Source of the DNA: Hericium rajendrae | Lineage: Eukaryota; Basidiomycota; Agaricomycetes; Russulales; Hericiaceae | Assembly: GCA_033439255.1 (NCBI GenBank) | Contig: CM065887.1 | Coordinates: forward strand, 62,001-126,000 | Reading direction: 5' to 3' | DNA: 64,000 nt | Shown: positions 1-64,000 of the stretch, piece by piece | Layout: the number at the start of each line of letters is the position of its first letter | Position numbering within the stretch: position 1 is the stretch's first letter | The notes under the pieces: generated by a model | Seen by the model: only the letters and a program-made list of their open reading frames with translations | The model's database searches: none | Told to the model about the DNA's origin: nothing | Translations under genes and position numbers: made by a program

Positions 1-149
1 TAGTAAGGGGAGCTATGGCTCCTATGATTACTATACTGGCTATGTTCAATGAGCTAGACACCGAAGAAATTTCTTAGATTTAAAGAAAAAGACATTACAA
101 GTAGTCTACTATTTTACTAAAGTATCTAAGTTCCTAATTAGAGACCTCA

Positions 150-1000
150 CATGCGCGCACAAGGGCACGCGCAGACGACGTGGTGCCCGTCATCGGAACC
201 ATCATGCCCGCACCATGCGTGGCTCCACGCGCCGTCGCCATGCCGTTGCCGGTGTGCGGGGCCTTGCGCGTGCAGATGGGACTGCCCGCAGCTGCCCATG
301 CGCGCGGTCGCCGACGTGCGTGGGGCGTGCGTGGCCTCGGACGCGCAGACGGCGCCGTGCGCGGCTATCTCGCCATGCGTGCTTACGCGCGCTGGCGCGG
401 TCGTCTGTGGCCGTATGCAGGGGAGCCGTGCGTGACAGCCCGCATACTGGCAGGGCCGTGCACGGCTGCCCGTGCTATGCGTGCGTGGCGCAGTCCTCCA
501 CGGCCGTGTGCAGGCGGCGCGCGGCCGCGAGAAAGCGAGGGCGTGGCGGCGGGCGACCACCCGCGCGTTGGCAAGGCCGGGCGCGGCGACGCTCGCCGTG
601 CGTGTGTGCGCGTACGCGGTGACGCGGTCGTCTGCGACCGTGCGAGGGCGGGGCGGGGCGAGGGCGGGGCGGGGCGTGCGTGACAGCCCGCAAGCCAGCG
701 GGGCCGTGCACGGCGCAAGGCGGTGGACGGCCGCGCCAGCGCACGCATTCGCGTGCTGGCAGCCGCGGACGACTCGGCCAGCGTGCGCATGCGCGGGGCT
801 ACTCGCGGCTGCGGGCGACCTCAACGGCCGCGGACTGTCCCGCCAGCCCATGCACAGCGCGGGCAGCTGCCCGCAGCTGCCCGCGCAGCGTGCGCAGGCG
901 CGGATGCGCTGGCGATCGTCCGCGGCCGTGCGCGCGGACTTGCCGGCGCGCGTGGCCCAAGCACGCTGGCGGGGCCACGCGCATGCATCCTGCTGGCAGT
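150..1000. repeat. GC-rich degenerate tandem block of F1
   Basis: Low-complexity DNA built from GTGCGTGCG, GCGCGCTGGC and GGCCGTGCACGGC words. Open frames exist on both strands only because stop codons are rare at this GC content. The same block is found in F2 (42960-43900). It lies downstream, in the minus direction, of the hairpin intron module and would be transcribed if that unit is active. I see no protein domain. Confidence 0.75.
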
Positions 1001-1102
1001 GGGAGGCGAGGGCGAGTCGGGGGCGGGAGTGGAAGTGGGACCGGGGCTTGTGGGTTGGTGTTGCAGTAGAGGGCGAGCACGTCGTACGACGTTTAGTCGG
1101 GC

Positions 1103-1122
1103 CTCGTTGCCGTGGCAACGAG
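1103..1122. promoter_or_regulatory. Perfect 20-bp palindrome of RFX X-box form
   Basis: CTCGTTGCCGTGGCAACGAG is its own reverse complement and contains GTTGCC-GT-GGCAAC, which fits the RFX-family X-box consensus (known from Crt1/Sak1-type factors). It recurs at the matching place in F2 (43965-43988) and F3/G (7701-7720; imperfect at 7451-7468). Binding is inferred, not shown. Confidence 0.5.
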
Positions 1123-1225
1123 ACCGACGTCGGCGTCGACGACGGCGTTGTCGAGGGAGTGGGAAAGGGTGGTGTCGTAGGCGTGGCCGCGGGGTGTGGA
1201 GGGCGGGGCGTGGTCGCGAAAAGAC

Positions 1226-1300
1226 ACGAGTATCGTTCGAAAACGAACGATACTCGTATGATTAGCACAAAAACAAAAAAAGACGACTATTGTACTTACC
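1226..1300 (-). other. Hairpin intron module (minus strand), F1
   Basis: On the minus strand a GTAAGT donor (plus 1294-1299) is followed by a TGCTAAT branch-point match (plus 1261-1266). Directly after it comes a perfect 14-bp stem with a 4-nt loop (1226-1257). The arrangement is donor, branch point, hairpin, then the GC-rich block. The same order is found in eight other copies in the window. Confidence 0.6.
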
Positions 1301-1700
1301 TTAGTTCCCTCGGCATCCCTGCGAGACCTCCCGACCGTCGAATGACACCGTGCGTTGCGTATAGAAAGAGGTTGGGGCACGGGAGGGAGAGGACGGACTC
1401 GGAGTGAAAGGTGAACGAAGTTGAACGCACCAAGTCGCACGTCGAGTGCCACAGCAAGCACTCGACTCGCGCGGCTGGCGGTTTCGAGCTCAACAACTCA
1501 AATAAAATCTTTAAAAATCCAAATAAAACGCCGCACGTATAACTTTGTTGTATCTAGACTATGAATGAGCCAGGCATGTATCTACTCTACTCTACATTCT
1601 CGAGCAACCGATGTACCTTAGTGAAGTCTGCATCAGTAGCCTCTGCCGCGGCGCCCGGCAACCGCCGGCCAGCTGTAATTCGGGCTCCGACGCGCTCGCC

Positions 1701-1707
1701 TATATAA
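1701..1707 (+). promoter_or_regulatory. TATA box of F1 plus-strand unit
   Basis: TATATAA followed by a pyrimidine-rich stretch (CTCTTTCTCTTTCG...CATCTCTCGTCTCTC) typical of fungal transcription starts. Equivalent boxes lie at about 11737-11743 in F3 and about 44558-44563 in F2, each followed by similar CT-rich DNA and then by a GTAAGT donor. This looks like a conserved Pol II promoter for a spliced non-coding transcript. Confidence 0.5.
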
Positions 1708-1804
1708 GGCATGCGCGACGCGCGTCCTCTTTCTCTTTCGTACCACTACCATCTCTCGTCTCTCGTCTTTCGCCATTCTCTCCTCTCTTCAACTCTTTAT
1801 ATCC

Positions 1805-2010
1805 GGTAAGTCCTTATGTTGTTACATTGTTGACTTATACTTATGCTTATTATTATCTTTGTAGACTTGAATATTTTCGCTTTTTCTTCTCTTTGTGGTA
1901 AGTCTTATATTTTGTTCTATCTTTCTATTGTTTACTTACAATAAGTTGTTGACTTTTAAGGTTTCATTTTCGCTTTTTATTGTCTTTGAGGAGTAAGTCC
2001 TTTTCGTTGT
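1805..2010 (+). other. ATTTTCGC micro-exon series of F1
   Basis: Successive GTAAGT donors and TAG/AAG acceptors frame short segments that each carry ATTTTCGCTTTTT, for example between TTTGTAG near 1863 and GTAAGT near 1899, then again near 1960-1990. F2 and F3 repeat the arrangement. No coding capacity is visible. Confidence 0.45.
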
Positions 2011-2519
2011 ATCTTTTATCTAATCTAATCTAACTTATGTTTGTAAATATATATAGATTTACTAACTTTATACTATAATGTAGTTCTCTTGTATATTAGT
2101 GTCTTTTGTATATTAGTGTTTAATAAAATGATATGTTTTTAAAATTTCGATGTTTTGTTTGTTTAAAATATTCTGACTATAAGCATATAAAACAATTTTT
2201 TATAGTATTATTAGGTAATATAATACTTACAGGTGACATAGAGTAGATAGCAATCCTAATAGGCTAGATATAATATGATAATGAGCATATAGAATATAAC
2301 TGACATAGCTAATATAGCTAATATAGCTATCATAGCTATGCCTTATGCTTTGGTAGCTATCATAGCTATCATAGCTAGACATAGCAATCCTATTTGACTA
2401 CATAGCTTGCCATAGACTGCTCTTCAGCTATGGGGGCCCTATGTATAAAAGGGGATTGCTATGGAACTATGACTTCTATATAAACAATATAGGGCAACAT
2501 AGCACTGGTACATTTTTCA

Positions 2520-2937
2520 GATGAACGAGATAGAACTCAGCTGTCTCCTCATGGAAGGACGTCGAGGCCTTGGCGTAAATGCGGATGTTCTGGTTGACTG
2601 AATAGCGGACCCAGCCCATGATGTTTTCGGAGTTGTCCACATTGCGAACGGGAAAGGGTTTAGGGAGTTTCTTGAGGGGGAACTGGTGTTTCTTGGCAAA
2701 CTCGGGGTGCATAATGATGCCTTCTGCACCACTATCGAGAAGTGCCTCAGCATTGATTTGTTTCTTGATCGGGGTAGTGATAATCTTGGCCTGGAGCGTA
2801 ATGGACGGTGTCTGACGGTTGGGCGTGATAGCGGACATGCACAAAGATGATGGATACGATTGCTCACAGGGGTCGGATAGTACAGAGAAGTGATTTGACG
2901 GATCAAAGAAATGTTTCTTGCCACCCACGGATGACAT
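2520..2937 (-). pseudogene. Gypsy-1 pol start, retropepsin-like part
   Basis: Begins with the GGKKHFFDPSN segment seen in the other two copies and includes DSGAEG, the aspartic-protease active-site triad context. It ends where F1 is inserted. Fossil fragment. Confidence 0.8.
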
Positions 2938-2951
2938 AACCGGAGGGCACT

Positions 2952-3941
2952 TTAAAAACCCTCAACCATATCCTTTAATGCAGCTTTTGCCTCTTCCCTC
3001 TCTTCCTCGCTCAAGTCCTTCAACTGCAACGATAAGTCAGCGATGGACCTGTTGATGGCGGGGACAGCGAGGGCGGCGGCTGCATCTTCTGGAGCTACTC
3101 CCGGGGCAGAGCCGGTTTCTAGCACTCGGACATGAGGGATTGGGGCACGGGGGTTGGAGTCGGCATTGAGGGGGCAGTCGCGGAAGCCATGGCCCTTCTG
3201 GCGGCAGCGGAAGCAACCGCCCTCACACCTGAGACGCTCACAGTCAGGCTCCGAGAGTTTGGGCAGTGGGGCACCTGTAGCAGCAACTGTGCGGGATCGG
3301 CCAGTAGATGTGGACTGAGGGGAGCGAGTGCTCACCGAGGTGCACCCAGTTGTAGGGCGGGGACTCTGGAACCGGGTGCGCATGAGGTAGGCAGCATTCC
3401 TGTCACGGGCCCTCGCCTTCCACTCATCCAGGGTGGTGGGCGTGGGGTAGCTGCACTGGCAATCATCCCGCAAGGCGCTGTTGAGGCCATGCAGGAACCA
3501 ATCGATCAGGGCCACATCGTTGTAGCCGGTGTGAGGAGCGAAGGACTCGAACTCGGTGATGTAGTCGACTACCGGGCGTGTACCCATCTGGAGGGTCTGG
3601 ATGGCATGGGAGGCGTCCTTGGAGTCGTCAAGGGGGGAGAAGTCCAAATTGAAGCAAGTTCGAAGGGCAGCGAGGTTGGCGTAGCGAGGGACATGGGCTG
3701 GAGATGTGTTTGCAGCCACAAGATCATCGTCCTCAAGGATCTCCTCGACACGCTGGGTGGCCCACTGGCCGGCAATAGGGCCCTGGCAGAGGTCGAGGAA
3801 GAGGGAGATCTGGGCAGTATCATCTTTATACCGGGTAGAGTTGGCGCGAAGGAATAAGCGAATACGCAACTGGAACTCCTTGGACTTGGAATGATCTCCC
3901 TCAAAGGGAGCAGGTTTGATGCCGATCTCAGGGTTGGACAT
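2952..3941 (-). CDS. gag: Gypsy-1 gag, CCHC zinc knuckle
   Basis: About 329 residues. It has a retrotransposon gag core (PFEGDHSKSKEFQLRIRLFL onward) and a CCHC knuckle, CFRCRQKGHGFRDC, near residue 242, followed by an acidic C-terminal tail. It is nearly identical to the Gypsy-2 gag (28243-29232). Part of a fossil element. Confidence 0.85.
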   Translation of the reverse strand: MSNPEIGIKPAPFEGDHSKSKEFQLRIRLFLRANSTRYKDDTAQISLFLDLCQGPIAGQWATQRVEEILEDDDLVAANTSPAHVPRYANLAALRTCFNLDFSPLDDSKDASHAIQTLQMGTRPVVDYITEFESFAPHTGYNDVALIDWFLHGLNSALRDDCQCSYPTPTTLDEWKARARDRNAAYLMRTRFQSPRPTTGCTSVSTRSPQSTSTGRSRTVAATGAPLPKLSEPDCERLRCEGGCFRCRQKGHGFRDCPLNADSNPRAPIPHVRVLETGSAPGVAPEDAAAALAVPAINRSIADLSLQLKDLSEEEREEAKAALKDMVEGF

Positions 3942-5166
3942 GTCGTCGAGCGGCTGAACAGGGGGAGCTGGGGCGATGATTGGTTTGACGTTGACGGTGG
4001 ATGTGGATGTAACAGTGGTAACAGGTGGAGTGGGTGAGGGGATTGGTATCGGGGTTGGGATGCGAGGGGGTAGCGGTGAGCGGAGGACTGCGAGCCGGGC
4101 AACTCGCTCTTGCTCGCGGGCTTCTAGGACTTGGTGAGAGAGAGCGAGTTCAGGTTCAGTGATGAAAACGCTACTGGCCTGCCAAAACCACTGATCTCTT
4201 CCTTCTACTAGGTTTGGTCTCCAGCCAACGACTAGGCGTCGAGAGTTGGAATGGTACGCATAGTACTTCCTGGTAACGGCGTTGAAGATGATACCTGTTG
4301 GTACAAAGAGGGGTTCGGTGCGTGCAGGAGGGGAGTCGATACTAGGAGGGGCAATGGTGGGGAGCGGTGGAGTGGCTGGGTGTAGGCGGTGGTGTTCTTC
4401 TCTGGCAACGTCGAAGTCGACGAGTTCGAGGTAGGGGAAGTCTTCGCGCTCAGCGAAGTACCACTGGTGGGTGGCAGGGTCTTGGTGAGAAAAGTGGATC
4501 CGGGCGATGCCAGCAAGGGTGTAAATGTGGTAGTCCCCAAGGGACTCGAAGATCCCGAGTGGGAAGGGTGCAGTGGTCTGGAAGCGGGGGTCGGTGGAAT
4601 CAATGGTGACAACCTACAGGAAGTCTGCCGCAACTGGACGACGTCCAAGGGCATGAGGGTACAAGGTGGTGGAGTACGGGGTTCTGAGGAATTGGTGGCC
4701 GAGGCGTTCTCTGGCCCACACAGGCTCAGGCGAGGGTTCTGGGGTGAAGAAACCTAGTGTGCAAAAGGGGAATGAGGTCGATGGCAGGATGCTCGCAGGG
4801 GATGCTCGGTTGGGTTGGCGACAGTGGTAGGCGATGTCCGAGGCACCAAATGTGAATTCTTGCAAGTCGACGTCAAAAGCAACTCGAATTCGAATGTATA
4901 AGGCAATGGAGATAGCACCTGCATGTGGTTTCCACGATCTCAATCGAAACCAAACTCCTTCGGCTTCCCAACGCTTCACAGCACAATAGCAGAGGAGGGG
5001 AATGAGTGCACTGCCCTCGATGGTGTTGGCAATGGGGAAGGGGAGATGAGGCTGATGGAATGGATGTCGAGATACGGTGAAAATGTCAGCGGTGAAGGGT
5101 TCAAAGAAGAGAGGTATGATGGGCGATAGTAGGGAGGTGAGGCGGGTGTATGAGAGATTGTCCAGG

Positions 5167-5589
5167 TGTCAAGACTCAGTCATAGACAGCAGAGAACCAC
5201 CCAAGTCACCAGCGATGATGAGAGCGAGAGAGCAGAGAGTGACTAGCAGCGCAGTGACCTGTATTGGAGGTACAGTACGGTACAGACGAAATGGACAATC
5301 TAGGGAAATAGGCGAGCAACAGGGAGCCTATAAGTACTGGGACGACAATGGGAAAAGAACAATGGACACCATAACGGGTCGAACAATAGAGTGAGAACAA
5401 TGGTGGCCAAAAGGAGAACAATGGGAGGGAGAACAATAGGATGTCCCAAAGGGGAACAAGGGCATGGGTGAAGGATAGCCCCAGGTCATGTGAGGAAGTG
5501 AACATGTGATGGGGCTGCTGGAGCACATGATCGATGCGATGCCTTGATGGCAGAGAAGAAGGCGGAGAGAAATGGAGCGATCCGTGACA
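5167..5589 (-). repeat. Gypsy-1 5' LTR (423 bp)
   Basis: Starts TGTCAAGACTC and ends CGTGACA (TG...CA with TGTCA/TGACA inverted tips). Same length and sequence family as the four other LTRs in the window. Confidence 0.9.
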
Positions 5590-5754
5590 GATGTTGCACT
5601 TCAAAACTGAGTTTTGATTATGTAAGCAATGCCTCAACAGCTGTTAAGGTGTTTGCTCAGGTTCAATTCCACCTCTGGCCATTTTGTTTTTTCTTGTATT
5701 TTAATTTATAATAAATGTGTTTAATGCTTGACAAGTAAAACTTATGTGTATTGA
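5590..5754. other. Spacer between Gypsy-1 and F3
   Basis: Unique DNA flanking both elements. It contains GGTTCAATTCC near 5670, which resembles a Pol III B box, but no partner A box or folded acceptor stem is apparent. Nothing else is recognised. Confidence 0.4.
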
Positions 5755-7303
5755 CATCTGAGAGATTAAAATTTTATATAGTCTAGTGTTCATCTATATG
5801 TCCTATCATAATGCTATTAGGTCTGTCATCATCTATGTAGCTATCTTTCTCAACTATATAAGGCTATGAGGCCTATCATAGCTTATATAGCAGTAGTTAG
5901 ACACTATATAGTGCTATATATTTCTAAGGGGCAGCTATAGCTGCTATATAAATTCACTGGCTTGCTATGGTCCCTATGGTCCTTATGATCCCTACAGTAA
6001 GTGAGATATGAATACTATTATTACTACCTTAGAAGTCAATTAAGTACAAAAAAAATCAATTATATTTAATGTGGCTAGTAGTACAATCAATTACACTACT
6101 AATATGAACAACGCATGCCACATGGACAAGCGCGCTCAAGCGCATGGGGCGCAGCAGGCGTACGGGGCACAGGAGTCGTGCATGCAGCACAGCAGGCCTA
6201 TCCACGAGGTGCTGGGCCCGTGTGCAAGGTGTTGGCCTATCCATGAGGCACTAGGTCTGTGTGTGAGGCACAGGAAGCACTGGGGCCATGCGCACTGGCG
6301 TTGGGCTGCAGTGGGCTCATATGCAAGATGTGGGGTATGCACGAGGTGCAGCAGGGCACGGCGGCAGGTGTGCTCGAGTTGCCGGGGTGTGGTAGGCCCA
6401 TGCGCGAAGCGCGACACACATGGGTGATGCATCGGGGTCCAGTGGCCATGCACAAGGCACGCCAGATGTTGCACAGGGCGCGGGGCTCCCGCTGGCTTGT
6501 GTGCAAGATATTGCAGGTGCGGCAGCATTGTACACATCAGTAAACCTGGAAATTTCTGATTGATATCTGATTGTATCTGATTTGATCTGATTCAGACCAT
6601 TCAGACAGTCAGATGAGTCAGGTAGGTCTCTATCGTCCAGTGTCTTTCAGATAAAAGTGTCTGATTTCAGAACAAAGTCTGAGTATCAGATAGCCATCTG
6701 AGTGTCAGATCTTATCTGAGAGTCAGACAGCCATCTAAATATCAGATCTTGTCTGAGAGTCAGACAGCCATCTGAATATCAGACAATTGTCTGGAATGTC
6801 AGATCTTATCTAAGTATCAGAGTTTATCTGAGAGGCAGATGTTCTCTGATATTTATCTTAGTTGTATCTGAGGTCAGACTTATGATTGGATATCAGATCA
6901 AAGTCTGACATAAGATAATGTCTAACAGTCAGATGTCTAGATAAACCTTCAGATTTCAGACATTGTGCAAAAGCAGGCTTATTTCTCAGACATATTTGAG
7001 TTCACACTCAAAATCAGATAGAAGCCATATAAGGTCAGACATCAGAATCAGTCTAATTATATGATATTCATCTCTAGGACTTGGGTCTAGAGATAAGTAC
7101 ACATAGTCAAGAGGAGATGCATGGGAATGGAGTCATCATGTTGGAGTGCAGGAAGGGGTGCATCGGAGGTCAGATGAGGTGTAACCAAAGAGAAATGATT
7201 TAGTACAAAAAAATGAGAAAAGAATACCATACTCACCTGCGAAGGACCTACTGTGCTGTCACGAGACTACAGGGCATCGAGAGTCTAAGTACAAAGAAAG
7301 AAG

Positions 7304-7400
7304 GCATCACTCGATAACGAGCAATGCTCTCTTTGTTAGTACATGAGAACAACCAAGATTAACAAGATTAACTTACAATTGTTTGTTACCCTAGAGACTG
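7304..7400 (-). other. Hairpin intron module (minus), G
   Basis: On the minus strand a GTAAGT donor (near plus 7372) is followed by a GTACTAAC branch point (plus 7335-7342) and a 10-bp hairpin with two mismatches (7304-7327). A second GTGAGT donor lies further along near 7233. Confidence 0.45.
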
Positions 7401-7700
7401 CCACGAATCCGTTCGACAGCGACTGGACAGCGCACGATGTTTATCGAGCTTCGTTGCCACAGCAACGAGGATCGATGTCGACGCTGACGCCGCGGGTGGG
7501 GTTGAGGGAAGCAGAGGGGTGGAGGCTTGCGGACGTGGTGCACACGCTCGGGGCATGCGCGGAGGCAGAAAGCGATGGAGCAGATGCATGCGAGCTTTTG
7601 AGAGCTCGCTCGAGTCGTGGACAGTGACCGCGGGCTGTTGAAGCCACGCGGGAATGCGCAGGAGGCGGGGCGAGGCGCATTGAATAACGTGCAGCCGAGC

Positions 7701-7720
7701 CTCGTTGCCACGGCAACGAG
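7701..7720. promoter_or_regulatory. RFX X-box-like palindrome in G
   Basis: CTCGTTGCCACGGCAACGAG contains GTTGCC-AC-GGCAAC. An imperfect sister lies at 7451-7468. The same site is present in F1 and F2. Confidence 0.45.
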
Positions 7721-7851
7721 ACTCGACGATGTTGCCGGCGAGGTTGTCGAAGGAGTGGGATGGGGGCGGGTTCATAAGCATGGTTGCGGGGTGTCGTAGG
7801 GGGAATATAGGGTGGTGCTGGGGGTGATCTGGGCATCAAAGGGAAGGATCA

Positions 7852-7922
7852 ACGAGCATCACTCGAGTGATGCTCGTTTTGTTAGCATAACACGACAAGA
7901 ATTGAGGACTGTTCTACTTACC
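7852..7922 (-). other. Hairpin intron module (minus), G, perfect 26-bp palindrome
   Basis: Minus-strand GTAAGT donor at plus 7916-7921, a GCTAAC branch-point match near 7880, then a perfect palindrome at 7852-7877 with arms ACGAGCATCACTC / GAGTGATGCTCGT and no loop. Confidence 0.55.
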
Positions 7923-8261
7923 TAAGCCCCTCAACCTGGCTACAACCCTCCTAAACGTCGAACAATGTGAGGCGGCATGTGTGAAGAGGAAGAAGACGGG
8001 TGGGACGAGAGATCTATGAGACTAGTTACGAGTCTCAGTAAGGGAGTTGAACGTTGAAACGTTGAACTGTTGAACGTTGAAGTCGACGCGCGTTGCCGGG
8101 GATTGCCGGTCGGGGATTGCCGACCGGGCCGTTGGCTTGCCGGAAGCTCAACGTGCGTTGAAACGTTAGAGTCGTACTTGCTGTCTTTCGTCTCTCCTCC
8201 CCTCCATTCTTTCTTCATTTTCTGATCCCCTGAAGGCCTGAGGGGCTTAGTCGAGGCCTAG

Positions 8262-8360
8262 GTAAGTCGCTAGGTCTATTATTGTATATGTTCATTGTAC
8301 TAACTCGGGGAGTACTGCTCGTTTTCGAGCAGTACTCCCTATTTTCGCACTCTCTGACAT
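8262..8360 (+). other. Hairpin intron module (plus), G
   Basis: GTAAGT donor at 8262, TACTAAC branch point at 8298-8304, then a hairpin at 8308-8339 with 14-bp arms beginning GGGAGTACTGCTCG. An ATTTTCGC word and a possible acceptor follow. It mirrors the minus-strand module at 7852-7922, so the two transcription units diverge. Confidence 0.6.
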
Positions 8361-8427
8361 CAATTCGAAGGCCGGAAGGACGCGTTAGAAGGCCGGACGG
8401 GCTTACTGGAGGCTAGATGGCTCTAAG

Positions 8428-8520
8428 GTGAGTCCTAAATTTAGTATTTCATCGTCTTTCGTGCTAATCTCGGGAGTACTGCTCGATAACGAGCAGTACT
8501 CTCCGTTTTCTCGTTTGCAC
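8428..8520 (+). other. Second hairpin intron module (plus), G
   Basis: GTGAGT donor at 8428, GCTAAT branch point at about 8463-8468, and a hairpin at 8472-8503 with arms GGGAGTACTGCTCG / CGAGCAGTACTCTC around ATAA. Confidence 0.6.
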
Positions 8521-8569
8521 CAAACCCCCCACCCCGTCCGTCGCGTGTCTCACGCCCTCCTCCCCCGCG

Positions 8570-9345
8570 CAGGCTACTGGGTCCGAAATCTGTGCATTTC
8601 GGGCCCCACAGGTACGTGGGCCTTTTGTTATCGTATTTCCCTGCCCGCGCAGGCTGGGGTGCCCGAAACGTTTTCGTTTTGGGCCCTACAGCTGCGCGGG
8701 CCTCCGAATTTTGTATCTACCTGCCCGTAGCACCTGTGGTGCCCGAAACGTTTTCGTTTCAGGCCCTACAGCTGCGCGGGCCTTCAATTATCGTATCTAC
8801 GTGCCCGCGCAGGTGTGGGGTCCGAAACGTTTTCGTTTCGGGCCCTATAGATGCGTGGGCATTCTATTTTCGTATCTACCTGCCCACGCAAGCTGTGGGG
8901 CCCGAAACGTTCACGTTTCGGGCCCTACAGATGCATGGACATTCGACTATGGTGTCTACCTGCCCGCGCAAGCTGTGGGGCCCGAAACATCATCGTTTCG
9001 GGCCCTACAGATACGTGGGCCTTCTATTTTCGTATCTACCTGCCCGCGCAAGCTGTGGGGCCCGAAACATCATCGTTTCGGGCCCTACAGATGTGCGGGC
9101 CTTCGATTTTCGTAGTTACCTCCCCGCGCAGGCTGTAGGGCCGGAAACGAGAACGTTTCGGGTCCTACAGATGCGCAGACCTTCGGCTTTCGTAGCTACC
9201 TACCCGCGCAGGCTGTAGGGCCCGAAACGATAACGTTTCGGGTCCTACAGATGTGCGGACCTTCGGTTTTCGTAGTTACCTGCCCGCGCATGCTGTGGGG
9301 TTCGAAACGAGAATGTTTCGGGTCCTACAGGCACGTGGGCCTTCA
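8570..9345. repeat. About ten 80-bp tandem repeats, each with a GGGCCCGAAAC hairpin
   Basis: Units of roughly 80 bp contain CCCGAAAC ... GTTTCGGGCCC, a stem of about 11 bp with a short variable centre (TTTT, TCAC, ATCATC, GAGA, GATA). A spacer with ATTTTCGTATCTACCTGCCC follows. Copies near 8583, 8660, 8740, 8820, 8899, 8980, 9061, 9141, 9220 and 9301 keep the stem while the centre changes. The unit length is not a multiple of three, so the open frame crossing it is not a conserved protein repeat. Confidence 0.8.
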
Positions 9346-9349
9346 GTGA

Positions 9350-10575
9350 TCATGTCAAGTTGTCAATTTATGCATGTTAAATCTAGACTCTGCAAAGCTG
9401 TTGTGAGTACTCAGCCTAAGTTCAGATTGAGCTCAAGTCCAATTTAAAATCAAAGTCTGATTTTCCATTTGATCCCGGTGCCAGTTCTGATTTTATAGCA
9501 GCCATTCAGATCCAGATTTAAGCTTGGATTTGATTTCTGTGGTGCTCAGGTTCACTTTCTGACCTTTAAGTCTGAGACAACTGTAAATATCTGATGAAAT
9601 TTTAGATGTCTGATGTGTCTGAAGGCTTATCTGACTTTGTCTGATAAATAGCTACTGTCTAACTCTCATTTAATGTCTGACAAGATCAATAATGTCTGAA
9701 ACAAGTTCATAAGTCTTATATGTTTAAAAGAACCTAAATGATAAGGACTTATTTGACTTAATTGAAAAGTAGCAGCTATTTGACTTTAATTCAATCTCTG
9801 AAAGACTTAATAATGTCTGATCAAAGTTCAAAAGTCTGGCATATCTAAAAGTATCTGAATAATAGAGACCTATCTGACTCTATCTGAAAAGTAACAATTG
9901 TCTGACATTTATTGAATGTCTAACAAAATAATCTTCATCTGACAGATTTTTAAAATTCTGACATGTCTGAAAAAATCTGAATGATAGAGACCTACCTGAC
10001 TTTGTCTGAAAAGTAGCAATGGTCTGACATTTATTGAATGTCTGATAAGATGATCTTCATCTGACAGATGTGTAAGAATCTGATATGTCTGAGAACATCT
10101 GAACGATAGAGACCTACCTAACTTCATCTAAAAAGTAGCAATGGTCTGATATTTATTAACTGTCTGGCAAAATAATCTTCATCTGACAGATACATAACAA
10201 TCTGACATGTCTGAAAACATCTGGACAATAGGGACCTACCTGACTCTATCTGAAAAGTAGCAATGGTCTGACATTTATTTAATGCCTGACAAAATAACCT
10301 TCATCTGACAGATGTGTAAGAATCTGATATGTCTGAGAACATCTGGATGATAGAGACCTACCTGACTCTATCTGAAAAGTAGCAATAATCTGACTTTAAT
10401 TGAATGTCTGACAAAATTACCTTTATCTGATAGACTTTTAAGAATCTGATAGTTTATATCTGATATTCTTCTGATCTTACAAAATGATCTACACATTATT
10501 TTATTCATATGTGAGTCAGACAAATGGACCTGTTCAGAACTCTCAGACAAAAGTCAGACAGTCAGACTAGTCAGA
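9350..10575. repeat. CTGA/CAGA-rich arm of G with about 180-bp repeats
   Basis: A repeated block containing CTGACATTTATTGAATGTCTGA, CTTCATCTGACAGAT and ATAGAGACCTACCTGACT recurs near 9860, 9990, 10110, 10230 and 10360. It is non-coding. The opposite arm (6541-7090) has similar words. Confidence 0.6.
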
Positions 10576-11268
10576 AGATTCCTCATTTCCTGATGCATGG
10601 TGTGGCATCATCCACAAGGTGCAGCAGGCATCTGCGGGATATGGTGGGCATCCATGGGATCCGACAGGTGTCGCGGGCCTTGGGGATGCTGCGGGAGGTG
10701 TGAGCGAGGCGTGGAGGACATGAGCGAGACGTGGGGGATGTGAGTGAGGTGCGGGGGATGTGAGTGAGGTGTGGGGGGCATGAGCGGGGCATGGGGGGCG
10801 TAGGCAAGAGTGTAGAGGGTGTGGGCAAGGCACGGGAGTGTGGACAAGGCGCGGGGTGCATGCATGGGGTGCTGGACTGCTGCAGGCCCGTACGCAAGGT
10901 ACGGCAGGCATCCTCCAGGTGCTGGCTCATATGCGGGGTGCAGTGGGTGTGGTGGGGCATGGCAGGCATGTGCGAGGCATCGGGCTCATGCGCAATGCAG
11001 AGGCCTGTGCAGAGGCCCTGGGGCCTGCGTGCGAGCATGCCTCGCATGGCCATGCACAACATGCATGCATGCGTGTGCTGGCTGACGTGCCCGTGCATGG
11101 CCATGGCCATCTGCCGGCTGTGCGTGCACTGGCATGCCTGGCCCATGCGCGAAGGGGCGTGCATCGTCCGGTGGTTTGTGGGGGCGATGTCGGGAGATGG
11201 GGAGTCGACAAGGGAGAAGTGGCAGCAAGGAATGGCAGCGAGGGAGGCCTGCAAGGGCGAAAGGTGGT

Positions 11269-11343
11269 GAGAGTATCACTTAAATGAGCGATACTCTCTG
11301 AGTTAGTACGAAAAAAAATGTATAGAGGTTTTTTTTACTCACC
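11269..11343 (-). other. Hairpin intron module (minus), F3
   Basis: Minus-strand GTGAGT donor at plus 11337-11342, GTACTAAC branch point near 11302-11309, and a hairpin at 11269-11298 with arms GAGAGTATCACT / GAGCGATACTCTC. Confidence 0.55.
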
Positions 11344-11819
11344 TGTAGGGCCCTCAGCATCCCGCTACCCTCCTTCGGTGTTCGGTTTGATGGGAGAGGA
11401 CAGACAGAAGGGAGGAGGAGAAGGAGAGGTAAGTAGTGGTGGTCGAAGCTCGAGTTGAACATTCAAACTTTGACACGCATTCAGCCACCGAATGCACGTG
11501 AGTTCGAATGTCTCGAGCTTAGCAAATAAAATAAAATAGCCACAAATCCAAGAAAAAGACATTGTGTACAATTTACCAATATAATTTGATTGCATGAGCT
11601 AACTACCTAGCTACTGTACTACAGGCTATTGGGCAGCAACACAAACTTAATGATGTCTGCCACCTTAGCCTCTGATGCAGCATTCCGACAGTGCCCGGGC
11701 CGAGTCGCGTCACTCACATTTGGTGCTCGCCACGTCTATATAAGGCATGCGCGATGTGCTTGCTCTCTCTCTTTCCTACCACCACCATCTCTCGTCTCTC
11801 GTCACTCTCTTCCCTTTTG

Positions 11820-12090
11820 CTTTAATCTTCTTATGTTTGATATGTTGTATTCTTGTTTTATTGTATCTAGCCTTATGTTTTTTTCTATAGCCTTTGCATT
11901 TTCGCTTTTTTATTTTCTTTGGTATGTTGTTATTTTGTTTGATTGTTTTTAACCCTAATGTTCTTCATAGACTTCATTTTCGCTTTTATTTCCTTAGGTA
12001 AGCCTTATGTTTTTATTTTATTTTGTGATACTGATTTGTTGACTTCTTTTGTAGATCATTTTCGCTTTTTCTTATCTTGACAGTAAGTTT
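11820..12090 (+). other. ATTTTCGC micro-exon series of F3
   Basis: At least three successive TAG-bounded segments each carry CATTTTCGCTTTT (near 11897, 11978, 12060) and end in GTAAG or GTATG donors. They lie downstream of the TATA box at 11737. The arrangement is the same as in F1 and F2. Confidence 0.5.
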
Positions 12091-12633
12091 TATCTTTATC
12101 TTATCTTTTATCTTATCTTGTCTTTATCTTATAGTCTTACCATATCTTATAGTGTATCATAGATTTGTTAGTAATATTTGTAGATGTATTATAATCAAAT
12201 ATTACTTGAAATATAATGCTTTTAAATTTTCGATGTTTTGAATATCTGAGATGTCTTATAATTAGCATCTTTTGAGTAACATTGTTGGTAAAGATGATAT
12301 AGAGTCAATAATAGTCTAACTAGCTGCATATAATATGATACTAAGGATATACCACATAGCTAATATAGCTATAATAATCATCATATGTTATGGCAGTTAT
12401 AATAGTTATCATCTTATAACAGATAAGTATGATGACTATAATAGTTACTACCTTACCTCATGATAGCTATGATAGCCCTGTATAGATTGTCTTACTGCTA
12501 TAGAGTGCTATGATAGCTCTATATAGATTGTCTTGCTGCTATAGAGTGCTATGTAGAAAAGGAGACTGCTATGGCCCTATCAGAGCTATATAGACTACAT
12601 AGTGCTATATACCACTGTTAAATTTCTCAGATG

Positions 12634-12780
12634 GATATATTACATGTAGAATCAACTTTTACACTCAAAAACATTGAATTAAATGTTTAAAAAAGTCAAT
12701 TTTGTATGTCCAAAAAATGAGTTTTCTTTGTACTAAACTTTCAACCAATGATGCTATGACTCTGATAATAGTGTTATATA
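12634..12780. other. Unique spacer between F3 and MITE A1
   Basis: AT-rich DNA with no recognised feature. Confidence 0.4.
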
Positions 12781-13190
12781 TATCAGGAACTTTGATAATT
12801 TTCTGATTGACCTGCAGTGTCTAACAGTGTCTGATAGTATCTGATAGAGCTCATAGAGTCTGATCTGTCTGCAGCCACTTTTCAAATGATCACATCTGAT
12901 TTAGCTTATACATTTAAGAGTAAACACCTATTGTTCACTATAGGAGTTATCCATCTCTAATTATATATCATAATAAAATTTCTAATATTTGATATTTTCA
13001 CAAATCTGAGAACATTCTGAGCAATCTCTACAGCATCTAAATGTCCATTTAGCTGATAGTGTCTGATAGAGTCTGATGCTGTCTGATTTAACTAACAGCT
13101 ATCTGATACTGTCTGATGCATCTGATTTGACTTGCACGAGTACTGTCAGACACTGTCAGACCCATCAGAAAATTGTCAAGGTTCCTGATG
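12781..13190. mobile_element. MITE A1 (410 bp), CATCAGGAACC-type TIR
   Basis: Left end TATCAGGAACTTTGATAAT (one or two changes from the right-end mirror CATCAGGAACCTTGACAAT), right end finishing GTTCCTGATG. Flanked by TA/TA. It matches A2 (48680-49080) in length and in its CTGA-rich interior. Non-autonomous. Confidence 0.75.
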
Positions 13191-13264
13191 TAGTATATAT
13201 AACTTAACAGTGTAGCAGCATATATGAGCATAGATGTGCAGCCATCTCAAAAATGTAAAATCTA

Positions 13265-14340
13265 CATCAGGTACCCTTACAACTTTCTGATGCATCTGAA
13301 AACCATCTGAAACTGTCTGAAACATATCTGAAACTGTCTGATTGTCTGATGTGTCTGATTTTTTGAAGTTTCTGATGAAATTTTCTCAGATACATATCAG
13401 ATCTGTCAGACATACATCAGATACATTCAGAATTTGTAGAATTGATCAGATATCAATCAGATTCTTTTCAGATACCTTTAGATTCATATCAGATTTAAAT
13501 ACAATTTCAGAGTAATATCAGATTGATATCAGATCATTACAGACTTTAAGCACAATATCAGATCAGTATCAGATTGATATCAGATTATTATAGATTTTCA
13601 GTACAATCTTGAATCAATATCAAATCAAATCAGAAATACTAAAAAGTTTCAGAGTAATATCAGATCACTTCAGAACTATTCAAGTTTTTCAGATGTAATA
13701 CAGAAATTAGTCAGAAATTATATAAATAATCAGACTCAATTCAGATTATAGTCAGACATAATCAAAATAAAACATACTATCAGATGTACTTCAGAGAATC
13801 ATCAGATTTTAACATTACTGTCAGATAGAATCAGAAGCTATCAGATTTGAGATTTATCAACAGACTTGAGTCAGATATTAACCAGATGTAAGCTTTACTG
13901 TCAGAGCTAAGTCAGATATTAATCAGATTTTTGTTGTACTATAGACATAATCAGATTTTTACTTTGTAAGTCAGACTTTAATCAGATGATATTCAGATTT
14001 ACTTCAGATCTACACACTTATATCAGAACTGTATCAGACTCAATCAGATTTATCCTCATCTGTCAGAGTTAAATCAGACATCGATCAGACTCTTATCAGA
14101 AATTTGACAGAAATCAAGAACAATCAGATGATATTTTTATACTCAGACTATTTTCAGACTTAGCTCAGAAATTATCAGATTTATACTTACATTTCAGACT
14201 AAAGTCAGACTCAAATCAGATTGTTCTCAGAAATACATCTGTATTTCAGATAATATCAGATTTAGTCAGACTAAAATATAGGTTCAGATTCAGTTCAGAC
14301 TTGACGATTGTATTTTACATTGTAATCTTCACACTATGAA
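13265..14340. repeat. Left subterminal CAGAT/ATCAGA array of the Plavaka element
   Basis: More than 50 copies of CAGAT or ATCAGA-type words in about 1 kb, nearly all in one orientation (TCAGATNNNATCAGA). The right arm (22430-22980) carries the complementary orientation (TCTGATCTGA). Symmetrical subterminal repeats of this kind are a known transposase-binding design in CACTA-like elements; the role here is inferred. Confidence 0.65.
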
Positions 14341-14422
14341 CTAGTAGTTCAGATTTTATGATAGATTGTCAGTTACTACTACTAATAATAAATAGTAAGT
14401 ACAAAGACTGAAAGATACTCTA

Positions 14423-17361
14423 CTAAAAGGCTATTTCATTTGCATGATGATCAGAAAATTTGTTCACATAGTAAGAGTGAAATGCATCAAGAGTATAAGT
14501 ATAATGAAAGTCAGAAGGAAGATGTTCATTACCATATACTCCAATTAAATGAGCACTTCGAAGTATAGTCTCTAAGTGGACAACAGAGCATACTCTTTCA
14601 CCATCTTCATCCACTTCTCTTTCAACAATCCACATTCCAGTGTCTTCATCTGGCTGATTGTCAACAGTAGTAAACCATGAAATAAGTGCACATGGATAGG
14701 TCTTTTGTTTGTGTATAAAAGAAAAAAATAGCAAAACTTGGCCAACAAAAAGCCCTTGCATTCCTGGCAAATTGGGATTACTTTCTACAAAGACACAATC
14801 ACGACGTGCAGGACCACTGCGCCATTTAGGATTTGATCGAATACGATGCTGATGAAATCCTGTTCTTCCAGATAAATCACTAGGTGAATAGTATGTAGCA
14901 ATAGCTGAATGAAAAATATCAATTTTATGTGGTGCTTTTGGGCATTCAGATAGTTCTACATGTGATGATGTTTTATCAGGTGTTGCTTCAAGCTGATCAT
15001 ACAAAAAATGACGAATTAATTCAGGAAGATCTGGCTGCTCAATATGTCTTGAAAGCTTATAAAGCTTCCTAGGATAGCCACTCTTCTCTCTTGATCTTGC
15101 CATTCTAACATTTGCCATAATCTTAGAGCCTTCCACAGGTCCACCATCTCTTAGAAATCTATAATCTCCTACATTGAAAGGCAATTCAGAAATCTTAATT
15201 TTATCATCATTCATAGCTGAATCATCATCAGAGTCTGTCTCTGCAGCAATTGGTTTGTTTAGCATTCCACGGTCAACAAAATCATCCCAGCATGCTGCTA
15301 ATTTATCAAGCCGTTGATTTGTTATAAGCATTTGTCCAAGTGCATTGAATCGACTAGAGCGACGCCATGGTTCTTTTACAGCTCTAATATGCTTTGACTC
15401 TATAATAGATGAACACAATCCATTGGGCACTGCAAATTCTTCAATCCAATGACGATAATGTTTCAAAGAGTGCTGCCGAGGTAAAGAAATACCCTGTGGA
15501 CGTACTCCAACTTCTATGAATATCTCTCTTTCTTTCCAAAAAATCTCTAAGGCAGCCTCCATTTCATTTAGAGTATTTTCATCAATTGTAGATCTCCGTG
15601 CAAGATAACAGAAGTCCAAAAGTGCACGAACACAATGCACCATCCTCTGAGGAACAAGACCATCAATTGCAGGCAAAAACACTTTCATCAATGCCTTAGA
15701 GTCATCTCCAGTCCATTGTGAAAATCCACGTCCATCTGGAAAACGACGAAGCTCTGGAAATGCAGGTACAGCAGCAATTCTACGATCAATTTCAGCAAGA
15801 ATTTCAGATCCTGCTGTTTTGCCATGTACTTTTATTAGATATTCTTCAATCCAAATCACAATATGATCATGAAATGTGCCTTTAATGATTTGATGCAAAA
15901 GATCAGGAGAAAGAAGTTCATAAATATCAGCACGAGCAAAGGATGCTGTAAATGGCTAGGTAAAATATTAGATAAAAGTTTTAATAATATATAATTATAT
16001 GTACTAACCATTATACCTGGAACTATGCCATACTCATACCATAGTTGTTGATTAGTTTTAGACTGCATCAATTCACATGTGTCCTCATGACTTCTTGGAC
16101 CACGATCAGGATCATTATCAAGTTGCTTTGGTCTGCATTTGCATGTAAAACACCAGTTTTTAACAATAGTAGACAAATCAACTTGCTCAAGATAATCTCC
16201 AATATAAGGACCAAGACCATAGATAACATGACGCAAATGCCCATCAGAACAGCGATGCACTTGTGGTGTAGTTATACCAGGTCGCAAATATTTTAAAATT
16301 GCTTCTAATGATTCATGCAAAAGGTGTTTCTTAAATCTGCGGAATTCAACACTTTTTTTACTTCTGCGATCTGCTCTTGCAACAGAAAGAAAGCCCATCA
16401 CAGTCAAAGCATCACGATGAGCACGCCGAACATTATTATGCACATTGCCTATTGATGCATAAAGTGGATAATATTCATTGTTGCCTGTGCCAACTGAAAC
16501 TGTGGTCTTATCACTTCCCATAACAAGAGGTACAAATGTAGCACCATGAGTTTTGGGATCTTCAGCAATTTTATCAGCCTGACGCCATGCCCAGTTTCCT
16601 GACATAAAGTCAGTCCAGCATCTCTTGTTATTTTTAAACTGGCGTTTTGGAGCATAGTCAATTTCGCCCTTGAAGTCAGGGTTGGCCAGCTGATTTTTTA
16701 TAACTGTACGTGGATCTCGATACCACACTTCATATGTAGCCAACATCCATTTAGGAGGGTTTTTCTTTGGAATCTTTCCAGTATAGTTCACTGTAAAACG
16801 ATACCATGGTGCATCTCCCAAGGTAATAGAATCAAGAACATCATGTAAATCTTTTTGATTTGCAAAAGGAGGCTCTCCATTATGAGAAGCAGCCCACAAG
16901 TCCATGAGATCATTATGATTATCCTCAGAAATCTGAACTCGACGAAATAGCAAATCTGCAGTCTCAAATTCAACTCGATTTTGAAATGGAGACCAATCAT
17001 TTTTATCTTTGGGTAGAGGAAGGCCACATGGCTCAGCATTTGGATCAATATAATTTCCATTTCTATCACAAGGTCTGCCATCAAGAATGGGGTGCATCTC
17101 AGTGCGCAATTGATCATCATCATGAATATCTTCAGCCATATCAATATCAGATTCAGAGTCAAAGTCAGAGTCATGTTGTGCACCAAAGAGCGATGGAAAA
17201 TCAAGTGGCGGTGATGGTGCCCGAGAGCAATATGCAAAGGGATGGATGGCCTCTATGTGTTGTCGGAGACCCCAAGGTGTTCTAAACCCACGACGACATG
17301 AGTGAGAACTTGGCATCGGACAAGGTATTGTCTGAGGACGGTGGACACTTCGAGGGGCCAT
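14423..17361 (-). CDS. Plavaka transposase, 961 aa, two exons
   Basis: Exon 1 is 17361-16009 and exon 2 is 15955-14423. The 53-nt GT-AG intron (16008-15956, donor GTTAGT) joins GIVPGIM to PFTASFARADIYELL in phase 0. An N-terminal C2H2-like finger (C14, C22, H35, H40; context GFRTPWGLRQHIEAIH) is followed by an acidic patch near residues 64-83. The core shows Plavaka hallmarks: MGSDKTTVSVGTG and YYPLYASIGNVHNNVRRAH (first catalytic Asp region), CSDGHLRHVIYGLGPYIGDY, a CxC pair (WCFTCKC), DLLHQIIKGTFHDHIVIW, and RRSSRFNALGQMLITNQRLD. Plavaka is an RNase H-fold DDE transposase class abundant in Agaricomycetes. The ATG at 17361 is the first in frame and precedes the zinc finger. It shares an upstream region with the divergent cargo gene. 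The product would cut and join the CATCAG termini of this element and possibly of the related MITEs. Confidence 0.9.
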
Positions 17362-17737
17362 CAGATGTAGAATGGCAGGAGATAGACCAGCAGCAGATAT
17401 ATCACAGTAGTAGCAAATAGATTACAGCTCCAGTTGCTAGTGGGCAATGATACTATTCACCAAGATGATATCACATTATCACAGAGTCAAGAGATTTCGG
17501 CTGAGCACTAGGCAATACTGCTATTCTCCAAGTGTGCAGATGTTGAGCAGATGCACGTTGAATGAGTCGAGGCCGGCAGGTATCAAGCGGATGCGCGTTA
17601 GACGAGTCGAGGCTCCGCGCCAACAAATCACAACAAAAGAAATCCGCGACGCGTAGCCGTCGTGAAGACACCTTCGCGACTGCTTTATTCAGTCTGCCAG
17701 CTCGCAACCACCTGTGTCCCTTCCCTCTGCAGTCAGC
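17362..17737. promoter_or_regulatory. Divergent intergenic region of the Plavaka element
   Basis: 376 bp between the two oppositely oriented start codons. It must hold both promoters. Pairs of similar words (GAGTCGAGGC near 17564 and 17599; GATGCGCGTTAGACGAGTC) suggest short direct repeats. A CT-rich stretch (CCCTTCCCTCTGCAG) precedes the cargo ATG at 17738. No clear TATA box was found. Confidence 0.45.
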
Positions 17738-20700
17738 ATGCCACCAAGGTCTCGAAAGAGAAATCGAAACCCTCACGATTTCCCCGCAATTACCCAGTCA
17801 GATGGTGAGGATCAGGCGAAGGCACCACGCAAGCGCCGGCGATCCAAGATCGAACTGCTCGCCGACGATGCAGTGTGCAATGGCAATATGCAAGCATCGT
17901 CATCCGCACGCATGGGCACGGGTATGCAGACACGGAGAGGGGCCGCCAGGACAGCACCCCACGTTGTCATCACCAAGCGTCGCGGGCAAGACACCCAGCG
18001 CGTCGGACAACGCAACGTCACGCGAGGTGGGGCCCAAGGCAGCGGGGCGCGGGGTCGAGGCAGTCGGGATCGAGGCAGTCAGGGTCGAGGCAGTCGGGGT
18101 CGAGGTGATCGAGAAATAAAGGAGACAGGTGCCGGGGATGATGAAGGGATGGAGATTGATTCCAATATTGGTCAGTGAAGCTCGAGTTTGGACTTTTAAT
18201 GGGGGAACTCACCTGAGATATCTGAATCCTGCAGGTAGAACGCCAGACAAGGCACCAGAATCGAGCGTAACAGAGAGTGATGACGAAGTCGAGCCCGCGG
18301 CAGTTGTCTGTCGGGTTGAACGGAAAGAGGAGGAGGAGTCCTCGCACGTTGATGAAGACGAGGGCGCCGACGATCTGTATCTGATCGAGCACGATCCGCA
18401 GATTGTGGAACTGGATGAGGGAATACAGAGGCTTGAGGAGATCAACCGAGAGATCAGTGATAAGTTTTTGGAGATGGATGGGGAATATGGTGAGTATGGA
18501 GGATGGGAGGGGAAATTCAATGAAGAAACGGGTGATGGCGAGTGTTTAAGGCTTTGATGAGACAAATCGAGACTCACCTTCGGTTTGGTGCAGATGAAAG
18601 TCAATATCAGGAGCCGTCCGAGCCCGAGCAAGAACAAGACGACGGCGTGTCTGAGGATGCAGATATGGCCGACGGGGAATATGACGATGAGCAGGGACGT
18701 AGGAGGGAGAAGAAAAAGGCAGTACGATTCGAACAGCCTCGGAGTCGAGGTGGAGGCATGCCCCACTCGAAAGGGAAGTCCTGTCAGTAAGTAGACGCTC
18801 GCTGATTTTTCCTTACTTGGAATACTGACCAACTTACTTTGTCCTTCATGCCTGCTCACCCCCGTTCCCGTCCTTTCGCGCTCTCTTCGTCATTCAGAAC
18901 CGGCCTCACAGATCAATGGCACGAGAAAGCTGCTCGGGCGCAGCTTCCTTCAAGTCGCAAGGCCGGTCAGGCATCCTCACAGCAACACTACGACTCGGAG
19001 TCGACTGATGAAGAGTCAGTCGAGAAGTTCGACGATGGAGTTGAGGATTCCGGAGCGATGCATATGCGTAGAGGGTTCAAGCAGGTGCGTAACTACTTAC
19101 TGCATTTTTTCGTCGTATTAACTTAATAATAGGTTGCCATTACATTCGACAAGACACCCACCTGCATCGAACACGTCACGCAAGTGTTCGAGGACGAGCA
19201 AGAGCAAGCATACTCCCCCCCATCAGCTGACGAGGAGGCTCAGTCAGAGCACGAAGGGGAGACCCAGGTATGTTATTGCATTTCCTTTCCACTGTGTCTA
19301 GACTAATACTGTATCTATTAGCTTTACTTCGACGAGAACGAGCTACACGAGCCTCGTTCTCGTGGCGCTCAGCTCTCTTCGCATCAACACCGCCGTGTTC
19401 AACCCCCCGTCGAAGAGAACGAGCCACAAGCGGCTCGTTCTCGTGGCCATCACTCCTCTTCTCGTCAACGTCCCCGTGTCCAGTCCGACTTCGATGAGAA
19501 CGAGCTACAAGAGCCTCGTTCTCGTGGCGCTCAGCCCTCTTCGCATCAATACCACCGTGCCCAATCCCCCGTCGAAGAGAACGAGCCACAAGGGGCTCGT
19601 TCTCGCGGCTCTCACTCGTCTTCGCATCAACAAGCCCAAGCTGAGGCCCTTTTCGACGAGAACGAGCCTCAACAGGCTCGTTCTCGTGGTCCTCAATCGT
19701 CTGCAGGCCAGCATGCCCGCGCCCATCCCCCTGTCGATGAGAACGAGCCTCAACAGGCTCGTTCTCGTGGCGCTCACTCGTCTTCGCGTCAACAAGCCCA
19801 AGCCGAGGCCCTTTTCGACGAGAACGAGCCTCAACAGGCTCGTTCTCGTGGTCCTCAATCGTCTGCAGGCCAGCATGCCCGCGCCCATCCCCCTGTCGAT
19901 GAGAACGAGCCTCAACAGGCTCGTTCTCGTGGCGCTCGGTCTTTTTCGCGTCGGATCACTCGTGGCCAGCCCCCTGTCGAAGAGAACGAGCCTCAACAGG
20001 CTCGTTCTCGTGGTCCTCAATCGTCTGCAGGCCAGCATGCCCGCGCCCAACCCCCTGTCGATGAGAACGAGCCTCAACAGGCTCGTTCTCGCAGTGCTCG
20101 GTCTTCTTCGTGTCGGAACACTCGTGGCCAGCCCCCTGTCGAAGAGAACGAGCCACAAGAGGCTCGTTCTCGCGGCGTTCAGTCTTATTCACGTCAAAAT
20201 CCCCGTGCAGAGGTCCTTCTCGACGAGAACGAGCCTCAACAGGCTCGTTCTCGTGGTTCCCAGTTGTCTTCAGGCTCGCGACCACGCGCCCAGCCCCAGG
20301 TCGACGAGAGCGAGCCCGTTGCTCATTCTCGTGGTCCGTCTTCATCTGCGCGCCAGCAGCAGCGTGCTGGACTTCGTACCAATGAGAACGGACTTCAGGT
20401 TCGTTTTTGCATTCTCTTTGTATTCTCATAGTTACTAACTATGTATCTGTTCTTTGTCCTTGTGCGTGTAGGACCGGATGCAGCTCGATATCGATGAGAA
20501 CGAGCCAGAGGTTCGTTCTCATCATTCTTATGTTATTTTCCGTTTTTCTCTTACTGACCCTGAGCCCAGCCCCATGTTGACGAGAACGGGCCCCCTGGGG
20601 CTCGTTCTCGTCCTCCGTCTTCTTCCTCACGGCAACAACCCGGGAATGAGCACAGCAACAACGAGGACGAGCACAAACATGTCATTGTTCGTGCTCGCCG

Positions 20701-22097
20701 AACATACTCGTCTTCTCGTGGCAAAGCCCGCATCAACGATATCTTCGACGAGAGCGAACCCGGTCGATCTCATCCCCCATCATCTCAGCGCACTGTCTCA
20801 GCTCCACAGAAGACCATCCCTGCACAAGACTCGGGTGCTGGGCGGCGCTTGTTTTTGGCACCAAACGCGATCCGTACGGTGGTATGTATCATTTTTAATT
20901 ACTATGTATGCATCTTATGGGCTTTGGCTTGTAGCCCATAACACCTGCACGCACGGGACTCCCCCGAGGAACCTCAACTCATCAGGTGAATTTATCATTT
21001 ATCACTCATGTACGAAACACTAATATTTACTGTCAGACATTGCACACACCTGGTCCTCGTCCTCGCCTTGGCGAGGACGAGGATGACACCGAGACCGAGA
21101 TGCAACGTACCAAGACCAGGAAGCCGACTAACGCTGACCTACCTCCCGGCACGCAGCCGCGTTGGCAAGATATTTTTTTACCGATGTTCCGAGACTTCAT
21201 GGGTACACGTGCAGATCCGTGGGACACCCAGGAGCTCATTGAGCCCATCCAGAGCACCTGGAATATGGTGTTCCCATCTGTGCCTTACGAGTTCAAAGAT
21301 AAAGAAGACATGGTGTATTCTCTAGTAAGTTTTTCTCTGTTGTGTAGTCAATATCTCATATCTTTTGTCTTAGTTGATGCAACGGATATACGAGTGGCGC
21401 CGCGGCTTTGCGTATGCAGCTATCGATGCTGTGGCTGACCATTTCTGGAGTGTAGAGTCTGTGGTCAACAACAACCTCAATGCGAAGGAACAGTATGCTG
21501 CAAAGATGCTTGGTATTCATGATGCGGGTGATGGTGCAACTTTACCATTCATCTTTCGTGGGTCATACGAAGATGATGATGGCAACATTGTAAGACCCTT
21601 TGACTATTATGTATTATTACTAACATGTTCTTGACAGGTATACGAGGATGCTTTCATGTCTCGGGTTATCCTTCAGACTCTTGCCGTTGCACATCTTCAG
21701 AGTGTCTCTGAGATGCCTAAGACCTCTCGACAGCCTGATTGGCCAGCTGGTGCACTAGCACTGGCTACTGCTGTGGTAAGTCTGTTCTTCTTTAATTTTA
21801 CTTGTCTGACTTGTGTATAAGGTTGAGCGTGCCTGGACACGGTGGTTGTGTCCTGATCCTAATGCACCTGATCCTTTGCTTGAGACGAGGATAAAGAGCC
21901 GGTTCTCCTATGGCATCTGGGGTGACGTTACTGATGACTATGCAGAAGTCATTCGTAATTTCACTCCCGAAAAGTGGGATGCTATCGTAACGGCAGCATC
22001 GAAGCTGCTTCAGCCCAAGCGGAAGGTGATTAGTGCTCCAGGCAAATCAGCCATCTGTGCTCGTCGTCGTGGTCTCAAAGCTTTGGCCAACAAGTAG
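17738..22097 (+). CDS. Plavaka cargo gene, 13 exons, 1199 aa, hairpin-repeat protein with DUF6532-like C-terminus
   Basis: Exons: 17738-18170, 18235-18489, 18594-18786, 18898-19084, 19133-19267, 19322-20398, 20472-20510, 20570-20881, 20935-20985, 21037-21324, 21374-21589, 21638-21775, 21822-22097. All joins keep phase and total 3600 nt including the stop. The N-terminus is basic (MPPRSRKRNR, KAPRKRRRSK, RGRGSRDRG: nuclear-localisation and RGG-like), followed by an acidic region. Exon 6 encodes 13 repeats of about 28 aa with core DENEPQQARSRG; two degenerate copies follow in exons 7-8. The C-terminal about 330 aa (from PRWQDIFLPMFRDFMGT to the end) is globular, with GALALATAVVERAWTRWLC and FSYGIWGDVTDDYAEVIRNF. 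This resembles, from memory, the DUF6532-type domain common in agaricomycete unknowns. Function is unknown. Position beside the transposase suggests a role in mobility or silencing escape. Confidence 0.75.
19322..20398 (+). repeat. Coding minisatellite: 13 units, most with a palindrome
   Basis: Units of about 84-90 bp each hold GAGAACGAGCC followed within a few bases by GGCTCGTTCTC. In the best copies the arms GAGAACGAGCCT and AGGCTCGTTCTC flank CAAC, giving a perfect 12-bp stem. The encoded core is DENEPQQARSRG with alternating linkers (QAQAEALF, HARAHPPV). Both the protein motif and the DNA palindrome are kept. Confidence 0.85.
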
Positions 22098-22980
22098 ACT
22101 TGGTTTGTTGCATTGGTTGGTGCTTGAGCATGTCTCTGATGTAATGCTTGGATATTTTCTCATTATACCTCTGATTTTGATCTCTACTCAATTTCGATTT
22201 TTTTTAGATCTCTTCTGACTTAGTTATGACCTCCACTCAGTTCTGACTTTTCTTTTAGATCCTTTTAATATTTTCACTAAGTATCTCTTTCTCCCTTTAC
22301 TTTTAAAGTTTTTTAATATCTTCTGATCTTACCCTTTTGATTTGACTTCTATGCCTTTCCATCTGACTATGCCTGTTTGATTGCTTTACATTATTTACTG
22401 CATAATATTGAGTTGCATCTTGTATTTTTGGTGTGATTCTGATTTGAAATGCTAGTCTGACCTGAAAGTCTGATCTGAGTAGAATTTCTGATCTGACTGG
22501 AATCTCTGATCTGACAAACTCTGAACTAATTAGGGTTTCTGATCTAAGTAAAGTTTCTGATCTGACTAGAAATTCTGATCTGACTAAACTCTGAACTGAT
22601 TAGGGTTTCTGATCTTAGTAAAATTTCTGATCTGACTGAAGATTCTGATCTGACCAAACTCTGATCTGAGTGAAATTTCTGATCTGAGTGAAATTTCTGA
22701 TCTGAGTGAAATTTCTGATCTGACTGAGATTTCTGATCTGACTAAGAATTCTGATCTGATGAAAATCTTTAATCTGAGTGAGGTTCCTGATCTGATTAGA
22801 ATTTCTGATCTGACACCAATCTGACTAATCTGATCTCAGACAAAAATCTGAAAGCAGAAATTCTTCTGATTAGCAGATTGTTTATCTGATGTCAGAAGGC
22901 AGTTCTGATGTCAGACTTATTTCTGACTTTCTGAGTGTCTGATATCAGAAAAAGTTCTGATAACAGACAAGTCAGACACA
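22098..22980. repeat. Right subterminal TCTGATCTGA array of the Plavaka element
   Basis: From about 22430, units of about 25-35 bp of the form TTTCTGATCTGACTGA-AA are repeated more than 15 times. Before that (22100-22430) the DNA is AT-rich 3' flank of the cargo gene. Confidence 0.6.
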
Positions 22981-23017
22981 TATCAGATGCATCAGAAAGT
23001 TGTAAGGGTACCTGATG

Positions 23018-23794
23018 TACATAGCTGCTAGCCAACGCTATGCCTAGTTTCATAGTGCTATAGCTGCTATGTAGTTGAGCCACAATTTATAATCAATCTG
23101 ACCAGTAAGACTTTACTCATTTATGCACTATTCTAAATATAACTAACAATTGAAAAAAATCATCTTGTTATGTGAAGCATCACCCCTCTTCTTCCAAGTT
23201 AAATGTAACTAATAAAAAAAAGGAATCGTCTTGCCGTGTGAAGCATCAGCCCACTTTCCCCAAGTGTTGCATTAGACAGATCTTTGGGAACCGTATGGGA
23301 ATGAACCCGCATCTCGATGCTCAGCATTCGCGTTCGATGGCGGCCAATTCTATGGCATCCAAGCTAGCTGAACAACAAGCTAACAAGCGTCATGTGGCTT
23401 TGGCCAGTGCCATCGCTGCTGGCGAGGAGGGTGCGAGCACGGAATAGCACTTCGATTGGAGCATATCGATAGCACAATTGTATTCCGATAAATAGCAATA
23501 AAATGACCATTATTCTGAATATTCATTCTTATGTGATTTCCGATGCAACGGTGGTGGTTACAGACAAAATCTGGCTGATACGAAATACTTGCCCATCCTG
23601 ATCAATTTCGCCAGGATGGCCAAGTTCATCTAGTCATCGGTCTTGCTAGGCAGATCACGGTCAGGTTTCACCAAGATGACAGGCATTGACCAACTCCCCA
23701 ATCTATACCATCTCAACCAGCATGGTACAGATGGCCAACAATAACTAGTCACTGGTCTTCATTGCTCATGCTGTTCGTCAAGCTGGTACATGTG
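23018..23794 (+). other. Old flanking DNA with a possible exon (23238-23447)
   Basis: Unique DNA between the Plavaka element and Gypsy-2. A frame from about 23238 to the TAG at 23445 reads CRVKHQPTFPKCCIRQIFGN then MGMNPHLDAQH and a helical-looking Ala-rich tail. No family is recognised. Two near-copies of the end of element B (TGTGAAGCATCACCCCTCTT at about 23175 and TGTGAAGCATCAGCCCACTT at about 23238) lie here, so part of it may be transposon debris rather than a gene. Confidence 0.3.
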
Positions 23795-24217
23795 TGTCAA
23801 GACTCGGTCGTAGACAGCAGAGAACCACCCAAGTCACCAGCGATGATGGGAGCGAGAGAGCAGAGAGCGACTAGCAGCGCAGTGACCTGTATTGGAGGTA
23901 CAGTACGGTACAGACGAAATGGACAATCTAGGGAAATAGGCGAGCGACAGGGAGCCTATAAGTACTGGGACGACAATGGGAAAAGAACAATGGACACCAT
24001 AATGGGTCGAACAATAGAGTGAGAACAATGGTGGCCAAAAGGAGAACAATGGGGGGGAGAACAATAGGATGTCCCAAAGGGGAACAAGGGCATGGGTGAA
24101 GGATAGTCCCAGGTCATGTGAGGAAGTGAACATGTGATGGGGCTGCTGGAGCACATGACCGACGCGATGCCTTGATGGCAGAGAAGAAGGCGGAGAGAAA
24201 TGGAGCGATCCGTGACA
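23795..24217 (-). repeat. Gypsy-2 3' LTR
   Basis: 423 bp, TGTCAAG...CGTGACA. By eye identical to 30466-30888. Confidence 0.93.
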
Positions 24218-27200
24218 TCACCCCCTCTCTAAGACACACTTTCGCCTGGAGTGCGTGATGAGCATGGACGGGGTCGAGGTAGATGAGTCCACGAAGATTG
24301 GGAGCCTTGAGTGCATGCGGATGGCGGGTGTAGAAGTCGGTGATTGCACCATGGGCATTGGAAAGGGAGGTACGTGAAAGCCACTGATTTTCTGAATCAG
24401 GGTAGCCTGCCCATTTGACGAGATATTCAATGCCGCGTTTGTTCCGAGTGAGACGAGCATCGAGGACAGACTCAACTTCGTACTCTTCCTCGCCCTCCAC
24501 AAGGTCAGGTGGTGGTGCAGGGAAGTTGGGACCATGAGCATCGGTTTCCTTGTAAGGGGACAACAGGGACGTGTGGAACACCGGGTGGATACGCCAGGTG
24601 GGCGGTAGCTTCAGTCGATAAGAGACTGGGCCCAGGACGTCAGTGATTTCGAAAGGTCCTAGGCGTCGATCAGCAAGCTTAGCTTTGGGTCGCGTGGTTT
24701 TGATGTTCTTGCCATCGAGCCAGACCTTGTCACCAACCTGGAAGCGGATGGTGTCGTGCATATGGTCCTGGTTGTTGCGCTTCATGAGATCAGCAGCTGT
24801 TTGAAGGCTGGCCTGGACCTCAGTGCGAAGTTGTTCGAGGTGACGGAAACGATCCTCGACGGCGGGTGTAGACGATGTGGGGTTGACAGTGGGGATGGCA
24901 GTGGGAATATAGCCGAGGAGCATTTCAAATGGAGCTCGGTTAGTGGCGCTGTGGATACGGTGGTTGTGCGAGAACTCAGCGTAAGGGAGCCATTGGACCC
25001 AATCATCCTGACGGTAGTTGCAGAAGGTACGAAGGAACTGCTCGAGTTCTTGATTGACGCGTTCTGACTCGCCGTCGGTCTGTGGATGATAGGCGGTGCT
25101 GAGGGAGGACTTGATACCAAGTTTGTCAAAGACGCCACGCATGACTTTGCCTGCATACTGTGGGCCACGATCAGAGATGAGGCGTTCCCAGAGGCCGTAG
25201 TTCCGATAAATCCTGTCAAAAAGGATGTCGACTGTGCCATCACTGGTAATGGTCTCTTTACAAGGAGTGAAGGAGACGTGCTTTGTAAAACGGTCGACGA
25301 CCACATTGATGGAGTCATAGCCTTGGCATTCTGGGAGTTTGACGATGAAGTCCGAGGTAATGTCTTGGAAGGGACGGGTAGGGATGGCATTGGGAATTGT
25401 TTCAACATGAGGGCGGTGATTTTGAACCTTGGTGGCCTGGCAGGTAGCACAGCCATCAACATAATCACGAACGAAGACAGACATACCGGGCCACCAGTAG
25501 TTGCGACTGAGGAGCTCATAGGTCTTGTAGCGTCCTGGGTGACCAGCCATGGGGGTGTCATGATGCAGCTTGACGATGTCCCGACGAAGGTCCTTGTCAG
25601 CAGGGATGTAGACTTTGCCACGAAAGAGGATGAGGCCATCCTCGTAGTTCCATTCTTGGAGGTTCTTGACGAGGGAGCGAGGACCATTGTTCAGGATCAC
25701 ATCAAGAGCTTGAACAACCTCAATGTCCTTGGTCTTGGCATTGCGAATGCGTTGGCGAAGATCAGCATTGCCAATGGACTTGACAGCAGCTGGACGTGTA
25801 GCACGGATCTGGAAGTACTTGGGGTCGAGGAGGACACGATCGGAGTTGTCGTCATCCACCCCCTCTCTATGGTCAGGTCGTCTCGACATGGCATCTGGCC
25901 GGTGATGAATACCGGGTTTGTGGATCAGGGTGAAGTCGAAACGAGTGAGGAAGAGAGCCCAGCGAGCTTGACGACGACTCAGCTTTTGGGCAGACTTGAA
26001 GTATTCCAGGTTCTTATGGTCGGTCCAGATCTCCACAGTATGGGGAGAACCTTCCAGGTAGTGGCGCCAGGCTTCGAGGGCGCGGATGATGGCCAGGAGT
26101 TCCTTGTCATAGATGTCGTAGTTGCGTTCGGGGGCAGTGAAGGCCTTGGAGATGTAAGCAACAGGGTGCCATTGCTCGTCCTCCCGCGCTGGGATAGGAT
26201 ACCTCCTGTGGCATAGTCTGAGGCATCGACCTCAACCAGGTAGGGTTTGGACGGGTCAGGCATGATAAGGACTGGGGACGAGGTGAACGCAGCTTTGAGA
26301 GCCTCAAAGGCATGTTGACATTCAGCAGACCAGGCCCAAGGATGGTCTTTCTTGGTAAGGTCAAACATGGGACGAGCGACTTTGGAGAAGTCCTGGATAA
26401 AGCGTCGATAGAAGTTGCCAAAGCCAACAAAGGACTGGACGTCCTTGACGTTACGAGGGGCAGGCCATTCAGCAATGCCTGCAACCTTGACGGGGTCCAT
26501 GGCGAGCGTGTTATGGGAGACGATGAGACCGAGGAACTCAACTGAGGGCTGCTCGAATGAGCACTTCTCTGGTTTGAGGAAGAGGTCATTGTCCTGGAGG
26601 CGTTGGAGGACCTTGCGCACAAGGTCGCGATGTTCTTCGAGGGTTTCGGTGAAAATGAGGATATCGTCCATGTAGATGACGACTTTGCCCGTATCGATGA
26701 GATCCTTGAAAAGTTCATTCATCATTCCTTGGAACGTGGCAGGGGAGTTGGTAAGACCAAAAAACATCACCAGGGGTTCAAAGAGACCGCGGTTGGTTTT
26801 GAAGGCGGCCTTCCATTCGTCGCCCTCCTTGATGCGAACGTTGTTGTAACCCCAACGAACGTCCATCTTGGAGAAGACTTTGGCACCCTTGAGCTTGTCA
26901 ACGAGTTCAGAGATGAGGGGCAGGGGATATTCATTCTTGATGGTGCCTTTGTTGAGGGTGCGATAGTCCTGGACGGGGCGTAGTTTTCCATCTTTTTTCT
27001 TGATAAAGAAGAAGGGACTCGCCATAGGAGATTTGGAAGGGCGGATGTAGCCTTTCTTGACCTGGTCATCAAGGAATGAATCGAGGTCCTCCTGCTCAGT
27101 AGGAGCCATGGGATAGACCTTGCATGAACGGGGTTCAAAACCATCTTTCAGGTCAATGGCGTGATCCCAAGGGCGACGTTCGGGGAGGCGATGGGAGGAT

Positions 27201-28219
27201 TCCTCGTCGAAGACAGGTTGGAAATCCTGATACTGAGGGGGAACCATCTCAGCAAAGGACTTCTCTGCAACACGAGTGGCCACACGCTCCGCCAGTTTCT
27301 GAGCATTGGTGAAAGAGCGACGGATACGGATGGTGTGTCGATAGTCGGGGTCGTCATCTGGTGGGGGTGGTGTGTCCCAGTCAGGGAGAACACCAGCTAG
27401 ACGAAGGCCCTCTTCAACCCAGTCGTCATCGACATTAGGTCGGGGGTCATCGTCCTCGGTGAATAGACGTGCAGGGACTTTGGACAGGTGGATGCGGCGA
27501 AGGCGGACACCTTGGACTCGGCGAGCAGGGATCACGTATTTGGGAAGTGGAGCAGCGACAAATGGTGGGGGCAGTGGGAGCAATGGAGGGGGGCAAGGTG
27601 GGGGGAGCAGTACTGCAGCAGCGCTGAGGACTGGTGGACGAGGGGCTGAGTGGCGGCGTTCAGTGCGAGTGGACAGGTTCTTGACCGGGGGTTTATTCAG
27701 AGTGCAAGAGGGAGGGCAGCGAGTCATGTCGACACGACGAGAGACCCAATCGATTTCAGGGTTGTGTTCCTGTAACCAATCGGTCCCAAGGATAATGTCG
27801 TAGTCACCAATGTCAACGAGGTAGAACTCAGCTGTCTCCTCATGGAAGGACGTCGAGTCCTTGGCGTAAATGCGGATGTTCTGGTTGACTGAATAGCGGA
27901 CCCAGCCCATGATGTTTTCGGAGTTGTCCACATTGCGAACGGGAAAGGGTTTAGGGAGTTTCTTGAGGGGGAACTGGTGTTTCTTGGCAAACTCGGGGTG
28001 CATAATGATGCCTTCTGCACCACTATCGAGAAGTGCCTCAGCGTCGATTTGTTTCTTGATCGGGGTAGTGATAATCTTGGCCTGGAGTGTAATGGACGGT
28101 GTCTGACGGTTGGGCGTGATAGCGGACATGCGCAAAGACGATGGATACGATTGCTCACAGGGGTCGGATAGTACAGAGAAGCGATTCGACGGATCAAAGA
28201 AATGTTTCTTGCCACCCAC
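24114..28219 (-). pseudogene. pol: Gypsy-2 pol region (PR-RT-RH-IN-chromodomain)
   Basis: Fossil polyprotein region. In order: retropepsin (DSGAEG), reverse transcriptase (YMDDILIF), RNase H (VDASDYATGG), integrase with an HHCC finger (GHPGRYKTYELL ... CATCQATK) and a DDE core (SDRGPQYAG, YHPQTDGESERVNQEL), then a C-terminal chromodomain (YEVESVLDAR ... YLVKWAGYP). The chromodomain places it in the chromoviruses. Nearly all of it is open; about one break overall. Confidence 0.9.
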
Positions 28220-28242
28220 GGACGACGTGACCGGGGGGCGCT

Positions 28243-29232
28243 TTAAAAACCCTCAACCATATCCTTTAAAGCAGCTTTTGCCTCTTCCCTCTCTTCCTCG
28301 CTCAAGTCCTTCAACTGCGACGATAAGTCAGCGATGGACCTGTTGATGGCGGGGACAGCGAGGGCGGCGGCTGCATCTTCTGGAGCTACTCCCGGGGCAG
28401 AGCCGGTTTCTAGCGCTCGGACACGAGGGATTGGGGCACGGGGGTTGGAGTCGGCATTGAGGGGGCAGTCGCGGAAGCCATGGCCCTTCTGGCGGCAGCG
28501 GAAGCAACCGCCCTCACGCCTGAGACGCTCACGGTCAGGCTCCGAGAGTTTGGGCAGTGGGGCACCTGTAGCAGCAACTGTGCGGGATCGGCCAGTAGAC
28601 GTGGACTGAGGGGAGCGAGTGCTCACCGGGGTGCGCCCAGTTGTAGGGCGGGGACTCTGGAACCTGGTGCGCATGAGGTAGGCGGCATTCCGGTCACGGG
28701 CCCTCGCCTTCCACTCATCCAGGGTGGTGGGCGTGGGGTAGCTGCGCTGGCAATCATCCCGCAAGGCACTGTTGAGGCCATGCAGGAACCAATCGATCAG
28801 GGCCACATCGTTGTAGCCGGTGCGAGGAGCGAAGGACTCGAACTCGGTGATGTAGTCGACTACCGGGCGTGTACCCATCTGGAGGGTCTGGATGGCATGG
28901 GAGGCGTCCTTGGAGTCGTCAAGGGGGGAGAAGTCCAAATTGAAGCGAGTTCGAAGGGCAGCGAGGTTGGCGTAGCGAGGGACATGGGCTGGAGATGTGG
29001 CTGCAGCCACAAGATCGTCATCCTCAAGGATCTCCTCGACACGCTGGGTGGCCCACTGGCCGGCGATAGGGCCCTGGCAGAGGTCGAGGAAGAGGGAGAT
29101 CTGGGCGGTATCATCTTTATACCGGGTAGAGTTGGCGCGAAGGAATAAGCGAATACGCAACTGGAACTCCTTGGACTTGGAACGATCTCCCTGAAAGGGA
29201 GCAGGTTTGAGGCCGATCTCGGGGTTGGACAT
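28243..29232 (-). CDS. gag: Gypsy-2 gag
   Basis: About 329 aa with a gag core and a CFRCRQKGHGFRDC zinc knuckle. Its stop lies about 20 bp before the pol frame, a spacing consistent with the read-through or re-initiation known in this superfamily. Open sequence also extends upstream of the first ATG in all copies, so the true N-terminus is uncertain. Confidence 0.85.
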   Translation of the reverse strand: MSNPEIGLKPAPFQGDRSKSKEFQLRIRLFLRANSTRYKDDTAQISLFLDLCQGPIAGQWATQRVEEILEDDDLVAAATSPAHVPRYANLAALRTRFNLDFSPLDDSKDASHAIQTLQMGTRPVVDYITEFESFAPRTGYNDVALIDWFLHGLNSALRDDCQRSYPTPTTLDEWKARARDRNAAYLMRTRFQSPRPTTGRTPVSTRSPQSTSTGRSRTVAATGAPLPKLSEPDRERLRREGGCFRCRQKGHGFRDCPLNADSNPRAPIPRVRALETGSAPGVAPEDAAAALAVPAINRSIADLSSQLKDLSEEEREEAKAALKDMVEGF

Positions 29233-30465
29233 GTCGTCGGGCGGCTGAACAGGGGGAGCTGGGGCAATGATCGGTTTGACGTTGACGGTGGATGTTGATG
29301 CAACAGCAGCAATGGGTGGAGCAGGTGAGGGGACTGGTACTGGGGTAGGCGTCGAAACAGGTGGTGGTAGTGGGGCCCGAAGGGTATCGAGGCGGGTAGC
29401 TTGTTGCTGAGCGAGATTCTCTATAACTGCCTGAGAGAGTGCAAGTTCTGCAGCAGTTAAGAAGAGGGTACTGGCCTGCCAAAACCACAGGTCACTTTCG
29501 TCTACGAGGCTGGGTCGCCAACTGACTACAAGCCGATTGGTGTCGGAGCGGTATGCGTAGTAGTTGTTGGTTACCGGGTTGAAGGTAATACCTGGGGGAA
29601 CAACAAGTGGTGTGGTGCGAGCAGGGGGAGAATCTGCACTAGAAAGGCCAACGGTGGGAAGCGGTGGGGTAGCGGGGTGTTGGCGGCGGTGTTCTGTGGC
29701 TGCGACGTCGAAGTCGTTAAGCTCGAGGTCTGCCTGGTCGTCACGATCAGCGAAGTACCACTGTGCGGGACCGTCGTCGTCCTCCGGGACAAAGTCTATT
29801 CGAACGATGCCAGAAAGGGTGTAGATGAAGTATTCGTCGAGCGAGGCAAAGACGCCAAGTGGGTATGGTTCTGTGGTCTGGAAACGGGGGTCGGTGGGAT
29901 CAATGGTGAGGTCTAGAGGAAGTCAGCCGCAACTGGGCGACGACCAAGAGCACGAGGGTACAGGGGGTCCGAGTACGGGGTTCTGAGGAATCGGTGGCCG
30001 AGGCGTTCTCTGGCCCACACAGGCTCAGGCGAGGGTTCCGGGGTGAAGAGACCTAGTGTGCAAAAGGGGAACGAGGTCGATGGTAGGATACTTGCAGGGG
30101 ATCCTCGGTTGGGTTGGCGACAGTGGTAAGCGATGTCCGAGGCACCAAACGTGAATTCTTGCAAGTCGACGTCAAAGGAAACTCGAATTCGAACGTATAA
30201 GGCAATGGAGATAGCACCTGCACGTGGTTTCCACGACCTCAATCGAAACCAAACTCCTTCGGCTTCCCAACGCTTCGCAGCACAATAGCGGAGGAGGGGG
30301 ATGAGTGCACTGCCCTCGATGGTGTTGGTGATGGGGAAGGGGAGATGAGGTTGATGGAATGGATGTCGAGATTCGGTGAAGATGTCGGCGGTGAAGGGTT
30401 CAAAGAAGAAAGGTATGATGGGCGATAGTAGGGAGGTGAGGCGGGTGTATGAGAGATTGTCCAGG
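29233..30465 (-). other. Gypsy-2 leader with conserved upstream frame
   Basis: About 1.2 kb between 5' LTR and gag. A frame at about 29913-30242 (core FDVDLQEFTFGASDIAYHC) is conserved in Gypsy-1 (4614-4979) and Gypsy-3 (50507-50872). No domain is recognised. It could be a leader peptide or an N-terminal extension. Confidence 0.5.
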
Positions 30466-30888
30466 TGTCAAGACTCGGTCGTAGACAGCAGAGAACCACC
30501 CAAGTCACCAGCGATGATGGGAGCGAGAGAGCAGAGAGCGACTAGCAGCGCAGTGACCTGTATTGGAGGTACAGTACGGTACAGACGAAATGGACAATCT
30601 AGGGAAATAGGCGAGCGACAGGGAGCCTATAAGTACTGGGACGACAATGGGAAAAGAACAATGGACACCATAATGGGTCGAACAATAGAGTGAGAACAAT
30701 GGTGGCCAAAAGGAGAACAATGGGGGGGAGAACAATAGGATGTCCCAAAGGGGAACAAGGGCATGGGTGAAGGATAGTCCCAGGTCATGTGAGGAAGTGA
30801 ACATGTGATGGGGCTGCTGGAGCACATGACCGACGCGATGCCTTGATGGCAGAGAAGAAGGCGGAGAGAAATGGAGCGATCCGTGACA
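30466..30888 (-). repeat. Gypsy-2 5' LTR
   Basis: 423 bp, the partner of 23795-24217. Confidence 0.93.
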
Positions 30889-32084
30889 ATGTGGTACAAA
30901 AGGTGACGTTGGTCTAGCAAGATCTAGCTAGGTCACGCCGGCCCCAATAGAGAGTTTTTGCAGCCCTCTGACTTGGACCTAGCTAGTCGAACCCTACGCT
31001 CCATTGGTCGCTCCACCCTGCCATCCACAGCCGCTTACAGTTGCATCCCAGTTGGACTTGGTGCTTCACTAGTCGAGTCCGAGTCTGAGTCAGTCAGTTG
31101 CGAAAACTCTCTAATTCACCACGGTGGCGAAGTTCGATGGATGCAGTCATGTGACTGATGCGTCAGTTTGGTTGAAAATCTGGTCGCAACGGTTTCTCTT
31201 CCTCAAGGGCTTTGCATGCAAGGTTTGACAAGATCTAGCCTCCCCTCGATGTGGGTGGGGGGTGATGGTCTCATCTGGCAGCTCCTCATGGTCATCCTGT
31301 ACGTACCATTTCTGTCTTTTTTAATTCATTGTTCAAGCCACGAGGTGATGAAGTCATCGTTGATTGACTTCGGGCACTCGTGGCGTGTTCTCTAACACTC
31401 CGACAGATATCCACGCATGCCACCTTCAAGTTTGGATATCTATCAGGGTGGAGTTATCAGTATTTTGGGCGAAAGGTGTGTGACGATCACTCCCGTGATA
31501 CGACATAGCTAACATCAGTACTTTGCCTCTCCTGCTCTCAATCTGTATCCCCACCTCTACCACCTCTCGCATGCTCACATCGTCTTTCCATTGCCCAGGA
31601 GGATGCGAAGTAGGGCTTGGATGCTGGTTCCAGCACCACAGCCGTGTGCACTAGGACAAGCTTCAAAGTAAGTCCAAGTCCTTGCCGATAATTCCTCGCG
31701 ACTTACAATGCTCTGCGTTGTTTTAGACACTCGACACGATTTACAGGTTATTCCTACACGCCTTCACCTCCTGCATTACCGCTGTACCTTGGTGCAGCTC
31801 TCGGCCACTTCCGCCTGCTCGTCTATGGGTATTATCTCTTGTGCCACTCCATCAGCATCGTCCCACTGTCCAAAGACATGACTGGGATCCATTTCTTTTT
31901 AGGTATGTGTCTCGCGATCCTCATAGTGTCCTCATTTGATGACTATGCAATAGCACTCCCTCAGCCTTGCAGGGCCTTCAACGTTCGTACATTTGCCCAC
32001 AGGACTCAAGTCGTGCTTCGTCATCCACAAGATGGCTTTGGTCAATTTCAAGAATCTGACGTACCCTGGTGCAGTGTTCAGGGA
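30889..32084. other. Unrecognised DNA upstream of the captured-gene mosaic
   Basis: Starts with the Gypsy-2 target duplication. Contains repeated AAGATCTAGC words (30920, 31229) and scattered splice-like sites (GTAAGTCC at 31671). A few stretches could be further decayed gene fragments, but I could not name any. Confidence 0.35.
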
Positions 32085-32590
32085 ACAATACTATCGAGAA
32101 CCAGCTGAAGTGCGACAGGCTCATGGCGAAGAACGAGATTAAAATGCTGTTGTTCGGTGCCGGTGAACTGGGGAAGGTGTGTCGTACTTTCCTATGTCTG
32201 TTGTCCTTGTTCTGACACCTTCCTTTCAGTCCACCGTCCTCAAGCATATGAAGCTCGTTCGTCACGGTGGCGTCAACAAGCAGGAGCAGGATTCATATGA
32301 AGACATCACCTTCTCCAACACCATCCAGTCCATGCGCGCCATCTGTGAGGCGATATCCCCGCTCAACATCTCCGGGTCCCTGCAAAATGATGCCTGCCCT
32401 GCCGTCATCCTCTCCCTCCCCGCGCAGATTGAAGCTGATGTTCTGCTCTCTGACATATCGGATTCCGTGCGTGGCCTGTGGCGGGACCCCAATGTTAAAG
32501 AGGCTGTGCGCTGCTCCTGCAAGTTCCAGCTCAACGACTCAGCGGTGTAGTACTTTAACTCGATAGACTGCATTATGCTGGCTGTTTAAG
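32085..32590 (+). pseudogene. Decayed G-protein alpha subunit fragment
   Basis: Reads NTIENQLKCDRLMAKNEIKM then LLFGAGELGK, an intron (about 32177-32229) and STVLKHMKLVRHGG onward to FQLNDSAV and YFNSID. Canonical G-alpha has GAGESGKST in the P-loop; here Ser is Leu. A stop follows FQLNDSAV (32548-32550) and the copy ends near IDCIMLAV, so only about the first half of a roughly 350-aa protein is present. The intron inside the P-loop is kept, so this is a DNA-level copy and not a retrocopy. Confidence 0.85.
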
Positions 32591-32679
32591 AAATTGGGCT
32601 ATTCAAAAAAGTAAGTATCCTGATTTCTTCACATTACCAGGATCTAACCATTTGCTAGTCGTTGTCGGCCATGGCTGGA

Positions 32680-33650
32680 CCCAATGCCGCAGGCGTGCCA
32701 CTTCTTCCACCCGTAATGAGTACAGCCACAAGGTCAAGATCATCCAAAGCCAGACAAAGTGCTGCTCGACGACGACGTCAACGGCAAGATCACCAACTTC
32801 GGCCTCTCGAACAAGATCAAGAACGGAGACTTTCAAGATGACTATGCTGTGCAGGAGGTTATCCGCGGTGGCCTGTATATGGGCCTGCAAATCGATGTGT
32901 GGAGCTGCATGGTCATGTTATATGTGATGTTGTGTGGATGCCTACCGTTCGAGGACAGCGACGTGTAGACGCTGTTCACCAAGATCTGCCGTGCGTACGC
33001 CATTTCCTTGTCATGAAGCCATACTAATGGGTGTATGCTGCTACAGACCAGACGTACCCCATGTCATTCTATCGCTTGAAGGCACCCATCGACGGCATGC
33101 TCGCTGCTGACCCTGTCAAGCGTATCACGGTCCCGAGATCCTGTAGCACCCATTCTTAATGACGGACATCCCGTGCCACCTCCAACCACTCCCACCACAG
33201 TCAGGTCCTGTGCTCGGCACGTTCTCGTCATTTATCAGCCCTGCGAGGACGCTCGACTTCGAGATCATCGAGGGGCTTGGGCAGATCGAGCAGGACATCG
33301 TCGATGAGCTGGAGGGCATGGATAAGGATGACATCTGGGAGTGCTTGAGGCGGGACACTGGGCCAACTTTTCCCATTGCTTGTGGTTCTCCCTCATCCAA
33401 AATGGGCTCCTGTGATGCGATGCGACAACCGTCGCGGCCGTTCTCCCATGTTGACTTCAGCATTTCCCCTTCTGACGTCTCGGGCACACATTTTGCCAAC
33501 ATGCAAGGTATCTTGGTCTTTACTTGCACTCGCATGCTGTCGAACGCATCATTCCCAACATTATGCCTCTCCCTGAAGATGACTCATTCAGCATGTTGCC
33601 CGCAAAATTGAGTGCACCACAGCCAAGGGCATCATCGTCAAGTTAGACAC
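32680..33650 (+). pseudogene. Decayed SNF1/AMPK-type protein kinase fragment
   Basis: Contains VLLDDDVNGKITNFGLSN, EVIRGGLYMGLQIDVWS, VMLCGCLPFEDSDV then a stop (about 32966), TLFTKI, an intron, MLAADPVKRITVP, and the regulatory linker LDFEIIEGLGQIEQDIVDEL with DIWECLRRD. These match SNF1 family order. The catalytic DFG is NFG and part of the activation loop is gone. The N-lobe is missing, and several stops and frame changes are present. The copy starts within about 90 bp of the G-alpha fragment end. Confidence 0.85.
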
Positions 33651-34065
33651 GGTGAGGGTGCAGGCACGGGCACCCATTTCCTATCGATAAGGCCTAGTTT
33701 CTTCGATGCACGACGTGCTACTCTAGCGCTTCATGCACTGACTGTAGCATGTCCACTTTCTACCCTTCGAACCTGCGTCCTGCCGCTGCAGATGAAGCGC
33801 AGCGTGTCTGGGAGCTGCGCCGCTGTATCATGGTCGTTCCGCGCTATATGCCTCATCCCTCGTCCTTGCACTGTTCCGGTCCCGTTTGAGGCACTGCAAT
33901 CATCTTCTATCCGGCGGGACAGCAGAAACCGAGATTCTGCAGGCAAAGGTCGACCAGCGCAATCGGGTTCAAGGATATCAGGCAGCTGTGTATGTGGAGA
34001 GGAGCTATGGTGAGCAGCTAGCCTTCGAGATGCTGCCAAATGCTTACTTCTTGCATTCAGTTGTC
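33651..34065 (+). pseudogene. Possible further gene fragment between SNF1 and RPB1
   Basis: A frame with STFYPSNLRPAAADEAQRV, WELRRCIMVVPRYMPHPSSL and a later part TSAIGFKDIRQLCMWRGA reads like diverged coding sequence with splice sites, but I do not recognise the family. Confidence 0.35.
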
Positions 34066-34069
34066 TTGG

Positions 34070-38069
<4,000 letters not shown>

Positions 38070-39070
38070 ATGGACCAGTTGGAGACTACCCCAGGACCCA
38101 GCTGGTACAGTACTCCATTTACATAGCATGAATTACTCATTTCTAATGGTTATTTTAGCCGAAAACCCTCTGCCTTTGCCTTCACAACAATCCAGAAAAA
38201 ATACCCAGGTCTTTTGGACATGATTCAGGATCACCGGTCTAAAAAATCAGACTTTAGAGTGTTGGCTACGACCCTCAGGGCGTTCCCCTGGTTCAACCAG
38301 GACATCTTTGAAACATCATCCATCCAGTTTCTGTTTTCCGAGTGCTTGAACAAGTCATCTGTAGAGGAAGAGAACACACCAGAAAAGCTGTCTGGAGAGG
38401 ATGAGAACACGGCAGAAAATGAAACCACCACAAATGAGCCATAAGTGCATGGTGAGAAAGATTCAGAGGACAAGACTGTGGCCATCTTTACTCCTTCCAA
38501 TAGGGTCAAGTTGACCTCAATATTTGCGGTATTTGAGTATCTTTTGATGTGTCAAGAACGTACTAACATAACTTCAGCATTTTTTTCATAAACTCGATAC
38601 TTGGGGGACGCAAGATATCTATACTAATTTCGTGCCCGGCAAGATCGTTCCATTGTGGTACTTCTTTGTGATGAGCAAAGAGGAGCATCTCCGACTTGAA
38701 GACCTTTGGAACAGTATCGGCTCCACCATGCTCGGTACGGCCAGTACTATCCTCCTGAGATATCATGTAGTCGACATAATTGCTCGCCTATTCGACAATC
38801 GCCCTTTCGACGCCAAGGTTCAACTTCCTGACAAACGCTATGCTGAGGTCTTGAAAAACCCAGTTCTGAAAGTGGTAAGTGAGTTTGATTTTATGGATCT
38901 ATAGTTACTAATGTCTTGAATTGAATAAATTATAGATTTTAGAAGAAGTCAAAAACTGGCCTCAGATGATGACTGAGGCATGCACAGATATTCTTGAGAA
39001 AAATGTGGACAGATTATTGGAGGCTGAGTCCCAGTTGAGCAACCAGTGGGATGTGGAGGTCTGGACTGTC

Positions 39071-41139
39071 CATCAGGAAGGTTGACAACTTTCTGATTGA
39101 TCTGACAATTTCTAACCCTACTGACAGCTCCTGATTGACCTGATCCACCTGAAAGTAATTTTAACAGGCAAATATCTGACCAAACTTTTACATTTAAGTA
39201 AAAACATTTATTGTCAGATATATAAGTTCTTAATCTCTAACTAATAGATATAACAAAATCTCTGATATCTAAAATTTTCTAAATCTGAGAGTGTCTGATC
39301 TGAGAACTTGGGGGAAGAGGGCCGATGCTCTGCACGGCAATACGATTCCTTTTGAATTGTTCTAACTTTGTAGTGTTATTCTTACAGAATTAATAAGATA
39401 ATAGAGAATTGAATATACTAGTATTGTAATGCTGCAAGATCTCCATCTTCAAAGTATATTGTTTTACACTTATCTCTTATTTTTAAACTTTGTTACCAGC
39501 AAGAGTCGAACTAATGACAAAATAATGGTCACGTGCAACAGCGAGCCCGGTCAGGCTCGCTGTTGCATGTGACTTCTCAAAAATTATGTTTACATTTATG
39601 AAGTACATAAGTGTGGCCCTTGAAAGTCTGTCAACTGTTGTATATTGTCTAGATTGATTTTATTTTTGCCTTCTAGGGGTCTGAATCAGTAATTTGGCTA
39701 TATCTCTGTCAATTCTCTAGCTATAAACATAACTCAAGTGTTTCTGAATAGTACTATCAATGGCCATGTTAACACGATTTTTACTGATTTTTTATGCTAC
39801 TCAGTATGTGCCTATTCTCGGATGATTTGATGATTTGCCCCTAGACTTGAATGATTTTTTTGATTTTTTCTTGCTTATAAATTGCTTATGTAATCCGCAG
39901 CACGGGCAAAATGACGTACTCCCGTCCCCCTCATGATGTCATGGGATGGGAGTATGTCATTTTGCCCGTGCTGCGGATTATGTAAAACCTTGAAAATAGT
40001 CAAATAGGAGGTTTTGTGATAATTCGAGTGTACCTCCTTAAGTACTGGAGATATCATCAGTCCCTTGATTCCGTCAGAAAGCTCTCTATTATATCTTTTC
40101 AATGACACTAGGTACACTACAATTGGATGAGTCAATAAAAAGATATGGCCTCAACAAGTTTGCCCCTACCTCTAATATCAACCCTTCAGTAATCGCTACC
40201 GCGTTTTCTCAATACTTATCCGATCGTCTTGTACAATATACCGTTGGAAAGGTATTAATCCGACCTTTCCAACGGTATCTTTAGCGTGTAAATAGCACCA
40301 CTCATTGCTCCGCTACGATGCAATCACTATGATCTTCTCCTCAAAGGTATCTTTTAAAGTGATTTGCTCATATCTCAGTCATTTCTGAACCTATTCTCAT
40401 GAAAAAAAATGTTCTGACTAGGTAAAATCTGTCTTTATCATATTATTATGAACCACACTGACTTACATCAATGACAAGGTGCAGAATATCCTATAAAATA
40501 TGTTTATCTGTTATCTCAACAAGTTTGCATTTTCTTATACTAAACTCTTTCAGTTCTAATAAGACTAGCATTGATTTACATATGCATATAGTTTAACACT
40601 AATTAAATTTGATTTAGTAGACTGATATCTCTAAGAAACATTTAAAATCACAAAAATGACAATTGCCAGAATCGAACCTACAACCTTACTTTAAGATGTG
40701 AGAAATTATTACTATAAAAGGCATTACATTGGCTGGGTGTCATCTTTTTTGAGTTGAAAAGTGGGTTAGAGTAAACGATTCTAAGGAATCGTAATTTTTT
40801 CAAATCTGGAGGTCAAATATCTGAAAATTATCTGCAACTGTCTGAGAGCATCTGATGGTGTCTGACACTGTCTGATCCATCTGACTGATATTTGACCTCC
40901 AGATTTGAAATCAGACACTCTCAGATTTTCAAAAATTTCAGATATCAAAGATTTTGATATATCTATTAGTTAGAGATTAAAAACTTATATATCTGACAAT
41001 AAATGTCTTTTCTTGAATGTAAAAGTCTGATCAGATATTTGCTTCTCAAGATTGCTTTCAGGTGGATCAGGTCAATCAGAAGCTGTCAGTAGGGTTAGAA
41101 ATTGTCAGGTCAATCAGAAAGTTGTCAACCTTCCTGATG
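39071..41139. mobile_element. C1: CATCAGGAAGG-type MITE carrying element B1
   Basis: Ends CATCAGGAAGGTTGACAAC and ...AACCTTCCTGATG; TC/TC target duplication (39069-39070, 41140-41141). Sequence outside B1 matches the reverse complement of C2 (51548-51959). Inserted in an exon of the JmjC gene. Confidence 0.8.
39309..40796. mobile_element. B1: palindrome-rich non-coding element in C1
   Basis: About 1.49 kb, inverted relative to B2. Boundaries are defined by comparing C1 with C2 and B1 with B2: one tip is GGGGGAAGAGGGCC, the other GGAATCGTAA, with AA/TT repeated at both junctions. Inside are three strong hairpins: 39531-39574 (CACGTGCAACAGCGAGCC arms), 39896-39980 (CCGCAGCACGGGCAAAATGA arms) and 40232-40283 (ACCGTTGGAAAGGT arms). 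Within about 30 bp of the tips lies an imperfect inverted repeat, TACGATTCCTT. No coding sequence. Confidence 0.6.
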
Positions 41140-41252
41140 TCAAGTCATCTACCGCTATGATGTATGCTCTAGCTCAAAGCGGTAATATCTGTCAAGCCAG
41201 ACAAAGGAAGCAGGTCATCTTGCAAAATTTGGAGACAGCATCTGCTGGCCTT

Positions 41253-41675
41253 TGTCAAGACTCGGTCGTAGACAGCAGAGAATCACCCAAGTCACCAGCG
41301 ATGATGGGAGCGAGAGAGCAGAGAGCGACTAGCAGCGCAGTGACCTGTATTGGAGGTACAGTACGGTACAGACGAAATGGACAATCTAGGGAAATAGGCG
41401 AGCGACAGGGAGCCTATAAGTACTGGGACGACAATGGGAAAAGAACAATGGACACCATAACGGGTCGAACAATAGAGTGAGAACAATGGTGGCCAAAAGG
41501 AGAACAATGGGAGGGAGAACAATAGGATGTCCCAAAGGGGAACAAGGGCATGGGTGAAGGATAGCCCCAGGTCATGTGAGGAAGTGAACATGTGATGGGG
41601 CTGCTGGAGCACATGACCGACGCGATGCCTTGATGGCAGAGAAGAAGGCGGAGAGAAATGGAGCGATCCGTGACA
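41253..41675 (-). repeat. Gypsy-3 3' LTR
   Basis: 423 bp, TGTCAAG...CGTGACA; pairs with 51060-51482. Confidence 0.92.
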
Positions 41676-42959
41676 TCACCCCCTCTCTAAGACGCACTTT
41701 CGCCTGGAGTGCGTGATGAGCATGGACGGGATCGAGGTAGATGAGTCCACGAAGATTGGGAGCCTTGAGTGCATGCGGATGGCAGGTGTAGAAGTTGGTG
41801 ATTGCACCATGGGCATTGGAAAGGGAGGTACGTGAAAGCCACTGATTTTCTGAATCAGGGTAGCCTGCCCATTTGATGAGATATTCAATGCCGCGTTTGT
41901 TCCGAGTGAGACGAGCATCGAGGACAGACTCAACTTCGTACTCTTCCTCGCCCTCCACAAGGTCAGGTGGTGGTGCAGGGAAGTTGGGACCATGAGCATC
42001 GGTTTCCTTGTAAGGGGACAACAGGGACGTGTGGAACACCGGGTGGATACGCCAGGTGGGTGGTAGCTTCAGTCGATAAGAGACTGGGCCCAGGACGTCA
42101 GTGATTTCGAAAGGTCCCAGGCATCGATCAGCAAGCTTAGCTTTGGGTCGTGTGGTTTTGATGTTCTTGCCATCGAGCCAGACCTTGTCGCCAACCTGGA
42201 AGTGGATGGTGTCGTGCATATGGTCCTGGTTGTTGCGCTTCATGAGATCAGCAGCTGTTTGAAGGCTGGCCTGGACCTCAGTGCGAAGTTGTTCGAGGTG
42301 ACGGAAACGATCCTCGACGGCGGGTGTAGACGATGTGGGGTTGACAGTGGGGATGGCAGTGGGAATATAGCCGAGGAGCATTTCAAATGGAGCTCGGTTA
42401 GTGGCGCTGTGGATATGGTGGTTGTGCGAGAACTCAGCGTAAGGGAGCCATTGGACCCAATCATCCTGACGGTAGTTGCAGAAGGTACGAAGGAACTGCT
42501 CGAGTTCTTGATTGACGCGTTCTGACTCGCCATCGGTCTGTGGATGATAGGCGGTGCTGAGGGAGGACTTGATACCAAGTTTGTCAAAGACGCCACGCAT
42601 GACTTTGCCTGCATACTGTCATCTGAAAAATCTGATTTTTATATAGCAAAGGGTCAACCTATGAGTTCTATAGGTGAGCTATGGACTCTATGGCTTTGAC
42701 TTGTCAAGCTATATAGAGCTATGGCAGCTACCATAGCCTTTATAGCAGGCAGTGTAAAATATATAGTCACTATAGCTAGTAGTATTAGATACATAGAGCT
42801 ATACTACTTAGTAAGGGGAGCTATGGCTCCTATGATTACTACACTAGCTATATTCAATGAGATAGACATAAAAAAAAAATCTGAAATTTAAGGGAAGAGA
42901 CAGAGACAGAGACATTACAAGCAGTCTATTTAAAGTAACTAAGTTGCTAATTAAAGACC

Positions 42960-43900
42960 TGGCATGCGTGCACAAGGGCATGCGCAGACAACATGGCGCC
43001 CGTCGTCGGGACCGCCATGCACATGCCGTCGCTGGTATGCGTGGCTCCGCGCATCGTCGCCGGTGTGCGTGGCCTCGCGCGCGCAGATGGCGCCGTGCGT
43101 GGTCTCGCGCGCGCAGATGGCGCCGTGCGTGGTCTCGCGCGCGCAGACAGCGCCGTACGTAGCTGCCTGCACCGTCGTCGCATGCGTGCGTTGGCACGGT
43201 AAATGTGACCGTGCACGCGCAGACGGGGCCATGCGCGGCTGCGCACGCCGTGCGTGCGCGCGTGCACGTGCTGGCGCGGTCGTCTGTGGCCGTACGCAGG
43301 GTGGAACCGTGCGTGGCAGCCCGCACACTGGCAGGGCCGTGCACGGCTGCCCGTGCCATGCGTGCGTGGCGCGGTCATCCACGATCGTGTGCAGGCGGGG
43401 CGCGGTCGCGAGAAGGCGAGGCGCGGCCGCGAGCAGCGAGGGCGCGGCCGCGAGCAGGCGAGGGCGCGGCCGCGGGCGACCACCCGCGCGTCGGCAAGGC
43501 CGCGCGCCGCGGCGCTGGCCGTGCGTGCGTGCGCATAGGTGCTGGCGCGGTCGTCTGCGACCGTGCGAGGGCGGGGGCGGGGCGTGCGTGACAACCTGCG
43601 CGCTAGCGAGGCCATGCACGGCTGCCCGCGCCGTGCGTGGGCTGGCGGGGCAGTCCGCGGCCGTTGGGGTCGCCCGCAGCCGCGAGTAGCCCCGCGCGCG
43701 TGCGCACGCTGGCCGGATCGTCCGCGACTGCCCGTATGCGCTGGCGCGGTCGTCCACCGCCGTGCGCGGATGCGCTGGCCGTCGTCCGCCGGCGTGCGCG
43801 CGGACTTGCCGGCGCGCGTGGCCCGAGCACGCCGGCGGGGCCGCGGCATGCGTCTTCGCTGGCAGTGAGGGGGCGAGGGCGAGCCAGGGGGGAGGTGGAA
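42960..43900. repeat. GC-rich degenerate block of F2
   Basis: Built from GTGCGTGGCCTCGCGCGCGCAG-like units, including three near-exact 33-bp copies at about 43060-43150. Open frames on both strands reflect composition, not protein. Confidence 0.7.
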
Positions 43901-43964
43901 GAGGGGTCGGGGCTTGCGTTGGTCTTGCAGTAAAGGGCGAGCACGTCGTACGACGTCTAGTCGG

Positions 43965-43988
43965 GTCTCGTTGCCGTGGCAACGAGAC
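43965..43988. promoter_or_regulatory. Perfect 24-bp X-box-like palindrome in F2
   Basis: Arms GTCTCGTTGCC / GGCAACGAGAC around GT. A second palindrome, GTCGTACGAC, lies just upstream at 43945-43954, as it does in F1. Confidence 0.5.
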
Positions 43989-44085
43989 CTGACGTCGGCG
44001 TCGACGACCGCGATGTCGAGGGAGTGGGGTGGGATGATGTAGGGCGTGGCCGCGGGGCGTTGAAGGCGAGGTCGCGAGAAAGGAT

Positions 44086-44164
44086 ACGAGTATCGTTCGT
44101 TTGGACGAACGATACTCGTTTGATTAGCACGAAGACCAAAAAAAGAATGTGATAGTTACTTACC
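44086..44164 (-). other. Hairpin intron module (minus), F2
   Basis: Minus GTAAGT donor at plus 44158-44163, GTGCTAAT branch point near 44123-44130, perfect 14-bp stem at 44086-44119 (arms ACGAGTATCGTTCG / CGAACGATACTCGT). Confidence 0.6.
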
Positions 44165-44659
44165 TATAGCCCCTCGGCCCTCCTGCTCGCCTCCCGACCG
44201 TCCGTCGATGCCGTACGTTGCCTGTGTAAAGGAAGAGGGATGGGGAGACGAGGGGAGACGAGTGGCAGATGGAGAAAGAAGATGCACCGAGTCGCGCGTC
44301 GAGTGCAGCCACACCACTCGACTCGCGCGGCTGGCGGTTTCGAGTCCAACAAACCAAATAAAATCCGAAAAAATCCGAAAAAAACATAGCCAGCATAAAT
44401 TTGTTAGTTCTACATGATGAATGAGCTATGTATCCATCTGCAGTACTGTATGTTGCTGGGCACGCGAGTCAACTTAGTGAAATCTAAATCACCAGCCTCT
44501 CGCGCGGCACCCGGCAACACCCGGCAGCTGCATTTCAGGCTCCGCTCTGCGCTGGCAATATAAGGCCGCGCGACGCGCGACCTCTCTTTCCTCTCAACCA
44601 CTACCATCTCCCTTCGACATTCTGTCGTCTTTCTCTTTTCTCTTTCCTATATTACTTCA

Positions 44660-44860
44660 ACATTTATATGTTGTTGGTAAGTCTATAATCTTCTTTGATG
44701 TTGATACTACTAATGTCTTGACTTTGTAGACTTCATTTTCGCTTTTATGATCTTTGAGTAAGTCTCTAGTTCTTTCTTATGTTTGTTGTTACTTTGTACT
44801 AATGATGTGTTATTCTTATAGATTATTTTCGCTTTTTCTTCATGTTTGGTAATGTTACAT
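44660..44860 (+). other. ATTTTCGC micro-exons of F2
   Basis: Two clean examples. Segment ACTTCATTTTCGCTTTTATG... (28 nt) lies between TTTGTAG and GTAAGT near 44729-44757, and ATTATTTTCGCTTTTTC... (27 nt) lies between CTTATAG and GTAATG near 44821-44848. The introns between them carry TACTAAT branch points. Confidence 0.55.
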
Positions 44861-45345
44861 AGCTTTTTCTTATAGTTTCTATATTAGCATAGGACTCTTG
44901 TAGTCTTACTTTTGTAGTGTTTGTATTAGTATCATGAGAATAAATATAATGCTTTTAAATTTCGATGTTTTGATATAAGATGTAATAAATGTTTTATAAG
45001 CCTATAAAAGAGCTCATATATCTAAAATATGTTTATAGTATTTCTAAGTAACATATCAGTCAGAGATGATATAGAGTAGATAGCAATCCTATTAAGCTAG
45101 ATATGATATGATAATGGTTATACATAGCATAACTGACATAGCTTTTATAGCTACCATAGCTATGCTTTATGCTCTGGTAGCTATCATAGCTATCATAGCT
45201 AGACATAGCAATCCTATTTGACTACATAGCTTGTCATAGACTGCCTTTTAGCTATAGGGGCCCTATGTATAAAAGGGGATTGCTATGGAACTATGAGATC
45301 TATGTAAGCAACATAGGACAACATAGCATTGGTACATTTTTCAGA

Positions 45346-48300
45346 TGGTGGGCCACGATCAGAGATGAGGCGCTCCCAGAGGCCGTAGTTCCGATAAATC
45401 CTGTCAAAAAGGATGTCGACTGTGCCATCACTGGTAATGGTCTCGTTACAAGGAGTGAAGGAGACGTGCTTTGTAAAACGGTCGACGACCACATTGATGG
45501 AGTCATAGCCTTGGCATTCTGGGAGTTTGACGATGAAATCCGAGGTAATGTCTTGGAAGGGATGGGTAGGGATGGCATTGGGGATTGTTTCAACATGGGG
45601 GCAGTGATTTTGAACCTTGGTGGCCTGGCAGGTAGCACAGCCATCGACATAATCACGAACGAAGACAGACATACCGGGCCACCAGTAGTTGCGACTGAGG
45701 AGCTCATAGGTCTTGTAGCGTCCAGGGTGACCAGCCATGGGAGTGTCGTGATGCAGCTTGACGATATCTCGCCGAAGGTCCTTGTCAGCAGGGATGTAGA
45801 CTTTGCCACGAAAGAGGATGAGGCCATCCTCGTAGTTCCATTCTTGGAGGTTCTTGACGAGGGAGCGAGGACCGTTGTTCAGGATCACGTCAAGGGCTTG
45901 AACGACCTCAATATCCTTGGTCTTGGCATTGCGAATGCATTGGCGAAGATCAGCATTGCCAATGGACTTGACAGCGGCTGGACGTGTAGCACGAATCTGG
46001 AAGTACTTGGGGTCGAGGAGGACACGATCTGAGTTGTCGTCGTCCACCCCCTCTCTATGGTCAGGTCGTCTTGACATGGCATCTGGCCGGTGATGAATAC
46101 CGGGTTTGTGGATCAAGGTGAAGTCGAAACGAGTGAGGAAGAGAGCCCAGCGAGCCTGACGACAACTCAGCTTTTGGGCAGACTTGAAGTATTCCAGGTT
46201 CTTATGGTCGGTCCAGATCTCCACAGTATGGGGAGAGCCTTCCAGGTAGTGGCGCCAGGCTTCGAGGGCACGGATGATGGCCAGGAGTTCCTTGTCATAG
46301 ATGTCGTAGTTGCGTTCAGGGGCAGTGAAGGCCTTGGAGATGTAAGCAACAGGGTGCCATTGCTCGTCCTCCCCGCGCTGGGATAGGATACCTCCTGTGG
46401 CATAGTCTGAGGCATCGACCTCAACCAAGTAGGGTTTGGACGGGTCAGGCATGATAAGGACTGGGGACGAGGTGAACGCAGCTTTAAGAGCCTCAAAGGC
46501 ATGTTGACATTCAGCAGACCAGGCCCAAGGATGGTCTTTCTTGGTAAGGTCAAACATGGGACGGGCGACTTTGGAGAAGTCCTGGATGAAGCGTCGATAG
46601 AAGTTGCCAAAGCCAACAAAGGACTGGACATCCTTGACGTTACGGGGGGCAGGCCATTCAGCGATGCCTGCAACCTTGACGGGGTCCATGGCAAGCATGT
46701 TATGGGAGACGATGAGACTGAGGAACTCAATGGAGGGCTGCTCGAAAGAGCACTTCTCTGGCTTGAGGAAGAGGTCATTGTCCTGGAGGCGTTGGAGGAC
46801 CTTGCGCACAAGGTCGCGATGTTCTTCAAGGGTTTCGGTGAAAATGAGGATATCGTCCATGTAGATGACGACTTTGCCTGTGTCGATGAGATCCTTGAAA
46901 AGTTCATTCATCATTCCTTGGAACGTGGCAGGGGAGTTTGTAAGACCAAAAAACATCACCAGGGGTTCAAAGAGACCGCGGTTGGTTTTGAAGGCGGCTT
47001 TCCATTCATCGCCCTCCTTGATGCGAACGTTGTTGTAACCCCAACGAACGTCCATCTTGGAGAAGACCTTGGCACCCTTGAGCTTGTCAACGAGTTCAGA
47101 GATGAGGGGCAGGGGATATTCATTCTTGATGGTGCCCTTGTTGAGGGTGCGATAGTCCTGGACGGGGCGTAGTTTTCCATCTTTTTTCTTGATAAAGAAG
47201 AAGGGACTCGCCATAGGGGATTTGGAAGGACGGATGTAGCCCTTTTTGACCTGGTCATCAAGGAACGAATCGAGGTCCTCCTGCTCAGTGGGAGCCATGG
47301 GATAGACCTTGCATGAACGGGGTTCAAAACCATCTTTCAGGTCGATGGCGTGATCCCAAGGGCGACGTTCAGGAAGGCGATGGGAGGATTCCTCATCGAA
47401 GACGGGTTGGAAATCCTGGTACTGAGGGGGAACCATCTCAGCAAAGGACTTCTCCGCGACATGGGCGGCGACACGCTCAGCCAGTTTCTGAGCATTGGTG
47501 AAAGAGCAACGGATACGGATGGTATGTTGGTAGTCTGGGTCGTCATCTGGAGGGGGTGGTGTGTCCCAGTCAGGGAGAACACCAGCTAGGCGAAGACCCT
47601 CTTCAACCCAGTCATCATCGACGTTAGGTCGTGGGTCATCATCCTCGGTAAACAGACGTGCAGGGACTTTGGACAGGTGGATGCGGTGAAGACGGACACC
47701 TTGGACTCGGCGAGCAGGGATCACGTATTTGGGAAGTGGGGCAGGAACAAATGGCGGGGGCAGTGGGAGCAATGGAGGGGGCAAGGTGGGGGGAGCAGTA
47801 CAGCAGCGGTACTGAGGACTGGTGGACGAGGGGCTGATTGGCGGCGTTCCGAGCGAGTGGACAGGTTTTTGACCGGGGGCTTATTCAGGGTGCAAGAGGG
47901 AGGGCAGCGAGTCATGTCAACACGACGAGAGACCCAATCAATTTCAGGGTTGTGTTCCTGTAACCAATCGGTCCCAAGGATAATGTCATAGTCGCCAATA
48001 TCAACGAGATAGAACTCAGCTGTCTCCTCATGGAAGGACGTCGAGTCCTTGGCGTAAATGCGGATGTTCTGGTTGACTGAATAGCGGACCCAGCCCATGA
48101 TGTTTTCGGAGTTGTCCACGTTGCGAACGGGAAAGGGTTTAGGGAGTTTCTTGAGGGGGAACTGGTGTTTCTTGGCAAACTTGGGGTGCATAATGATGCC
48201 TTCTGCACCACTATCGAGAAGTGCCTCAGCGTCAATTTGTTTCTTGATCGGGGCAGTGATAATCTTGGCCTGGAGCGTAATGGACGGTGTCTGACGGTTG

Positions 48301-48416
48301 GGTGTGATAGCGGACATGCGCAAAGACGATGGATACGATTGCTCACAGGGCTCGGATAGTACAGAGAAGCGATTCGACGGATCAAAGAAATGTTTCTTGC
48401 CACCCACGGACGACAT
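45346..48416 (-). pseudogene. pol: Gypsy-3 pol, part upstream of F2
   Basis: Protease (DSGAEG), RT (YMDDILIF), RNase H and the integrase zinc finger and first core motif are visible; the remaining integrase and chromodomain lie beyond F2 (41572-42619). Fossil. Confidence 0.85.
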
Positions 48417-48430
48417 GACCGGGGGGCGCT

Positions 48431-49824
48431 TTAAAAACCCTCAACCATATCCTTTAATGCAGCCTTTGCCTCTTCCCTCTCTTCCTCGCTCAAGTCCTTC
48501 AACTGCGACGATAAGTCGGCGATGGACCTGTTGATGGCGGGGACAGCGAGGGCGGCGGCTGCATCTTCTGGAGCTACTCCCGGGGCAGAGCCGGTTTCTA
48601 GCGCTCGGACACGAGGGGTTGGGGCACGGGGGTTGGAGTCGGCATTGAGGGGGCAGTCGCGGAAGCCATGGCCCTTCTGCATCAGGAACCTTCAAAACTT
48701 TCTGATGGATCCTGCAGAGTCTGATCAACTGCAAGACCTGATTCAGCTGCAGGCTCTAATTAGAGGACAATTTCTGATCAGAGATTTTATATTTTGAAGT
48801 TAATAACTATTGGCAGATATAGTAGTCATTCAACTCTAATCATTAGATGCAACAAAGTTTTCAATATCTAAAATTTATATGAATCTGATCAGTTCTGATC
48901 AGTCTGCAAGCATTCTGCATTGATACTTTTTTGAATCTTGAGGTCAAATATTCTGCAGCTAGCTGAGAGTAGCTGATGCTGTCTGAGAGTGTCTGATGTG
49001 TCTGATGCAACTGCTGCAGATCATGCAGACACTGTCAGATGCCTCGCAGGTCAAACAGAAAGTTTTGAAGGTTCCTGATGCTGGCGGCAGCGGAAGCAAC
49101 CGCCCTCACGCCTGAGGTGCTCACGGTCAGGCTCCGAGAGTTTGGGCAGTGGGGCACCTGTAGCAGCGACTGTGCGGGATCGGCCAGTAGATGTGGACTG
49201 AGGGGAGCGAGTGCTCACCGGGGTGCGCCCAGTTGTAGGGCGGGGACTCTGGAACCGGGTGCACATGAGGTAGGCAGCATTCCTGTCACGGGCCCTCGCC
49301 TTCCACTCAGCCAGGGTGGTGGGCGTGGGGTAGCTGCGCTGGCAATCATCACGCAGGGTGCTGTTGAGGCCATGCAGGAACCAGTCGATCAGGGCCACGT
49401 CATTGTAGCCGGTGCGAGGGGCGAAGGACTCAAACTCGGTGATGTAGTCGACTACCGAGCGCGTACCCATCTGGAGGGTCTGGATAGCATGGGAGGCATC
49501 CTTGGAGTCATCAAGGGGAGAGAAGTCCAAGTTGAAGCGAGTTCGAAGGGTGGTGAGGTTGGCGTAACGGGGAACATGAGCTGGAGACGTGTTTGCAGCC
49601 ACGAGATCGTCATCCTCAAGGATCTCCTCGATGCGCTGGGTGGCCCACTGGCCGGCGATAGGGCCCTGGCAGAGGTCGAGGAAGAGGGAGATCTGGGCGG
49701 TATCATCTTTATACTGGGTAGAGTTGGCGCGAAGGAATAAGCGAATACGCAGCTGGAATTCCTTGGACTTGGAACGATCTCCCTCAAAGGGAGCAGGTTT
49801 GACGCCGATCTCAGGGTTGGACAT
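48431..49824 (-). pseudogene. gag: Gypsy-3 gag interrupted by A2
   Basis: Same gag as Gypsy-2; A2 lies within the zinc-knuckle coding stretch. Fossil. Confidence 0.85.
48680..49080. mobile_element. MITE A2 (401 bp) in Gypsy-3 gag
   Basis: CATCAGGAACCTTCAAAACT ... GGTTCCTGATG with a 3-bp CTG duplication (48677-48679, 49081-49083), proven by comparison with uninterrupted gag in Gypsy-2. Same family as A1. Confidence 0.9.
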
Positions 49825-51059
49825 GTCGATGGATGGCTGAACAGGGGGGGCTGTGGTAATGATTGGTTTGACGTTGACGGTGGATGTCGATGCAACAGCG
49901 GCAACGGGTGGAGCAGGTGAGGGGACTGGTACTGGGGTAGGTGTCGAAACAGGTGGTGGTGGTGCCCGAAGGGTATCGAGGCGGGTAGCTTGTTGCTGAG
50001 CGAGATTCTCTATAACTGCTTGAGAGAGTGCGAGTTCTGCAGTGGTTAAGAAGAGGGTACTGGCCTGCCAAAACCACAGGTCACTTTCTTCTACGAGGCT
50101 GGGTCTCCAACTGACTACAAGCCGATTGGTGTCGGAGCAGTATGCGTAGTAGTTGTTGGTTACCGGGTTGAAGGTAATACCTGGGGGAACAACAAGTGGG
50201 GTGGTGCGAGCAGGGGAGAATCTGCACTAGGAAGGGCGACGGTGGGAAGCGGCGGGGTAGCGGGGTGTTGGCGACGGTGTTCTGTAGCTGCGACGTCGAA
50301 GTCGTTAAGCTCGAGGTCTGCCTGGTCGTCACGATCGGCGAAGTACCACTGTGCGGGACCGTCGTCGTCCTCGTCCGGAGTGACAAAGTCTATTCGAACG
50401 ATGCCAGAAAGGGTGTAGATGAAGTATTCGTCGAGCGAGGCGAAGACGCCGAGTGGGTATGGTTCTGTGGTCTGGAAACGGGGGTCGGTGGGATCAATGG
50501 TGAGGTCTAGAAGAAGTCAGCCGCAACTGGGCGACGACCAAGAGCACGAGGGTACAGGGGGTCCGAGTACGGGTTTCTGAGGAATCGGTGGCCGAGGCGT
50601 TCTCTGGCCCACACAGGCTCAGGTGAGGGTTCGGGGGTGAAGAGACCTAGTGTGCAAAAGGGGAACGAGGTCGATGGTAGGATACTTGCAGGGGATCCTC
50701 GGTTGGGTTGGCGACAGTGGTAAGCAATATCCGAGGCACCGAACGTGAATTCTTGCAAGTCGACGTCAAAGGAAACTCGAATTCGAACGTATAAGGCAAT
50801 GGAGATAGCACCTGCACGTGGTTTCCACGACCTCAATCGAAACCAAACTCCTTCGGCTTCCCAACGCTTCACAGCACAATAGCGGAGGAGGGGGATGAGT
50901 GCACTACCCTCGATGGTGTTGGCGATGGAAAAGGGGAGATGAGGTTGATGGAATGGATGTCAGGATTCAGTGAAGATGTCGGCGGTGAAGGGTTCAAAGA
51001 AGAAAGGTATGATGGGCGATAGTAGGGAGGTGAGGCGAGTGTATGAGAGATTGTCCAGG

Positions 51060-51482
51060 TGTCAAGACTTGGTCGTAGACAGCAGAGAACCACCCAAGTC
51101 ACCAGCGATGATGGGAGCGAGAGAGCAGAGAGCGACTAGCAGCGCAGTGACCTGTATTGGAGGTACAGTACGGTACAGACGAAATGGACAATCTAGGGAA
51201 ATAGACGAGCGACAGGGAGCCTATAAGTACTGGGACGACAATGGGAAAAGAACAATGGACACCATAACGGGTCGAACAATAGAGTGAGAACAATGGTGGC
51301 CAAAAGGAGAACAATGGGAGGGAGAACAATAGGATGTCCCAAAGGGGAACAAGGGCATGGGTGAAGGATAGCCCCAGGTCATGTGAGGAAGTGAACATGT
51401 GATGGGGCTGCTGGAGCACATGACCAACACAATGCCTTGATGGCAGAGAAGAAGGCGGAGAGAAATGGAGCGATCCGTGACA
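51060..51482 (-). repeat. Gypsy-3 5' LTR
   Basis: 423 bp; partner of 41253-41675. Confidence 0.92.
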
Positions 51483-51547
51483 GCCTTCATGCAATTATGG
51501 AGGTTATTTGTTAGTTGATGACCCCTTGAAAAATGTTGCTAATACTT

Positions 51548-51959
51548 CATCAGAAAGGTTGACAACTTTCTGCTAGACCTGAGAGCAATCTGATAGCATC
51601 TGACAGCATCTGATTGACTTGCTGTCAGACAGATCAGATGGATCAGACAGTGTCAGACATTATCAGATGCTCTCAGATAGTTGCAGATAATTTTCAGATA
51701 TTTGACCTCCAGATTTGAAAAAATTGTCAGATCAGACACTCTCAGATTTAGAAAAATTTAGATATCAGAGATTTTGTTATATCTATTAGTTAGAGATTAA
51801 AAACTTATATATCTGACAATAAATGTCTTTACTTGAATTCAAAAGTTTGATCAGATATTTGCCTGTTAAGATTGCTTTCAGGTGGATCAGGTCAATCAGG
51901 AGCTGTCAGTAGGGTTAGAAATTGTCAGGTCAAGCAGAAAGTTGTCAACCTTCCTGATG
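51548..51959. mobile_element. C2 MITE (412 bp) inside a JmjC-gene intron
   Basis: Ends CATCAGAAAGGTTGACAAC and ...GTCAACCTTCCTGATG; TT/TT duplication (51546-51547, 51960-51961). Removing it leaves a 53-nt intron (51503 GTTATT to TGTGTAG 51967) with a GCTAATAC branch point just left of the insertion. Confidence 0.8.
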
Positions 51960-52078
51960 TTGTGTAGGGTGATTTGTTGAAGAGTGATGAACAATTCGTG
52001 CAAGGACTTGTAAAGTATGGGGTTTGTTTGTAATCCTTTACACTAGTTTCTGATTTTCAATTTATCTTTTGATAGCAA

Positions 52079-53737
52079 TTACGATTCCTTAGAATCGTTT
52101 ACTCTATACCGGCTTTTCCTATTGAAAACGACACCAAAACGATGACCATCCCCATTTGGCAGTTGGCTTATATAATCACAAGTCAACAATCTGATGAGTT
52201 TGCAGGTTCAATTCCAGTTCAACCTTGAATTCTTTTATTTCATTTTACAATCAACATATCTCACTGTTACTGTTCACAAGTATCATATATAACATTTATA
52301 TCTCATTATAATTTCTTGGAATCATTTACTATAACTAATTTCTCATATAAAGTGAGATTATAGGTTTGATTCTGCCAATTGCTATTCTTATAATTTTGGA
52401 TATTTCTTAGAGATGTTCAGTCTTTTAAATCTAACTAAATCATTGTTAGACTATATGCATATTTAAGTCAATGCTAGTCATATTAGGACCAGAAGTTCTC
52501 AGTATGAAAAAGTGCAAACTTGTTACAAGATAGTGAATAAATGTACTTCATAGTAAAGTCTGTATCTGTTTATTGATGTAAGTGAGTGTGATGTATGGTA
52601 ATATAATGAGAGCAAATTTTACCTTCTCAGAACATCTGTTTTCATAACAATAGGTCCAGAAATGACTGAGATATGAGCAAATCACTTCAAAAGATATCCT
52701 TGAGGAGGAGATCATAGTGATTGCATTGTAGTGGAGCAATGAGTGGCGCTATTTACACGCTAAAGATACCGTTAGAAAGGTCTGATTCGTATCTTTCCAA
52801 TGGCATATTATACAAGACGATCGGATACGTATTGAGAAAACGCGGTAGCGATTACTGAAGGGTTGGTATTAGAGGTAGGGGCAAACTTGTTGAGGCCATA
52901 TCTTTTTATTGACTCATCCAATTGTAGTGTACCTAGTGTTGTTGAAAAGGTATAATGGAGATCTTTCTGACACAATCAAGGGACCGATGATATCTCCAGT
53001 TCTTAAGGAGGTACACTCGAATTATCACAAAACCTCCTATTTGACTATTTTCAAGGTTTTACATAATCCGCAGCACGGGCAAAATGACATACTCCCGTCC
53101 CATGACATCATGAGGGGGACGGGAGTACGTCATTTTGCCCGTGCTGCGGATTACATAAGCGATTTATAAGCAGGAAAAAATCGAAAAAATCATTCAAGTC
53201 TAGGGGCAAATCATCAAATCATCTGAGAATAGACAAATACTGAGTAGCATAAAAAATCAGTAAAAATCGTGTTAATATGGGCACTGATAGTACTATTCAG
53301 AAACACTTGAGTTTATGTTTATAGCTAGAGAATTGACAGAGATATAGCCAAATTACTGATTCAGACTCCTAGAAGGCAAAAATAAAATCAATCTAGGCAA
53401 CATACAACAGTTGACAGACCTTCAAAGGCCACACTTATGTACTTTATAAATGTAAACACAATTTTTGAGAAGTCACGTGCAACAGTGAGTTTGACTGGGC
53501 TCGCTGTTGCACGTGACCATTATTTTGTCATTAGTTCAACTCTTGCTAGTAACAAAGTTTAAAAATAAGAGATAAGTGTAAAACAATATACTTTGAAGAT
53601 GGAGATCTTTGCAGCATTACAATACTAGTATATTCAATTTTCTGTTATCTTATTAATTCTGTGACAATAACACTACAAAGTTAGAACAATTCAAAAGGAA
53701 TCGTATTGCCGTGCAGAGCATCGGCCCTCTTCCCCCA
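52079..53737. mobile_element. B2: palindrome-rich element, inverse of B1
   Basis: Starts TTACGATTCCTTAGAATCG and ends CGGCCCTCTTCCCCC; AA flanks both sides. The hairpins of B1 recur at 53071-53151 and 53486-53528. Non-coding. Near 52200 it has GTTTGCAGGTTCAATTCC, a weak Pol III B-box match. It sits at or next to an intron-exon boundary of the JmjC gene. Confidence 0.6.
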
Positions 53738-55639
53738 AGTGGAGGTATATCACAGGAGGCAGCAAAACAATTTCCATCACGTCAACGGTGGCTAGGCCCT
53801 ATTCTAGCAGCTCTCACTTTATCTCCATTGGTTTTGTTCGGTAAAGTTTCTCTGTCTAATAGATGCCTTAGCAGAGTCACCTACGTGCAGGTGGGTGTAA
53901 TGATTTCTTCACAGTTTCTCAAATAGACTGATTTTTGTAGACACTGTATGCCCTCGGTAATGCAGGCAGACCTCAGGTGCTCGTGGACTTTGAACAGCAA
54001 ATTTGGGTGGCTTTGTTTTCTATAGCCAGGGGTGCATCTGCACAGACCAAGATGACTGAGCTGCTTGCTTATTGGACTGCTCAATTCACTGGCTTGGCTG
54101 AAATGAAAGATCCAGACGTTGCACATTGGTTTCAACGTTCAGACCTTACTGGTAAGGTTTCAAATGGTTGTCTAAGTGACTGTACATATCTTGAATTCTT
54201 TTATTTGGGTCAGGTCCATCAGGCATTGAAGATGGAGGAAGTGTAGATGCTGATATTGGAGAAGATGAGAAGATTGAGGCACTTCAGGATCAGCTGAATG
54301 GGGTTCGAGATTCCTTGGAGGTGAATGCACAATCTGAGATGGATCGCATCTTGAACATCCAGTCTGACACTTTCCATAGTGTCGAAAAACTCGAAACATG
54401 TGTGAAACAAGTTCAAGCATGGGTCGAAGCAGGCATGTATAGTAAGTTTTGAAATTCTTTTATAAAGATATATAATAACAAAAAACCTAGTGAGGGTTCC
54501 TGTACGCAAGTCTGCACGAGAAAAGAAGAGTACAACCTCTGAAGAAGCAGGTGGCTCATCGAGTTCCACCACTAAGACCTCAACAACCAAAGCAACGAAG
54601 AAAGCAAGTACCAGCAAGACGACCACTACAGGCACAAAGTCTACTACCACCAAAAAATCTGGCAGCAAGAGTACAGGTACAACAACATCTACAAGTAAAA
54701 ATGAAACTACTAGTACTACTGGCACCAAGGCATCAACTAGCACTGCAGAAGAAAAGAAGACTACTGAGCCAGAGTCTCATGCTGTGGATGAAGAATGGAG
54801 AAGGTATCCCAACTGAACGATAGTGAAGGTGGGCAAAGACCCTAAATATCTAAGTGCTATGGCTGCCTATCGGAATCTCCATGAACTAAAAGACTATGTG
54901 AGTGGATTTGTTTGGCTATTCATGATTTACTCATAATTCTATGACCAATAGCAACGCTCCTCCATGCTGGATCATAAATCTGCCAAGGTAAGTTACTTTC
55001 GGTATTGTTGTTAAATGGTGATGGTTCATAACTATGTGTTAGTTGGAGGAAACAGAAATTTTAATGCCAGCGTATAACCCTGTTAGCAATGAAAAGATTA
55101 TGGTGCCATATCGACCCTTAATCATGACTGGAGAAGTGAGCATTCATCGAGTATGTTGATCATGCAAAGCATGTTGATAACTTTTTACAGGACCACTTTC
55201 AACTTGAATTCGGTCAGAAGTTGCAAAGAGCTTTGGAAGCATCTTTGATCAATCATCAGTACTCTTACAAACTATCTGGCCATACCTGATTGCACCTGGG
55301 AGCAACATTCAGACACATCAGGCAATCATGCAGGGTATAGTACCACAGATACAATCAGATTTATATCTGGTCTCAGATTTTACTTCTAATCTCAGATTTA
55401 TGTCTGGCTCCAGATTTTATGTCTAGCTCCAGATTTCATGTCTGACTCCAGATTTCATATCTGCTTCAGATTTCATGTCTGGCCTCAGATTTAAAGCTGA
55501 TAGCAGCTTTAAACCTGATAGCAATTTTAAATCTGATATCAAACATTGAATTTATGCTTTTCAATCAATTAATATATCTATAGACTACACAAACATCATA
55601 TCAACTACATAAGTAATCATTCTAATCTCAACTACAAAA

Positions 55640-56545
55640 AAAAAAGCAAAAAGGCTTCAAATATAACAACATCAGGCTGAAAAACATAACAAAGATTATA
55701 AGACTTATCTTAGAACTACCAAAAAAGTAAAACAAACTACAAAAATAACAACATTACAAAGATAAGAAAAAGCGAAAATTGATTAAAAAGATAACAACAC
55801 TTACCTTATAATGACTACAAAAAAGCAAAAATAAATCTGAAAGACTACAACTTTATTAGTCTTAACAAGATAACAAAGATAACAAAACTTATCTTAGAAG
55901 TGTAGTCAAGACTACAAAAAGCGAAAATATACTAGAAAGATAACAATATAGATGTAAGGAACATAAGAAAGATAACAAAGCTTACCTTAAAAGTATACCA
56001 AAGTGTACAAAAAGCGAAAATGTAAGAAAACATAACAAAACATAACTTACAATGATAAGAAAGACTACAAAAAAGCGAAATATAGTGAAAAGGTTACAAT
56101 ATTAGTGTAAGCAACATAAGAAAGATAACAAATCATACCTAAGAAGTATAACAAAGACTACAAAAAAGCGAAAATGAACTAGAAAGATAACAACATCAGT
56201 TGTAATAAGATAACAAAGATAACAAAACTTACTTTAACAATGTAACAAACACTACAAAAAGCAAAAAGATAACAACTTAAAAGGTAACAAACCTTACCTT
56301 ACAGTTATAGCAATGACTACAAAAAAGCGAAAAGTGTACAAAAAGATAACAACATTAGTTGTAGTAAGATAACAAAGATAACAAATGCTTACCTTAGAAG
56401 TGTAGCAACACTACAAAAAAGCGAAAATAGATCAGAAAGATAACAAAGTCAACAATACTTATCTTAGGAGTAGTAGTCACATAACTACAAAAAAGCGAAA
56501 ATGAAGTCAAAGGTAACAAAGATAACAAACTTACCTTCAAGAGCA
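55640..56545 (-). other. Array of about ten micro-exons of 18-22 nt
   Basis: On the minus strand, acceptors of the form ATTTTCGCTTTTTTGTAG recur near plus 56495, 56415, 56325, 56170, 56075, 56015 and 55930, with weaker copies near 56260, 55830 and 55775. Each is followed by about 18-22 nt and then a GTAAGT/GTAAGC/GTAAGG-type donor (plus CTTAC near 56530, 56390, 56293, 56228, 55983, 55800). Examples of the short segments are TGTTGCTACACTTCTAAG and TCATTGCTATAACTGTAAG. Intervening introns are about 50-75 nt. The segments vary while the splice signals are kept. Confidence 0.6.
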
Positions 56546-56674
56546 GAGATGATGGTGGTTGCAGAGAGAGAGGTATTTCGGAGCAAACTCGTCTGATATG
56601 TCTTTTAATCGGAGTTTAAATCAGCCACATAGCCACAATTGAACAAAGACATATGATCTGGCGCTTGTAGCTCG

Positions 56675-57570
56675 CTCAATTTGTATCCGATTTCGACGTT
56701 CTTAATGCGTTCGAAAGGTCTTTTCAACCGCTTTCCAACGAGCCTTTATACGCTATGTTATGTGCAAAACTCGTGGAACGTGGTGCATTTTTGTTTTGGA
56801 AGAAGATTGAATGATATCTCAGTCAATTCTGAGCGCTTTTTCTCGATCTTGGATGCATTGGAAAGGGATGAATAATCGCTTTCCAACAATACCTCATAGA
56901 CTGTGTCATGTGAAAAATTCATAAGATGCAATTCATTTTTGTTTTCGATCTTCTGAGAAGAAGATAGAGGGGTACCTTGCTCAATTTGTATCCGATTTCG
57001 ACATTCTTAGATGTGTCGGAAAGGTCTTGTCAGCCACTTTCCAGCAAGCCTTTATACACTGTGTTATGTGCCGAACTCATGGAATGCAATGCATCTTTGT
57101 TTTGAAGGAAGATTAAATGATATCTTAGTCAATTTTGAATGCTTTTTCTCGATCTTAGATGCATCAGAAAGGTGTGAAAAATAGCTTTCCAACAAGCCTT
57201 CATAGACTATGTCATGTTCAAAATTCATAGGATGCAATCCATTTTTGCTTTTGATCTTCTAAGAAGAAGATAGAGCAGTATCTCATTCAATTCACATCTG
57301 CATCTGATTTCAATGTTCTTAGATGTTTTCAAAAGATATTTTCAATGGCTTTCCAACAAGCCTTTATATGCTATGTTATGTGCAAAACTCATGGAATGTG
57401 ATGTAGTTTTATTTTGAAAGAAGATTGAATAATATCTTAGTCAATTCTAAGTGTTTTGTCTAATCTTAGATGCATTGAAAAGGTCTGATTTACCGTATTT
57501 CAATAAGATCTTGTACAGTCTGATATCTGCAAAACTCATTTGTGCAGGACCATTTCTGCTTTTGATCTTA
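56675..57570. repeat. Three tandem repeats of about 302 bp in D
   Basis: CAATTTGTATCCGATTTCGAC at about 56677 recurs at about 56978, with a decayed copy (CATCTGATTTCAATGTTC) at about 57303. Each unit contains two halves with CTTTCCAAC(A/G)A and TATCTCAGTCAATTCTGAG-like words. Divergence rises to the right. Confidence 0.65.
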
Positions 57571-60136
57571 AACTAGAGATCTTGATTTATCTCAATTAGT
57601 TTTTGTCGAAAGCCCTATGTAATTGCTTTTCAATAAGCTCTTATGCATTATATTGTACTATTTTGACCATAGTTTCACTGGATGTAATCTGTGACCTTAG
57701 TCTACTAATCTAGAGGAAGTTTACAGCTAAAGGTGATCTACTTGAACCTTGAGTTTGTAATAACTTTGTCAATCACTTTCTATATCAGCAAATGCCTAGT
57801 ACATGAATTGGAGCAATTTTTAGTTTACTTTGATTTATCAAAAACCTTCAAAACTTTTTATTTGACCTGCAAGACATCTGACAATATCTAATTGTATCTG
57901 CATGACCTATAGCAGTTGCATCAGATACTAACATGCCTTGCAAGTTGGCACCTACACTTGTTAATTTTTGATTATTCTGCTTGATTTGATATTGAGCTAA
58001 AATTTAAATGTAAGTTGATATCTGACTATGTCTGAGAGATTACACCTGTCTGGCTAAACTGACAAAAAAAATTAATCTGATAAACATTCAGAATCTGAAA
58101 AATATTCAAAATCTGACTGTGTCAAGATTATACCCTGCCTGATCTGTCTGACAGCAAAAAATCTGAAAGATATCCAAAATCTGACTGTGTCTGAGAGACT
58201 ACACCCTGCCTGGCTGACCTGACAAGAAAAAAAAATCTGATTAACATCCAAAATCTGAACATCATTTAAAATCTGACTGTGTCTGGGAGACTACACCCTG
58301 CCTGATCTGTCTGACAGTAGAAGATATTTCAAATCTGATTAGGTCTGAGTGTAAATACATATCTGATAAAATCTGACTCTACCTGACTTGCCTGATTTTG
58401 TTTGTGGCCAGGAATGAACAATCTGTCAGGTATATAAGGTGATCAGACAAGATCAGACAGAATAAGTTCCAGCAGAAAGTTTGTAAGAGTACTGATGATG
58501 GTCTTCCTCGCATGAGCTTGTCTTGCTCTCATGACCAAAGAGTTGACCCTCAAGAGTCTCATATGAGGTCCTCAATCTATGTCTGCAGGCGACAAGATTT
58601 TGCTGTCTTGGATGCTGAAACTATTCAAGACATCTTTTTTAAGCGACACATTTTAATTACTGAGCAGGAGAGCAATGAGCCTTGGAATTGGAACTTGGAG
58701 TCTATGAGCAAGCTTGGTGACTTGCATGAAATAACTGATCTCCAAGGTATTGCACTTTATTTTTTTAAATATATGGTTTAATTTATAAATTTGATATCAG
58801 ACATGGCATACCGAAGTTCTGACAATCCAGATGCTCAACTCATACCTGGAACTCGTCTAGACATTTTAAAAGCAGGTCTTGCACATCAGGAAAAACAGTT
58901 TTTTGGGTGATAGCCGAGATATGGCTGCAGTAGCCGAGCCTTGGCTATAGTAACCGAGCTTTGGCTATCATAAGCCACTGGTTTGATATCCGGAGACCCA
59001 GCAATCTTACAAAGCCAGAACTACAGCTACCGTACTTCCTGTAGCACTGGTATATCACAAAAATAAAATGTTCACTCTGAGCTATTGCGCACTCTCAAAA
59101 GCATGCTTAAATGCCCAAATTATCCTTTGATTTCACTATAGATGTTCACAATAATTCTCATTGGACCTACACGTAGTTACAAATATAATCTCATGTACAA
59201 GATTCTAATGTCTCCTTCGAAGTATCTGAGCATGGGAACTGTTTTGCTGTAGCAAACGTGCCCGAGACGATGCGGGCACAGAGGAGACGGCAAGGGTGCA
59301 GGAGGGGCATGCACGTGCAGAAGGTGTGCGTGCACATGGGGGAGGCAGTGCGGACACGCACGAGGCAGCGCCGGCGCAGGTGTGCACGAGGTGGCACAGG
59401 CACGGGCAAGGTGGCACAGACACGGGGGAGGCGTCGCCGCCATGCGCAAGGCAGCGTGGATGCGCAGAAGAGGGCGCTGGTGTGTGCGAGGAAGACGACG
59501 CCGACCCCCGCGAGGCGAGCGGGCGCGCGGGAGATGGCAGGGGCACGGGGGAGGCGGCAGGGAGCGCTGGGGAGGGGTCAGTGGTGCGAGGAAGACAGCA
59601 CAAGTGTGCGCGACACGGCGCAGATGCTGAGGAGACGGCACGAGTGGGGGGGAGGTGATGTGGGCGCGCGGGAGATGGCACGGGCGCGCAAGTCAGCGTG
59701 GGAGTGTTGGAGCCGGTGCGGGGTGCGCGAGCCCGTGCGGATACGCGGGAGACGGTGTAGGCGTGTGGGAGATGGCAGGCACATGGGGAAAATGGCATCG
59801 GTGTGGGCGAGACGGCGCGGGCGCGTGGGAGAGGGCGCGGACACGTGGGAGAGGGCGCGGACACGTGGGAGAGGGCGCGGACACGCAGAAAAGGCGACGC
59901 AGGGGCGCGCAAGGCGATGCAGGCGTGTGGAAGACGGCAGTGGGCGCGAGGCCATGCGGGCATGCGGGAGATGGTAGGGGCGCATGGGAGGCGGCAGGGG
60001 ATGCGGGGAGGACGGCGGGGGCATGCGAGAGTCGGCGGGGGCATGCGGAGGTCAGCGAGGGTGCGCGGGTCGACGCCATGCATGGATATTGTGGGGGCAT
60101 GCGGGTGTCAGTGGGAGCATTGCGTAGGGTAAAAAC

Positions 60137-60214
60137 GAGAGTATTGCCCATATTCAAACGAGCAATACTCTCTATATTAGTGCAAAATGAGGTCAATAGA
60201 ATTGTTTTACTCAC
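60137..60214 (-). other. Hairpin intron module (minus), E
   Basis: Minus GTGAGT donor at plus 60209-60214, GCACTAAT branch point near 60176-60183, hairpin 60137-60172 with 11-bp arms GAGAGTATTGC / GCAATACTCTC. Confidence 0.55.
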
Positions 60215-60626
60215 CTTGTAGGCCTCTACGGCTCTTCCCCGTAGTGAATTTGCCTAAATACCTGAAAAAGGTATGTTAACCATCCATTGAAAGAGAGAAA
60301 CGTACCTTGGAGGTTTGAAAAATCAGACGTGTGAACCATTTGGCTGCAGCCAAACGTTTCCCACGCGCCCCCTGCATTTTTTTTCTTCAAGTCGAAACGT
60401 GTGCAGGCACGGCCCGCCACGCACCGTGCTATTTCATTGCCCATATATGGTCACTAAAACGGCTCGGGCCGTGCGGCTCCGTGCGTTCAACTTGTGCGTG
60501 ACTCGACTTTGTTTGCCACGTCGTCTTCCTTCCACCCTCTCCCCCTTCCCTTTCGCTGCTTCACTCTGGCGTGTTCATTGTAGATATGATTCCGTCTTCG
60601 TTGGATCTTGTCAGGGTGGGATCAAG

Positions 60627-60731
60627 GTAAGTATTTACAGTCATCTCATAGCTATCTTGTACTAATCAAGAGAGTATCGCTCGAGACAACGTGAGCGATA
60701 CTCTCATTTTTGTACTCTCCTACCTGCATCC
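60627..60731 (+). other. Hairpin intron module (plus), E
   Basis: GTAAGT donor at 60627, TACTAATC branch point at 60660-60667, hairpin 60670-60705 (12-bp arms GAGAGTATCGCT / AGCGATACTCTC), then a pyrimidine-rich run and CATCCAG acceptor at about 60731. This is the most complete module, with all four intron signals in order. Confidence 0.6.
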
Positions 60732-61750
60732 AGACCCTCGCGGATGCTCGCGTGTATCCCGCACTGGCTCTCAACTCCCCCACGTCGCCATTGACCCGTG
60801 CACGTTGCCATCGACCCACGCACACCCTCGCTGACCCCGTACTCTCCCCCGCTGACCCACACGCACCCCCGCCAACATACGCACGTCGCCGCTCACCTGC
60901 GCATGTCCCTGCCAACCTGAACGTGTCACTGCTGACTCATGCATCTCCACATGGCGCGCTCCTCCGCTGAACCGTGGATGCCCCTGCTGAACTGCGCGGA
61001 TCGTCACCAACCCGTGCACGCACTTGCGTATCCCCACACCCCCTGCCGACCTGCGTGGGTCTCCGCCAACGCCTGCATCCTTATTAACCTGTGCGCATCA
61101 TTGCCGACCCACACATGCTCATGCGCTGACCTGCGCGTATCCCCGCAGACCCCTGCAGATCCCTGCCGACTCGCGCACGTCTCCGCGAAATCGTGCACGC
61201 TCCCTCGACCCGTATGCATCGCTGAGGACCTGTGCACATCGCCGCGGGTCCCCGCGCATCAACGCCAACCCGCGCACATTGCCGACCTCCGTACGCCTCC
61301 GCCGACTCACGCACGCATGTGCCGACCAGTGCATCCCCCCGTTGATCCCCTCGCATTGCCGCTGACTCCCGCGCACATCCCCACCGACTCATTTCTGCCC
61401 CACCACCCGTGCGTGTTGCCGTTGACTGGCGCACACCCTCGCTGATTCGTGCACAACCCCGCCGACCTCCTCGCATCCTCGCCGACCCACATGCATCCCC
61501 ATCAATCCGCGCGTGCCCCCGCCGATCTGCGTGCATTGCCGCTGACTCGCGCATGCCCCCGCCAACCCGCCCCCGTCCCCACCAATCCGTGTGCGTCGCC
61601 GTCAACCCGCACATGCACGTGGAACCATGAGCTTTCCGCCAACCCATACACATCACTGATCCACTGCGCGTGTCACCACCGACCCGCACATGCATGCTCA
61701 ACCCATGGGCGATGGCATGGCTGCTGACTCCCGCATGCCCCGTCGACCCG
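60720..61750 (+). repeat. Degenerate tandem array, right GC block of E
   Basis: Units of about 25-30 bp around CCGCCGACCCGCGCATG-like words, many times over. A mirror array is at 59250-60120. Frames are open by composition; no domain. Confidence 0.65.
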
Positions 61751-62217
61751 CGTGGACACGGTACGTGGGAACTGTTTTGCTGCAGCAAAACAGTTCCCAC
61801 GAGGGCTTGGGTGTTGTGGGTGCAGAAGGATATGGAGGGGGAGATTTTATGTATTAGTACTATTAGTGTACAGTTATAACCAGCCAAATTAAAATGTTTT
61901 GCATGATATATTGTTGGAGAGGTGATATGAGGGACTATTGTGGTTTATATATTATACTGAATCTCACATACTGCAATATAGCACTCCAGTAGCTAGCATA
62001 AGCTACAGTGGCTAACATAAGCTACAGTAGCTAACATAAGCTATAGTAGATATACCATCTACAGACTGCTACGGATCACTACAGATGGCTACAGATGGCT
62101 ACCTGTAGTTGTAATAGAGACCCACCTATTAACAGATGCTACAGAAAATATATAATCTATTATAGCTACTGTAGACTATATTTTCTACTGTAGGCTAAAG
62201 TAGTGTGGACACCTTTT

Positions 62218-63800
62218 CCAGATGCACATGTTAAGACAGACTGGTTGGATGAAGATGAGCTGTGGTACAAGAACAAAATCATCAATGGCTTGACGAATCC
62301 TTGTAGAAATGATTTGGCAGAGATCTCTAATTTCAGGCAAAGTAGCATCTATTTTATTGGCATATAGATACTAATTATGTTGTCATTTGTATAGGGGTAT
62401 TGGAACACATGAACAAGTCATGCTTCATATGGAGGCAGTGTTTGGACTTGATTATCAACCACATCCTGTGTCTGATCTCTTTTGGGCAACAACAGCTACA
62501 GTGCACTCTATCTCTGATGTTCATCAGGACACCGACGGTCTTGGAACCATTTCTAGACCTTTAGTTGGATCAAAGCTCTGGATCTTACTAACACCCAAGG
62601 ATCCTGTGGACCATAATTTGAGTCGTATTGACATTTATCATGACATCGATGTCAGGAACATTGATTTAGACAACTATTGGGCTGAGGCAGTAGTACTCGA
62701 TCCTACTGTGGTTTTGTAAGTGGTTTGTCAATGTCATATATTGTAATAACTGAGACTGTATTAGAATACAACAGCCAGGAGCATTCCATTGGGTGTATGG
62801 AATGTCTAACACAATGGTTTTTGGCAAACATTTTTATGCCCAACAGACCCTAGCTCGCAGTTTCTATGGGCAGGTCCATTCTCAGATCGCTGGTCATTTC
62901 TTGACCAACACATCTCACCCTGCTGTTCGTCCTATCCTTGCAAACTTTGCCTCTTGGTGGGCTTCAATCATATGCCATGAAGATAGAGATGTCCCTATTA
63001 TGGCAGGTCAGTGCATGGTTGATGGTCTATAACTCAGAAAACCTAATTTTGTATCTTATTTTTTTTTAATAGCTAAAATACCTGATCTGAACACCAAAGC
63101 TGGCATGGAGCTATTTTTGGCTGTAGCAAATGCAGTGGTTTTTTCTAGAACTCTTTCATTTGAGAATGGAAAAGAGAATGATGAACCCAAGGCAGAAATA
63201 CTCAGGATTCACAACAGGATATCCCTTACCCAGCTTTTTGATCACTATCTTGCCACAGGTCATCCTCCTTCTTATAAAGAGAACCCGGTTCTATTTTTCA
63301 AAATGGCCACTCTGCACTTTGCCAAATCATACATTACTTATAGCCAAAGCTTGGACGACATGGCTGCTTCTGCAGATTCTGAAGATGCTCCCAGCAGAAT
63401 GTCCACAGATTGCTTATTCATCAATCTCAAAACAGATCTCAAGCATTTCTGGGGAGGAGAACATCTTTTGAATTTATTGGATACATGGTGAATAGATGAT
63501 GACCTAGAACCTGTTCTAAGCATGATTCTTCCTTTAGATGAGGACAAGACCTAGGTTATCCCTCAAGATTGGGTTCCTGTCAAGATCAAAACTGCTATAT
63601 CTCTGATGAGGGATATAGTGTTTACAGGAAAAAGGAAGAGAGTTGGGAAGGATGTGGTAATGAGAAACCCTCAGGAGTTCTATGACAATACTGATGAGGA
63701 TGCTAATTTGGAGGACACTGATGAGTATGAGAAAGAAGAGGTAGAGAAGGAAGAGAAGGAGGGTCGTGAGACCAGATCTAGCAAAAGGCTAAAAAAATAA
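62218..63800 (+). pseudogene. JmjC/cupin core and C-terminus of the broken gene
   Basis: Upstream exons encode DFAVLDAETIQDIFFKRHIL and NWNLESMSKLGDLHEITDLQ, typical of the N-terminal side of fungal JmjC proteins. Here the core reads FWATTATVHSISDVHQDTDG, LGTISRPLVGSKLWILLTP, then after an intron (62716-62764) IQQPGAFHWVYGMSNTMVFG and KHFYAQQTLARSFYGQVHSQ with FLTNTSHPAVRPIL. His and Asp of VHQD and the His of GAFHW fit the Fe(II) facial triad (HxD...H), and Lys of GSKLW could bind 2-oxoglutarate. The tail has an acidic run and a basic end (RETRSSKRLKK, nuclear-signal-like). Family knowledge: Fe(II)/2-oxoglutarate dioxygenases acting on histones, nucleic acids or other proteins. Exon 62218-62336 ends in a GC rather than GT donor. 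Confidence 0.7.
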
Positions 63801-64000
63801 ATGTCAAAGGATGCTGAATTGACAATTGTTATCTACTATTACCTAGATAACTGCACAGTTGTAGATGTTTAGTTATGTAACCTTGTCTTTGCTTGTCACT
63901 CTACTAGTATTTTTCTACATTATTGACCAAGAACTTTTATCACAATAAATGAAGCATAACATTGGTTCCAATCATCACTAAAATATGATAGAGCACCAGC
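63801..64000. other. 3' flank of the JmjC gene
   Basis: AT-rich DNA with AATAAAT at about 63945-63951, a plausible polyadenylation-type signal. Nothing else seen. Confidence 0.35.

Follow-up and report, generated by a model that had tools for sequence, protein, structure and literature searches.

The 64-kb window, by which we mean the whole stretch of DNA analysed, holds nine copies of a sequence module made up of a splice donor, a branch-point sequence and a stem. All nine modules that had been claimed for it are present, but they lie in five insertions (E, F1, F2, F3 and G, the last nested in F3) and not in four elements as originally supposed. Element F1 covers positions 1 to 2523, with its right end at 2523 and its left end beyond the window. 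F3 (5755 to 12633) has ends CATCTG..CAGATG flanked by GA/GA and contains G (6535 to 10595), which has ends CATCAG..CTGATG and flanks CA/CA. F2 (42620 to 45347) again ends in CATCTG..CAGATG, here between GT/GT, and a further Gypsy copy, at 25132, shows the site empty (1 mismatch in 60); E (58884 to 62224) combines ends CATCAG..CAGATG with flanks CA/CA.

The F1 module lies on the minus strand at 1226 to 1299 (donor 1299, branch point CTAAT, stem 1226-1257). Two of the G modules are also on the minus strand: module 1 (7297 to 7376; donor 7376, CTAAC, stem), where a YAG-type candidate acceptor, TGTACTTAG, stands directly beyond the stem and the triplet before the donor is, as a correction, ATT and not AG, and module 2 (7851 to 7921; donor 7921, CTAAC, stem), with acceptor candidate GATGCCCAG. 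On the plus strand of the same element, module 3 (8262 to 8340; donor 8262, CTAAC, stem) is followed by a short exon and then by module 4 (8428 to 8503, plus; donor 8428, CTAAT, stem). The F3 module (11269 to 11342, minus; donor 11342, CTAAC, stem) has acceptor candidate CCCTTGCAG, and the F2 module (44086 to 44163, minus) consists of donor 44163, CTAAT and a stem. In E, module 1 (60137 to 60214, minus; donor 60214, CTAAT, stem) is followed past the measuring point by 507 nt without an AG, and module 2 (60627 to 60705, plus; donor 60627, CTAAT, stem) by acceptor candidate GCATCCAG and an AG-poor tract. In these nine modules 37-41 nt separate the donor G from the branch A, and a pattern of branch point and left arm matches the window nine times at no more than one mismatch, against 0.05 expected from shuffles. 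The scan that located these modules gave one additional weak match, at 11429 on the plus strand, of different sequence. Searches of the window against Rfam (at gathering scores) and for tRNAs returned no matches.

Carrier elements and their likeness to Plavaka-B

Module-bearing elements are repeated. Those in which both termini can be read end in CATC(A/T)G and mostly show 2-bp duplications. Of the module carriers in the window, all four that have both ends are flanked by equal 2-bp sequences, as are 10 of the 11 loci with two visible ends among 31 loci inspected. Termini of the type CATCA..TGATG occur in G, L022, L025, L027, L029, L038, L043, L049 and others, and CATCTG..CAGATG in F2, F3, L040, L050 and L056, with E mixed. 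Plavaka-B transposons have CATCA..TGATG termini and 2-3 bp duplications (Kojima 2025, PMC12730594); duplications of this kind are also found at module carriers, and such ends at some of them. Unlike Plavaka-B, the tested module carriers show no transposase, and several families end in CATCTG..CAGATG. No Pfam family, and hence no PF18759 transposase, was found in nine of the longer ORFs of E, F1, F2 and F3/G, and it is P1, an element without the module, that encodes a PF18759 transposase; the carriers, which look like non-autonomous relatives of Plavaka-B, can therefore be at most that. At locus L055 a Plavaka gene and modules occur together, and may or may not form one element.

Pairing, copy number and fixed position of the stem

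Each of the nine window stems beats all 200 of its dinucleotide shuffles in folding (z -4.7 to -9.0), and standard pairs make up 98.4% of the 124 pair cells. Changes on both sides of a pair occupy 17 cells in these nine modules, against 5.3 when shuffled, and fall in 7 of the 14 pairs, against 4.1, a value of 7 being reached by 7 of 500 shuffles; the number of pair types, at 14, is not above that of shuffles (14.1).

Across the 46.8-Mb genome, the branch-point and left-arm pattern matches 379 places and its backwards control none; because letter patterns were used in place of a covariance model, the 379 are strict matches only, and 100 of them were listed, all on contigs C1-C5. Fifty distinct modules were assembled from three sources: the window, loci resembling G and E, and the 30 places at the head of the list, which lie on contigs C1 and C2. 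Among them, L033-L036 are modules inside one G copy. All 50 have a GTRAGY donor 37-43 nt upstream of the branch A, the pattern used for them containing neither donor nor right arm, and 45 have a perfect stem of at least 12 bp (G-U allowed) downstream of the branch point. The proposed test for compensatory changes, run on sequences derived from letter patterns, found 50 double-change cells in 45 distinct stems, against 11.5 when shuffled and 0-11 when slid, with 98.2% of 627 cells paired and double changes in 8 of the 14 pairs; the number of pair types was again not above shuffles. The stem core begins 3 nt after CTAAY, about 5 nt from the branch adenosine.

Palindromes sought without reference to branch point or donor have a branch-point-like sequence at a single fixed offset in 50 of the 50 listed. 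It reads CTAAY at the exact offset in 44, and CTAAA, CTAAG, CTGAT, CTAAG, CTAAA and CTGAT in the other six, each of which has a GTAAGT or GTAAGC donor. The palindrome search of a viral contig collection gave no matches. It had been argued that arms which differ yet stay complementary imply selection on structure, and this has held up: the covariation, together with a sequence resembling a branch point at one set distance in all 50 listed palindromes, gives good support to the stem being under selection as an intron component. We infer that the stem is placed between the branch point and the 3' splice site. The core is also strongly conserved besides its pairing, as would be expected of a palindrome acting in DNA, either as a binding site or as a cruciform for transposition or transcription, that lies near a branch point through descent only. 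That the arms change together, and that the branch-point-like sequence keeps its exact offset in 50/50 listed palindromes, with altered letters in six, argues against such a role, which we disfavour as highly improbable.

The very large number of similar introns recalls introner-like elements, reportedly the subject of van der Burgt 2012, in which the intron would be the mobile unit itself. Introners are likewise multiplied introns, often with hallmarks of DNA transposons (PMC9860276), but the intron here is internal to a larger transposon: 30 of 30 loci sampled from the 379 places lie inside larger repeats, and where both ends were seen the mobile unit measures 2.6-3.1 kb and has its own ends. 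An introner-like origin is accordingly disfavoured, and we regard it as barely credible.

AG content and candidate acceptors

From 48 to 200 nt beyond the branch point, AG on the intron strand is at 0.57-0.59 of expectation and GA at 1.13-1.22. Among 29 families, which are similarity clusters and not fully independent, AG is rarer than GA in 22, commoner in 3 and tied in 4; on the opposite strand, CT against TC gives 16 versus 10 families. The downstream side is not alone in being poor in AG: upstream, the stretch 260-160 nt before the branch point has 0.64 of the AG expected. Turnover of AG among recent copies, with CpG changes excluded, gives no clear sign of current selection against AG (12 versus 15.7 expected); an apparent avoidance in copy-to-copy substitutions, 12 versus 39.6, had shrunk to this value once CpG changes were left out.

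The AGs of the left arm end 5-9 nt beyond the branch adenosine, inside the stem; their conservation is not an independent result because AG sits in the search pattern. With the stem looped out, the first AG is reached after 15-35 nt in 8/29 families and after 52-516 nt in 21/29, distances that refer to the first member of each family and not to the lowest value in it: L013, the member that stands for family 9, lacks an AG close by, while L015 and L017 have one. This first AG is a YAG in 20/29 families, a frequency that C-rich sequence alone may produce. Folding of 330 nt left an accessible AG in only 9/29 families and is uninformative on the acceptor, since GC-rich stretches pair nearly throughout. 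A scan for second donors is weak as a count (5 versus 2.45 shuffled and 2 on the opposite strand, one of the five not being a module), with AGGTRAGT found 5 times in sense, 0 in antisense and 0.2 times in shuffles. A second donor with a branch point on the same strand is present in 4/29 families, with a degenerate stem in one of the four, and an exon 2 is therefore implied.

A proposed downstream stem and its alternatives

The module, its copy number, its coupling to donor and branch point, the covariation, the AG depletion and the element ends with their duplications are established features, and the reading we prefer, with a probability of roughly 0.62, is that the module is a standardised downstream stem which would conceal AGs lying 5-9 nt beyond the branch point and loop out 30-40 nt. 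Transcription would begin within non-autonomous Plavaka-like DNA transposons and proceed in the direction of their ends, and the leader of these transcripts would contain a U2-type spliceosomal intron of which the module is the 5' portion. The stem would bury the left-arm AGs, which lie at roughly the distance at which a 3' splice site might otherwise be chosen, and its looping out would bring a later AG nearer, while the AG-poor, C-rich tract beyond it would defer the acceptor, often by more than 100 nt. The hairpin would probably hide nearby false splice ends in this way, so that the splicing machinery reaches for a more distant one. We infer that RNA is produced, that the stem forms in the cell, that the AG is chosen as described and that the element gains from it. 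The original prediction, that the hairpin hides or bridges sequence and a distant AG is used, agrees with the in-stem AGs and the AG-poor tract after them, but in 21/29 families the next AG is at least 52 nt away even with the stem removed. Besides the few accessible AGs on folding, the AG turnover among recent copies, the AG-poor stretch upstream, the YAG frequency that base composition may explain and the number of pair types, further points count against the downstream stem: AG distances of 52-516 nt exceed what yeasts splice well, and a stem about 5 nt from the branch adenosine is closer than is known to be tolerated in yeast.

The same long distances (at least 52 nt in 21/29 families), together with the 507 nt without AG at E module 1, would suit a transposon 'half intron' of strong donor and branch point, sealing hairpin and AG-poor tract, at which the spliceosome performs the first step only. 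It would cleave at the donor and then discard, forming a 3' end and terminating transcripts that head out of the element. The precedent is S. pombe telomerase RNA, in which a branch site able to pair with U2 throughout, and a 3' splice site far from it, resemble the module (PMC4299874), although CTAAY here was set by the search pattern. Only 3 of 50 modules, however, carry an Sm-like RTTTT run within the final 40 nt of exon 1, leaving 47 without one before the donor; 8/29 families have an AG at 15-35 nt as a near acceptor candidate, and 4/29 (one with a degenerate stem) have the second same-strand donor and branch point. We consider first-step-only splicing doubtful. If true, it would set free a leader RNA of small size, along with a lariat tail bearing the element arm, stop transcription into neighbours or control exposure to RNA-based silencing, and make spliceosomal cleavage a mobile regulatory part.

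A regulated choice of acceptor, in which a stem opened by heat or a binding protein would expose the left-arm AGs and a closed one direct splicing to a later AG, draws on S. pombe, where the optimum distance is 9-12 nt, so that the AG whose end lies 9 nt beyond the branch A would be usable, and where structured introns splice heat-sensitively (PMC9508853). The stems are very stable, with a median of -24.9 kcal/mol over 45 stems, which argues against such a switch. The left-arm AGs are also preceded by G, a poor context for a 3' splice site that counts against it further, and we find the switch improbable. Being strong and only 5 nt away from the branch point, the stem might instead act as a brake that blocks helicase loading, stalls the spliceosome and alters the way in which RNA of the element encounters RNA-based silencing; stalled spliceosomes are reportedly linked to siRNA. 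The conserved strong donors and branch points, however, suggest selection for use, making a brake very unlikely.

For the downstream stem, precedents exist in yeasts. The branch point of S. pombe lies on average 12 nt from the 3' splice site, spacings of at least 30 nt are poorly spliced and structures can bridge them, as in rap1 intron 2, where splicing across 39 nt was rescued by compensatory changes (PMC9508853). Long spacing with predicted folds would be common to these introns and the module, but spans 39 nt in rap1 intron 2 and would span tens to hundreds of nt here. In S. cerevisiae, downstream stems are reported for 21 of 88 introns, where a hairpin between branch point and acceptor cuts the effective distance and can conceal cryptic 3' splice sites (PMC12350175); those are varied stems in host genes, in contrast to one standard stem at a fixed offset, with candidate acceptors, in many transposon copies. 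It had been stated that no fungal transposon family with this device is described. The combination was indeed not found, and hairpin introns in Plavaka elements are not described, in the literature searched (largely open-access; titles, abstract openings and main-text passages, with 10 of 11 papers that name Plavaka among them), but the carriers resemble Plavaka-B and downstream stems are already known in yeast introns.

The modules suggest that non-autonomous fungal DNA transposons can bear their own elaborate non-coding transcription units. Natural copies number some hundreds in this one genome; their arms compensate, their loops differ and the next AG lies 15 to more than 500 nt away. They are well suited to testing to what extent the choice of 3' splice site can be deferred by structure and by avoidance of AG, and also to asking whether first-step-only splicing exists beyond telomerase RNA. 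A simple pattern recognised six ordinary introns, which lie in P1, in F arms and in the array at 55600-56560; in these, branch point and AG are 12-33 nt apart.

Hairpins at a fixed place in putative introns

All nine recurrent intron modules named in the original prediction are present in this 64 kb of a 46.8 Mb genome (19 contigs). On the transcribed strand each runs GTRAGT, CTAAY, about 3 bases and a stem of 12–16 bp, with 37–41 nt from the donor G to the branch-point A. The pattern of branch point and left arm matches nine times in the window as against 0.05 in shuffles, and the nine stems fold with energies of −18.3 to −29.2 kcal/mol, each better than 200 of 200 shuffles of its own. The prediction that arms differ yet stay complementary is borne out, with 17 double-changed pair cells in the nine copies compared to 5.3 when shuffled.

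The strict pattern CTAAYNNNNNGAGYRYYRYTCG, which contains neither donor nor right arm, occurs at 379 places in the genome (186 forward, 193 reverse); read backwards as a control, it has no genome match. Thirty loci were retrieved from 100 listed of these 379 matches, and a scan of them, of loci similar to elements G and E, and of the window yielded 50 different modules. Each of the 50 carries a GTRAGY donor whose G lies 37–43 nt before branch A, and 45 contain a perfect stem of at least 12 bp (G-U allowed). In these 45 distinct stems 98.2% of 627 cells are paired and 50 cells are double-changed, compared to 11.5 in shuffled and 0–11 in slid alignments. The double changes are spread over 8 of 14 pairs, a number reached by 18 of 500 shuffles, and the number of pair types (20 vs 18.2) is not clearly above shuffles.

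Searching for the palindrome alone, demanding neither branch point nor donor, finds 156 genome places (backwards control, 0). Among the 50 of these that were listed, 44 are strict-pattern places by coordinates, i.e. with CTAAY at the exact offset, and the remaining six have CTAAA, CTAAG, CTGAT, CTAAG, CTAAA and CTGAT there, each with GTAAGT or GTAAGC upstream; donors were read for these six and for those in retrieved loci, a subset of the 50. The presence of a branch-point-like sequence at one fixed position in 50 of 50 listed palindromes indicates the stem is tied to the intron, and counts against the alternative of a free-standing DNA site.

Elements carrying the module

The module-bearing elements E (58884–62224), F2 (42620–45347), F3 (5755–12633) and G (6535–10595, within F3) terminate in CATC(A/T)G..C(A/T)GATG and lie between equal 2-bp flanks; F1, whose start is outside the window, ends at 2523. 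Another Gypsy copy in the window, at 25132, provides the empty site of F2 (1 mismatch in 60). Both ends are visible in 11 of 31 further loci (L021–L050 and L056), spaced 2.6–3.1 kb apart, with equal 2-bp flanks in all except L021 (10 of 11). The flanks are common to other genome places in 30 of 30 pattern loci, four of which (L033–L036) all lie within one G copy. In E and G the putative transcription units diverge from the centre, and F elements have the hairpin intron on one side and ordinary short introns on the other.

The DNA transposon group Plavaka-B is described with CATCA..TGATG termini and 2–3 bp duplications (Kojima 2025, PMC12730594). Nine of the longer ORFs from module-bearing elements matched no Pfam family. 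Plavaka transposase matches in the genome number 132 rows, fragments counted; together with three matches to the fungal mating pheromone family PF08015 they fit a basidiomycete origin, most likely a mushroom. No module was found in the window element P1 (13265–23017; Plavaka transposase domain at 15990–17361, minus strand) or seen at the four best Plavaka loci with ∼1.5 kb either side, and at L056 the module element and the Plavaka gene are separate. Given ends that partly follow the Plavaka-B type, the equal 2-bp flanks, the ORFs without Pfam match and the absence of modules from P1 and around the four best Plavaka loci, the module-bearing elements look like non-autonomous Plavaka relatives with their own transcription units.

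P1 has a second, apparently multi-intron gene on the plus strand (∼17700–22100) with an internal 81-bp repeat. The GC-rich arms of E (∼59250–60130 and ∼60720–61750) contain apparent diverged ∼20-bp units and are poor in AG when read on the outward strand, and between its two divergent first exons lies a CCATATATGG palindrome (60441–60450), which resembles a CArG box. At 8564–9344 an 80-bp unit is repeated in tandem ∼10 times, and a strong palindrome, e.g. GGGCCCGAAACG..CGTTTCGGGCCC, occurs in most of the units.

Possible acceptors beyond the stem

The left-arm AG, itself part of the search pattern, ends 9 nt beyond branch A, and others often lie at 5 and 7 nt. In S. pombe the branch point-acceptor spacing is reported to average 12 nt, with 9 and 12 nt giving the best splicing and 30 nt or more poor splicing (PMC9508853). 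In S. cerevisiae downstream stems, described in 21 of 88 introns, shorten the distance and in some cases hide cryptic sites (PMC12350175). Burial of the left-arm AGs in the 12–16 bp stem, together with the AG-poor sequence after it, would defer acceptor choice.

AG occurs at 0.57–0.59 of expectation from 48 to 200 nt past the branch point (GA, 1.13–1.22) in 29 families of downstream sequence (similarity clusters), and at 0.54–0.79 out to 900 nt, beyond which the values are 0.91 and 1.19. Counted family by family, AG is the less frequent of AG and GA in 22 and the more frequent in 3, with 4 ties; for the opposite strand, CT falls below TC in 16 families and exceeds it in 10. Module E1 has no AG over 507 nt past the measuring point, and E2 a single AG in 440 nt. 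AG is also scarce 260–160 nt upstream of the branch point (0.64 of expected), which counts against downstream-specific avoidance, and among recent copies, CpG changes excluded, AG turnover (12 vs 15.7 expected) gives no clear sign of current selection.

When the looped-out stem is left out of the count, the distance from branch A to the first AG is 52–516 nt in 21 of 29 families and 15–35 nt in the other 8; candidate near AGs include F3 CCCTTGCAG, G1 TGTACTTAG, G2 GATGCCCAG and E2 GCATCCAG. The proposal that the hairpin hides or bridges sequence so that a distant AG is used fits the left-arm AGs within the stem and the AG-poor tract, but in those 21 families the next AG is still 52 nt or more away even when the stem is discounted. 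A strong branch site with a distant 3′ splice site is reported to halt S. pombe telomerase RNA after the first step of splicing (PMC4299874), and this likeness keeps first-step-only splicing as an alternative, though an unlikely one; an Sm-like run is found in 3 of 50 modules. Our guess is that the element gains steady leader-RNA expression free of premature acceptors; more speculatively, the module may help evade silencing set off by stalled spliceosomes. The original prediction knew of no described fungal transposon family with such a device. The downstream-stem principle is already known; the fixed, transposon-borne, many-copy module was not found in the literature searched (most subscription papers lay outside it).

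A second donor and branch point on the same strand, in 4 of 29 families (one with a degenerate stem), suggests an exon between. A simple pattern picks out six ordinary introns with 12–33 nt from branch point to AG, five of them in arrays where a repeated micro-exon containing ATTTTCGCTTTTT separates short introns. By eye, such short-intron arrays lie at 55640–56540 (minus strand) and in the plus arms of F1 (∼1800–2040), F2 (44676–44860) and F3 (11880–12080). A second palindrome, CTCGTTGCC..GGCAACGAG, is seen by longest stem in 6 of 29 families, starting ∼134 to 169 nt past the branch point (window sites near 1105, 7690 and 43965); its arms hold early AGs of these introns and show matched changes in some families (CTCATTGC..GCAATGAG). 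Elsewhere in the window, an ORF at 36148–36846 matches RNA polymerase Rpb1 domains 4 and 5.
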